This document shows positions 1-64,000 of a stretch of DNA of 64,000 nt, piece after piece; the stretch's first letter is position 1; each line of letters begins with the position of its first letter. This stretch comes from Neofusicoccum parvum (lineage: Eukaryota > Ascomycota > Dothideomycetes > Botryosphaeriales > Botryosphaeriaceae). The stretch is taken from assembly GCA_020912385.1 (NCBI GenBank), contig CP087215.1, forward strand, positions 806,001 to 870,000. Reading direction: 5' to 3'. Made by a program: the position numbers and the translations under genes. Below the pieces are notes generated by a model, which had not been told where the DNA came from, searched no databases, and was given only the letters and a program-made list of their open reading frames with translations.

Positions 1-795
1 GGACGTACTGCCGTGGCGGAGCTCATGGCGGGGTTCGGAACAGCAGCGGCTGAAGCGTGCATGCGCCTGAGGGCGGCAGCGTGAGATTTCTTCCTGTTCG
101 CCTCCTGCTTCAACATCTTCCGTTCAGCAGCCTCGAACTTCTTGTAGGGCTTAATCGAACCCTCGACACCATGAGCTTTGATTAGCTCGTTCCTCTTCTC
201 CATCTTCTTCACCATGTTAAGCTAATTATCTACGCCCATATCCTGGCGGAGCTTCTCTCTCATGTGCTTCCTATGCTCTGCAGCCCGACGAGTGCGCTCT
301 GCCAGACTCATATTCTCGGAAGGAGTGATGGCAGAGGCTTGCGGACTGGTATCGAGCAATTCGGGGTATGTACGCGTGTACAACTCCCCGGTCTCGCCAA
401 AAAGGCACGCGGCGTAGTCAAATTGGCCTGGCGAACCTCACGATGGCCATCCAGGTATAGAAATGTATCGGCGATGGCGTTGTCTGTATCGTGGGCGAGG
501 GCGTGGGACCGCATGATGCGTTCGGCTGCGGGGTTACCGACAGTGTGCGGATTGGGGAGCTTGTCGAGGTTGTTCTTGATTTGACTGTATTGCCACTCGA
601 TCCTCTCGGAGACAGGCGAGCGAGGACACTGCACAGGAGCTTGGGGAGGGCCGTTAGCATGATTAGCTAAAAATAGCAAACATCGGTGGGAAACAATGCA
701 ATTGGGTTGGGCGACTGCTTACTGTATCCGCTGCTGTTTGATAGCGGCTGAGCGGCAGCGCCATTAAATGTGTCAGTTGGACTAATAGCAGGCAT
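1..795 (-). pseudogene. B1: broken group-B nuclear protein, runs off left edge
   Basis: Seen: an ATG exon (795-723, 24 codons plus 1 nt, beginning MPAISPTDTF) joins across a 56-bp intron (667-722, GTAAGC...TTTAG) to an exon reading TNHANGPPQAPVQ. The segment ERIEWQYSQIKNNLDKLP to DGHREVRQ resembles the region after residue 130 of B3 and part of B2. The frame then breaks near position 420: the continuation (FDYAACLFGETGELYTR, then a Lys/Arg-rich stretch) lies in another frame. That frame meets an in-frame TAG at 222-224, after which a Lys-rich tail (MVKKMEKRNELIKAHGVEG) stays open to the window edge. Two independent lesions suggest a decayed copy. An unseen intron could explain the first but not easily the second. 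Function unknown; the parent family looks nuclear. Confidence 0.5.
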
Positions 796-1435
796 CTTCT
801 AGGAGGTAAACGTCTGGATTGCGCGCAATGTTCTTGTGAGAATGTAAGGTTATGAGGGTCGACGATGCGTTGTTATGGTTGTCGGAAGGCTGGGTGCGGA
901 GAGAAAGGTTGGCGATGTTGTGGAGAAGGAGGAAGAGTTCGCGCCGTAGTATCAGCACTTTAACCCAACTCTCATGTGTTTACAGGGCGTAGAAAGTTTC
1001 AAAACACCACAGAGTGTTAGGCAATTTGGACCACCAGTTCGATATGATTGTTGCTGCCTCGGTGTTTAACACCAAGATCTGTCCGCCGCCTTCCGCAAAT
1101 GCCATTTGTGAGGCAAAATACCAGCATATTTTCCACGATCGTGATGAACTCAGACGCTGCCCGTTCGAATACAAAGCCCATTGAGACCATGGCCAAGATG
1201 TGGTCTCTTTGTCTCCACTTCTGAAGCGTTTATAAGCTGATGAAACAAAGAAAATTAGATGCAACGCCCGGTTATCATCGCCGACCTGCACGTTGACATT
1301 CGGAACGGCGTCGTGGTAGTAGACAGCTTTAGGATCTTAGATCCCATACCCTATGCCAAAGAAAATTTCTCATGCGTCCCCGACTGCCACTGAAATTACC
1401 GACTGTTCGTCCTCCTCTACGTCTCCGCCCGCAGA
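796..1435. other. Intergenic, with a promoter block
   Basis: No convincing gene. Positions 912-945 hold a GCGATGTTGT block followed by AGGAGGAAGAGTTCGCGCC (plus strand). A near-identical block lies upstream of A1 (3738-3776), so this is probably the B1 promoter, about 150 bp before its ATG. Confidence 0.4.
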
Positions 1436-3613
1436 TTATTGTTTAATCTTCTTCTCAGGCTTGCGACCTTTAGAGACCTTTGAACTTGCAATCTTCCCAT
1501 TCGCTTTCAGCTTGCCACCGACGCCAGCACCATCGCTCTCGTATAGCGTCACCCATAGGTTGTGACGGTTCACATGCGACGTGATACCGTGCACCGTCCT
1601 GTTCGGACGCGGATCCGTCTGCTTCGCCTCTCCATTCTCATCCACGTACATCTCGCAGCGCCCAGCCCAGAACCGGTTGAACTCCTCGCACATCTGCTTA
1701 GCAGACGGACGGGGGTCGGCGTACTTGTGCCGCTCTGCCTGATCCCTGAGCCACTGACACTCCTCCTCCGTCCACTTGCGGAGTGTCATGTCCTCGCGCA
1801 GGGGCGGGCAGCCCCAGCGGCGGAGCCACTGATTGGCCCACTTGTTCAGGTTGGCCATCTCTACCGCGCTGTCCCAGTCCAGGTCTGAGACCTTGCGCTC
1901 GCCGGTTTTGGACCAGGTGTGGGACTTCTTGACGCGGGAGCCATCCTTGTCGTTGCAGAAGTAGTGAATCGTCAGTTTGTCCGTCTGATCCTGGCCCACG
2001 ACGAAGGAGGGGCGGGGACCGATGAGCTCGAACCCGTCCTTGCCTCGGACGATGGAGTAGGCGGGGATACCGGTTCCAGTGGCTGAAGTCGTGTTCTTAA
2101 CTGCTGTGGTCTGCGCTGTGGGTGAAACGCTTGAGGCGTCGGGTGTACTCCTGGACGGCTGAGGACGGGCTGAAGTGGCCTTTTTGGCCTCAGGCTTGGA
2201 GGAGGCGGGCCGATGGCGCTTTGCTGGCTTCTTGCCAGTGAGTCCGCTCTCTGTAGGCTCAGGTTCCGAGGCCTTGCGCTTGTTGGGCTTGTTGGAGCCC
2301 GAACTCGCATTAGCTACGGCAGTGTTGGCAGGAAGGTATGCACTCCTGATGCTCCTCTGAGGTCGGTTGACGACATTCTCCTGGATGCGCACGCTCTTCC
2401 TGGTGCCTGCGGCTGTCAGGTTGTTGCTACCAGGAATATGCTGAGCCGCACTAGCCAAAGGTCCAATGGTCGGGTGTGTCGTGTTTGGGGTAGGAGCTGA
2501 TTGAATGATCTTCTTCACGACTGGAGCATCGCTGGTATTGGTAGCGTGAATTTCGTTGGCCTTCCGCTTGCGGTGCTGAGCAACAGTGGCCGGTCTCATG
2601 GAGCCCTGGACCCTTGGTTGGCCGGATTTCAGACCTGTGAGTTTGAGTAAGAAGGTGTGCGAGTATCGACAGCTATCCGTAGCTGCTGAGCTCCTAGGCA
2701 TAGGCTTCTTGCTGTTGCCCTTCTCGCTGCTTTGGACGTCCCTAATCGCGGTCGAAGCTGAACGAGTAAGCCTACCCGAAGGCTGCGCAAGATTCCTGAG
2801 CTTCACGACCTTGCGAACACCTGCAGGGTCGGAAACTTTCTTCTTCTGTTTCGTTATCTTCTTTTGGCCCGACTTCGTCCTTCTGGGCTCCGCTCTGCCA
2901 GGACTGTGTGCACAGTTCTGAACTTCCCTCCACGTCTTCTCGCCCCATGTCAGGTGTAACCATTTATTAGTGTTTTTACGGTACTGCAGATGTTGTGGGG
3001 TGCAGACAAGTGAGATCACGCGGTCGATGTCCATGGTAGATGGTGCTGTAGCCCGGACGTCGCCACTGGTGTGAGCGTCGTCGGAGACCATCATGCTGGT
3101 CAAGCCTTGGGCTCTGGCATGAACCAGAGCTTCTCGCAAGGCCAAGAGCCACGAATCGAAGTCAATATTGGGGAAACTTGTCAAGATTCTCCGCATGACA
3201 TCTTCCGCGTAAGGTACGGGGACATTTTGGACCTCGGCGATCTCGATCAACTGGTCCTGGAACTGCAGGTAGGCCTGTTCGTGCTCAGCGATGGAGTGAA
3301 CATCCATGTTATCCAACTATAAATTAAGCAAATGTCAGATGGGTCTTCACATCGCCATATCAATGAATTTTTTACCACGCAATCTCTTTGAAAGTAGTCT
3401 TCGATGGCCGTACGTAGTGTATTCCCTGTCTGCTTTGAGGCAGGTTGAGAGGAGCGCGATGACAGCGACACGGAACGACCCGTATACACTGAAGCGCATG
3501 GGGTCAGTGGCAGCTGGAATTTCCGGGGTTGCGTACTTACTTCTGTAAAGCTCTGGGCTGCGTTGTGCAAGCTCTTCATAGGCTCCACCACCTGGGGCGA
3601 GGTCGTTGTCCAT
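1436..3613 (-). CDS. A1: Myb/SANT-like protein of the tandem group-A family
   Basis: Three exons: 3613-3541, 3488-3376 and 3316-1436, with introns of 52 and 59 bp (donors GTAAGT and GTAAAA), giving 688 residues. The last exon alone has no ATG at its open-frame start, and the upstream exons restore one (MDNDLAPGGGAYEEL). Residues about 65-130 are an acidic helical segment, and about 140-480 are disordered, basic and Ser/Thr/Pro-rich. Residues 491-647 form the shared core: PSFVVGQ, then YFCNDKDG, then DLDWDS with LNKWANQWLRRWGC, then RKWTEEECQWL and EEFNRFWAGR. The W-T-E-E start and helical spacing are typical of Myb/SANT-like DNA-binding domains. Nuclear role and DNA binding are inferred. Nearest relatives in the window are A2-A5. 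I recognise no named orthologue. Confidence 0.72.
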
Positions 3614-4710
3614 TTTATGGGTGCTGAGTAGACCACGGAAGGTGGGTAAGTGAATTTTTGGGGATGGAATTCGTGTAACTGTGGTGGGTCTTGTGTGGTT
3701 GCGGGTGTTGGGAAAAGCAGCGAGGACGGCGCGCGAGCGATGTTGTAGAAAGAAAGCAGGAGGAAGAGGTCGCGCCTGTAAAACCATCGCTTAACATACG
3801 GTCACCACGGTGTTTCGCGCGCTCGATTAGGTAAAGTGGGCCCTAAAACAAGCGCCTGACGCTGGCCGAGGTGCAGGCTGGTAGAGACGCCTGAACTCTA
3901 CGTCGACGTCAACCCAAATAGAGCCTCCCATGCGAGTCACTCCGCACGAGTCTCCATACCATCCACCCCTGCACTCCGCCGTAATCACTGATCCAGCAAG
4001 GCTCCAAGATAGTACAGAAACCGGGCATGGTCTGGCCTCTCGGCGGAAGCTGACCTGGCCGAGCGGCCGAGCCTGTGAACCATGCAACCTAGGAAAGGAA
4101 ATAGAAGGTATTTTGCGGAATCTATGCAGAGGCTCGGACTCGTTGTACACACGGTTTGACAATATGGCCGTCAGAAAGGATTTGAAAGGTTCTCGCGATT
4201 AATGCAAAGAACACCACTGGCGCGACATCTCGTAAGTGGAGACGAAGGATAGATTCTCCGGCATTTTCTGAGAAAATACGACATAACTTGAAAAGAAGAG
4301 GGATCTCCTTGGACTATAGACACCTCAGGGCCGGAGCACTCGTCGTTCATGACAACCAGTTTCATGCTGTAACAAAGAGATTCCAGTATGCAGCTTTGGT
4401 ACATCAAAGGCTTATTGGAGTTTACAGTGGAAAGATCATGAGGTTGACTATGTATTAAAGAGTTTTATACTAATTCTGTAGGGCCGTAGAGGATAGATAT
4501 GATTTACAACCTACTGAAATACTCGGTTGCCCACTATCACGCCCTGATTGATGACAACATCCTCACATGTTTGGCTCTGGTCATGCTGTAAGACAAATCA
4601 TACATTCAAATAGTCAGCCTTGCAGAGCACAGGTTGCTTTCCGGACTACCATCACTAGCAAAGCTATGTTGCGTGCAGTCCTGCCAAGCATGAAAGAACA
4701 ATCGGGAAAC
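3614..4710. other. Intergenic
   Basis: No supported gene. The plus-strand block AGGAGGAAGAGGTCGCGCC at 3758-3776 lies about 150 bp before the A1 start and matches 18 of 19 bases of the block before B1. The remainder up to the SDR stop codon is moderately AT-rich and without clear coding signal. Confidence 0.4.
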
Positions 4711-5710
4711 TCAAGCCCAGCCTACCAGGCCCGTGACCAGTTTGTGGCCCGCTAAGATTTCTTCCTTCTTCGCCTTCAGCTCATCAACATCCCAGTTGAC
4801 CCATACGAATTTCCCTTTCAGAAACTCGCCCTCTGGGCTGGTCAACCAGACCAAAAAGTGGCCCGGCAACTCAGCTGCGGGTTCGTTAGCTTCCATTAAA
4901 GACCGGCAGGGCGGACTGTTCACAAATCAAGTGCAAGCCCTTGAACAAAAAAAAGAAAATAGACTTACGCTCATCAAGAGGCATGTTATACGACTCAGCC
5001 CCCGACTTGATCAGCATATCTGTCTTGACGACGCCCGGCTGGACATTGAAGAACCTCAACCCCGGATTCTCCGCCTGCATCGTCTCGACCACGCGCGCCA
5101 TCCCAATCTTCGACCCAGCGTATGCCGAGAAGCCCAGAAACGGGGGGTTGATGTGGCAAGCACCGGCGGAAATGTTAACGAACGCAGCGCCAGGCGCCGC
5201 GGCGTCGGGGGCCAAGAAGTGGCGCGCCAGCAGGTAGACGCCCTTGACGTTGACCTCCCACGCGCGCCACCAGTCAGCTACGTCAGCGGACTCCTCGCTG
5301 TCGTCGGGAGCGGGAGGCACGGCTGTGGTGGTGGGGAAGTACCCGGCGTTGGCGACGAGCACGTCGATGCCGCCGGGCGCCAGCTTCTTGGCGTCGGCGA
5401 AGGCGCGCGCGACGTCGGCCTCGCGCGACACGTCGCCCACCACGACGGCGACGCTGGTCGAGGGGTGGGCTGCCTCGATGCGGGTCGCGATGGCTTGCAG
5501 TGTTGTGGCGGTGCGGCCCATGACGACCAGGCGCGCGGCGCCGGCTTGGGCGAAGCCGTCGACGATGCCGGTGCCCAGGCCGCGCGCGCCGCCGCTGATG
5601 AATATGGTCTTGCCGGCGGCGGAGAGCTCGGGGCGGGAGGGTGAGATGGCGGCGTAGCTCGAGTGGTGGAAGGTGGAGGTGTAGTCGGTCTCCCACGTTC
5701 TGTGAGACAT
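4711..5710 (-). CDS. Short-chain dehydrogenase/reductase (SDR)
   Basis: Two exons, 5710-4969 and 4874-4711, with a 94-bp intron (GTAAGT donor, GCTAACG branch, CGCAG acceptor), giving 301 residues. Classical SDR signs: Rossmann cofactor motif GGARGLG at 40-46, NAG at 121-123, Asn154 in WEVNVKG, Ser181 in NISAGA, and catalytic Tyr197/Lys201 in YAGSK. The second exon supplies the usual fungal C-terminus (LPGHFLVWLTSPEGEFLKGK), which supports the splice. It is expected to carry out NAD(P)-dependent oxidation or reduction of a small alcohol or carbonyl in the cytosol; the substrate cannot be read from sequence. It has no visible link to the flanking A-family genes and no biosynthetic cluster partners. 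Five 16-bp repeats with CGG triplets lie 310-390 bp upstream of the start and may be regulatory. Confidence 0.9.
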
Positions 5711-6810
5711 GGTTGGTCGGGAAGCTGGTTGGGGCGTCCGCTGCTAATGATCAATTGAAAGGGTCGAGGGCTCGGTGAAAATTGGCAATACAGAGGAGGA
5801 TAAGGGAGCTGGCATTCATTAAATAAAGTCAATAAACAGCCTGTAACTCATCCCAAGATCGCTAGTCGAGAGAAGCGGAGATCCATCAGTATACCCCTGC
5901 CCATGTTCCAGAATTCGTGCTCCGAGCGAACAATTGTTGTGCTCTACTGTCCTATAGGATAAAGAGCTGGTCCTAAGGAGCTACAGTACTCCTTCGGCAT
6001 GCATGTCAGCAAAGCTAGACGGAGGTAAGCTGGGCGGAGTTAAGGCAGGGCGGAGATAATGCAATACGGAGGTAAGACTTCACGGAGGTAAGGCCAGACA
6101 GAAATCTGGGTGAGGGGTTGGATGAAAGACCGGACGAATGACTAGATGTAGGGATGTTCTCCTATGGCTGTTGTTTGACGCATTGTTGTAGCCAATGGGG
6201 CTGCATGGATGAAAGCTCACCAGATATCCAAGGGGTTTCATTTCAACCCTGCCGGTGCACCGTGTGTTTGTTACATTGTTTAAGACAGATAGAGCTCTGT
6301 TTATTTAGAGGTAATGGAGTAGTCCAATCCAAATTTCTACTATAGAGCATCCAATACAGCAATTGTAATGGCATCGAAAAGAAAATTACCTGTGCCCTCC
6401 GCCTGAACTCCGAATGTTGCCTATACTTCTTGGTAGGAAAGTATACCATCATGAGAAATCCCGCCTACGAGTTAGCTAAGGGAAAGAAAAACAAAGAAAA
6501 CCAGCAATCTCCGCCATTATCCAGGCAAACCGCACAAAGAATAGAAAACAAAGAAAGTGAACCCATGACAAGAACGCTATCCACCTGTACAAGCCTGCAA
6601 CACCATTCTGTCAAGCACTCAAAAAGCAAACACCAGTATCAATTACCATCTGCTTCATGATCTAGTCATACCTATACGGGCTGACGTCTTGCACGCTCGT
6701 CCCTCACTACCGCCTGTCAGAGCCCTCTGAACTCATACAGCAGCCAACCACCTCTCTCTCTCATCCCAGTATACGCCATTGACAGTGGAATAAGCGTGGG
6801 CCTTGTCAGC
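5711..6810. other. Intergenic, mostly without coding signal
   Basis: Apart from the short tandem repeat at 6020-6098, nothing convincing. 6100-6660 is AT-rich. The stretch serves as upstream region for the SDR and downstream region for A2. Confidence 0.4.
6020..6098 (+). repeat. Five-unit 16-bp tandem repeat (CGGAGGTAAG core)
   Basis: CGGAGGTAAG or one- to two-base variants start at 6020, 6035, 6051, 6067 and 6083, a period of 15-16 bp. The six bases between cores differ. CGG triplets are typical half-sites for fungal Zn2Cys6 factors, so a regulatory role for the divergent SDR promoter is possible, but this is inference. Confidence 0.75.
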
Positions 6811-9003
6811 CTACTCCTCATCCTCCTCATCCACCTCCCTGCGGCCGTCCATCTCCTCGTCTATGGAGATCCACTCGTCTCCAGAGTCGACGGCAGGTGC
6901 AGTATCGCTTAGAGACTCAGAACCGGTCTCATGCTGAGTGGCACCAGCAGGTCCAGCATCTGCACCAGGCTGGGAGGTCAGAGCAGCCTGAGCGCCCACA
7001 AAGCCATCATCAACCGCAGCAGGTACACCACCTCCAGACGCCCTCGTCGCCCTACCCGCCGCACCCCTACGCGACGACGGCGTCAACCACAACTTCTTCG
7101 CAGCCGCATGTGAGCTGACCGCCTGCTCCGTCCGCACCGGGACGCGCCTCATCTCAACAACACCCGTCACCCTATCCCTAACCGGCATCTCCCTCCCAGC
7201 CACCCTCTCCACAAACAACCTGCAGCACTCCGCACGCGACGCCCCCGGATTTTCCCACTGCAGCCGCGCCAGCGCCGCGTCCTCCTCGGCGCTCCACGCC
7301 TTGTCGGCGACGCTCTCGCGCGCGACCGGGCAGCCGTGGCGCCACATTATCTGGCCGACCCACTCGTTCAGCAGGCGCACGTGCTCTCCGTCCGCCCAGT
7401 CGATGCCGCCGCGCAGCGACTGCTTGCGCGCCCGCACCGCCGCCGAGTCGCCGCTGCGGAGCACCGTGTCGGGCTTGTAGTGGTGCTGCTTCAGGTACGG
7501 CTGGCCCTGCCGGTCCGTCAGCCAGTACCGGAAAGGCAGCTTGTGCGACTGGTCGCCGCCGTGGCGGATGAAGTGTGGGGGCGGGCCGTGCGTGCGGAAG
7601 CCTTTGCGCGTGCCGTGGACTTCTTGGGTGGGGTCGCGGAGGTAGGGGCTGCGCTGGTCTTTGGTGGGGCTGATCTTGGAGGATTGGCCCTTTGGTGTGG
7701 CTTTGAGGCGGTTGGAGGGAGGTGGGATGGGAGCGCTGGGGGCGGTGGGCATGCCTGGAGAGCCGAAATAAATGGCGTTGGAGGTTTGGCTGGGGGAGGA
7801 AGCTGTAGTGGAGCGGGGCGCCGTTATGTGGCGAAATTCGCGGGAAGGTTGGACCTCAGCTTGCTCTTGGCCGGTTGAGGTGTTCCTCTTCCTCTTCTTC
7901 CTGCCGTTAGTCGTGGCGTCGTCCTGGCCCATGCCTAAGGGGCTGACGTCAACGGAAAGTTGAGTGAAGAGACTAGGGCGCGGCTGGTCGTTACCAGAGG
8001 GGTCAGGAACCAGGCCTCCAGGGTGGTAGGTAGTGCTGACAGTGCGAGTGGAAGCCCTGGTACGTGTGACCTCTCTGGTGTGGAGTTGATAGGCGTAAGC
8101 GTCCATGTAAGATGAACGAGCATTGGCACTGCTCGTGATTCTGCGGCTGGTGATCGTCTGGCGAGGTGCAGTGGGCACGCCAGGAGTCTCCTCGATGGTG
8201 TTCTGACGAGATATAGTGGGAGCTTCTACGATCTCTCTAGCAGTATCCACACCAATGGCGCTGTCATGATTACTGGCAGTGGCACGAGTGGTGTTGGAGG
8301 GCTGGCTCGCAGGCACCGCAGCGGGGCGAGCTGCAGCTCCCTCACGGAGATGCCGCAGGTTTACTCCTATCCACTGAGGAATCGTGAAGTGCTCGAACAC
8401 CTGTACCCAGCCATGCATTTGAATAAAGTCATCGAGCATTTCCCAGGCCTTCTCTTCCTCTTCTTCTTGTGTAGGCTGCAGCATCGCGACGGCCGGCTGG
8501 GTTGGGATGAGGGGCTGAGGAGTATGGGTCGTGGTTGACAGTGGAGTGCGTTGCGAAGTCCTAGGTGGTTGAAGATTCTCCAGCAGAACCATCTCGATGG
8601 TCCTATCCATCGCGACGAACCTACGGTGAGCTCCGGGATCGCTCTCCAACACCTCTCCGTTGGAGCCAGGCCTAAAGAAGGTGGAGCCGGTGTGGTACTC
8701 CTCACGAGCACGACGGATCATGAGCTCCAGAAGGTCGTCCTGAGGCAAGGCTGGAATTGTGATCGCCGTGTTTTCTGGAGACGGAGCGACGGCGAGCTGG
8801 CGTTCGACCACAGCCTTGACATGGCGCCATTGCTTCTCCGTCTCGGCCGTGAATTTCTTCATCTCTTTGGATGGAGTGGAAATAGTTGTCAGAGAGGCTG
8901 TATGAACGCGTTAGCTGTAAATGACGCGGTGTTCTGGACGGGTGGCATCGAGCTTACCCTGCCGCTGGCGAGCAGCGTCTGGTTGATGGCGAAGATTGGC
9001 CAT
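6811..9003 (-). CDS. A2: Myb/SANT-like protein of the tandem group-A family
   Basis: A short first exon (9003-8958, MANLRHQPDAARQRQ) joins by a 60-bp intron (GTAAGC donor, GCTAACG branch, ATACAG acceptor) to exon 8897-6811, giving 710 residues. The middle (about 130-450) is low-complexity, Ser/Thr/Pro-rich and basic (RKKRKRN, probably nuclear targeting). Core at 458-616: KLPFRYWLTDRQG, GIDWADGEHVRLLNEW, IMWRHGCP, then AWSAEEDAALARLQ and a helix ending VERVAGRE. These line up segment by segment with A1. The acidic C-terminus contains DEWISIDEE (about 689-697), which resembles a SUMO-interacting motif, and ends in a run of Asp/Glu. Function unknown; DNA binding in the nucleus is the likeliest role. 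Confidence 0.7.
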
Positions 9004-9858
9004 GTTTCTAGCGCGAAAAGGGAGGACGAAGTCGAGGTAGAAGTGCGTAAAGTTCTGCTTGGTGGTATATTTAAGGGAGTATGCGCAAGTGCAGGTTTGA
9101 GGTGTTGTGGTGCTGCAATGAGGGCGGGCGAGGAGGTGTGTTGTGGAAGGCAGACCGACACCGCGTTGGAGGACGCTTTTAAAAGCGCGACGCCTTAGAA
9201 AATCTCGGCCCAAATAAGGTATGCGATCTTGCAATCACTAGTTACTCTAAGTTGCATGCTTGCTTGTAGTTGTTCACACTAATGCCGAATTCGGGTGGCA
9301 ACGCTCTCCCACTTCCAATCACACTGATCACTGGGCGGAATTCCGATGCAGAGCTAGTTAAATCAGCTGATCATTCTATAGCACTTGATAATTCTCAAGA
9401 AAGACGACACCAGAAGACGTCAAGTCAATTCGCCAAGCTGTTGATGTGTCCACGCCGCCAGAGAGCTCCAGCAATATCTTCACGAATCCTCCAAATATTC
9501 TGGCAGTTTACGCAGGATAAGTCAAGAAATATAGAGAAATATCTGCGACATGTAGCTATGGAAAGCATGGAGTCGTAATTTTATTTAATTTGTGCTGGTT
9601 ACCCTCATAGACAGTACACCGCAAGCAGAACATCTCGCGGAAAGCATTATCTATGATGTTGTGCATTTGTAGTCTGGCGTATACTAGCTAAAAGCTCTCC
9701 TGAGTTAGATCCCTCGTTTTCTTCCCTGAAATTATCCTGCTATGCAGTTCCATCAAGTCCTCCAAGTTTCAAAGTCAAAGCCAAACGCCTTCATTACATA
9801 CACAACCGCCATGAGCACCGCTACGAAATCATCCTCCGCTCCATCCAACCCTGCCCAT
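9004..9858. other. Intergenic
   Basis: No supported gene. GTGTTGTGGAAGGCAG near 9136-9151 resembles blocks upstream of B1, A1 and B3. GCTTTTAAAAGCG near 9174 is a palindromic TATA-like element for A2. 9200-9740 is AT-rich. Confidence 0.35.
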
Positions 9859-11175
9859 CTAAAACTCCTCATCCACCTGTGCCTCGCCCTCTCCCTCGCC
9901 CTCCCTCTCCCCCTCCCCCACCACCATCCCCGCCCTCTCCACCACCGCCTCCACACTCCTCCACGGCCTCGTCACCACCCTCCACCCGCCCCCCTCCCTC
10001 ACCCAAACCTCCCTCCCGGCCCACCACCGATTATACTCCCTCGCCAGTGCGCCGCCCTCCCACCCCTCCGCCACCAGCTCCGCCACCGTCCGCTCCTCCG
10101 CCTCCACCCACCCGATCGCGCGCGCCCGCCGCAGGCACCCGCGCCGCGCCAGGAACCGGCGCACCCACGCGTCCAGCGCCGCGATCTGCGTCGCGTCGCC
10201 CCAGTCGATGCGGTCCGCCGCCACGGGGTACCGCGTCGCGTGCACGCCGGCCAGCCCGTTGGTCGTGTAGCGCAGCACCAGGCCGGAGGGATTGGGGACG
10301 CCGGTGGTGAAGGTGGGGAGGGGGTGCGCGAGGCTGAAGTCCGAGGTGCCGCAGATGGGGGTGGTGTAGGTGGGGGTGTGGGGGCGGGGGCGGGGGCGGG
10401 TGCGGGTGGGGCTGGGGGAGGAGGAGGAGGTGGTGGTGGTGCCGGCGTCGTGGTAGTCGGAGTCGCTGGGGTTGTCGGGGTATGTTTCGAGGGCGCCGAT
10501 GACGGAGGCGCTGGGGGAGGAGGGGTCGCTGTCGTGCGGGCTGGGACGGCGGCGTCGGATGGGTGAGCTGTCTTCGCTTTGGTCGTTCTCGTCGTCGTTG
10601 TTGGCGCTGCCGTCGTCGTCGTTGGAAGAGCCGTGCTGGCTGGGGTGCGGGCTTGAAAGCGGGCTTGTTGGCGGGAACGCCTCTCCACGCTCCTCCATCT
10701 GTAGGACCCTTGCGAGGTACATCTTGTCTTCCATGTCAAGCTTGTAGCCGGATGCCTCTATGGCAGCTGAGGTGCCCTGGAAGTTGGACGGCAGGGGTGG
10801 GGATTCGCTGTCTTCCCGGGCATTGTGATCGGCACTGCTGTTGAGAATCGCGCACGCGGAAACCTGGGGTGTCTGCTGGGACGAAACGGGATCGCGGGCG
10901 ACGGCGGTGGTGGCCATGGCGCTGGGGTGAGGAGGGGAGCTGGAGGGAAAGAGGATTTGTTCGAGCGGCTTCGAGGTGGTACTCTCGTCATCCGCTTCGT
11001 CTACGGATGCGGGAGGCATTATGGTGTCGTTGTGTTTCGGTCGGGTTGTAGTGTTGAGGGTGTGTTCAGCCATGGTGTCTGGCAGGCGCGCGTGGTTGCT
11101 GATAGGGTGGAGCGCAATGAAGGTATGCGGTGGAGGTTTTGTGGTGGGGACGTAATCGGCAGATGAGGAGGACAT
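9859..11175 (-). CDS. A3: Myb/SANT-like protein of the tandem group-A family
   Basis: Single open exon of 438 residues from ATG 11175 (MSSSSADYVPTTK). The N-terminal 260 residues are disordered and acidic, with a Ser/Asp-rich middle and an Arg/Pro run. The C-terminal core (about 270-417) follows the family order: GLVLRYTTNGLAGVH, DRIDWGDATQIAALDAW, FLARRGC, then VEAEERTVAELVAEG and AREYNRWWAGREVW. The DNA-binding helix sequence is more degenerate than in A1. It starts only 72 bp downstream of the B2 stop codon, very close for two fungal genes, so co-transcription or a shared pre-mRNA should be considered. Base composition flips within the gene from C-rich codons (5' part) to G-rich codons (3' part). 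Confidence 0.62.
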   Translation of the reverse strand: MSSSSADYVPTTKPPPHTFIALHPISNHARLPDTMAEHTLNTTTRPKHNDTIMPPASVDEADDESTTSKPLEQILFPSSSPPHPSAMATTAVARDPVSSQQTPQVSACAILNSSADHNAREDSESPPLPSNFQGTSAAIEASGYKLDMEDKMYLARVLQMEERGEAFPPTSPLSSPHPSQHGSSNDDDGSANNDDENDQSEDSSPIRRRRPSPHDSDPSSPSASVIGALETYPDNPSDSDYHDAGTTTTSSSSPSPTRTRPRPRPHTPTYTTPICGTSDFSLAHPLPTFTTGVPNPSGLVLRYTTNGLAGVHATRYPVAADRIDWGDATQIAALDAWVRRFLARRGCLRRARAIGWVEAEERTVAELVAEGWEGGALAREYNRWWAGREVWVREGGGWRVVTRPWRSVEAVVERAGMVVGEGEREGEGEGEAQVDEEF

Positions 11176-11247
11176 AGAAGTGACGCGCTCCGTTGATTGG
11201 CCTCTATCCTTGATTGGAAGCGCGTCGGCGGCAGCTGCGCTGCGCAG

Positions 11248-14200
11248 TCAGGCGGACGCCGGGTTGGACTTTGGGCCGCCGCCGTCACCATCGCCTTCGT
11301 CATCCGAGTCCAGCATGACCGGACTGTCCGCTGAACCATCACCAATCACGTGGCTCATCCCGGGAGAACCTTCCGCCTCGAACACCTCTCCGGGAGTCAC
11401 GGGAGTCAGGTCGACTTCAACAGCCATGGACTGTGCGGCATTGCTGTGGCACTTGCGCTTCATGCTGGACGATACCTGGCTCTGGTCATCGTGCTCGGTT
11501 TCCGCGACTTCAACTGTAGGAGCGGTAGTCATAGCAGTGTGCTCCAGCACAACGCTTCCAACCTCACTTTGATCATTTCCTGAAGCGCCAGCGGCAGCAT
11601 GAGTAGGTCTGAAGGTGACAGTACCGCGGATGCCGTTGGATGGGCCATCGGAATCGGGACAAATTCTCGCTGTGGCGGCTTTCAACTCCGCCGCTGGATC
11701 GCTGTAGGGATCAAAGCCAGGCCAAGTAGAAGCAGAAGACCCGACAGAGGGGACGCCAACCGGCTTGTTTCCAACTTTACCGCCTTCACTCGTTCGACCA
11801 GCCCTGATCAGTTCCACGCGTCGAGAACTCTCCACGCGGCGAAGATCCGCCGCCGGGCTGGGTTGGTTGCTCGCAATCGCGGCTTTCAAAGCCGCGACCG
11901 GGGCCTTGTATGGGCCCAGCTCCAACTCAGGGCGACTGACAACGGGCGTCTGTGCGGGATCCTGTGCCGCCTGATCTGTTCCGCCACGCTCCACGTTTGA
12001 TCCGGAATATACGGCACGGCGGACACCAGCTGGCAGGGCGTCATGGCTGAGACGGTATCTGGTCATGACGGTCCTCAGTGCGCCGACGGGGTCACCAGTT
12101 GCGTTGATACCGGACCCAGGACCGTATATCTCGTCGAAGGGGTTGTGGACGGGCGCCGCCTCCAGATCGGTTGGCTGTTGGTTTGCCCTGGTAGCTCCGA
12201 TGTTTGGCTTGGAAGGTTCGGCAGGGCGAGTGCGCTGAGCGACGGGCTCGTTGGGAGTGAGAATAGGCGACGCGGCAAGAGTTGCAGTGGGCTTCGTGAA
12301 CGGGGCGATCTCGATACTGCGCTCTTCATCGTCATCAACGAGGACGAAAGGGTTGCCAGATGATCCTGTTCCAGGGATCGGCACACGTACAAAGCCCTCG
12401 GCAGCATCGCGTGTGGATGATGAAGGACTGTCAAGGTCCATCTTGTCGTCATGGCTTTCAGCATTGACAAGAACCCCAGTCGAAGAAGGTGCCAGAGCCG
12501 CATCGATACTCGGAGCAGCCTCTCCACCATGTTCTTCTCCGTCAGAGTCCAGGGCAACGGGGCTATCCTCCGACCCCTCCAGAGCCCGCGGGTTCCTCCT
12601 GGGTAGACCTTCCGCCCTGGCTTGCTGATCCAGCCATGCAGTTTTCCGGCGCGTACTGGACTCTACATCCCCACTCATGCCCTCGGTTCCAGTGTCCACA
12701 TTGCCGGTAGTAGCAGGGCTTCCGCCGTCTTCAGTACCGGGAGCATCCATGACCATATCCGAATCGCCAGCGACCTCGGCTTCCACGCCCAGAGGATTAC
12801 CTGCAAGACGGTCAGCGTCAGCCGCGGCAACGAATGTAAAGTCAGGAAGCTCCATACCGTCGCGCATCTGCTCCCAGCCACTCTCAGTCGAGGGTTCCCG
12901 CACTCCATCTGGTATCTCAACTTTGTGTGAATCGATGGCCTCGGCAGCAGCACTGATTGCCGCGTCCGCCCAGTTGTTGTTTGTGTCAGGACCGTTGGAT
13001 TCGGGCTCTTGGGTATTGGTAGCGAGCTGGCGGGAGCCCTCTGGCTTGGGCGAGCGGTTTAAAAAGGGAGGACTCGATGAGCTGAAGCGGTCGGCGTTGA
13101 TATCGACGGGGGCATCGGCGGTGGAGAGTGCCGCATGGGCGATGGAGGGATCCAACCGCCGTTTGTCGGAAATCTTGGCTGCTGTCGGCTCCGGGGATGC
13201 AGTGTTGCTGGGAAAGAGCATGTTCGCGAGGCCCGTCGAGCGGTCGATTGCTGTATCGGCTTCACTGGCGTTCTGCGTGGTAGAGAGTTGTGGCTGTGGC
13301 CCGCTCATGGTTTTATCGGCAGTGTAGTTTGTCGTAGCGTGGTTGCCCGAGAAGAGGTAGTTTGCTTGATTGTCTGTGGCTTTGTCGTTGTTTGATGTGA
13401 TGCCTTCAGACAATGAGCTGCTGGGCTCAGGAACGGGAAGCTTTGTAGATGTTAACGCAGGGGCAGCGTTCCTCAGTGCATGGAAGCTCTTGATCGGTTC
13501 AGAGGCTGTGCTGGCGATAAGATCAGACTGTTCAAGACCGTTGGTGTTGTTTTCGGGCGTAGTGCAGTTGCTGGAGAACAGAATGGCTGCCAACGGCAAC
13601 CCGGAGTCTTGTTCTTCCGGACTGTGAGATTCGGCCGCTGTCACTACGTCCCGAGAATTCTCGTCCTGCTGAGAGCCATAGGCGGTACCAGATGCTGTAG
13701 TTGCTGCAGCTGCATGGTTGGGAACGCCCAGCTGGCTCTGAGGCAGCCCATCCTGACTCCTGCGCGGCGAAGTATCCGATCCGGAGCTTTCTGGGTCTCC
13801 AATGTCAAAACTCTTGCTTCCACGTGGACTTTGGGACTGGTTCACGGAGGTCAAAGCACTACGAAGCCTCTTGGCGATGCTGCTTTCTTCTTCGCTGTTC
13901 TCGGAAAACGCAGAAGAGCTGCGCTTGGTGACGGTCTCTGGGGATACAGGCTCATCGGCAGGATCAGCGAGCAAACTGCGCCTGCCGGTATAAGTCTTTG
14001 TGACGTTTGCTGACATCCGATTGTCGCTCTTGTGCTTGCTGTTTCCCTCCACGGAGTTGCTTTCTTGGCTGCCTGCCATGTTTCTTTCTGCACCGTTAGA
14101 ATTTCTCATGGTTTCGTTGACAGACTTCTGGAAGGAGCGAGGACGTTGGATGGTCTCTTCATCGGACCTCCAGCTCATCTTCCTACCAGGAGATGTGGGG

Positions 14201-15512
14201 GTCTGCGTTGAGCTTTCGTCCTCCCCATCTTCATAGCTGGTGTGGCCAACGCGGCGGCTACCAGTAGACGCAGGAGAAACCCTATGATGAGCAAGTCTGG
14301 GCCGTGCTACAGCATCTCCCATTTCCGTATCACCGTCTTCGTCAGCAATGACATTCTCCAAGGTGGGAAGATTGAACGCCACTGCTTTCTTCTTACCAGC
14401 CGGAGTAACCGTCTCCTCCAACGGCTCGGTCGGCTCAGGCACCGGCTCCGTTGATACCAGCGGCTCCTCGCTCTGCGCTGCTTTCCTGTCCCCTTCAACT
14501 AGTGCCGCCGCCTTCTTTTCCTTCGCCGCCCGCGCAATCGCCATCTTCTCCCTCTGCTTCCGCTGCTTCCACGCCTTGGAGTTAACGGTGGGATACTCCT
14601 CGAAGAACCCCTCCATGTTGTTCTGCATGACGGGATGCCACGCCTGCGCAAGCTCGATATCCTTCTCACGGTGGTCACGGACATCTTTACCTTCTGTGTC
14701 GTGTTCGGCAGTGGCGGCGAGGACGTCTTCGTCGAACGTATCAAGGATCTTGGACCGCAGCTTCATGCCGCCGATCAATTCGGCGAGGCCGACAATATTG
14801 TCATCTTCGTCGTACTTTGTGCGGGGGAGGCGGCGGAGAGCCTTCTCGATGAGGGCCTCTTCGGCATGGAAGAAGTTGGTCTGGGCAGGCTGGACGGTGG
14901 AGGCCCTGGGAAGATTCTCCGCTAGAGCACCGTGGGGAAGGGGTTCGGAGCGCACGTCGGAGAGCGCGGACCCTGCAAGAAGTTCCTCGTCGCGCGGATG
15001 TCTACCCGAGTACCAGGCTGGCGGACGGTGGGAGGTGGTTGTTGTCGATGCGCTGGCCGCGGAGGTGAGACGGGCAGGTGGTTCCTTGGATCTGTCTCTG
15101 GTGCTGTTACGAGTACGGCGCGCCGGAGGAGCCTTCCTTGGATAACCCTCAATTCCCATAGCAGCGAGGTCCTTATCCAGCTCGAAATCCCTCTCGGACC
15201 AGGGCGTCGGCGGGTTGATGGCGTCGAACACGCTAGGATTTCTGCGCTTCTTGCGGTTGGCCTTGGACGTGTTGAGAAAGAGCGTGTCGATGGACGCCTC
15301 GCCACCGGACAGCATTCTGTCCGGCAACATTGGCTCTGGCCTCCGCTGGAGGGAGGCTTTCAAAGCATCATACTCCCGGTCTTGGAAGTCTCGTCAACGC
15401 CGAATGTCATAATGTACTCGGGGGTGCGCTTACATGGCTTTTGGGCGTGGACTGCCTCCAGAAGATTCTTGGCGACGCCGTCGAATTGGGGATCCGTGCC
15501 TGGCCTCGTCAT
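11248..15512 (-). CDS. B2: large disordered group-B nuclear protein
   Basis: First exon 15512-15434 (MTRPGTDPQFDGVAKNLLEA, 26 codons plus 1 nt), 53-bp intron (GTAAGC donor, CCAAG acceptor), then 15380-11248; 1403 residues. The splice is supported because the long exon has no ATG at its open-frame start. Near residue 70, NPSVFDAINPPTPWSERDFE and DKDLAAMGI match B3 (NPGVFDCLYPTQPG, DDLALMGV). A helical, charged region around 190-310 is also shared with B1 and B3. The rest is Ser/Thr/Pro/Asp/Glu-rich disorder. Three hydrophobic-acidic motifs look like SUMO-interacting motifs: VALDSDGEE (about 968), FVLVDDDEE (about 1037) and VMLDSDDE (about 1382). Probably a nuclear scaffold; no catalytic domain seen. 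A3 follows 72 bp downstream. Confidence 0.68.
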
Positions 15513-15990
15513 GGTCTGGGGGGTGCTGTAGTCGCACGGCGCTGTTGCCGAATTAAAGACCAAATTGAACTGCAGTGTCAGTATCGAACGGGTTCAAAAA
15601 GGATGGTGGGCGGAGTCGCGGGCGGACAGTGGACGGCGCATTTAAAGGCCGAGGAGATTTTGAAGCTAGCGTCAGTCTCGAGTCAAACCCTTCTTGTGGG
15701 TGCACGGTGTAACTACAGCCATGTGTGAAGGCCATTGTCATGTATGCTATCTGTGCCCTCAGGCATGCATGTGTAATGTGGGAGAGAACAGTCTAGAGAG
15801 AGAGAAGAGTCAGAGAAAAGGAAAAGGGAAGCCAGGGAGCAATGACATACCTGCCGCAACTGCAAAAGACTCCAATCCTTATTCCACCGTAGTCCCACCC
15901 ATCAGTGAATCCATCGAAACCCATGACCATCCCAGCAAAACTCTCCATCCATGTCCTTCATGCTCTTCCACTCACCCATCACAAATGTCC
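15513..15990. other. Intergenic
   Basis: No gene seen. It holds the upstream region of B2, with a GC-rich stretch and CATTTAAAGG (TATA-like on the minus strand) near 15640. Confidence 0.3.
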
Positions 15991-17058
15991 CTACTTCTTG
16001 ACACCCTTGCCCTTTCCACCAGACTCGGTCTCGATCGGAGACCTCTTTCCCTTCTTGGTCGCCCCAGCCGCGCTATGGCCCACCTTACCAAAATCATCGC
16101 TCTTGCCATTCGCTTTCGCCGCAGTCTTCTTAAACTTCCCGCCACCGAGCCCCAAGTTTTGCCAGAACTTTCTGTCATCCAACCTCTCACACCTCGTTCT
16201 CACCGGGCCCACGCTCTTCTCCTGCTTCACCCCGCCCACCGTCCCCTCGATCCCCTTCCCCGAAAACATCTCGTTCAAATCCCCGTCGGCCCGCGCGCAC
16301 AATCCTTCTCCGTCTCGCCCCTCCGCGGATCCGCCTGCACCGCCCTCCTCCCCTCCACCCCACCCCCCTGATCCAACCACCTCCGCGCCGCCATGTCCGC
16401 CCTCGCACCCCCACCCGTCCACCCTCTGCATCACCCACTGCCTCATGCGCGCCACGTCGTCCTTCTCGTCCCGGTCCACCGCCCGCCCCCGGGTACGCCA
16501 CCGCCTGGATACCCGACGCGTCGTCGCTCACGACGAACAGCACGACGCGCCCGCTGCCCGACCACGCACGCCGGCGGCGCGTGCAGCAGGCGCAGGCCGT
16601 TGGTGCCGCAGACGAGGCCGGGCTCGTGTAGTTCGCGGAGGCCGCCGATGCGTACGGCGAATGGGGTTGTGGTGCCGGCGAGAGTGCCGTCGTGCTCGGC
16701 TTGGATGGCGGCGAGGATGGGAATGGGGCGATTGAGTGCCGCGCTGGTAGCGGTGCTGGTGGAGGAGGAGGGGTGAGGGCTCTTGCGCTTTCCGAAGAGC
16801 GTGGTGAGGCTAAGCGGCGGGGGGAGGCTGGCGCGCGTCCTCGGTCGGGGCGGGTTCTTTGCTCGCTTTGTTGTTGTTCCGCTTGTGCTGTTCGGCTTCG
16901 GGGTGGCACTGGATGGGCGTCCAATCGCCATAGAGCGTCAGAATGGCAGTCTTGCGGCTCTTCTTGGCTGGCAACTCTTTGGTGGTGGCAGTGTCGGTGG
17001 GCTGCTTGCTCTTTGCAGGTCCGCTTGTGGATGGGTCGGGAGGATGGTTTGACTGCAA
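15991..17058 (-). pseudogene. A4: broken group-A Myb/SANT-like copy with serial frameshifts
   Basis: Family sequence is spread over three reading frames. AKKSRKTAILTLYGDW (near 16950) is in one frame. ALNRPIPILAAIQAEHD to ACVVGQ (16740-16560) is in a second, RVVLFVVSDDASGIQ (near 16540) in a third, and VDRDEKDDVARMRQW with MQRVDGWGC (16480-16410) back in the first. Joined, these line up with FVVGQ, YFCNDKDG, DLDWDS and WLRRWGC of A1. The distal part (LNEMFSGKGIEG, ending RKFW near 16150) matches the end of the A1 core. Each change skips one base (or net +1) in the same direction. No splice sites fit the short gaps. Either a pseudogene or local assembly errors in GC-rich DNA. The true 5' end is not resolved and could extend to about 17217. 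Confidence 0.5.
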
Positions 17059-17625
17059 GGCAGGAACGTGCTTGATCGTTTGGTGTTTCAGGTTGATTCT
17101 GAGCTTGCCTCAGCTGTCGTCTGAATGGCTCTTGCCTCCGGGTGGGCTAGAGGCAGCAGTCGCGCTCGGTTCAACGTTTGTGTTCACCAATTCAGACATG
17201 GCTCCAGGAGAGGGCATCCTACTCGCAAGCTGGGGCTTGAACGTGATCCTTGTCCTCTTGGCTGCAGCGATCGGCCTGTTGACCGTTGTAGTAGGCACCT
17301 ACATGCTGATGGCTGGACCAATGAGAGATGCCGCGACAGAATTGTCGCTGCTGTTCTTGAAACGACGCTCGCCAGTCTCATTGAGAATGTTGAGATTGAT
17401 TGGCGCAGGTTAGTTGACCAAGTATCTAGAATCGGCAACGTGCAGAGAAGCGGGCGTGGACTGTGACTCTACGCTGTGACTCTTTTTGTTTGTAGCTTCA
17501 GCTGACCTTCTTCTGTTCTGACTGTTCTGAGTCTTCTTTTGCCGTGCAGTAGTCTCGGGAGACGTTTCCTTAGTCAGTGTGGGCTCCTCAGCAGTGAGCT
17601 TGTCCTCGCCATGCTGGGTACCAGC

Positions 17626-18826
17626 CTATTCGATGACAAGCTCGGCAGCCTGTGCGAGTATGGCCAGGCTGGTGACGCCAAGCTGAGAAGACGGTTGTCC
17701 AGAGTTAGAATCAGGCGGCGACGCCGACGTAGAATCCGACTCTAAGCTAGGCACCTCAATCGCCTCGGCTTCCTTGCCAGTACTCTTGCCCTTTTTCTGC
17801 GTCGTCGTGCCTTTCCTCTGTGCAGATGTCGTCTTAGCAGCCTTCCTCTTGCGCTTTGCGCGCTCTTTAACGGTAGGTTGTTCCCCATAATGCTGCTTAC
17901 GCGTCGGATTGACACCAAAGACGACCCGGTTGACGATATCGGGGTTGCGTTGGTAATTCCGCATGCCCACCATGTTGCGCTCATGCGACGCCTCAGCAAC
18001 GGCAACCTCAATCTCATGCTTCTTCGCAGCCTCAGAGACGCCTGGCCGGGAGTGGTTTTCAACCTTCTTGTCGTGGGCGACTAACAAGTCCATCGCGTCC
18101 TGCCTCTGGACCGCGGAGCGCATGTTCGACAAGATGCATGCCGCGTCTACGTCGTCAGCACCCACGTCTGGCATCATGGCCAGAGTCCGGTCGAGTATCT
18201 CGTTCTGCTCGACGATGGGGTCGCCGCGCACGTTGGAGGCCGGAACGTTGTCACAGTCAGGCACGTCAGGGTCGCGAGCAAGGACACGGGGATACCGAGG
18301 GCTGGGGGGACCACGAGGGCCGTCAGGGTGAACGCCCATGAGGGCGAGGTCATCTTCGAGCTCTTCATCCTCGAGATTGCCTGGCTGGGTTGGATAGAGG
18401 CAATCGAAGACGCCTGGATTACCGCCGGTCATATAGTTTGTGGTGGTGTTTCTGACACGGCTCAGCAACGTCCGAACGCTTCGCTGCGCCGAAGGCTTAT
18501 GCCTGCTTGTGGGAGGCAGATTCAAAGGCTGGCCTATGAATGAGAGTCACGCTTGTCAGCTTGAGATCCCATTGCGACCTTTATTTTCACTCACCGGACG
18601 CGGTGTCGCTCGCGATAGGGACAGGCTCGGTGGTAGTGTTACGCGTCGTGCGCCCGGATTCGCGTACGTTGGACGTTGGGAGGTCAAATGAGACATCTAA
18701 AGAGTATATTATTAGCTGGGCATGTAGATGTAGTGTATGTGCAAGCTTACTCGGCGCAGAACTGTCAGCATGAGGTTGAGACGCGGTGCTGTTGCGCGCG
18801 GTCCCGCTGTTCTTCTTGCAGGGCAT
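17626..18826 (-). CDS. B3: group-B nuclear protein
   Basis: Three exons: 18826-18751, 18696-18595 and 18533-17626, with introns of 54 bp (GTAAGC, branch GCTAATA, TTTAG) and 61 bp (GTGAGT, branch GCTGACA, CATAG), giving 361 residues starting MPCKKNSGTARNS. Residues about 85-130 (NPGVFDCLYPTQPG, EELEDDLALMGV) match B2. About 150-240 (EILDRTLAMMPDVGADD, then SHERNMVGMRNYQRN) match B1 and B2. A Lys/Arg cluster near 280-310 may be a nuclear localisation signal. The protein ends in a short helix (SLAILAQAAELVIE). Much shorter than B2, so it lacks the long acidic tail. The broken A4 copy lies directly downstream, repeating the B-then-A order of B2-A3. Function unknown. Confidence 0.65.
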
Positions 18827-19648
18827 GTCTGGAGAAGTTGCAAGAGAAGTCGAATGTTGTGGGAGGCAGGAAAGTCTGCAAAGCGACGTGCAAAGCCAGA
18901 GGAGTCGGTGGTACGCAGCAAAGGTAGCTGGGCAGACAGACGTGGAGGAGAGGAGGAAGAGTCGCAGCGCTCGAGATGTGAAACACCTGATCTGGTGCCT
19001 AGCCGGTGGAGTCAATTTTTGCAGCGGTGACTGCAGATTCAAGCGCGCCCCGACTGGCAGCGGGTGCGCGTAGACACATCAGGCTGGCTTGGGGAAGGAC
19101 GGCACGTACCCGCACAACGCCGCTTAGCACGTCCCACTCATGTTCTTTCTCGTGCCTCATCTCCCTTGTGATATCCCAGCAATTCTCCTGGTACTGGAGA
19201 CCTAGTGCTAGAGCATTGCCTACTAAGCTGTCAGCGCACGCCTCGAAGGCGCTGGCTTACACAAGACACTTGACTCTCTCGTAGTCTGCACACATATAGG
19301 AAGTACTGACACGCGATAGCTATAAGGATCCTTGTTTTGATACCCAGTTGGATGTCCTCCATTTTGGTGAATTGTTTCAGTTTATAGAGCCATGTGTATA
19401 TAGACGGGCTCTAGAGATTACACCCGCATTCGTGAATCAGGTAAAAGCCAGCACACAACCCATACTGTGCCTCCCGCCCATTCCCTATATACGCTCCAGC
19501 ACGCATGAAAAAGCCATCGCAAAGCACCCGCAGCATGATTGACCCCGCATCACAATCAACCCCAACCACCCGCCCATCACCCCCAAACCAAACCCAGCCC
19601 CGCAAACCAAACCAAACCAAACCACGAAAGCAAATCACCAGAACCCCC
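18827..19648. other. Intergenic
   Basis: No supported gene. AGGAGGAAGAGTCGC at 18950-18964 and GAATGTTGTGGGAGGCAGG at 18852-18870 are the B3 versions of the promoter blocks seen before B1, A1 and A2. 19080-19500 shows nothing further. Confidence 0.35.
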
Positions 19649-20804
19649 TCACCCCCCACCCCTCCCCTCCCCTTTCTCCGCCGTCTCGCCCGCCATCCCA
19701 GCCGCCGCGCTCCCACCCTCCCCCCTCACGCTCTCCGGACTCTTGCTCTGGTGCTCCCGCGCCTTGCGTGGCGTCAGCGGCTTCCCGAACGCCCCGCCGC
19801 CGCCGGAGACGACGCGCTTGCCGCGGCCCTCATAGAGCACCGGGTCGGCCATGCGAAGCGGCGGCTGCGAGGATGGCGAGGTCGTCGAGTTTGCCGGTCA
19901 GGCCGGAGCGGCGCTGCGCGGTGCCGGGGGGCTGCGGCGTCGAGGCCGTAGCGCTCTGCGTGGGGTTTCTGGCCGCGCGGGTGGTGTTCGTCTCGCGCTG
20001 GTTCTTCTCGCGCTTGTTGTGGGGCTCGCGGGCGTCGTTGCAGGCGTGGTTGTCGTAGTCGTGCTTCTTGTAGTCGTGCTTCTCGTAGTCGTGCTTGCCG
20101 TCGTCGTTCGCGGGGCCGGCTCCGCTTTTGAGCGCGTCGCCCGCCCGTTGGCCCGTCGCGGCGCCTTGGGTCGGCGAGACGCGCTTGCCCCGACGCGGCT
20201 GGTTCGTCGCGGACGCGGTCTCAGGGGCAGGGGCGCCGGCGTTGGCTTCTGTCTTAGCGCGCTTTGTGGTGCCGCTACTGCGCGGCTTTCCCGCGAAGAC
20301 GAAGCTGGTGGGCCCGTCGGGATAGACGCTTTGGCCGCGCTTGACGGAGGTTTCGGTCAAGGCTTCCAAGAAGCGGGTATGGTCGGCGCCGCGGTCAGTG
20401 GAGTCGGCGCGCTCGCGCTTGTTGCTGTTGGTGCTGCTGCGCAGCTTGCGCGGCGAGAGGGAGACCGGCGGATCAGAGGTGGCGCCGGCGGAGGGCGTCA
20501 TCGTGGCGCTGTCGGAGAGTGTCATGGCAGTGCTGGACGGCCTGCTTCCGCGAAGAAGGTGAGCTGGGCGCTTCTGCGTCGGCGGCTTGCTGGGATCAGC
20601 TGGGCGGATCGTCGAGCGCTCGGGTCGAGCCGGTGTGGCGTCCGGCGGGGAGCTAGCAGGCTCGAACACAAAGGAGTTGTCTTTGCTGGGCGTGGTGGGA
20701 GGCATGGCTGAACGAGAAGCGCTTTGTTGGAAGTGGACAATGTCTTGTGGCTTGGGCGTGCTCAAAGATGGTGTTGTGGAAGAAATCTTCGTCGGGGTGT
20801 CCAT
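19649..20804 (-). CDS. Basic, disordered protein of unknown function, 3' end possibly frameshifted
   Basis: ATG 20804 opens 324 residues to a stop at 19830. It is Ser/Thr/Pro/Arg-rich, with SFVFEPASSPP and SFVFAGKPRS repeats of a short theme, and three KHDY units (near residues 240-255, encoded by a 15-bp repeat at about 20045-20095). It ends RRSGLTGKLDDLAILAAAA, a short helix reminiscent of the B3 C-terminus (SLAILAQAA). Skipping one base near 19855 leads into another open frame (RMADPVLYEGRGKRVVSGG, then GKPLTPRKAREHQSKSPE) ending at 19649, which reads like a natural continuation. So either the gene stops at 19830 or a +1 lesion or sequencing error has cut it short. No recognised domain. 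Its place in the minus-strand array and its composition suggest a nuclear protein. Confidence 0.5.
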
Positions 20805-22134
20805 GTCTTCGAGACGTTGTCTGGCCTTCTGCGGAGGAAGAAGATGCGGCGAGCGGGAAGGTGGTTTCGATCTTAACGAAGGTCTTGCGGTTCGAGATCA
20901 TGTGCAAGGGAAGAAAGTCAGAAGGTCTCGTGATTAGGGTGTTACGCGGAACATGCTCAGAGCAGCTACACCTCACTGCAAACTGACTTGCATGGCAGCT
21001 TTACTAGAGCTCGCAAGCATCTCTGCAGTGCAGGTAGACTGCCTGCTTGACACGATTCTTCGGCCATATCATCCTCTGTACTGTCATAGCTCAAACCCAC
21101 TGTGCCTCCATATTCAAGAGTCCACAAACCTGGAGGCTATATGTATACGAACATGATGCGCGTCGTCAACCTGACCATCACTAAATTTCACAGAATATCA
21201 CAGCATTCGTTGGTATTACGCTTAACTGCATTTCTACGTAGAGATTACTCCTTACTATCCAAGTCAAGAAGGCCTCGGCGGGTTGGTGTAGTGCCTGTTC
21301 GTTCAGTGACCACAAGCACATCCCGCCCTTCGTTACCGGTACTGCTAAACACGCAATCTCAAGTCCTCCGTTGAAACCCCAAGCCGAAGGCCTTTCCATG
21401 TCACCATCTATCTGCCCAAGTCTGAAGCAAACAAAAGAAAAAAAATTAAGAAAGAGAAGCAGTCAACATCCTTCCGCCAACATGTATGTGTGTCAGCATT
21501 GATGAGAGGTAGCTAGCACGCGTATCGGAGCGTGTCTCTGAAGGGAGACTTCGCAAGAGTTATGCTGGCGATTGCTCACAGGAGAGGAAAAGCGTTGATC
21601 ATGGACTAGTATGATCGATTGACCAAGGGCCAACCGGTCGTTGAGAAGTTTGAATGTAAAGTGCCGTCCGAAGGAAGTCTGGTCGAAGAAGACCGAGTCG
21701 TTACGAGGAACGGTCAATAAGGAAACCTCGATCAATGAAGCCGAAGTAACCAGATGATGTCGTCCAGATTGGTGTTATGAGAAGCAGAAGTAAAGGTGCT
21801 GGAGTATGAAGGAAGCAGGATGAAGAAAGCTTTTGGTGAGTAACGAAGTCCGGAGAAGGACATGAACTGTCCAACTGATTGCTAAGGACCAATGCTCATG
21901 TTGCTGTGGCAAGCAATGTTTGCGATTGGATGCAACAGGCATTCAGTCCAGAGATGGAGAAGAAAACTAAAGAACTGATGGTATGGGACAACTCGCAGCT
22001 GCTGGATGTCGCGATCAAGCCAATGAGCTGACAGGATGTGAGAAGATGCTAGTGCTGTTCGTTTGAAATGCTGCTGTGGGAAACTGAAGGTGAGAGAAGA
22101 GTGTGGTTGGCCACGATGGGGTGAGGTCGAACAA
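20805..22134. other. Intergenic
   Basis: Nothing supported. 21000-22000 is AT-rich with only short random open frames. Confidence 0.4.
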
Positions 22135-23609
22135 CTAGAGCAGCCACGACTGCATCTTGACGTCACGGGTCGCCTGGTCGCGCTTTCTGGCAAGGTGAAG
22201 CTTGGTGGTGTGCTGGAAGAAGTGAGAGGTGGCGTCCGAATCGTCGTCAGAGTCTTCCTCGCGCTTGATGCCATCGTCGTCAGAGGAGGTGTCGCCCTCG
22301 AAGTGCTGGACCTCCTGGTCGCCGGCATCGAACATCTCGTGGATGCCCTCGGCCACCAGCTGGTCGTGGAGAGCATCAATGCGAGGCCGCAGGTTGTGGT
22401 TGTCGATCGCGCAGGAGACGGCGTGGTCGGTGCGGTGGTACCCGAAGGCGTTGGTCACCAGGCGAGCAAGCTCGGCGCGAGGCATGTCCGGGTTGTGGCC
22501 GAGCTGGTCAACCATGAAGTTCAAGGCCTCGGCGGTCCACTTGTGACGGGTCTGGCGGGAGGTGATGCCCAGCTTGCGCTGACGGAACTGGGCGCGCCAG
22601 CGGTTCAAGCTCGAGATCAGAGCCGGATCGTTCCAGTCAGAAGGAGGAGCGTGAATGTTCATGCGACGACGCATGGTGCCGTCGGAGCGGACCTCGTTCT
22701 CAATGAGGCAGAGATAGCGCGCCTGGTCCTGGATGCGGGTCGTAAGGCACTGCGAGTTGGGGATGCGCTTCGCAATGCGGCCCTTCACGAAGGGGACGTT
22801 GTAGTAGGCAAGTCCGGTGGTCGGGAAGTGAGCGCACATGGGAACGGAACGCTCAGTCGAGAGGCGAGGGGCGGGCTTGCCAGCATTGTAGTCCTCGACG
22901 GTATACCACATGGGAACAAAGACCGTCTTCTTGTCATCAATCTTCAGAGCCTTGAAGGGCTCAGAGAGAGCGTTGACCGTGCAGTCGGCCTCGTAGCGGC
23001 CTACGCAGATGTTGTTAGCATGAGTGCAGTGCATCCGAAGTGAGATAATAACATACCGTCCTTCTCATTGAACACAAAAGTGGGGCCCTTGTATTCATGT
23101 TTCTTGGAATGACGATCCGAAACGCGCTTACCGCCAGTGGGCTGGCCGCAGATGCACTTCGTTGGGTGGTTCAGAACGACAGTGTTGATGGTGTGCTCAC
23201 ACGGCTTGGACATCGGACGAGCCTCACACTTGAGCTTCGTATCCCAGAAGACACCATTGCGGATGGGATAGTGAGGGCCGTCAATTTCCATCACATCGTC
23301 AGTGTCATTTTCATCCTCCATCGCATCCTGAGCGTCACGAATGCCCTCCAGGGACGCCTGGATGATCAGCTCAGTGATATGGGCGTTGCCAAGGTCAGTG
23401 TCCGGACTTGAGATGAGGTCGCTGGCGATCGATGAAGTCATTGGGGTTTCCTCGCCGTGAGAGTGGTCAGCATGATACGTCGCGCGCTGCGGGAACGGTG
23501 AGGTTTTCGACGGGCTAGGAAGCCCAGTGAGATCCATCTTGGAGGTAGACTTGTGGGTCGACTTGGCGCTCGACGGCTTCTTGGAGGTGGGTGCCTTGTG
23601 GGCGGTCAT
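22135..23609 (-). CDS. A5: Myb/SANT-like protein of the tandem group-A family
   Basis: Exon 1 23609-23057, 56-bp intron (23001-23056, GTATGT donor, TGCTAACA branch, GCGTAG acceptor), exon 2 23000-22135; 472 residues starting MTAHKAPTSKKPSS. No ATG exists in the longer open frame upstream. A likely 5'-UTR intron (23617-23665, GTAATT...TGCAG) ends 7 bp before the ATG. Residues about 120-180 contain spaced Cys/His (KPCEHTINTVV, KCICGQ) that could bind zinc. Core at 303-385: PSDWNDPALISSLNRWRAQF, then HKWTAEALNFMVDQL and ELARLVTNAFGYHRT, aligning with A1; the W-G-C is replaced by KLG. Near Lys430, IKREED followed by SDDDSD is a textbook SUMO-acceptor motif with acidic extension. Best-preserved gene of the set; probably nuclear and DNA-binding. 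Confidence 0.75.
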
Positions 23610-23665
23610 GTTGTCCCTGCAGCTGTGAGAAAGGCTTTTGGCAGTGAGAGAGGGCGATAAATTAC

Positions 23666-26600
23666 CTGTGGTAGAGCCAAAGCAAGAGTCGTCGGCGTGG
23701 ATGTTATCGCTGTGTGCGAGAGCAAAGGTAGTAGAGGATCGAGGATGAGGAAGGTCAGAGGATGATTTTGCTGGATGCAAGGTGCGTATAGCGAGGCTAC
23801 CAGCTGTGCGCGAGGTAGAAGGGTGTCGGTTGTAAGAGAGAGCGGAGGAGGAAAAGTGTGAGGCTACGGGGTTTTATAGCGAGAGGGCACGCGCGCGTCG
23901 GCGGAGGGCGATGCCAAGAGCGACGCGTGAAATGATAGGACGCGTGTGGCTGGGAGAGCTGCGGGTGGTGCTGCGTCGCGGCGCTGCTGATGGACTGCGC
24001 GCCCTCGCCGTCCGCCTGGAGGACCACCGTTGGCTGTGCTGCCCCATTGGGAAGCGCCTGCGAGAATCATCAGAGCCCAGATGGCGGCTTCACCTAGATG
24101 AGCATGTAGACACACTTCGAAAGCAATCGCCTTACTGGCCTGCTGTTGCGACGTGTCGGACTCTCCCAGCAGAACCGCGACGAGCACCACAGCGACCCCT
24201 TCTGCTGTCACTTCAACACTGGCGGCGCGCCGACGCTGATAGCGGACAGGCAGCCCAAGCAAACTTTGTACAGATCCTGGGCAATTCTCCCCGGTATATA
24301 CAGCTACTATAGCACTGTTCTCTATCATCACAGCACGCATTCCCCTCTGCCGATTCCAGCTTATCCAGCCGCCCGTCCAAGACCGCTTCCAGTCCATCTT
24401 GCACGATAATCTGGAGCCCAATAGGCCTCTTCATGGCATTTATTCACCTTCAGCCGAGCATTGTTCGGAATCCATGCTGCCTCGATGGCAAACTACGAGC
24501 CCCGAGAAGCTTGCGAGCCCGAACCCTGGGTGCCTTGAACCCCACAGCATACTAAGAGCCAACGTAGGAGAACGAGATATGTGCCATCATCGCCCATAAT
24601 CTTGCTGCTGCTTCTGCTCCAGCTCCGCAAGATTGAGATTACCGCTCTGGAGCATCACAAGGCCTGCTGCCGGGCTCGTGGACTCACCACGGCCACAGGA
24701 TTCTGTCACTTCGCGAGAACCGGCCGTGGCCTGCTACTACCGCACGGCAAGCTTGTCCCAGCTGCTCCTGCCGAAACTGGAATTCCTTCACAGGCAGCAA
24801 AGCGGCCTAGCCAACTCCCCAAAGATCACAGGGTTGTCACACGCTGCTCAGTCAGCACGCGAGGTGCCTCTACCCATTTCCGGCTAGCTCAGTCCATCCG
24901 GTGAAGTTACTTAAACCCCCCTCTTCCTCGGCCAGGGCTCCTCTTTTCTTCTTCAGCTCTCTTTGCCACTTGGCTTAGATTGACGGCAGTGTGCCTAAAC
25001 TGCGGGTGACTCCGTAGTTGCGTTCCACGGAGCGTGTTCGACTATGGTCCCCCAAATTTTTGGAGTCCGGACTAAGGCCGCTGAGCTCGCTCATGTCTTG
25101 GACCACAGTGTCGCCAGTATTGCACTGTCTCTGGCTGACGCGAACGTTGCTCTTCTCTTTTTCGTTGAGCCGCTCGCCATGCGCGGGCGCTTGAGGAAGA
25201 AGATCTCTGGTCCTTGCAAGTCTTGTGTTCGGTACCTCCGCCCGATTAGTCCTTGATGGTAGTTCTCTTGAGTTTATTCTCTGCTGACAAGACGTCCTGT
25301 TGGGTTCACGATGTACTCATCTCGATGTTACATTGCGAAGGCCTTTTGACCACCCTTGCCCCTGCTATTTGATGATCCATGTCGGCTCATGTTTGAGAGA
25401 TCTCTGTCAATGCTGTTCTGTTGCGTTAGCCTGCGAGGGCACCCGACGGCGTGCTCAGCTACAGTATCTCTGGCTTTACGACCCCAGAAAATGCTGTCTG
25501 AATATGTCGCTGGCTCAACTGCGCTTCATGATGCCTCGTACTCATGTGTTCTCCTTCTGCCATCCAAACGAGACTGTTCGCTCAGGTCTGCAACACCCTT
25601 CCAACACTTCCGCTCGCTCGCCTTCCAGCCATCTCTTCCTCCTGCACGCCAGCTACTGTATTCTTCGTTCGGACGACCTCTTTTCAAGGACCCATGGGTG
25701 CTTGAGATGCCTGACTGCCGCTCCTTAGATTTCTGGGTTTATGGAGCAGCCCAGCGCGACCGCACTGACCCAGGACGTGGCGCTAGACCACCAGCGCCGC
25801 GGCGCATAGCCCAGGAGTCAGCCAGGCGTACGTCTCTAATCTGATGGAGCGAGATCTAGCAGCTGTGGACGGTCTTTACGTGCCAGCATGTGTTGCGGCG
25901 GGCAACCCTGCGGCCTCCGCTGCCACCCGTCGCGGGGCGGCGGCGCCCCCGGTCGCAGTCACTGAGAAACTCCCGCCCGCCCGAGCGACACAGCCCGCCC
26001 GGCCCGCTCACAGATTGGCCTTTGGACCTTGACGGCACTTGTAACCCCCTGCGAAGGGGACAAGAGAACAAGGGGCCGATGGTTCCTCGCTGCGACGCTC
26101 GTGGAGGTGCCGCGCGCCGGCAACAGCTCGCCCGCGCCGCCTGGGAGAGAAGATCTGGCGGTGGTGGCTATGCCACGATGGTGAGCATCCGCGGCTCGCT
26201 CGCTGGCGGGCCTATTCCCGGCTTACAATGCAGGCGACATCATTGGCTGACAGGGCTGCGCGACGAACGCGACGCCAGCAGAGGCGGATCCCGCGCGCCC
26301 CTGAACAGCTGCTAAGTTACTACGAGAGCAAAATCTACAGCGATGCTGATTGAGAATACGTCTAGCATTCCGCCCCTGCGACCCTGTGTATTGTGCAGAG
26401 CACCAAGACCAAGCGCCGCAGCGGTCGCCGCCGCTTTCTTGCCCGCCAGCTCGGACGCGCGCGACCGCTGCTCTTCTCGGTCGAAAGGTCAGGATATGTA
26501 GATAGATTTGGAGCCAGGAGCTTGAAGCAGTGGCCACTGATGCCCCACCAGCGGCACACCTCCGACGAGCTGCCACCGACGAGCTGACGTCTCCGACGTG

Positions 26601-26966
26601 GGGTGCCGATCGCGGGGCGGCGCAGGGATGGCTCGCTCGCTTCAGCGGACGCGATGCCAGAGACAGCAGGAGAAAACGGCTGTTCTCCGGCACGTCGTGC
26701 GAGCCCGCAGACGTCACATTGTGCAGGGCAGCGCTTTTGGTGTGGTTTTGCAAGACAACGACAGTGATTCCCATTGTCTAGTTGAAAGCGATCTATCTAT
26801 ATCGTTCTTTGTTCTTTTCTTTGGTCTGTATCCCTGACGCACCGAGTACGATCCCTTGTTCAGCCGCGTGGACGCTGCCTGCATGGGTAATCGATGCCCT
26901 GCAGCTGCTCCTCGGCATGGCTTTTGATGTAGGAATTATTTAGAGTGCACCGGGCGTAGACATATC
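23666..26966. other. Gene-poor region with one dispersed-repeat copy
   Basis: Upstream of A5 (23820-23890) is a GGAGGAGGAAAAG tract and TTTTATAG, a probable core promoter on the minus strand. Apart from repeat copy R1 at 24908-25210, no coding signal is convincing; 25700-26800 is GC-rich with only short open frames. Confidence 0.4.
24908..25210 (+). repeat. Dispersed element copy R1
   Basis: Begins with a degenerate TATA-like ACTTAAACCCCCC, then a pyrimidine tract (CTCTTTTCTTCTTCAGCTCT), and ends CTTTTTCGTTGAGC...CTTGAGGAAGAAGA. An ATG at 25044 opens a 70-codon frame containing FGVRTKAAEL, DHSVASIALSLADAN and RGRLRKK. A 38-base stretch (25104-25141) is identical to 53367-53404 in R4. Its nature (gene relic or mobile-element remnant) is unknown. 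Confidence 0.6.
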
Positions 26967-27249
26967 TCAAGTATCCCTTTTCTCTCCCCACACGAACCTC
27001 TTCGTAGCAAGCTCATCGTTGTCCTCCAGCGGGGCGTATTTGCTCTTGCCATTAGTATGAAAGCGTCCATTACCCTCCGGCTTGGTGCCCTGGCTTAGCT
27101 TCTGCTTCGTATCATGGAGGGCTTTGGTAGACTGTATCTGTATTCATATTCTGCAATCAGCCCATGGTGAATCGTCTTCTCCAGGCTTCGAGTCTCACCT
27201 GCTGGGCGAAGTGCTCGTGGTGCCGACGGCCGTCCTTGAGTGTCCGTGA
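26967..27249 (-). CDS. Small unknown gene, 5' end unresolved
   Basis: Two exons are convincing: 27249-27199 (SRTLKDGRRHHEHFAQQ) and 27137-26967 (starting IQSTKALHDTKQKL, ending LATKRFVWGEKRDT then stop), separated by a 61-bp intron with GTGAGA donor, GCTGATT branch and ATACAG acceptor. Both are phase 0 and the joined peptide of 73 residues is charged and protein-like. A TAG directly before 27249 forces an upstream intron (acceptor AACTAG). The preceding exon probably lies at 27290-27400 (donor CCAAAG/GTTAAT), but I could not find an ATG in the fitting frame. No family recognised. Confidence 0.45.
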
Positions 27250-28319
27250 CTAGTTTCCAGCCACCTGCTGAAACCATATTTAAATCAGTATTGATACCAA
27301 TCATTAACCTTTGGGCGGCAGCTGGCGTTCGGGCGTTGCCGTGATGGTAGTAGTGCAAATGGTGGCTAATTTGAGATGGTCGTACGATGGGAAAGGTGTT
27401 GATGAGCAAGAAATATGTCAGGAATGACCGGAAGCCGAGGTTTGATTGCAGTAAATTTTATATCTGATGAGATGTATGGGGGTGATTGAAGGATATTGAG
27501 CCGATGGCGCCAGTGATAATGGTAGTCACTCGCGCACAAAAGCCATCAACTATAGAAAGCCTAAACAAAAAATGCTTACATATCCCCAGCAACTGCGGTG
27601 GCACAGTCCTACAGGCCGAAATTTCCCCTCTAGTGAAAAGACCGCCCGCAGCATCAATGTTTCCTCTCTCTCAGTGGAAGTCCCGCTCACACCACCATCC
27701 TCTCCCTTTTCTACTCTTCTCCTGTGCTCTCGTCGTCCTTCTAAGTCCTCAGAATCCAAACAACTCATGCACATCACGCGAAGGTCACAATTTCTTACGC
27801 TGACCTTTACCAATATCCATATATGTTCCAGCCATCGATATCTGTCTAAGTCGTCCATCAAGTCAGCTTGCGCATGCATCCCTTAGAGAACAGCTCGATC
27901 AGGAAACCTGAAGTCTTCATACAAATATAGCCAGATTCTTCTTCACAATCTCCTGGCGAGGCAACACCGCCGGTCAGATTCCACATACTCGTTTCCTATC
28001 CAATTCCATCTTAGCACCATCAAACATCCGAATCAGCCAACATACTCTTTCGCACATGTTGACCCAACCCCACATTTCTACCCATAGGCCCATATAGAGC
28101 GGCGCGGAGAATGACTGTCTGCTGTGGCCGATGGACTCCGCGGCAGGACCGCTTCCGTCCACTCACGCGGCACATTGTCAGGCGCGTTCAGAAAAGTGGA
28201 TGGTCAAGATGGCCAAGGGTGCCGTTGTTGAAATATGGCCCGCTAAACTATCCATCGATCTCACGTAACGCCCCATATCTTTACTAAAGTTTCCGGCAGT
28301 CTTACTCTCTCTGCCAGCT
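27250..28319. other. Upstream region of the small gene and intergenic
   Basis: 27290-27480 likely holds the missing 5' exon of the gene ending at 26967. 27490-28319 shows no supported gene. Confidence 0.3.
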
Positions 28320-29075
28320 TCACTCCTCCTCGACATCCTTTTCGGCCTCTTCCTCAGTTCCCTTGACTTCCTCCTTCATCTCCTCCAGCGTCTCCCTAAA
28401 TTTCTTGCCCTTGGTGAACCTCCTGACCGCTTCCACCGACCTTGGCCTGAAGGGAATCACGCCGCCGCTCGGATGCGGGACAAACTTCCCACTGAAGTGT
28501 TCGTCCAGCAAGTTTGCCGCCTTCCGGACAGTTATGGCGGGCTCTTTGAGGAACTGCCGCGCCAAGAAGCGTGCCTCGTCCGTGGTCCAATTCTGCTGGC
28601 GCTGTGAGGGGCCGGTGCGGTTCGAAGGGGGAGCGGGCGCAGCAGGGACGGCATTCTCTTCTGTGACACAGTTGGCAAGCTCGGCGGTCCAGTTATCCCA
28701 GAGAAACTCGAGCGCAGCCTAAATACCATCTGTCAGCACTATCACGCGCCCGGAAGGGGATCATACAGCAAGCTTGGTGTCGCCGGGGATAGCCAGATCT
28801 TTGAGTGCCTGCTCCATGATCGCTTCCACCTTGGCGCGAATGGCGGCGGCGTAGTTGGCAGCGTCGTCGATGCCGCGCAGCTCGTCCATGGAGTCTTGTT
28901 CAAGCATCTCGTTGGCTTTGCGGGTGGCAGCGTGTGTCAGGTCGTGAAGTAGCTCAATGTTCGGGACATCCCTGTCCGCATCGACGTTGGCGGCAAGAGT
29001 GCGGTTGAGAACGGCGGTTGTGGACCCGTAGAAAGCATCCTGGCAGGAGGAAAATGGGTCATGAGCCGGAGACAT
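28320..29075 (-). CDS. A6: small protein with Myb/SANT-like domain, distant group-A member
   Basis: Exon 1 29075-28767, 48-bp intron (GTATGA donor, GCTGACA branch, TTTAG acceptor), exon 2 28718-28320; phase 0 join, 235 residues starting MSPAHDPFSSCQDAFYG. The N-terminal 100 residues are acidic and helical. Residues 104-120 (AALEFLWDNWTAELANC) and 146-205 (QNWTTDEARFLARQFL, LLDEHFSGK, then RPRSVEAVRRFTKGKKF) have the W-T-x-E-E-like start, the F-x-G-K turn and the basic third helix seen at the same spacing in A1 and A5. The tail is a Glu-rich stretch (EEEAEKDVEEE). It lacks the W-G-C segment of the longer members, so membership is an inference from the SANT-like part and its position at the end of the array. 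Confidence 0.65.
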
Positions 29076-32000
29076 GGTGCTTAAATGTTGTTGAAGGAAT
29101 TCTTTTTAGGAAACTTTGAGGTTGTGTGGTGGAAGCGGTAGAAGTTTAGACTGCTGTGCTTGGCAACGTGGGGTTTTGAATGCGATGCCAGTAATCAAAA
29201 CCGCACTTCAAATTTTCTTATGAACGGCACCTCAAAAAGCACACATACGTCTCTGAGCTCTAAACCAGTATGCAGATGGGATTCCTTGCCCACGGTAAGA
29301 CCTTTTGACGGGCGAGTCAGCGACTGTCTGTGTTTTTATCTCCGTTCTTTCCGCTGATTAGTCGATTCTTATAGATCCGCTTATTCTCCATCTCTTGCTT
29401 GTTTCCACCGTTATGGAGTATATCTTGGGGAATCACCCTGACGCAATTGCTATTTTAAGACAGCGTATAAAAGATGAATTAGTGCTATATATGCACTTTA
29501 CAAATATCTCAACATTCTTGTGACCCAGCAAACGCTAAAAGCAAACTTGAAAGAAGGGAGTAGCTCTTCTTCTAGACTCTCTTGCACAGTGGTATCCTTT
29601 ACGGGCATAACCTGTGCACACTTTCCTCTGTTTAAAGTATTCTACGAGATGGAGATTCAGCCACAGGTGCTATAGTAATTACCATCCAGGGTAATTCCAC
29701 ATAAACCAAAAGCTCTCGCCTGGGTTCCAATGTCCCGATCTTGGAGTTTTTAAGGCTGCTGACCGTGAAGCTCGACTCTCGCGATTCCCGGCCTGACGCT
29801 GGGCCAAACCCCCACCTTAACCCAGTCGAGCCGTCCTATTTCCCTCTAACTAGATTGACTGCGAATGATTGCACAGATTAGCAAGGTGGTGCTCCCGTGG
29901 GGCGGACCGGTGGTGGGTGACTAGCGATCTGCGCTCGCGCCTTCCAAAGCTGCGCACCTGCCTCACCAGTGGCCAAACAGTTGGCCCGTGCCGGCTTGTG
30001 ATGGAACCGAAGCAGCTGTCAGCATGATTTTACACCGGCTGAGTCACCAAGCGAGCCATCAGGTTGCTACAGTGGTCAAGTGCTCGCTTCGCACTAGCGC
30101 CGTCGGCGTGCCTATATAAACCCTCCTCCTCCTCAACCTCACTCCTCTTTTCCTCTACAACAAACCGTTTTTCGCTAGCTAGTAATTCAACTGCCACTGA
30201 CAGTGGGTCTTTGCTTTCTTATAGCACTGATGTCTACACCAGTGGCTAGAACAACGGGCGTGCACTACACGGGTGTTGGATAAGTGTTTCCAACACCACG
30301 GACGAACGCCCTACATTCCTGAATTTTCTACTTTTTCGTCAAGTGACCCACCATGCGCGGATCCCTGAGGAAGAAGACTAAGCTATAACCTATTTGCGAT
30401 GATCCCTGCTCCTCTTACCAGCCTCCGAGCAAGTTGCGATGCGGTGCTCGGGCGCTCTCTCAGACGCTGCTGCTGAATCGCGGTCTACGTTACGCTTCTC
30501 TGGTGTTGACGCCCTAGCGAGATCGTCAGGCGCTATTGGTGATTCTCGTTGGCCCGTCCACGCGCCATACCGGAGCTCAATCTCACGGTGGGCGGGACGA
30601 TGGATAGCACGCAGTGTGATTCCGCGCGCAGGACACATTAACCGCGGCCTGATAGCTGTCATCGTACGCTGTCCTCTCTCTCAATTTTAGTTAAACCAAT
30701 CTTCCATTCCTACCGCTATGTAATCTCGCGATGGTAGGTACTACGGCGTGGCCACCGCCAGCATTTTCCCCGCTGTGGGGCAGTTTAGCTGCCTCTACAA
30801 CTGCAGCAGCAGCAGTGGTATCTCGGGCCCTGGTAGCCAAACGTGGAGATATACTATAATCAACATCTTGAATTAAATTACCGTGCTATGCGAGATACTT
30901 GTTTCTCATGTCAATTTCACTTCGTACGTCCTTCTGACAGCAAAGCTCGTGTCTTGCCGCAGACTCTTCGCCCGTGTCTCCTCCCAAATATGTCCGACCT
31001 TGGATCCGCCGCCACTGTTCTCACTTTCCCTGGATCTTATCTCCATCTTCCATCTCTATGTCTTCACTGCGTCCATCGTCCTCCTGTGCCTGCTCCATGA
31101 TCTGGAGAGAGTGGCGCTGCTCGCCGACACTAAGACCGCCAAGGCCAACGCAAAGGTCGAGCTCCTCCAGCACTCCACCAGATCCAGTATCATTGCCAAT
31201 CTTCGGTTCTCCGACGCCGCGAGTTTGTTCGCTGGACGAGCGACGAGCGCCGGGGCTTGCGACGCGGGGGCTCGGACGGGCGCTTGACGGAGGAAAGGAT
31301 CAGCACGCTGAACGTTCAGCAGCACCCGCCGCTTCTTGATTCTGCTATCAGGAGTGGGGATGTGCTCACTCTGCCGGTCCGCCAGCCTTCGACTGCGACA
31401 GACCGTGCTTCAGACGCGATGCCAGTACGTGCCTGGCAGAGACGGCGCTGTCAGCACCGGTGAAGCCGTTCGCTCGGGGATGTCTTGGCCACGCCACCTA
31501 CCTGTAGGCTATCCGCGGCCTCGAGACTCTCTTGAAGACGCGGGTTCCTGGCTTGCGCTCTGCGCGGAGCTCCAGAAGCACGCTTCCGACAGCGCTGGGG
31601 GACCCAGACCTCCTCGACATCCGCTGCTGGTTGTGCCGGCGTTGGGGCCATTGCTGTCTGTGGTCACCGTCTTTGGGTAAAGCAAGATCATAGTCGACTT
31701 CTAGGCGTTCATGCATGGTGGGTTCGGCTGGTGAGAGGCTAGGTAGGAGGTGCGACGGTGGGGTTTGAGACCGGCCTGGGAACGTGGTGGCGAGCGCGTC
31801 GGCCTCAAGATCGTCCGCAGAAGGCATGCTCGAGGCTCTCGAGGGATGAGCTTTGTATTTGGAGGGGTTTCAGGGAGTTGTGGTTGCTGTATTGTGGGTA
31901 TGACAAGAAGAGGGTGGCCGGAGTGGACAGGAAGGAGCCGCAATGACGTGAGAGTCGGTTTTCAGCACCGCTGCTGCCAGGCAAGGAGAACACAAAATGT

Positions 32001-33163
32001 GCATCACGGAGCAATAGCCACTGGTCACATGTGTCTGCCGCGCAGCAATTACCGCTGAAGAAATCTAGGCTGTGCAGATTGCACCGCTGGTTTGTGAGCA
32101 AGCTCACCATCTGGCTGCAGTGGAGCTGGCCGGCAATCAGCGACGCGGGATCTGCGCATCAGATTCAGAGTGCAGAGCTCCCAGCGCCATGAACATTTGG
32201 CCTGTGGGTCCGAGATCTCGGAGACCAAAGCATTGATTCTGGCGGCCTTGGATGCCGCGAGATGTGAGACGAACCAAATCTACAGCAGCGCGGCCAGATC
32301 AGACAAGCTGAGACATTGCCAGCAGACATACGCTAGCTTGAGAAGGTGTCTGCAATATGCGGCAGTGTATTGCCTCGGACTGGCCGCCCATTCTACGGCT
32401 TATTTCTTGCGGGTCTGCCATCCAGGCTGAGCCGCACATGAGGTGAGGTGTGGGCACACTTCTACACCCTTGCAGAGCACTTGCGGAGCCTTCAGAGAGG
32501 GAGGCTCGGGCAGGCATTTCTAAAATAATTCTTTCCGCACTCGGTTTCCCGCAGGCGTGCTACGTCACGGTATCTGTCATGGGTGCTGAACTCGGTAGCC
32601 CACCGTCAGCCTGCTTCGCAGCCGCTCGGAAGGGTTGAGGATGGCTGGCATCTATCGCAGAAACTTCAGGCTCGCAGTCTCCCGAAACATGTGCTTTCTT
32701 GATGCCCTGGGGGCCTGCCTTCGCGTAGTGGTGCTGACGAAGCCAGTGATACCGCTGTGGCGGGACCCCAGACTGGCCCTATTTCAAGCGGCCCACCGGC
32801 TTTTCCAACCTCCCACCCGCAACGTCTCCGAACTCTCAACCCTCGCACCAGCAAACTCTTCTCTCACGCTCTGAATTGTGGAATTCACGGTCTGAAACTC
32901 GCACCGTCCTCGCCCCTACGCGTTCCGCTTCCTGACATCGCCCGCTTCGCCCGCCTTTCCGACAGCTGGCACGTTCTCCCCGTCATTGACCTTCACTCCC
33001 GGCACTCCCATATCGTCACCTCACTTACGCCTCACACTAACACCTTCCAGAATCCATCCAAAGAGCATCCCAGCTTGCCGCTCTCTGTCAGAGTCAAACC
33101 TTACGCCGCGACCTCACTCGAACCACTTTCTCACGCTCCGCGCAACCGACACACCTCACCATC
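29076..33163. other. Gene-poor region with one dispersed-repeat copy
   Basis: Contains repeat copy R2 (30111-30380). An open frame at about 30883-31287 holds a hydrophobic stretch (YVFTASIVLLCLL) followed by a helical charged one (HDLERVALLADTKTAKAN), but the nearest ATG (30990) is in another frame; at best a frameshifted small membrane-protein gene. 32750-33163 is a C/T-rich leader consistent with the 5' UTR of the next gene. Nothing else supported. Confidence 0.35.
30111..30380 (+). repeat. Dispersed element copy R2
   Basis: CCTATATAAACCCTCC, then a pyrimidine-rich tract and CTCTTTTCCTC, ending CTTTTTCGTCAAGTG...CCATGCGCGG...CTGAGGAAGAAGA. The 3' part matches R1 including CCATGCGCGG. No intact open frame. 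Confidence 0.5.
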
Positions 33164-33398
33164 ATGTCCGAGACCCTTGAGTTCCTCGGCAACATGGGTC
33201 TTATGGAGGCCGTAAAGTTATCCACCATCCTTCTGGGCTGCATCTCTGCCGGTGCTCTCCTCTTCTACGTGCGTTTCGACATGATCTCCCGTGCCTCCTG
33301 CCGCCAGCCGCGCCCCTTCACTCACGAGTGAGCAGTCCCTTGACAACATCCCTCCCGGTGCCGATGACGACTGCGAACTCGAGCCATACATCGTCTAA
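33164..33398 (+). CDS. Possible small single-pass membrane protein, 55 residues
   Basis: ATG 33164 in good context (CACCATCATGTCC). MSETLEFLGNMGLMEAVKLS is followed by a transmembrane-like segment (TILLGCISAGALLFY). Two models both give 55 residues. Unspliced reading continues VRFDMISRASCRQP and stops at 33331. Splicing a 67-bp intron (33269-33335, GTGCGT...GAGCAG) instead gives SLDNIPPGADDDCELEPYIV and a stop at 33398. The second tail is in frame and acidic, as expected for a folded cytosolic tail, so I favour the spliced form. The long pyrimidine-rich leader upstream supports transcription. Function unknown. Confidence 0.4.
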
Positions 33399-33942
33399 GA
33401 ACAAGGAAGGCTGGCCGGATCCCGTGGTGTCTTCGCCCTGCAAGGACGCAACCGTCCGAACTCGAAACATGGACTACAAAGATTTGCCTTAGCTTCGGGC
33501 AGATATCATACTGCGAGCAATGATTTGCAAGAAGGAAGGGTCGACTTCGTGGATGAAAACAGGTTTAATACGTGCTCGGATACATTTTCCTGCGTTTCTT
33601 CCTGTGTAATGTTTTCTTTTTTTTTTCAACCTCGCTTTTGATCAAGGACAGCAGTGGAAATTTGCAAGGACAAGGGAACGTGCGCGGAGAAAAGTCAACG
33701 AGACGGAAAGGCCGCAGAGATACTTGAGCGCATCAGTCAAAGGGTAGCTCTACTCGCTGAACAATAAGACTAAAGGTCAACTACAAACAATGAAGCTTAG
33801 GGCACAAGACAAAGAATGCAGTCTGGTGATCTGGTCTAGAACAGATGTGTGAGGCTGCGAAGTCAGCAGGTTCAGTATCGTACTCCGTCCGTCCGCCATT
33901 TGGCCTCCAAAATAATTCCGGCCTGAAACCGTGCCGAAGTTC
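33399..33942. other. 3' flank and intergenic
   Basis: Holds the 3' ends of two convergent genes. A T-run near 33617-33630 could belong to the 3' end of the small plus-strand gene. No further gene. Confidence 0.3.
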
Positions 33943-34865
33943 TCACACCCTCTCGTCCACGACAGCCGCTAGCAGCCTGCGAGGCAACTCTCGAGGCAGC
34001 TCGACCGGATCGCTCGCGCCGATGGTCTCATCTGACATCATAGACGACTCGAGATCCTCGATGCTCTCGCCCCGCGTGTCTTCGACCAGAACGAGGTACA
34101 GACACAGCAGCCAGACCGCCTCGGCTTCTACACAGCTGATCCACTCTCTTCCCGACCAGCGCTCCGCGCAATCCCTCATGGCCTGCGGAATTTCCTTTCC
34201 GCACCTCGCGAGCTCGCGTTCTACAACCGTGGCCGCCGCCGCAACGACGACGTCCTTGGTGCGCTCTTCGGACTCCTTCAGCCAGGGCAGATCCACGCCC
34301 CCAGCCTTCCACCGCCGGCGGAGGGTGCTGGACTGCCAATGCAGAAACCTGACAAACGGGTCAACCTGCCGCGCCGGCGGCTCCACGACACCAAAGAAGA
34401 ACCGCGCCAACGCCCTCGCGCTGCCCGGGCTGGCGGCGTCCACGAGCAGCGGCAGCGCGCCCACGCCGGGCGCCGTCGGGCTCCGGCCCGGGAGCGGCAG
34501 CCGGGCAGGCGCACGCAGCCGCGCTGCCGAGGTCGGAAACGCAGCGGATGGGGATGGCGAGCGAATAGGGGAGGGTGCCGGGCGCGGCGGGCGCTCAGAC
34601 GCCAGGGGCCGTGGTTCGTCGCTCGGGTGGGCTATTTTCAGCCAGCTCCGAAGGGACCACCGCGGGGCTCGTCTTCTGGGGTAGCCGTCCTGCCAGCCCG
34701 GCGAGTCTGAGCTCGACGACGAGGAGCGGCTGTTGCTGTTCTGTGCGGGTCGTTAGCGGTGTTTCGAACGTGGGCGCGCTCAATGCGGACCAGAGGTCGC
34801 GGTTCGAGGGCTTGCACGGTGATGTTGGAGGGCGTGACGCCCATCTTGTAGATGGCGGAGCTCAT
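33943..34865 (-). CDS. Unknown protein with helical C-terminal domain
   Basis: Proposed exon 1 34865-34818 (MSSAIYKMGVTPSNIT), 77-bp intron (GTGCAA donor, CGCTAACG branch, GCACAG acceptor), exon 2 34740-33943; 281 residues. The acceptor side is strong; the donor is weak and could be elsewhere. Exon 2 begins with a Ser/Arg-rich disordered stretch. From about residue 100 it becomes a well-composed helical domain: VGALPLLVDAASPGSARALA, FVRFLHWQSSTLRRRWKAGG, EERTKDVVVAAAATVVEREL, then WISCVEAEAVWLLCLYLVLV. Codon-position bias and the absence of stops over 266 codons support coding. No family recognised; the hydrophobic C-terminal stretch may be a buried helix rather than a membrane span. Confidence 0.5.
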
Positions 34866-36498
34866 CGTGTAGCAATTGATGGCGCGCCGGGGCTGCTGCG
34901 GATGGAATGATGATCAGCTAGCGGAATGATGGGTTTGACTGATCTGATGCGTCTGTCGATGATGGAGCAGATCTGGGATGGAGGGCAGCGGATCATCACC
35001 ATCTCGCCCACCAGGAAACACAGGTGCGATCCCCTGAATTGCCATCGCCGCTCGAAAACGAATAGGTGGAAGTAACGACATGGCGGCCCTCCTCCTGCCA
35101 GCCGTCTTCCTGCTGTCCTGCTGGCAGGTGCGTGCGGTGATGCCACGTCAAGGTCCCTCCACCAGCGCAGCCGTACCCCACATGGGTGTTCCCTCAACCG
35201 CCAGGGCTGCGAAAGGAGCAGTCCGGCGATTCCATTACTTGATGACGTCGCACGACTGCCAAGCAGCCATCGTTCTAGAAGTGAAGGTCGATTCAACGGC
35301 GGAGATCTGGCGCGTCGTGGCAGAAGTGGGATGATGGACGTCGGGTGGAGACCGGCCGAGAGGGAGCAACGATCAGCGAGCGGGAAGCGCGATGGACCCG
35401 GCTCCGGCGATACGATCTGCGTTCTAACGCCCACAATCGAACATTCTCTGCAGAGTTTGCGCGTTCGCGCTCACCGCAGGTTGCATCGCATGAACATGGG
35501 GCCAGGCTGCCCATTAATCGCGGCACGCGCCTGCAGGTGCAGCGCAGCATCTCTTCACGCAGGCACCCCGGGCGCGCGCCGGGGATTGGGCAGCGGCCGC
35601 AGCAGCGGTTGCGGGTGGGATGACGATATCGCAGGGCCGTGGGCAATCGATAAAGCCCACTGGCCAGCGGGCGGCGGCCCTGCATTGGGATCGGAAATGA
35701 GCATGGCCAGGAGGTCGAAATAGAGGCGCCAGGGGTTTCGCCGTCCCACGGCTCGCGTGAGGCCCGGCAGCACGTGAGAAACGGCGCCGGGCGTGTCGAA
35801 CCGCGTGTCAGCCAGTGCTGGAGGACGCGCTCACCGCTCCGTCATGGCGCGGCGGGAGGCTAGACTCGACGACTAGGCGGCCCAGGGCAAGATGTCAACA
35901 GCGGCGCGCAGGCTTGCGGCAGCCGGGCCATTCAGCGAAAAGTCATCGCGCCGGCCGCTGCTCTGGACCAATCACTGCTGTGGGGGGGCAGCGCGCCGGC
36001 CTAGCGGCGATCCCTGCTGCCCGGCCTACCGCCAGAGCGACTCCTGAACGACGGTCGTGATAAGCTACGAGGAGCTCCCTGCTCCTCCTCCACCACGTTT
36101 CGCAGAGGTCCCTCCCTGCCGCCCGGCCCTACGCAGATTGCCCTTCCCACAGCCGGACTTGCGCCGCCATTGAAACACTTGAGCGCCGCCCGCGAGCTCT
36201 CACCTCCACCGCCAGCTGCCGCCGCTAGAGCCCTCGCGTCGCAGTGCTGCTCGCCGCCCCACCACTCAGTCTGAAACAGCGTCGGACGCACTGCTCGAAC
36301 ACAGTCGTCTTATGCCTGTCGCGCGGTAAACGGAGGCCGCCTCCCGCCCGCCGCCGCCAGAGCCTCTAATCTCGATTCCGATCCGCGTCCTCGACATCAT
36401 CTGCCGCCGCCCGCCGCGCAGCCCTCACCTCCCCTCACCCCCCTCCCCGACTCCACGCCGTGGCCGCTGTCTGCGGCTGGCTTGTTGAACAGCTCATC
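34866..36498. other. Divergent upstream region
   Basis: Lies between the minus-strand unknown gene and the plus-strand GAP gene. 36060-36498 is C/T-rich, typical of a long 5' UTR. Open frames here are short and unsupported. Confidence 0.35.
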
Positions 36499-39400
36499 AT
36501 GTCGCTCGACGAAACAACGCCCTCGCCGACCTCCGACGCCCCCGCCGCCGCCGCCCTGCGCTCGCGGAAGCACGTCGACGGCAAGCCCCTGCCTACCGAC
36601 TCCATGGTGACCGTGCCCCTGTCGCCCACCGAGCAGGAAACGCCCGCCACCAGCATCGACGCCTGCATGATCCCGAAGCCCGAGATCACCGTGAACAAGA
36701 CGCGCGACAGCAGAACAGGGGCCGCCGCCCCGAGCTTGGACACGGTCACGGAAGGTGAAGTGAAGAAGACTGAAGATGATTCCCAGCAGGAGGAGAGCGG
36801 AGAAAAAGAACCTCGGAGCAGGCCTGCGACCATAGTCCAGCGCTCGCGGAGTGCAAGCTCCGACTCGTCGGCCTCGGACGAGAAGGTCGACTGGGACAAG
36901 CTGGACAAGAAGGAGGAGCAGATTGAGCAGGATGCGGGCTCCGACGAGGTTCGCAGCCGTCCCGCCCCTCCAGTGCCGCCGCATTGCTAACCAGCGCAGA
37001 GCACCGCGCTCCTGCTTGCCAGGCTTGAGCAGGAGAACCAGGCCATCGCAACGGACCCCAAGTCGGCCGCCCAGAAGGCCCGCACGCGCAGCCAGTCTCG
37101 CCCGCCGTCGATGAACCAGCTGAAGAAGCTCGTCGAGGAGCAGTCCTCCCCCGACAACGTCCGCTACTCCCTCCTGCCGTCGCCGCCGCCCATGACCGAG
37201 CTTGAGTTCTGGGCCGCCCTCGTCCGCGACTACACCGGCACCGCGCAGCGCCTGCCGACGCTCACCTCGAGCAAGATCCGCCAGGGTATCCCCGCGCCGC
37301 TGCGTGGCGTGACCTGGGTCAGCATGGCTGGTGCTCGCGACCGTGTCATCGAAGAGCAGTATGAGCGTCTGTGCACCGAGTCGAGCCCGTACGAGAACAT
37401 GATCGGCAAGGACATCGGAAGGAGCTTCCCCGGCGTGGAGATGTTCAGGGACCCCGAAGGCGAGGGCCAGAAGATGCTTGGCCGCGTGCTCAAGTGCTTC
37501 AGCTTGTACGACGATAAGATCGGATACTGCCAGGGCCTGGGCTTCCTCGTCGGTCCGCTGCTGATGCAGATGGGCGACAAGGAGGCCTTCTGCGTGCTGG
37601 TCCGGTAAGTGCACACTTTGGTGCGGCATGCATGCGCAGACATCTGACATTCGCGCAGGCTTATGGAGGACTACGACCTTCGGTCTTGCTTCCTGCCCGA
37701 CCTCTCTGGCCTCCACCTCCGCATCTACCAGTTCCGCCGCCTCATGCAGCAGCACATCCCCGCCCTCTCCGCCCATCTTGAGACGATGAACATCGAGGCC
37801 GCATACCTGTCGCAATGGTTCCTATCTTTCTTCGCCGTCACCTGCCCTCTGCCGATGCTGTTCCGCATCTACGACGTCATCTTCGCCGAGGGTGCCTCCG
37901 AGACCATCATGCGCGTTGCGCTCGCCATCATGCGCAAGAACGAGAAGCGCCTCCTCGGCTTCACCGAGTTCGAGGACGTCATCCAGCTGCTCCTCTCGCG
38001 ATCTCTGTGGGACCCCTACGGCTGCAACCAGCAGTCGGCCGACGACCTGGTCAACGACTTCTGCAGCTTCACGAGCGTCGTCACCCGCGAGCACCTCCAG
38101 AACCTCGAGGCCAGCTTCCGCGAGGCATCGAGCGACGAGACGGTCTCCAAGGGCTTCTTCCCCGAAGTCCAGAGCGCAGCACAGAGGTTCCTTGGCCGCA
38201 TCTGGGGCCCCGACAAGAGGTCGACCACGGCAACGCTCAGCCCGCCTGCGGACAAGCAGTCTCGTCCGGTCAGCTTCATGAAGCGCACGGCGTCAAAGCA
38301 GAGCATTGCCTCGACTCTGAATTCGATCGACGGCTCGGATAGCACAGGTAGAAGCCACAACAGCACGGCCACGGCCATGACTGAATTCACTAACGGATCG
38401 CGCGAATCGACAGCCGACGCCCTGTCGGTCAAGTCCATGAAGATAGGAAACTCCAGGAACACCATGATGTCGCACCACGACCGGGACTTGCACAGCCAGA
38501 TCGAAGATCTCCTGACCGCCCTCAGCGAGATGCAGCGCGAGCACGCCTCGCTGGCCGCGCAGCTGCAGAAGGAACGCGAGGACCGCCGTGAAGACCACCG
38601 CGTGGTCCGCACCCTCGTCGAGCGCGTCAAGCAGGACAAGGGCATCGTCACCACGACCAAGGCCCAGCGCCGCCGCACCGCACCCTTCAACGGCCTCGAG
38701 GATCTTCAGTCCAAGCGCATGTCGACCCCGCCCTCTCTGACCTCCAACGAAGACTTTCAGGGCATCGTCGAGAAGATCGAGACCCGCTTCCCCGCCAAGG
38801 TGCAGCACCACCGCAACTCCTCCGTCTTCGAGACCAAGCAGTACCTTCGCGACTCGCTCGCACGTGCCAAGGAGCAGCTCCACCTCGAGACGACCCGCTC
38901 GCAATCGCTGTCCCGCCAGCTGCTCGATGCCGAGACCGAGACGTCTTCCCTGCGCAACCAGCTCGACGAAACACGCCAGCGCGTGCAGGCCTCCTCCATC
39001 GAGCGCCAGCGTTTGGAGCGCCAGATCCAAGAGCTGAAGCTGCAGAACCAGCAAGCCCGCAAGGCGGCGACCTGGTCTGGCTCTGACTCGGATGTTCCCA
39101 GCCTGACGCGCTCCGACACGGTCGACTCGGTGTCCTCGACGACCTCGAACAAGGGCCTGCGCGAGTTCAAGCTGGGCCGCAGCAACACCACCCGCGCCCC
39201 GACGACCAAGAACCGCAACAGCTACAACCGCATCGCGCCGACGCCAAACACCTCGGCCCACGGCCCCATCCCGAACCGCAGCTCGAGCCCGCACACCTCC
39301 TCAACGCCCATGTTCAACAAGCGCAGCTCGTCGCTGTCCGCCCATGCCGCCCTCAACAACGATCCCGCTGGTGAACCGGACGCCATTCTGCTCGAGCTCG

Positions 39401-39708
39401 TCAACGCGAAGACCGCCGAGGCCGTCGCACGCCAGGAGCTCGAGGAACTTCGCGCTAGGTTCGAAGGCATGCGCAAGATGCTGGGTGTGGCCACCCCTAG
39501 CGGCAACTCGGCAACGAGCGGCTTGTCGCCGAACGGAGTCCAGAAGTCAGCCACCAGCGACGGCACCGGTTTCTTCGGCAGCGGCGCGTCGTCGGCCAAG
39601 ACTCCCGGCAGTTCGCACAGCACGGCCAGCAACAGCGGTGGCGGCGGCGGCGGCTTCTGGGGCTGGGGAAAGAGGACCGTGAGCACGGCGACCGTCGAGA
39701 CCAAGTAA
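36499..39708 (+). CDS. gyp5: Rab GTPase-activating protein, TBC domain, Gyp5-type
   Basis: Three exons: 36499-36948, 37000-37604 and 37659-39708, with introns of 51 bp (GTTCGC donor, GCTAACC branch) and 54 bp (GTAAGT, CTGACA), giving 1034 residues. The start is the ATG in ATCATGTCGCTC; an earlier in-frame GTG is not used. The N-terminal 220 residues are acidic and disordered. The TBC domain spans about 237-490 and carries both catalytic fingers: IGKDIGR with Arg291 and YCQ with Gln328. Long coiled coils follow at about 629-680, 749-821 and 929-960, and a Gly-rich tail (GGGGGGFWGWGKR). Known family role: stimulating GTP hydrolysis on Rab GTPases such as Ypt1/Sec4 in Golgi-to-plasma-membrane traffic and polarised growth. 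Conserved housekeeping gene between two accessory regions; intact. Confidence 0.92.
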
Positions 39709-41020
39709 GGGAGACGCGATGACGACCGAACCAAAAGAACGAAACCAACACAAAAACATGCACACGAACATTAGAGGGGGCATTGCATCTTGCATCACCA
39801 TCATCATACAGAGCGACGGAGTATAGGCGCTGTTTGTCGTCACCGTGCCATTTGACGCACGCATCAGCACGTTTCCAACCCAGCGAGAGCGCATCATTTC
39901 ACCGTTGCGTCTCAGCGTCTCACCCCTGCGCATAACTGTACACGCACCACAAACCTTGTACCACGATCGATATTCGCCATATGCCTTGCTGTAGAGTCAC
40001 CAAAGACTACACATACGCGAAGAAGGGCGGCTTACGTTTCTCCGCCCGCTTTTTCACATTTTCTCAACTTCTTTTCCTCATACCGTTACGAGCGCGGATC
40101 ATTTGCACATTTCAAAGGGGTTTCATCGCTTTTCCACATAAATCGGGGGTTTTTCGCAATAAAGTTCTCGAATGGGCACGGTTAAATTCTGGGTGGTGTT
40201 TGCTGTTTTACTTTTCTCTTTCTGACGGAGGGATACTTTGTCTTGCTGTTCTTACATACCACTGCTATACAACTGCTGCTGTTTTGCTGCATATGGGGGA
40301 AGGAAAGAAGAAAAAGAGTGGGAAGGCTCTTTTGTACGCTCTAGCTGGCTGGATGTGAGGAGGATGGAGTCAGGATGGAAATGGGACGGACGGCTGACAG
40401 CAGTAATTATCGAAGATACCAAAATTCGAGATGTGAATGGCTTTTTCTCTTCTAAAGATGGAGTTTCCAGATGGCTTGATGTGATGACGTGTGAGGTTTG
40501 GTGGTGTTCTGCTGCCGCCGTCTGCACTGTTGCTATTGTACCGTCACCAAGGGCGGCGGAGGCTTGAGGTCATGGCTAGCTGGCATTGGTCTGCTCAAAG
40601 GCGCCTGCAGAGGGCTCTGTTGTGGTCGTCCGTGGCAATGGCAGATCGATGCTACTGGCATCACGCAATGTCGTCTTGCGGCGGCCAAGGGATACTTCGA
40701 GGCTGCGGCGGCCACACCAACTCTGCTCCGCATGGACGGACGTCCAGCTCAGAGAGACAGACCATTGTCCACCGCGCTTGCATCTATCACGCAGACAACG
40801 GAAAGAAACCAACGAAGCTCCCACTCCACACGGCCATGGTGCTGGCCCTGGCCCTCGAGCTGGATCCCCGACGGCCTTCCCTCCGCACCCACGTGTCAGC
40901 ACGCCTCGCCTCTGCCACATCCAGCCTCATCGGTCTGTTCCTTCCTAGTGCTTCCACACCCACCCGATCAGGCATCATACGCGAAGCCTGCCGGGTGTTA
41001 GTAAGCGAGGAACCCCCGTC

Positions 41021-41312
41021 TCTCCCACATATATAAACCCCCCTCCCCCTCCCCCTCCGGACCTTTTTTTCTTCTTCATGCAGAACGGTTATTATGCTAA
41101 TCTAAGTCATACGGCATATTCGGGGAAGTCAGCGCTCAAGTATGCGGCTTCCTGCTCAGGCTTGCCGTTTGGCGAGCTGAGTATCCAGTGGGCGTGAAGC
41201 TTATTGGTCCGAACAATTTTTGATTTCTGGTCCGAAAGGACCTTAAACACGCTCATCATTTTTTTTCGTTGGCTTTCTGCCCTTGCGGTGGAGGTTGAGG
41301 AAGAAGATCTCT
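41021..41312 (+). repeat. Dispersed element copy R3
   Basis: CTCCCACATATATAAACCCC, C/T-rich tract, CTTTTTTTTCTTCTTCATG, ending TTTTCGTTGGC...GAGGTTGAGGAAGAAGATCT. Same order and spacing as R1, R2 and R4; ATATATAAAC is a good TATA box. The coding-like middle of R1 is not preserved. Confidence 0.5.
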
Positions 41313-43492
41313 TTAGTTTAGTCTCTGGATGCGGTAAGTGGCTCATGCTCTGGGAGAGCTTCTTAGTTCAGTCTCTGGAAGTGATTACATCTCTGCAGGT
41401 CACGACGGCACTTCACAGAGTTACCGCATTCGCTCAGTGCATCATTGCCTTGGAAGATTGCTACACTCTTGCATGTCCCGCTGGCTATCGCTGATACTGG
41501 GCATCGTGTCGTGGTTCCTTCGAGCTACGGCGTGATAGCGATGGACGGGTAGGCTGATGACGGGCTCGGCGGCTTCATGTTCACTTCATTCAAATGCGGC
41601 GTCGCAACCTGGTTTGGGGTCCATCAGGAGCTCCAAAGCCTTGGGGTTATCTGGATCCTTTGGCGATGTGCCTTGTGGTCAGGTAGCTCGCGAAGTAGTG
41701 ATGTTGTGTCTATATCGGCGACGAGGGTGCCTTACTTCGCAGACCTGAAGGTGACACAGAAGACGAATTCATCAAGAAGTAGCCTTCGCGGGAGCTTTAA
41801 GAGGAGTTTTCGTTTGTGTGCATGGTGTTGTATTCGTGATTTGGCTCGCCGCTTCATCTCCGCCGCTGCCGCGCTGGTCGTCTTCCTTGCCGGATGTGGG
41901 CCACTCGCGCGCTCTTGGTCACATCGCTTTCACCAAGTTATCAAAAGTCTGGCTCAGAACACACTCATAGAGTTATCCAAAGTGAACCAGGCGTGGATGG
42001 TTGCAGTTATTCGGCTGCGAGCTATCTGCGACCTGTTTCCGCGCGCTATCAGCGCAGGTAGTTGACTGCGCAGGGTGAGCCGCGCTTCCTCTTGCCTGCA
42101 AATCTCCCGGGTGAGGATGGCCTGAGACGAGCAGTCTATGCTCCCTCCCACTACAGCTGCCATGCTTGCGGCCTCCCATTCACCTTTTCCGGTTGCCGCT
42201 GCTGCCAGCTGGTGGAGGCCGACCCTCCCCGCATTTCTCCTCACCCTCGCAGCCAACGACGCAACCAACACGGCGCGACCAACACGGCACGACCACCGCG
42301 GCACCTCACCGCCGCAACCCCCTCTCCCTCCCCACCCGCGGCGCGAGACGCCACAACCCCAGCTCTACCGCCACCGCGCCAACCGCGAACCCCCTTCCGC
42401 AGCCCATCCCCACCGCAACCAGCCCTCCAGACACGCCCCGCCCCCACCGAGCACATCCGAGCCACCGAACCACCGCCAACCCGCAGCCCTGCCGCGCATG
42501 AACCACGGCCGCCGCGATGGCGCAATCGTGCGACGTTCTCGAAGCCCTCTGTCGCAGGGCTGTCTGGCGCCGTCGCCGGGCGTGTCGCAGAGCCCGGCGC
42601 GGCGATGACGTCAGGGACAGGGGGCGGCGCGCAGCGGACGCGTCGCGCGGCGGAGAGACGCGGCGAGTCGCGTTGGGGTCTGGGTTTGGCGCGGACGCGT
42701 GCAGGGATGCGCGTGTGGGGGCGGCGGATGCGGAGGCGGGAGCGTTGTCTCCGCACAAGGCTTCACTCCAGCTTCGTTGTTTCGTCCTCGTTCTTCCCCG
42801 GCGGCGGCGGCGGCGGCGGCAGAGGGGAGGCTCCGCACCGTGTTGACCGGCTGCTCGCCTGGCCGTGACGTGGCGCCTGTGTCGATGCAAGCTGAACGCG
42901 CTCAGCCTCAGCGCATGCCCAGGCGGCCACGCACACGATGCCGACCGGTCAATTGCGAAGAGGTAGTACGGCCTCAGAATGCGCTGATGCGTTGGAGGTG
43001 GATCATGCCCCCAACTCCACGTCTGTCGGAGGCGCAACTTGTGCAACCACACTTTCGAGGCTCAGCCGTCTGTGCCTTTAAGGGGTTTGTGGCTCATTGA
43101 CGACACGGCCATGCAGATCCAGGGGTCTCATATCGCAAATGCGTAATGTCGCTACATGGCCGAGTGTGGTGCAGTGCCGAAATGGCGTTTTTGCGCAACG
43201 GCGCACTCGGCACGGGTGCCATGCGAGGACAACTCAACAATGGTGGTGCTCAGCCTTGCCGCGGCGACCCCTCCTTATGCACTTCCGGGGGTATGAGAGC
43301 CTCTATGCCTTGCCAACTCACACCATGAGGCGTTTTACGCGCACTAAGCCACCTTTGATACCTGTACAGCCTCCGGTTGTTGTTGAGAGAACCAGGCTCA
43401 ACTCTCGCTTCACGGATCGCCATTGGTGCATTTTTTGCTACGCTTTGCATGCGTTATCGTATCACAGTTGCATCTGCACGCCTTCCGACCTT

Positions 43493-43506
43493 TGCGCATC
43501 TGCGCA
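43493..43506. promoter_or_regulatory. Paired TGCGCA site upstream of Z1
   Basis: TGCGCATCTGCGCA, two TGCGCA palindromes at 8-bp spacing, about 80 bp before a TATA-like AATATAAAG. The same arrangement (TGCGCACTTGCGCA) lies upstream of Z3. Confidence 0.4.
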
Positions 43507-43877
43507 GTTCAGACTGCCTGAGAGTACCACATGCGTTATTGCGCCTCTGCACGTCCCGCAAAACCTTTGGCGTGAATATAAAGCGCCAACTTTTCCTCTG
43601 TTTTTCCTAGTAATGCACAAATTCTTCCTTTCCTTCATCCGGAGCTTACTGCGGGTCATTGTGACTTACGTCAAGTTTTACTACCAGTATAGGTACGGCC
43701 CATCAAGTTAAATATCTTCGCGAGTCTCGCTCTGTCTGGCCATTTCCCTAGATGCAAAGCTGAGAAGCACAACAAACCGTAGAGAATCATATAAAGGCAT
43801 GCTGCCCCCTCCTCAAACTTCATTTCCACTCTTCATCACCCTCGACTTTGCCTCTTGGAGCTTTGACTAATATTACC

Positions 43878-45174
43878 ATGCCGAACAGGAGTCATCCTTC
43901 CAACCCGGGTTGGTCGAGTCGACCTACAAGACACGGGAACATCATACCGGACCCCAAACGAAAGAAGTTCGCTTGCCCTTACAGACAGAAGTATCCGCGA
44001 TGCAGGCCATCAGCCCCATCATGTCTCCATGCATTCACCTCAATCGCCCGTCTGAAGTAAGGTTGATGTGACACCCATGGATGGTATTGTACTCATAACT
44101 GACTATATGTAGGGAGCATCTATATAGATGTCACATGAAGCCACACAGATGTCTGAGGTGCCATGCAACCTTCGAAGATCAGATTTCCTTGGAGTCACAC
44201 GTGCGGGTTTCGGTCTCCGAGATGTGTGTGCCACGTCAGCAACCTGAACTCCTGACTTTCGGGAGAGAAAAAGAAGAGCAATTGAGGAAACGATCCAGCA
44301 GCAGGAAGTCAGATGATGAGAAATGGACTGGGTTATACCGTACACTGTTCCCAAATGATGCGGATGTACCATCGCCATGTAAGCCCAGCATGTGATATGA
44401 TAAGAGCCCCCATACCAAATACTCGTTACTGATTGGACCTCTCATGTAGATCACGATGAAGTTCCCTTGGCTGAGTATCGCGAGTACGCTTGCGATAATC
44501 TGCCGGGCATGCTTATGCATGCACTCAGCACGACTTCGGATTTTGCCCCACTTCCCCAATCCGTTAGGGAGAGAATGGTCCAGGTCCTGTACACATGCAA
44601 CGATAATTTGGTTCAACAATTTCAACAGAGCCAGCAGCTTGAGGCTACCCTGGAAGGCCCAGATTTTGCTTCGACAACTTCCGCATTAATGAGCAGTTCA
44701 AGACGTGTTTCCTTGGCCAACACTCCAGGTACTCACAGCGAGGTTGACCCGGTGGAATGGGAATGGCCCGGCAGCCATACAAATCCCGTGCTGTCTCCAG
44801 TTATGGGTGCCTCGGTCCCTACCGTGCCAACCAACACAACCATGACCAATCAACTCAGCACACCCGTGAATAATGTGCCTTGGACAACCATGAGCGATGG
44901 CATGCAACAGCCTTCCGAAGCTCTGATTCTGGGATCTGGGTGGAGCTCTGCAGACTTCGTAGCCGATGGAGCCTTGTTTCCGACCAGCGACGCGCAGATC
45001 ATGCCTATGCTACCTCCATATAACAGCACTTCAATGGCCGGAGAACCCCCATTCCATCATCCCGCACATGGCCCCGCTGGAGATGACCAATTTGGCGATT
45101 TTTCGTTCATGAACCAGCAAGACAACGTCCAGCAGCGTTTCCACGCAGGAATGTTGGCACCGGAGGAAGAATAG
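43878..45174 (+). CDS. Z1: C2H2/C2HC-type zinc-finger protein, tandem copy 1
   Basis: Exons 43878-44056, 44113-44378 and 44450-45174, introns of 56 and 71 bp; 389 residues from MPNRSHPSNPGW. Conserved block (about 35-165): FACPYRQKYPRCR, SCLHAFTSIARLKEHLYRCH, then CLRCHATFEDQISLESH with a downstream Cys, the basic EEQLRKRSSSRKSDDEKW, and LYRTLFPNDADVPSPY. Introns fall after ARLK (phase 2) and inside the Tyr after PSP (phase 1). This arrangement is a widespread, uncharacterised Pezizomycotina family in which the first Cys/His set and the C-x2-C-x12-H set are thought to bind zinc. The C-terminal 230 residues are Gln/Ser/Pro-rich and unlike those of the other copies, as in transcription-factor activation regions. 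Probably nuclear; targets unknown. Confidence 0.78.
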
Positions 45175-46508
45175 GTGAATTCTTCATTTCCGGAGCGCTT
45201 CACTTATGTCGTATTCTTTTAGGAGTTCCTTCTATTTGGGTATGTGAGGTTTTCGATCATGGCTGTCACATAATTTACCATTTTGGTCTGGCGTGGCGGT
45301 GCTTGAATGATTAGATATTCTCTTTGAAATTGTTGCAATGGTTGCTGAGCTTTGCACAAGGATCTTGAGGAAAATCCTTGCTGATCTCGTCTTTACCGAG
45401 TCCCCGGCACTCATGAGCTGTGTGCAAACCATGCAGGTCACAGGTGGCTCAATCGAGTTCCACGCGTGAACGTTTTCGTGCCCTTATCCGGCGTGATGGG
45501 CATTCCCAAGCTCATGACGTCAGTTTGCATCGCGTAATTTCCCAACGCCCCTTCTCGCGGGGAAGGCACGACACGCGCGAACCTCTTTCGCCCATCTGGC
45601 TCTTGCTGCCATCCCACGCATCAACGGACGGCTCGAATATCTGCGGCTGATGGAGGATAGTCTCGTCGGCAGCCTCAACGTGGTCTCTGCTCGGCTGGAA
45701 GTTTCGACCCGGTCGACGCGCAGCTACCCCACGACTACCGACAGATCGAAAACGAAGGTCAGCGCTGCTCTCGATAAGGCGAACGAAATCGCAATCGCGG
45801 ATACCATCAGCAAGCACCGTTCGCGTCTTGGATGAAACACATTAACCAGGCGCTCTTTAAACTGAAGCCGAAAGACGGTGGCGTCAGTATGGATACGTGG
45901 CAGCCAGCGCTTTGGCAGAGTGATATGATTTCTTCAACCTTGGGGTTTACGTTGCGGAGAAGCGTACGTGGTGACATATTTGCAGCAAGCACCCCTTTGG
46001 CTCCTCTGCTATTGGACAGCATGTACTGACAACGCACTGGTACATAATCCTCCGTAGCCATTCCATGTCTCAGCCTCTCGACAGCGGCGAGTCCAGGCGC
46101 ACTGATCCATCCACTCGGGTCTTCGTGATCGCTACGATCCTGCGAACAAAACGAGACAAATCATAAAACCTGGCTTCTGCCTGCACTTCCCATGGGGCCG
46201 GCAGCCGCGGAGATGTCAGGATCATACGGCGGCGGATTGTTTGGGATCCCAATTGGCGTCTTCTGATGAATTCACGCTACACGTAGAGCTACCTCCTACA
46301 GGACAGAGAATCGCCAGCAATCTGTTGCATATGCATGTCTACCCAACGTTGCTGGTTGGGTAGAAATGTTGACATTTAACAGACGTGGGATGTCCACCCG
46401 CATTCGAGGAGGGCCTGTCAAATTTAGAGTCTACACCGGATACCAGCCCCCTCCCTTTTTCGAAGGTTCTATAAAGGTTTGTAACGGCCATTCTCAAGAG
46501 ATGTCGCG
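45175..46508. other. Intergenic between Z1 and Z2
   Basis: A 61-codon ATG frame at 45650-45835 (MEDSLVGSLNVVSARLEVST) has plausible composition but no family match or intron support. Nothing else seen. Confidence 0.3.
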
Positions 46509-47865
46509 ATGGATGCTCATTTTCTGCGTAGCGACGGGTCTCGTCGCCTCCCCTCCGGATTTTCTCCCCCGGAGCATCTGAGCCCTCAATCCGAAGGTAG
46601 CTTACACCAGCATCTAAAATTAGTCTCATAGTCTGACTCATGTATCACACAAGCAGATCCGGATGAATCCAAGCAATTTGCTTGTCCCTATAGGAAAAAG
46701 TACCCACGATGCAAGCCAATATCCCCAACTTGCGGACACCCCTTCAAATCGACTTCCCGTTTAAAGTACGAATCACGGGTGTTCGGAAGGATTCCAACCG
46801 AATGTGTTAACGTTCTGTAGGGAGCACTTATTAAGGCGTCACATGGCACCCATCCAATGCATGCGTTGTTGGGAAGGGTTTAAAGATAACCAAGCACTTG
46901 AGGAGCACCAACAGTTGGAAATCGCCTGTGAACCCCTACCACAACCGGACTTCAGAAAATTCCCTGGACAAATTGAAGGTCTATTGAGAAAGAGGGCTCA
47001 AATCAGAAAGTCTGAAGCAGGGAGATGGCTCGATTTGTGGGAAATTCTGTTTCCTGGTAGCTCGGACAAGCTCTCTCCTTGTAAGTCTTCACATTCGCCT
47101 GCCAGGCCCTTTTGAGACTTCAGCCTCATTCGTCTCATCTTGTCCTTAAGCAGTACCATAAACCACCTGAACCCTTGCTAATCTCTTTTCTGAGCAGATT
47201 ACGAGGAATTTGAGTACAGCAGCCAGGAGCTTTCCACGATGCTAAGAAAAAGGCTCAAAGCAGTTGCAACTCCAATTCATGAAGAACTTCAAGAAGAACT
47301 AGTTGAGATCATGTGCGAATGTGTTGAAAGTCTACTTCCTCAATCTCAGCAGGACCGCCCACGCAACTACTCTGGCGAGCATCCGGATCCGCCCGCAGGC
47401 ACAGCGCTCCACTCGACCGCCCTGACCACTCAACCGTTCGAAGACGCTGACAACGAATCAATGCCATGTCTGAACTTTTTGGGGAGTCCAGCGAATCAGA
47501 GCCGTTTTCAGCCGGCAGATCCTTGGCCAATCCATCAAGGGCCTGGATATCGGGACTTGTGGCCGGTACCAGAGCTTAACAACAATGAGGCCGAATCGGT
47601 AGAATATGGACTGCAGCTTCATAACACAAACTTCACTTGGGCGCCTCAGCAAGAAATTCCGCTTCCTTCAACAGTTGCGACCTGGACTGCCCATGGTTTG
47701 GAGCAGCAGCCACATCCGACGTTCCGCTTTGTGGAGGGCATACGTGTTGCCAATCAAACCGGCTCGCTGGCGCCTTTAGGCTCCCTGCCGCAGAGATTGT
47801 ACCCCGACCCAGGAGCCATTCGACAATGCGGAAACGACGAGGGTGAACAAGGCTTTGGAGCTTGA
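46509..47865 (+). CDS. Z2: C2H2/C2HC-type zinc-finger protein, tandem copy 2
   Basis: Exons 46509-46596 (MDAHFLRSDGSRRLPSGF), 46657-46765, 46821-47080 and 47198-47865, introns of 60, 55 and 117 bp; 374 residues. Start chosen because only this ATG frame joins the conserved exon in phase. Conserved block: QFACPYRKKYPRCK, CGHPFKSTSRLKEHLLRRH, CMRCWEGFKDNQALEEH with Cys downstream, LLRKRAQIRKSEAGRW, and LWEILFPGSSDKLSPYY. The last two introns sit exactly where those of Z1 do. A short helical region follows (ELSTMLRKRLKAVATPIHEE), then a Pro/Gln/Asn-rich tail unrelated to Z1. It has an extra 5' intron that Z1 lacks. Likely nuclear regulator; intact. Confidence 0.76.
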
Positions 47866-48834
47866 TTGCATGAATCGTTTTGTTGGCGTCTCATTCCCTG
47901 CCACGCATCAGACCGAATGCCACCCCCTAGCCTTGCAGAATTTTGGGTTTCAGAATCTGTGAACTCCATTCCTTCGATGATTGCAGAGAGACGTGTAGCT
48001 TCACGGCCAGTTTTTGTGGATTATTTGATTATCCCTTTCATCAACCAACACTCCTTTCTACAACCGAAGGCTCTACGTGGCTGTAATTCCAATTTTAGAT
48101 TCGTCAATGTGTTCGCACGAGACTTTCGGTGATTTGATGCAGATTACATTCGTCCTTATCAGCTCGTGTAACACTGGCCAAAGGTATAATGTCGTCACAC
48201 TGGTAGTCGTGATGCCTAATCACGAGGCGAATCCAAGTTTTGGAAGCTGGAGCAATGCCCGCCATTCGCGTGGATTCGCCCATATGGGGCCCCAGCTGTG
48301 CCTCGACCCCCAGCTTTGCATGAACGATCCTGCATTGCTATCTCGATGCGGCTGCGGTTCGCGTCCCCAGCTGAAACGATTGGAGGGCAGTGTTTCTCGG
48401 GGCTCTCGGCCGAGGTGAGATTGACCGCCTGCCATGTTGGCAACCCAAAGAGGCATCCTAGCCCGCGAGCGCTGTTGCGCACTTGCGCAATGACGGTTGT
48501 GGTACTGCGCAACGAGTTGCCGAGCCTCGTTCCCACCCGACCGGCTCAGTTTAAATACATATGGAGCGCCGAGTCTCTCGACTGCCATCATTGTCTCTGT
48601 GCACTGCTGGGGTAGATCTCTCGCCGAGTCTACCCTGGCACTGCGCCTCTTCTTCTTGTATTTTAAATATCCTTTATTGGTTTCTCTTGGGCCTTGAAGA
48701 ACTTGTATCTCGACAACAGCCCGGCCGCCTTGTTTCCACAGCGAGCCGGGCTCCCTCCGCACACACCTTCCTGTTCCTGCGGGAACTGGTACGACTAACT
48801 CCACCACCAAAAGGCTTCGGAGGCTGCTACACAG
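47866..48834. other. Intergenic between Z2 and Z3
   Basis: Contains the paired TGCGCA site (48476-48489) and a TATA-like TTTAAATACATATGG at 48551. An ATG frame from 48561 may include the unresolved first exon of Z3. Confidence 0.3.
48476..48489. promoter_or_regulatory. Paired TGCGCA site upstream of Z3
   Basis: TGCGCACTTGCGCA, same 8-bp spacing as before Z1, again about 60-75 bp before a TATA-like element; a third ACTGCGCAAC lies at 48505. Confidence 0.4.
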
Positions 48835-50175
48835 CCTTTATCAATCAAAATTACCACCAAATCACAAAAATTTAGTCAACACAATACAATTTCACAACGA
48901 CTTCGTTGCCCTTTCCTCAAACGACACCCGTCGGGTATATCCCGACACACATCTTGCATACACCCTGGGTTCTCAACTACAGCCCGCGTAAAGTAAGTAT
49001 TATAGCTGTGCGTCCGAGAAAAGTCCGCGTGCTCACATTTTCGCATTTAGAGAGCACATATATCGTTGTCATATGACGATTCGATGTCCACGATGCCACA
49101 AAAATACCTTTAGAAGCTGGGAAGAGCTCGAAGAGCACCAGAGCGCACAGGTTCCCTGCGAATGGAGACCTTCCAAGCCTGAAGATGAGACCATCAATCG
49201 TGGGCAGTATGAAAAATTGAAGAAAAAGAGCAGAGAAAAAAAGACAGAAGAAGAGAAATGGAAGGATATTTATAGGATTATTGATCCTGATGCTGAGGAA
49301 GTGCCATCACCATGTAAGGTATTTCGAGGTGCATTCGTTGCATATGCTGATTAAAATGACCAGTCTATACCTCTTCGGTCTCCTCGACTGGATCAAGCAT
49401 CGACAAAATCCACGAGTGTTGGCAGCAAGAGTCTAAAAAGATTTTTGAACAAATACTACAGGAGATTGCGGTAGATGATGATTTCAAAGCAGCTTTGCGA
49501 GGGAAGATGGCTCTATTGCCCGAGATTGTCATGGGAAGATGCCGCCATGAGACCCGCCGATCAGCGGTTGGGTCTCCTTCCTCAGCATCTGAGCCCCCAA
49601 CCCCGCTATCACCACTCCAGACCTCCGGAACTCCGCATGAGGGTGGAAAAGAAGCTTCTGACGCCGAAACCAACGACGGTGGGCCTCCAAGGAAGAAGCA
49701 GCGAACAGTTGCCCCTGTTTCAGAAGAGGAGAGCCTTTGGACGAGGCAGGCTACTATGGTGTCTCAAGACTTCCAATCTCCACCAGTACCACCTGGAATT
49801 GTCTTGGAAGAGAGCATTACTACTGTGTGTTTTTCTTCTCCAAATCTTGGAACCAGTGTTTTCTCTCAGCCTTTCGGGCCATTCATCACCTCGGAAGCCT
49901 CCTTTCAGCCTCCGCAACCCTCGATAGCAATCCCGTACAACAACAACATTCTCCTCGGTATGCCGGATCCAGCCCAGACCCTAAATTGGGAAGCGAACTT
50001 AGCGTTCTGTGAGTCTGAGGTAGCTGAGCCCTCTGCTCCGCCGAAAGATAATGAGCCGGGTGCAAGCAATCACGTCAGTGATTCGGGATTCAATATTACG
50101 AGGGCGGAAATTGAGGAATTCAATCGGATGTTGGACAACTGGCCTGGAGAATACAATTTTGGTATCGATCCATAA
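48835..50175 (+). CDS. Z3: C2H2/C2HC-type zinc-finger protein, tandem copy 3, first exon unresolved
   Basis: Supported exons: up to 48992, 49051-49313 and 49364-50175, introns of 58 and 50 bp. The exon ending at 48992 encodes RCPFLKRHPSGISRHTSCIH and PGFSTTARVK. The next gives EHIYRCHMTIRCPRCHKNTF and EELEEHQSAQVPC, KLKKKSREKKTEEEKWKDIY and EVPSPF. Both intron positions match Z1, Z2 and Z4. The frame of the first listed exon is closed by TAA near 48799 and has no ATG, so an upstream exon is required. I place the exon start at 48835 after an ACACAG acceptor, with the ATG possibly at 48561. From 48835 the product is 410 residues. The tail is acidic and Pro/Ser-rich with PPRKKQR as a possible nuclear signal. 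If no first exon exists, the copy is dead. Confidence 0.66.
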
Positions 50176-51013
50176 GGATTTCTGAGCGGCGCTTGACTGC
50201 GATTCTGGAGTATTTATTGCTATTAAGTTCAATTTTTCCTGCCGTCTGTGTAGCACTTTCATCCAATTTAATCTCCTTATGAAAGATTGTGGACGCATGA
50301 AAAGCCTGATCTGTGTGTCCTGAAAGGCTGGCTCTCTGCCCGGAGGGCACCTCGAGTTCGCCGAATTGATGAGGCTGAGTGCCAAACATCCCTGCGAGGC
50401 AGAGCAGTGTGACCCACTACAACACATATGATTGGCCATAGACTCGTCTCATGAACAGCGGTAAGATGCGCGAGGTGGGGTACAGTCGCTCCGCCCCGCG
50501 GTGATCTGCCTCGCAGACTGCCATGTATGTCTACTTTGTTGGTGGAACAGCTACAAAATGAACGGTCGGAGGATCCTTCTGGACCGCTCAGCCTGTATAG
50601 CCTCGCGGTTGTGCTGACCGGTCTTTATCCTTTCGCGCGCGAGGCGCTCGTGATGGTGGCTTAGAATCTCGCGGTCGCGCAATTCGCGCTGTGCGGCCTT
50701 CAGCCTCGTCTCCACACCCCAGCAATATGTAAGTAGTCTTTCCCCAGCCGGCTGTGTTGATTTTGATCTTCCTCAGCCCCCTTAGCCGACGGGGCTTCTT
50801 ACTCCAAAGCTTGAAAGTTGGCGCAGAACTTTGCCATAGCCTCCTTTTGTCTTTTCGGCTGGAATCCCCTACACCCTCCGCTCCCATTCTCTTTCATTGG
50901 GTTGGCTGCACTCATTCCGCGTGGCGCAGATTATCTCAAATTATATCATTACAATCTGTACAGGCGCAGAGCCCATCCACCCACCGCACTAAGCTTGACG
51001 TCCGCTTTGCCGC
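50176..51013. other. Intergenic between Z3 and Z4
   Basis: No gene seen. C/T-rich sequence and several GT/AG candidates near 50720-50960 suggest a transcribed leader of Z4. Confidence 0.3.
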
Positions 51014-52330
51014 ATGTATGACCATGATCATCCTGCCGCACAACATAGCAGCCACAATTTAGCCCAAGGCGCATCTGGTAGGAGTTCGAGTCAGCCTGAA
51101 CCACCAGCAGATCTCTAACGCCCGGTCTCACCGTCAATCATAGCTACAACCGAAGAGTGTCTGGCTCCGAAGTTGAACTTCTCCTGTCCCTATCTCAAAC
51201 GATTTCCAAAGCGCGATCATAAGAAGAGGTCCTGCGTTTATCCTGGATTTCCTACCATTGCTCGACTCAAGTATGTCCACCTTCACTGCTGCTCTGTATG
51301 CCGCTCACTCACGCTTCAAAGAGAGCATCTGTTTCGAAATCACATGCTCCCAGCTTTTCGTTGCTCGCGATGCTATGAAAGCTTCGATCAAGAGTCCAAC
51401 CTTGAGGCACACCAGCGGGTAGCCAAGCCTTGTGAGATTCGTGAACGAGATATCGACGATGGCTTCAATGCCGAGCAAGGGAGAAAGCTGAGAAAGAAAG
51501 AGCGGACCAGCGCTACACATACGGAGCAGGATAAGTGGACGGAAATCTATCAGACGTTATTTCCAAATGAGCAGCGAGTGCCTTCGCCGTGTAGGTTCTT
51601 TCTCGTTCCGCCCCAGCTTTCCTCGACACAACGCTGACAAATCCCTCCAGATTTCTACCCGCCAGAGCTTGATGAGTACCAACAGTTTTGTTTGGAGGAA
51701 TCAGGCCGCGTTCTTCGGCAGAAGCTCAACGACGCTCCAGAGGACCCTTTTCTGGGGCTTGGACGCCACATCCAACCCCAGCTCTTGAACCTTGTTCATG
51801 AGATACAGACGCAATTGTTCGAAGATTTCCAGGTCCGTGGCCAGGACGAAGACCACGGCTCGGCCAGGTCTTTGGCGAGCTCTTCACGTAGTGCCACTCC
51901 GATGACGCCATTCAGCTTCAACGAGGAGGCACCGGATCTTGCTGACGACGCCAGTGAGCGTCCATCGAAGCGGAAGCGCACCGAGACTCCCACGCTGGAG
52001 CAGCCTTTTTCCAACCTCGGTATTGGAAGAGAGACTTGGTCTCAGGACCCCGCCATGCCACAAGATGAGTCTCCCAACATGCCGCCTCGGATTATGGTAT
52101 CTCCACCACAGGTTCCTCCGTCTGTGGGATACGGTGTCTTTCCGAATAATCGTGGGCACCCTGGCCCCGGCCTCGGTGGCAGTGATGCGACCTTTTCGGG
52201 ATTCGGTGCTATCGGTACGGCATCCAGCCAACCGCACGGATTTCCTCCCAATTCATTTAACTTCATGGGAGGTGGATATGACCCTGAAAATTTGAATTAT
52301 GTCAACCTTTCTCGCTGGTGTGGTTCCTGA
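51014..52330 (+). CDS. Z4: C2H2/C2HC-type zinc-finger protein, tandem copy 4
   Basis: Exons 51014-51077 (MYDHDHPAAQHSSHNLAQGA), 51144-51270, 51322-51590 and 51651-52330, introns of 66, 51 and 60 bp; 379 residues. Start chosen by phase-1 fit across a CTAAC-containing intron. Conserved block: LNFSCPYLKRFPKRDHKKRS, CVYPGFPTIARLKEHLFRNH, CSRCYESFDQESNLEAH with Cys downstream, KLRKKERTSATHTEQDKW, and IYQTLFPNEQRVPSPYF. Introns 2 and 3 match the other copies, and intron 1 resembles that of Z2. The tail has a basic cluster (RPSKRKRTETP, likely nuclear signal) and a Gly/Pro/Phe-rich end. Complete and apparently functional. Confidence 0.78.
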
Positions 52331-55292
52331 TCTTCCATTTCTTCTTCGCCCGTCCTTCTCTTATGCTTCGGACCTGTACCTCTGTTCTTCTCAGATTGTC
52401 ATTTTCCTTGGATAGGATTCGGAAAGCTTGGGCGTTGAAGGTATCGTACGAATTTCGGTGTGCTGGCTGTCGGGGCTGTTTCGTGACGACTTTCGAAGTG
52501 TAGATAGATTAGTTGCCTCACCAAGGTTATGAATTTCGGTCTTCAACCTCCTCAACACACATTGCAGACCTTCTTGGTTAGGTGATGTGCAAGAACATCG
52601 TGAACATGGATATTTGTACCTGGGAGAAAGCTAGATCTTCCAGCAAAAGCGGAGCGGAGGAGGAGGATTTGGCGTGTGTACTGAAGAGACGCGTGGACGT
52701 GACATCACTGCGACTCAGATGGACAGTTTTGCGACGGAGCGCAAATAGCTGGCAGTCGCAGAGCATGGCAGAGGGGAGGGTGTGGTGTAGCCAAGACGTT
52801 TGTCTGCTCAAGTGCCATGTCCCGTGCTCCCGACCGCAACCGCGCCACCATCGTAGCGTCTGAGCACACTGTCATCAGGAAGATGACCTCCAAAACAAGC
52901 AGCAGCTGGAGCCGGAGTGTCTTTCCAGCCGAGTCCCTGCCGTTTTGGGACGTTCCAGCGGCGCTCATACCGGCCGTGATCGGAAATATCCATCACAAGC
53001 CGTGCTGCATTGTCCTAACCCATGCACATTGCGCACACTAGCGCACGAAACCGCACAAAACCGCATTCTAGGCAGGTACCCGCCGCAGATGCGTAGTAGC
53101 GCCTGACGGATTACCTCAGCAACCCGCGCGGAGCCCCATGACGCCGATCCGGGCGCCACCCTCCTCCCCCACACATATAAACCTCCCCGCCCCTCGCCTT
53201 CAGCTCCTCTTTTCTTCTTCAGCTCTCTTGCCATTTTGGCTAAGATCAAGTGAAGTAGCTGTTCTTCTCAGTTTAATCTCTGGGACGTGCCTACGGGTGC
53301 ACTAGCGATTAAACCAGTTTTTGGAACCCGGTCGGCGGCCGCTGAACTCCGTTCACGTCGCTGATCACAGTGTCGCCAGTATTGCACTGTCTCTGGCTGA
53401 CGCAAATCCACCTTGTGGTGGTGACAAGCTTTTTCGTTGTGCGCTTCAGCCTGCCTGGAGCCTCGAGGAAGAAGCAAGTAGCAGTGATGCTGGTGAGAGT
53501 GGCCGAGCTCAGTAGCTGTTTGGTGTTGCCTTCCTGGGGCTCCTGCCTTTGGCGTTGACATCTCTGATGATATGACGGACGCGTGCCGTGGTGCTTGCTT
53601 TTGGCTGCCACCGTGAGCGGTCTCTTTGGTGTTGCGACGCCGCACCATGCCGTGCTGTTGCGCATGGCAACTCCACTTCACCGAGCTTCCGCAGAGGCCT
53701 GTCGCCGCACTCAGACGCGGGACTGTTCGTATTGCGCTACGCGTATTGTCATTGTGAAGCTGACATCGAGTCACAGCATCTCGTCTGCGCGTTCTTGCTC
53801 GGCGTCGCTCACCACAACAGCGGCCCCCGGCAGCGCCATCTCGCGGACCCGCATCGCATAACGCCTACCGTGCTGAAGGCCCGGTCTCTTCGTCTAGGCG
53901 TCGCATTCTCTGCGCTTGACGATCAGCTTGCATGTAAAGCCTCGCGATAGCCTCAGGTTTTATATCTTGACCCTTGGCCGCGTCTTCGTCGACTGTGAAG
54001 CGCACTCACCCCAGCCTACTCTCAACAGCTCCGCATTCCCATTCCGAAGTCTCAGCCACTCAACATCTCTTTCTATCCAGGAAGCGAATCCGTCACCACC
54101 TGCTTGACGACACCGGTCGGCACTGTCCCTACGCGCGGGACCGTGGCGAGGTACGCATGTCAGTCGCTTTGCTCAACCGCCCTGGCATGGCGGACCGTCC
54201 AAGAGAGCGGCGAGATGTAGAGCCTTGACGAACCGACCCTGCTCCACAACCGGTGGCCCTGCCACACAGACTGCCGCTTTGTGGATATCGTGACTCAGAC
54301 ACACTTGGACGGCGGAAGCGGCAGGCAGCCGACGGAATCACAGGGACCCGAGGGACCGCTGATACCGTAAGCAATGTGGAAGTCGCCGACGGGCAACCAC
54401 GAAGAGCTGGATAGTGGCTTCATCCCGCAGAATGTTCATCCAGTCCTGTCCGATCTGGGCAAGATGACAGGCTTCGATTCGAGCGACCGCCAAGCGTCAC
54501 GCGGCAGAGGCTGAGGCGGGCCCTCAGTATGAGAGAAAAAGCATCAGAGTCATTGGGGAATGCGCTGCGGTCGCTTCGAGGGCTTGGTCTTGGAGATGGA
54601 GACATGGCGGTCCATGTGGGCATCGTGGGCGGAACGTGGCCGCAGGCCAGGCTCGTGAGGACGGCAGATACTCCAGGCGAATTGAGGGGCTGCGGTTGTA
54701 TAAGACACCTGACAAATGGTGTTGTGCAAGGACTTTGGGGGCTGAAAACCAAGAATGCGCGCATTACATCCAGCCGAGCTCCGGGGACCCAGGTACGCGG
54801 AGTATTCCATGCACATTATCAGCACCTGATTGGATCGGTTGGAAACAAGCCTTGCGTCGTCACGTCTACAAGGGTCTGAAAAGATCTCGCCATTTTGTAC
54901 CAGGGAATACAGAAACTGTCGCCCGACAAAGTGGCCCCCAGCCCGGGGTGCCCCTAGCCGCCGATGAATCCTTCAGCCTGCTTTCGGCCTAGGTGATTTT
55001 CTGATTGGCCTCGCCCAGGTTCCACTGCCAACAGATTACATGCAGTAATATATTCCTGCGCAACCAAATATTTAGCCATCTGCGCGCGGGTCGAGAACGG
55101 GGTGTTCCGGACCCCAATGTCAGCCTCTAGCAAGGGTGGACAACTCGGCGACGGGTGTTTTGGACAGCTGCCTAAAAGCCAAGTGGGGCTATGTATAGAC
55201 TTGCGCGGTTCCTTGCAGCACAAAAGGTACCCGCCTGCCGCTTGTGTTGCTCGTCTTAGGTCCTTTCGTTTTGGTCTGTCGCTCGTGCAACC
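52331..55292. other. Gene-poor region with one dispersed-repeat copy
   Basis: Contains repeat copy R4 (53161-53475) and TTGCGCACACTAGCGCACG at 53027. 54500-55290 is the upstream region of the wall-protein gene. No supported gene. Confidence 0.4.
53161..53475 (+). repeat. Dispersed element copy R4
   Basis: CACACATATAAACCTCCCC, then CTCTTTTCTTCTTCAGCTCT exactly as in R1, ending CTTTTTCGTTGTGC...CTCGAGGAAGAAG. The coding-like middle aligns with R1: VFGTRSAAAEL in one frame, then after a one-base shift DHSVASIALSLADAN. The frameshift indicates this copy no longer encodes the R1 peptide. Confidence 0.6.
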
Positions 55293-58135
55293 ATGAGGGC
55301 GTTCTCTTCAGCAACCGTTAGCCTGCTCATCTCGAGCGTGGCTGCCCAAGTCGCACCGTCCTCAAGTAGGCGTCCCTGCTGTGTGAAGTCTGGGCGACGA
55401 TTTTGCTGACGACCGTAGCTGGGATTTACAACAACCTCACCACAGCAAACCCACCAGCACCAACTGCCTTCCCGGGGACATGCGTCGCCAACTGCTCATA
55501 CCTGTCAAACTCCGCCCCTGCTTGGGGCTGGAGCAGTCAGCTGTTCTCGGGAACGACGACGGTTGAATACGCGGTTGAATACCTGATCATCAACAACCGG
55601 ACAAACACCACCAGGACTTCAACCTCCTACCTCACGCTTCCGAGCGGCATCACAGCGCTTCCAACAAATGCTGCAGGCACTCGCACTCAAAATATCACCG
55701 TCTCGGTGCCGACGGGCTCTGTGGGAAACTGGACCACGTTCGTAACCACAATCGCTTACCCATCACGATGGACCGAGTACGCCTCTGGGTACACATGGTG
55801 GGGAGAGGTCCCGACAACAACGGCAGGTGGAGCTTCCATCTGCTCATGGGCTCCGTGGTATTTCTCAGCCACAACGACTTACACCACCTCAAAGAGCACA
55901 AGCACTGGCCCTGTCACCGGGTACGCCACCGCTGCATCTGGAGCCTTCGTCCCCTTTGCCACCCTGAACCCCTTCGGAACCGAGACCGACCCCATTGATT
56001 CCGAGGACCCTGGTGGAATTAACTGGGTATTCAATTTCGAGATACCCGAAGGCAAGGCACCGGGTATCCCGGCACCTTACGACCAAGATGCGGTGCCGCA
56101 GTCTTGTTCCGGCACCTACGCCCTCCCAACTGCGCCGGGCGAGGTGATAGATAGCTCAACCCAAGCACCTGTCGGATACCTATCGTCGACCGCGTACCTG
56201 ACGATGACCTCCACTCTGCACGAGGATGAGCCTCCGTCCTCATCGGCATCACCAACAGACTCCCCCACGTCCGACGACGAACCGCAGCCGTCCGCCACAA
56301 GCTCGCCCTCCACCACGCAGGAACAGTCGAGCACTGCAGCAGCGCTTCCAATAACCACCGATGATACCACACAGGAGCAGTCGAGCACCGCAGCAGCGCT
56401 TCCAATAACCACCGACGATACTACGCAGGAGCAGTCAAGCACCGCAGCAGCGTTGCCGATAACCACCGACGACAGCCCCTCCGAGACGCAGCCTCCAGCC
56501 AACAACCCGACCACGGCGACCAGCGCCGCCCAGCCAAACGACAGCTCTGACGACAGCTCCCCGTCCCCAACCTCCGCAGCCGCCCCCCAAAACCCCCCTT
56601 CATCCACATCCTCCAACCTCATCGGCGAGATCATCTCCATCATCGCCTCCAGCGCCGCTGCCGGTGAAACTGGTGCTACCCAGCCTGCTGCAACCCAGCC
56701 TGCTGCCTCCCAACCCGGCGCAACCCAACCCGCCGCCACCCAACCCGGCGCAACCCAGCCCGCAGCAACCCAACCCGCCGCCTCCCAACCCACCTCCGAA
56801 ATCACCGTCGGCGGCGTTCCAATCGCCGTCCCCACAGCCGCCGCCGGCACCAGTTCCGCGGCGCCACCGCTCGTCGTCGCGTCCGGCGCGCAGACGCTCA
56901 CGCCCGGCACCAACACCGTCACGCTCGCGCCGTCCGCCGGCGCCTCCGCCCCCTCCGTCGCCACCGTCGTCGTCCAGCAGCCCAGCAGCGGCGGCGGCGC
57001 GACCCAGGTCGTCGTGGGCGGCAGCACCGTTGCTGTGCCGAGCCCGGCGCCGCAGCAAGCCGGGACGACGGCGGCGGCGGCGGGCGTGGTGACGGTGGGG
57101 GGCGTGGCGGTGTCGGAGGCGAGTGGGGTGGTGGTGGTGGGGGGGCAGACGGTGGGGGCGGGGGAGACGGTGACGGTGGGTGGGGGGGTTGGAGGTGCCT
57201 CCGGGACGGTGGTGGTGCTGCAGACGGATGCGGCGGGGGCGACGGAGGTGGTTGTCGGGGGGAACACGGCGGCGGTGGGGGTGGCGGGGCAGCAGTCGAC
57301 GGTGGTGGTGGCCGGGCAGACGGTGGTGGTGGAGCAGGGGGCGGGGAGTAGTGGGGTGGTGGTTGTGGGTGGGCAGACGGTGCGGCCGGGTGCGGAGGTA
57401 ACGGCGGCGGGAGGGGAGGTGGTGGGCGTGACGACGAATGCGGCGGGCGCGACGGAGGTGGTTGTGGGTGGGGCGACGGCGACGGTTGGGGGTGCGGGCT
57501 CGGGGAGTGCGGTTGCGACGGTGGGGGGTGTTTTGGTGTCGACGGAGAGCAGTGGCAGTGATGGTGTTGTGGTTGGCGGGCAGACGGTTGGTGTTGGGTC
57601 TGCTACTACGCTGAGCGGTGGGCAGGTTGTTGAAGTGACGACAGGAGCTGGCGGGGTGACGCAGGTCATTGTGGATGGAAGCACTGCTGCGCTTCCAACT
57701 GCAAGTGCGGTGGCTACCCTGGCTGGTCAGACGGTGAGTGTGAATGAGGGCGGGATCGTGGTAGGTGGTCAGACTTTGACGCCTGGAGAGACGGTGACCC
57801 TGGGCAATGGTGATGTTGTGCAGGCCCAGACGGGAGCAGGTGGAGCAACAGAAGTTGTTGTGGATGGTACAACCGCGACATTGACCGGAAGTGGACTTGG
57901 AGGTTTGATCCTGAGCGGCCTTGGAGCTACGTCGAGCAGTAGTGCCTCGAGTTCAAGGGAGACCGAAACAAGGACCAGGTCAACGTCATCAGATAATGGC
58001 GAAGCTACCGCAAGCAACAGTGGTTCCTCAGCAGCAGCAAGCTCAACGGGTGGTGCGGCACAGGTAGCTCGGACAGGAGGCGAGGTGGTTTTGATGCTGT
58101 TGGTGAGCACGGTAGTGCTATTTGTGGAGGTCTGA
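55293..58135 (+). CDS. GPI-anchored-type cell wall protein with three repeat regions
   Basis: Exon 1 55293-55365, 53-bp intron (GTAGGC donor, TGCTGACG branch, CCGTAG acceptor), exon 2 55419-58135; 929 residues. A signal peptide (MRAFSSATVSLLISSVAAQV) appears only after splicing, which supports the start. Residues about 25-280 form an extracellular domain with Trp, Cys and N-glycosylation sites (NNRTNTTRTS). Then come three 18-residue Gln/Ser/Thr repeats (56315-56480, unit contains QEQSSTAAALPITTDD), an ATQPAATQPAASQPG tract (56670-56800), and about 1 kb of V-V-V-G-G-Q-T-V and T-E-V-V-V-G-G repeats. The Ser/Thr-rich stalk ends in a hydrophobic C-terminus (VVLMLLVSTVVLFVEV) typical of a GPI-attachment signal. 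Likely role: wall structure or adhesion. The last kilobase switches abruptly from C-ending to G-ending codons near 57060. Confidence 0.82.
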
Positions 58136-58432
58136 CGATATTTAATGCAGTAATGGGAATGGATAGTTAATGAGATACTCATTCAAAATGAGTTTCAAAA
58201 GACGTTGGGATCCGTATTGTGACCAACAGGCCACCTCAAAAAGGAGAGCGTCTTTTTTAGTGTGTCCATTCATGCCGAATAAGGAAATTTCCTTCATTCT
58301 TGAGTCTGAGGCTTCAAAGCCGGTGTCCTGTTCGACCATCACTTGCAACAATTCAAGCCCGTCAACGCATCCTACTGATCCACCCGATATAGGGTTCGCT
58401 TAGTTGCCGTGTGAAAGACGTAATAACCCATT
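58136..58432. other. Convergent 3' flanks
   Basis: AT-rich spacer between the stop of the wall protein and the stop of the zinc-finger gene on the opposite strand; nothing else seen. Confidence 0.4.
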
Positions 58433-59343
58433 TCACCTCGAGCGCCGGGATGTACGAAGTAGGCTGTGCTGCTTCTGCTCATGTTTTCTCCTATAATCAT
58501 CCCTCAAAAACGTCTTTTGACAGAAGTTACAGCTGGACCGTTTATTGATATGCTTCGGACCCCTCATGTGCTTGTGGAAGTTCGATGAGCTACTGAAGTC
58601 CTGACTGCACTCCGTACAAGTAAATCGTTTCTTTCGTTGCGTGTCTGAATTTGGAGGAGACTCCGGAGCAGAGGGCGTGCTGGCATGACTAAGAAGAGAC
58701 AGTTTGTGAGTTCAAGCAGACATTGGCAGTCACAAACAGCTCGATCATACCTTTGGATATCCGAACTTGCAAAACTTGAGCGCGTGCTTGAGTTCCCCTC
58801 AGCCCCGGCGGAATGAATGGGAACAGGGGTCGAATCTCCGCTGCTAACGTCCTGGAATAGCGGTGGCGGAACTGGCTGTGGCTCCACTGATGCTGCAACA
58901 TCCGGGTTCCCGTTCTGTCCGGCAGTGAAGCTTTGTGCTTCTGATCCCGATCGACATCCATTGTGGGGGCTTTCGAGCCATGATTCGATGAGAGCAGAAG
59001 AGAACGCCATCTGAATCGCATAGTACCGTTTATCGCACTCTATGAGTAGGAAGTCTCGCGCTTGTTGGAACTGGTAGCTATTAATGCTAAAGTCATACGA
59101 GGAGCGTAGGGCTATAGTTACTAAGAATTCAGCTCCTACTTCGAAGCATAGCTTCAGCGAAGCAAAGCTATACACATGGCCGGCTGAGATCATGGAAAAC
59201 GTGAACTCGCGAATCGCGGCCAAAGCAATGCCTTCAGGTGAGTATGGTTGGGTTTCCAACTTGGTGCACACAGAGTCCAAAATCTGAGCTGATGATACTT
59301 GCAGAACGGTGTTGTAAGCAGTTAGAGGGTCGGAAATACCCAT
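58433..59343 (-). CDS. Two-finger C2H2 zinc-finger protein
   Basis: Exon 1 59343-58751, 62-bp intron (GTATGA...TCTTAG), exon 2 58688-58433; 282 residues from MGISDPLTAYNTVLQ. Without this splice the frame misses the fingers, and with it two canonical C2H2 fingers appear at the end: Cys222, Cys225, His238, His244, then Cys251, Cys254, His267, His272. A basic R-K-K-R precedes finger 1 and a basic tail follows finger 2. The N-terminal 150 residues are helical (SSAQILDSVCTKLE, SFASLKLCFEVGAEFLV) and the middle is Ser/Pro-rich. Probably a nuclear DNA-binding regulator. The ATG lies only 33 bp after the stop of the ankyrin gene on the same strand, and an alternative splice could fuse the two in frame. 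Confidence 0.75.
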
Positions 59344-59376
59344 GAAAGTGGGAGAACAGTTTGCTTAGAGTAGCCA

Positions 59377-61266
59377 TTAGTTTTTGTGATGGATTAAGCA
59401 AGTGGAAATGTGATACGAACCGAGTAGAAACGCAAAGGCACATGCAAAAATGATACCGGCCATGATGATGGTGATAAGCTCTTGCGGGGAAAAGCAGCAT
59501 CTGATATCCTGAGAGTCTCCGGCTGAACGTGTTCGTGGATTATCGACCTTTGGATCCTGCGGGACAGAATGAGAAGCCTGAAACTCGGAGAGTTTGGCGG
59601 CTTCACTTTCATGATCTTTGATGCGAGTCCCATCTTGGTCTGGTTGAGTGTTTGGCCCCCATCGGGTCTTATGTGTTCGGACCTCTGAGCATTCTTCAAG
59701 ATCGTCAAGGCCGAAAGACTCCTGTGCCGTTTCCATCAGCTCAAGCGCCAGAGATTGAAACTGTTCCAGATCATCAACGGTAGGTTTCAGCCTCGATGGG
59801 CAGTCTTGAATGTCCACGTTCCATACGTCCTTCACTGCATTCACGAACAGATTCCGTTGTTCGCTGTCAAAAAGGACCTGCCAGCGGCTGACGTCCTCGC
59901 TGAAGTCAACCAGGAGACCTTTCCTGTCTTCGTCGTTCATGATCACCATCATCACTCTCGCTACGGCGATGAACATGATGATCTCGTCCAGCCTTCGAGG
60001 TACTGTGCCGGTGCACAACTTGCGCAAAGTACCTATTCCGGTTTTCCACGCCTTGCGATACTCTTGATCCATACCTTCTGCCCATTCCTTTATCATCTCA
60101 AGACTTGTATGTGACTCGGACGGCGGTTGATGAAATTTGGGATGGTGTACTGGCCCTGAGACTCGCGCCGCTTGCATGATGTGCGAGTGCTCCTCGACAA
60201 ATTCGAAGTAGAGACGAACCATCCTTCGGGAAACTATGGCCCGTCGCCGGACCACCTGACTACTGCATTGCGCAGCAGTCTCCGCCAGGAAATTGGACCA
60301 TCTGCGACTCCATATACGGGTTTTATCGTGGAGTATAACGAAGGCGGTCTGAGGATCTGCGCCATATTCCAATAGAAGTTTAACGGTGGCGCTGGATTCT
60401 GCACGAGCCGCGAGACTGAGAGGTGTTTCGCCACCCATAATTTTGTTGACGTCAGCCCCAGTTTCGATGAGATATCTTGCTGTGCGGTGGTTCTTGGTTA
60501 ATATTGCATTCATTAGGGCGTCCTTGAGATGGGAATCCCTATCTCTGAAGCACCAAAAATCCGGGAAAGCTTCACTCGGAAATAGAGGGTCGAAATAGCT
60601 TGCTTCCATCGTCTTTGTGGGTTCAATCCAGTCCCAGAAATCGAAAATTGACGCTTGAAGTGGGGGTAAGTCGTTCCGAGTACTGCTGAGAAATACTCTG
60701 ACAAGGAGAGCGAGCTCATGAACGAGCAGAATTCTCTCCGCGGTGTTCAAAGGAAGGCTGTTCCTCTCCTTCATGGGTCCGAGTTTCTCCTCGTGGTTCT
60801 TCAAAGCTTGGTTGAGAACTTCTTTATATCTCCAAAGAGTCTTCTCTTCCACCCTGCCTTCATCGAGCGGTAAGCCAAGGTTGATAAGCATCCACTGTAG
60901 TCCGCTAGAGAGAATTCGAATCGTCATTCCCGTATGATGTCTGGATATAGAAAAAGCTCGCACCGCTCTCCCTCCCTGTTGACTGGAGAAGGTGTGGCAC
61001 AGGCAGCCTTTCTGACATTTTGGAGCTTCGGGACCGGTAGCGTCAATCCAGTGACGGCCATCATACGTATCGGTAAGAGTTGGAGGACTTCTGGGACTTG
61101 TCAAGCCGGGACTTAACCATTTAAATGGATATCATGGTTACCTGCTCATATCCTCGACGCCGTAGAGCGCGCGATCATCCAAAATTGGTAAGCAGGCTTT
61201 CCTCTGAGCTTCCAAGTAGGGGCAGCCTTCCAATAAGCGTCTTGCAGAGCCGTGCGTGGACTCCAT
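59377..61266 (-). CDS. Ankyrin-repeat protein with C-terminal hydrophobic segment
   Basis: Exon 1 61266-61142 (MESTHGSARRLLEGCPYL), 51-bp intron (GTAACC donor, CCCAG acceptor), exon 2 61090-59377; 612 residues. The long exon has no ATG at its open-frame start, and the first exon restores one in phase. Residues about 65-77 carry Cys (CQKGCLCHTF). Two ankyrin repeats are clear near 230-290: ALMNAILTKNHRTARYLIET, then GGETPLSLAARAESSATVKL and LLEYGADP. The region before them is all-helical. A Ser/Asp/Glu-rich stretch follows, then a hydrophobic segment (IIMAGIIFACAFAFLLG, about 582-605) near the end. As annotated it would be a tail-anchored or single-pass membrane protein. If fused to the downstream zinc-finger gene the hydrophobic segment would be internal. 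The role is unknown. Confidence 0.7.
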
Positions 61267-62875
61267 TTCCGTTGAACATGTGCGACTGTGTAGTATGAAC
61301 GATGTTGTAAGGCCGTGGGATTTAGAGTTTTGCCCGTGGGTGATTCTAAACTTCGAACGGGGTCAAAGCGAACGTTATAACTGAGCGGACCGCGTGTGCA
61401 CAGAGAGCGGGGGGATTCCCAATTGCCAAGGCAGCGGCCTCACAAGCCAATAGGGCATCGCAAAAAATGGGAATCCGACTTAGCGCGCACGGTGGCGCAA
61501 GGATCTGCGGGCTGTTCTGCTGCCTGGTGGGATGTAACGTGGCTGACCAGGTGCGTCAGCTCGCATCGCCCGCCAATTAGATCGTTTGCTGTTTGGGAAT
61601 CTGCGCCGCCGTACAATGAACAGCGAGCTTTGGTTGACCTGTGAGACAACAAGCCGAAACGGAGCAGGCTGATGAAATTTACTCTGCAAGCCCGAAATTA
61701 TCCTGATTCCCATTGTTAGCTGAGCCCCACCGCTCCCATGTAGCATGTTCCACACGGCAGTCTGCCAAGTTCTAATTGGGCAGTTCAGCTGAGCGATTCT
61801 CATAATCTCTAGTGTACAGTCTGCGCGGCTTGACATTACGGCGACCAGAATCCCAAATTTCTTTCTGGAACCGTAGCTGCTCTGTCGATCTGAATGACGC
61901 AAATGGGAATCTGTAGCTAGCATGCCTATAAGCAAACTTCAAAAAATATGTGTGAATTTGGGATTCACAGCCATGGCTTTATAAATACCGAGGAAGGCGG
62001 TTGATTACCTGCGTGATCAGAGAAGCAAAGTGAGAACGAAGAGCGATAACCAATATGCCAGACCATCTCATGAGGAAGGGACCCGGACATGGACTAGGCA
62101 AAGGCCAGACGAGGTGAGAACTTATTGGTCCACAGGTTATAAGGGTCTGATCAACTAACACGTAAAAGCAGCTGCAATAGGCAACGGATCAAAGAGCAGG
62201 AGCTCCTTCTCGGAGGTGTGGGTTCCTGGACAGGAAGCCAGAAGGAGCTCAACTGCTCTTCCCAGAAACAGAAGCCATGCAGCAGCACGCCCTCCCACGA
62301 ACAGCTCAACTTCGCGAAGCAGCCGGGCACGCCAGACACGAAAATCAAGCTGGATCCGCTTGGCCGGTTTCTTAACGAGCGCCCGCGGGAATCGAGCCAG
62401 GTCCTGCTGTGGATGGGGCAACGGGATATGAAGGATTGAAAGGCCCGTAAGCTGGCCAGACTTGAATCTCGCTGTGCTTTGGCAAAGGCATCAAGTCCTC
62501 CAGGTGCTGAGCATGCGTTTGGAGGGTGAGGCGGTCGGAAGGGGATGTACGTCTTCTCAGGCAAGGTGAATCAAGCAGAAGACATGCTGGAAAAGACCTT
62601 ATGTCAATTGCAATGTAGAAGAATGAGTTCTCACAGCATGACAACGGCGAAATGAGCGAAGATGATGTTGTCGAGGACAGGAATGCCGCATCCCGCCTCT
62701 CCGCGCTAGACTCGGCCAGCGGCGCCGAGAAAAATGACGCAGCGGAGCCTCCTCACCGCCCAGCGCTGCTCCACCCACCCGACGCTCAAAAGTTCCCCGT
62801 CACCATCTCCGCGCTCAATTCCCCTCTCCATCCGCATCTGCCACCCTCAATCCCTCCGTCAACCCACTCGCCACC
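61267..62875. other. Divergent upstream region with repeated GGGAATC motif
   Basis: GGGAATC or its complement occurs at 61414-61420, 61469-61475, 61595-61601, 61705-61711 and 61905-61911, with GGGATTC variants near 61848 and 61960. Short open frames at 62150-62640 are unsupported. 62650-62875 is the C/T-rich leader of the next gene. Confidence 0.4.
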
Positions 62876-64000
62876 ATGCGGCCCACCGCTGTCCTCCTCG
62901 CCGCCGCGGCCTCGGCCCCCTTCGCCTCCGCCGCCCGCGCCATGCGCAAAGACATGCTCATCGACCCGCGCGAGCAGCGCCCCTTCCCCGACCTCCCCAT
63001 CCGCGTGTCGGACGCCGGCAAGGGCGGCTTCGTGCACGTGCAATTCCCGATCGCGTGCACCAAGTGCTTCGCGGCCGACCCGACGAAGCCGCGCAAGAAC
63101 CTGCAGGACGGCGTGCTGGAGGTCGACTTCCGCATCACGCGGCAGCTGGGGCTGGACGGCGACGAGGGCGCGCAGGTCAACGGCTACACCGTCTCGGATA
63201 GCGCGTTCCCGCTGCGCAGCGAGGGCGACGACAACGTCGCGGCCGCGCTGCACCTGTTCTCGCCGGAGGCGGCGCCGGGAGTGCCCGCCAGCGTGCCCGT
63301 CGAGGGCAGCATCAGCTTCGACACTATCTTCGTCAACGCCACCCACGACGTCAAGGGCGTCGCATACAACCTGACCAAGGTCGGCGAGGTCACCCCCGGC
63401 GCCCCCACCGGCTTCCGCCTGTCGTTCTCGCGCAGCCCGAAAAACAGCATCCTGCGCATCGAGCAGGGCGTGGCGAACATCGAGGGTGAGGCCTGGCCGT
63501 TCGAGCATCCGGAGAAGTGGATCGTGGTTGGGAGCAGCGATGGCTCCTCGGAGCACTTTGCGTGGAAGAAGGAGTTGGATTGGCTGAACAAGCCGCACGC
63601 CGGTGTGTATCCCGGTTGGGATCAGGATTTCGTCGCGTGCAAGACGACGGCGTGTCGCGTGAACAAGGTGCACACGAAGGTCACGAAGGCGTATGACGAG
63701 TGCGTGGAGCGGAAAGAGCGGCCCGACCAGTTCGAGACCGACATCATCCCGCCGGGCTGCTATGTCTTGCTGGCTGGATACTATGCGCGTAGGAACATGG
63801 CGTGGGTGGGTTGCGGTCTCATCTTCTTGATCTCGCAGTTGATGCGCAGGAACCTGGAGAAGCAGAAGGAGAAGATCCAGAAGGCGAAGAAGAAGGCCGA
63901 GTTGGACGAGCAGGCGCTGGAACGGATGGAAGATGATGCCGTGGACTACCTGATGGAGGTCGAGACCAAGGTGCAGGCTGCTGCCTCGACAGGGGCTGCT
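62876..64000 (+). CDS. Secretory-pathway single-pass membrane protein, 3' end beyond window
   Basis: ATG 62876 in ideal context (CCACCATGCGG); 375 codons open to the window edge with no intron seen. Signal peptide MRPTAVLLAAAASAPFASAA, then a lumenal domain of about 285 residues with a C-x2-C pair (ACTKCF), later Cys (DFVACKTTACRVNK), and N-glycosylation sites (NATHD, NLTKV). One membrane span (AWVGCGLIFLISQL, about 308-323) is followed by a charged coiled-coil tail (KQKEKIQKAKKKAELDEQAL). The layout resembles fungal secreted or membrane proteins carrying the DUF7728-type domain (C-x2-C near the N-terminus), but I hold that assignment weakly. Type I topology puts the coiled tail in the cytosol. 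Codons shift from C-ending to G-ending along the gene. Confidence 0.75.
   Translation, partial: MRPTAVLLAAAASAPFASAARAMRKDMLIDPREQRPFPDLPIRVSDAGKGGFVHVQFPIACTKCFAADPTKPRKNLQDGVLEVDFRITRQLGLDGDEGAQVNGYTVSDSAFPLRSEGDDNVAAALHLFSPEAAPGVPASVPVEGSISFDTIFVNATHDVKGVAYNLTKVGEVTPGAPTGFRLSFSRSPKNSILRIEQGVANIEGEAWPFEHPEKWIVVGSSDGSSEHFAWKKELDWLNKPHAGVYPGWDQDFVACKTTACRVNKVHTKVTKAYDECVERKERPDQFETDIIPPGCYVLLAGYYARRNMAWVGCGLIFLISQLMRRNLEKQKEKIQKAKKKAELDEQALERMEDDAVDYLMEVETKVQAAASTGAA

Follow-up and report, generated by a model that had tools for sequence, protein, structure and literature searches.

Array layout and gene models

The window analysed here is a stretch of 64,000 nucleotides of Neofusicoccum parvum (contig C10, bases 806,001-870,000; genome of 44 Mb in 18 contigs). 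It contains a tandem array of minus-strand genes, A1-A6, to which a preliminary description had ascribed a common Myb/SANT-like core and an extent of six loci in 28 kb (Table 1). Used as a genome query, the A1 core found itself and five further minus-strand places on C10 between 797,962 and 816,356, with E values from 7e-36 to 0.0125, together with a single chance match off the array, on C3 (E 1.1). Searching with the Am2 core gave these six places again; five of them came up with the A3 core, which missed A2, and five with the A2 core, which missed A3 and added a chance match on C2 (E 0.41). The tandem minus-strand arrangement therefore stands, but the array reaches beyond the window, with three more members on its left: it comprises about nine (Am3, Am2, Am1 and A1-A6, of which A4 and A6 are the least certain) over about 37 kb (C10:797,962-835,075). 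No intact copy of the family outside the C10 array was found in the genome searches made. We also considered a SANT-looking ORF (C10:791298-791702) as an extra member but left it out: it has no Pfam match near the cut-off, its genome matches were no better than E 0.13, and it was absent among the profile matches listed.

Table 1. Features of the array and its neighbourhood. Positions refer to the window unless preceded by C10.
Feature	Position	Strand	Remarks
Am3	C10:797,962-798,423	minus	left of the window; E 0.0125 with the A1 core, 2.3e-10 with the Am2 query
Am2	C10:800,050-800,520	minus	left of the window; genome search with the A1 core
Am1	C10:802,444-802,968	minus	left of the window; genome search with the A1 core
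A1	1439..3307	minus	623-aa main exon ORF; low-complexity N-terminal part, core at the C-terminus
A1 core	1532..2068	minus	BLAST, profiles, predicted structure
SDR gene	4886..5743	minus	short-chain dehydrogenase/reductase, unrelated gene within the array; PF00106 E 1.3e-30
A2	6814..8910	minus	699-aa open frame, 683 aa from the first Met; core 7081-7614
A3	9862..11247	minus	ORF; core 9937-10356
B1	11251..15393	minus	1381-aa open frame upstream of A3, same frame; motif NPxVFD...DLAxMG
A4	15994..16937	minus	family motifs in three frames, two frame changes
B2	17629..18546	minus	open frame upstream of A4; N-terminal motif GNPGVFD...DLAxMG
A5	22135..23609	minus	two exons, intron 23001-23056 (56 nt), 472 aa
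A6	28320..29075	minus	two exons, intron 28719-28766 (48 nt), 235 aa; SANT-like half only

Several gene models can be compared with existing protein records: A1, A3, Am2 and A5 are each 98.9-99.5% identical to N. parvum records (A1 to P0003, 99.5% over 387 aa; A3 to P0007, 98.9% over 352 columns), and the spliced product of A5 matches the annotated N. parvum P0012 at 466 of 472 residues. A2 is 78% identical to P0005 of N. parvum UCRNP2 over 687 columns, in a gapped alignment. A1 also aligns with N. ribis P0001 at 87% over 603 aa, and because P0001 starts further upstream, an upstream exon of A1 is possible. In A4, the space between the out-of-frame motifs is too small for introns, and the locus would be either a decayed copy or a sequence error. 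An apparently broken copy at C3:3163319-3163538 is a probable relic of A6.

Upstream of A3 and A4 lie two further open frames, B1 and B2. A single stop codon, 72 nt before the first ATG of A3, separates B1 from A3, and a 54-nt GT..AG stretch (11235-11288) containing CTGAC covers this stop. B1 thus probably supplies the N-terminal part of A3; the join is weakened because N. parvum P0007 starts inside A3, without B1. B2 was matched (E 0.0015; best shuffle 0.85) by a profile built on the N-termini of four Am2-type proteins; this profile did not recover B1. In the genome, B2 as a query matched B1 over 50 residues (E 0.0058) in addition to its own locus, and gave a single chance match (E 1.8). We infer that B1-A3 and B2-A4 each are, or were, one gene built on the Am2 plan of motif, low-complexity part and core. 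The N-termini had been called unrelated; a short motif nevertheless recurs in B1, B2 and the Am2-type proteins, and the claim stands only in part.

A common core and its predicted fold

A1, A2, A3 and A5 have a common C-terminal domain of about 165 residues. In BLAST comparisons among seven cores, A1 and A2 are 30% identical (E 5e-18), and A1 and A3 26% (E 2e-12). With leave-one-out profiles of six members (A1-A3 and Am1-Am3), searched against 859 real and 8,590 shuffled ORFs, each left-out member was regained at E <= 5.5e-17, while the best shuffle over seven runs reached E 0.24; members can thus be recovered by profile, as anticipated. The same profiles regained A5 at E 3.9e-6 to 7.5e-4, and a 13-sequence profile lacking A5's own clade joined it at E 1.6e-5. 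A5 had been thought to keep the SANT-like half, but profile-profile comparison with the other cores spans 148 columns, that is, the whole core (94% probability, E 1.3e-7). In the reverse direction, the A5-clade profile alone reaches A1-type members at E 0.012 or worse, and A5 as a single-sequence genome query found nothing beyond itself.

The remaining two loci are less secure. With the six-member profiles A6 is borderline: E 0.021 with all six, 0.00027-0.33 in the other runs, and in one run a poorer value than that of the best shuffle. A 20-sequence profile gave E 8.3e-5 for the whole and 3.6e-5 for the SANT half, against 0.35 and 0.51 for the best shuffles; two part-profiles gave E 0.2 and 4.1, the latter with the A5-clade profile alone, and as a single-sequence genome query A6 found itself and weak places elsewhere, with no place in the array. 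Judged by these profiles, A6 is joined to the family through its SANT-like half only and by the 20-sequence profile only, in line with the preliminary description. A4 is the weakest member, at E 0.011-0.86 with the six-member leave-one-out profiles and 0.042 in a further profile search. The core proposed for all six loci therefore holds for A1, A2, A3 and A5, for the SANT half of A6, and in A4 as motifs spread over three frames.

The predicted structures give this core a shape. In the A1 model, which covers the whole core at moderate confidence, a β-hairpin and an LNxW helix precede three SANT-like helices, and a small hairpin separates SANT helices 2 and 3; in the A5 model the three-helix unit is confident, and the hairpin and LNxW helix are of low confidence. 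The three helices of A5 superpose on R2-element Myb, c-Myb and the CoREST SANT domain at 1.8-2.5 Å, and the unit fits the Myb/SANT entries among its best 20 matches at 1.6-3.2 Å over 47-65 residues. The structural matches of the A1 model are weak, and Foldseek against the PDB gave no match at E <= 0.001 for either model. These predictions suggest, with good confidence for the A5 unit and moderate confidence for the A1 core, that the core carries a three-helix Myb/SANT-type bundle, the fold that had been expected. The family resembles Myb/SANT domains (c-Myb, CoREST, R2 Myb) in its W-T-x-E-E start and the R-T/S that opens helix 3, both part of the Myb-repeat pattern; in the alignment, helix 1 opens with an aromatic residue, which is W in A1, A2, A3, Am1 and the A5 group, and F or Y in Am3 and the Am2 group. 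The family differs from them in the added front hairpin and LNxW helix, in the small hairpin that the A1 model places after helix 2, and in escaping PF00249.

The database comparisons found no named family with this layout. No Pfam model matches the family at its cut-off, and hmmscan of the array ORFs, six cores and eight A5-group sequences reported no PF00249; in the genome, PF00249 has 26 reported matches, none within C10:791-836 kb. The homeodomain-like HTH_32 (PF13565) matches weakly over the SANT-like helices in five of the eight A5-group sequences (best E 0.012) and in A6 (E 0.13), but against its cut-off of 33.7 bits the scores of 16.6 (P0018) and 13.3 (A6) do not make the family a member. 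Sequence searches of the PDB returned five haemolysin chains only for the six-core profile (best E 0.013) and one elongation factor for the A5-group profile (E 0.056), all taken as chance. Titles and abstract openings on the open-access side of the literature contained no paper on this family. In word counts for three papers on genomes of Botryosphaeriaceae (PMC13403568, PMC8905617 and PMC8012773) the words "Myb" and "tandem" are absent; "SANT" does not occur in the first and occurs as one author name in the second, and "SANT domain" does not occur in the third. Within the searches made, the family is therefore undescribed and its domain unmodelled by Pfam.

Relatives, age and constraint

A profile search of proteins found 15 relatives, all at E <= 2.8e-18, among 7,995 scored candidates. 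Ten of the 15 are assigned to species (N. parvum, 4; Diplodia corticola, 2; D. seriata, 2; D. intermedia, 1; Macrophomina phaseolina, 1), and all ten belong to the Botryosphaeriaceae genera Neofusicoccum, Diplodia and Macrophomina; taxonomy was checked for N. parvum, M. phaseolina and D. corticola as Botryosphaeriaceae and for Neofusicoccum as Dothideomycetes. A clade restricted to Dothideomycetes had been predicted, and the named relatives indeed fall in a single Dothideomycete family, a restriction that holds within the scored set of proteins of about 212-674 aa. A single-sequence search with the A1 protein gave Neofusicoccum orthologues and one further record only; such a search is narrow because it requires exact common words, and it was the profile search that found the family.

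In the tree, Neofusicoccum and Diplodia sequences occur together both in the A5 group (support 100/100 for 7 sequences) and in the Am2 group (90/94 for 6), and A2, A3, Am1 and Am3 form long branches of uncertain placement. A5, the most conserved member, has orthologues in Diplodia and Macrophomina. Since both groups have orthologues in Diplodia, at least two lineages predate the split of the genera. D. corticola has one Am2-group and one A5-group protein with tags ten apart (BKCO1_5000051 and 5000061), presumably on one 269,776-nt contig; because these tags are close, the linkage within the array is probably older than the genera, and a linked array probably predates their split. The local expansion suggested earlier is thus borne out as a one-locus array, but one that looks old and diverged rather than recent.

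The core could have been derived from a mobile element, as an R2-like Myb or a transposase end-binding domain, and then multiplied in tandem, a scenario that concerns origin and is compatible with the functional reading preferred below. We consider it quite unlikely: the Pfam matches of the array ORFs include no transposon family, tag order is kept with D. corticola, and helical units this small can superpose without being related by descent. The genome has 16 matches to the Starship captain domain (DUF3435), none of them on C10, which counts against this origin and for which reason Starship cargo was dropped as an explanation.

The cores change less than the rest, a comparison that is internal to each protein. 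Identical residues number 177/178 in the core and 368/438 in the aligned rest for A2 against P0005, 164/179 and 363/424 for A1 against N. ribis, 101/157 and 54/148 for Am2 against P0009, and 95/157 and 62/164 for Am2 against D. corticola. The well-kept cores of A1 and A2 speak against a decaying array in which Am2 and A5 alone still work and the other copies drift, an idea that would fit the preferred reading for those two. The broken A4, the half-lost A6 and its probable relic on C3 favour such decay, as does the fact that the Am2 and A5 groups alone have orthologues outside Neofusicoccum among the matches. For the other members, none was found among the 7,995 scored candidates, but the search scored these only and was able to miss orthologues. 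On balance, decay seems unlikely.

Proposed function of the family

Based on these findings, we propose that the array encodes soluble regulators that have an undescribed SANT-type domain and bind DNA or chromatin, and that it has persisted at a single locus as an old, diverged set of genes; we give this reading a probability of roughly 0.55. The proteins would be located in the nucleus, contact DNA or chromatin and play a regulatory role. The terminal domain of about 165 residues (hairpin, LNxW helix and three-helix unit) would anchor the protein to DNA or nucleosomes, with SANT helix 3 and the basic hairpin-helix half making the contact together. The long, faster-diverging N-terminal regions would recruit partners and would themselves differ among paralogues, and a single locus would thereby supply several chromatin-targeted regulators.

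In a crude test, none of 13 proteins has a signal or membrane stretch, with Kyte-Doolittle means over 19 residues reaching at most 1.29, and none has a hydrophobic N-terminal signal, with 11-residue means peaking at 1.32 within the first 40 residues. With a Myb/SANT-type unit present, action on DNA or chromatin is then the simplest reading. The same test, and the large size of these proteins with their Myb/SANT-type unit, make it very improbable that they are secreted effectors of a plant pathogen, even though a tandem array, a narrow distribution among the matches and divergence outside the core are features that would suit effectors. Nuclear-signal counts exceed those of shuffles in only 4 of the 13 proteins.

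The front half of the domain, before the SANT unit, is net basic in all 13 sequences measured, and the SANT-like part ranges from acidic to basic across members (pI 4.7-11.5); the front half may therefore carry much of the nucleic-acid contact, and members such as A3 and Am1 may have protein as their binding partner. Helix 3, read in 12 of the 13 sequences (cut short in two of them), has a net charge of -1 to +3. A different possibility, which we hold to be somewhat doubtful, is that the domain is of SANT type in the narrow sense and binds histone tails or partner proteins instead of DNA, the array members serving chromatin complexes as adaptors or subunits. In the A5 group helix 3 is near-invariant, suggesting a conserved target across genera.

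The reading as DNA- or chromatin-binding regulators invites comparison with the vertebrate KRAB and insect ZAD zinc-finger clusters, which are clustered, lineage-specific families of nuclear proteins. The family is like them in its tandem array, its narrow distribution, and its combination of a variable part with a presumed nucleic-acid or chromatin domain, but differs in its SANT-type fold and its few old and strongly diverged copies. It is conceivable, if improbable, that the array is a Botryosphaeriaceae counterpart of these clusters: a SANT-type bank diversifying against changing targets, either mobile elements or self/non-self signals, with Am2 and A5 as anchors.

The array adds an unnamed domain, made up of a hairpin, an LNxW helix and a SANT-type unit. 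It is found so far only in the Botryosphaeriaceae, which include many pathogens of woody plants, and within this genome only at the one locus. With its linkage apparently kept across genera and its N-termini diverging faster than its cores, the array is a compact case in which to study how lineage-specific proteins of DNA or chromatin evolve in fungi, and profiles built from these cores would allow other genomes to be annotated.

A second tandem array and neighbouring genes

Opposite in strand to the SANT-fold array, a second tandem array consists of four paralogues, each with a cysteine/histidine region; compared with one another, these C2H2-like units share 33-45% identity over ~92-111 residues (E 1e-8 to 8e-26), and the only C2H2-bearing piece of this array scanned (window 51119-51634) gave a zf-C2H2 match below threshold. 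The low-complexity frame had no match in a Pfam scan, and its end, judged by eye, resembles that of B2, the open frame upstream of A4. The RabGAP-TBC gene could possibly serve as a right-hand synteny landmark.

Features in, beside and far from the SANT-fold array (C10 and C3, whole-contig coordinates; others, window)
Feature	Position	Strand	Remark
SANT-looking ORF	C10:791298-791702		W-T-A-E-E-K; ~14.5 kb left of window, near SANT-fold array
Low-complexity frame, 355 aa	19833-20897	-	Between B2 and A5
U2 spliceosomal RNA match	24953-25149	+	56 bits; between A5 and A6, inside SANT-fold array
RabGAP-TBC gene	36991-39705	+
Second array, four C2H2-like units	43764-52327	+	Comparison between units
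U2 spliceosomal RNA match	53219-53411	+	113 bits
Apparent broken A6 relic	C3:3163319-3163538		Similarity to A6

A SANT-looking ORF and an apparent A6 relic outside the array

For the SANT-looking ORF, a Pfam scan returned no match near the cut-off and a genome search no close relative. Distant from the array, the C3 stretch resembles A6, the member with the SANT-like half only, in two consecutive pieces (E 0.0016 and 0.07); it contains stops and a frame change and appears to be a broken A6 relic.

U2-like copies in the genome

Genome-wide, at least 37 full-length U2 matches exceeded the cut-off (46 scored out of 464 candidates), a lower bound because the 56-bit copy is absent from them; many lie at 2.6-3.1 Mb on C3. 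The U2 matches in this genome constitute a dispersed U2-like family.
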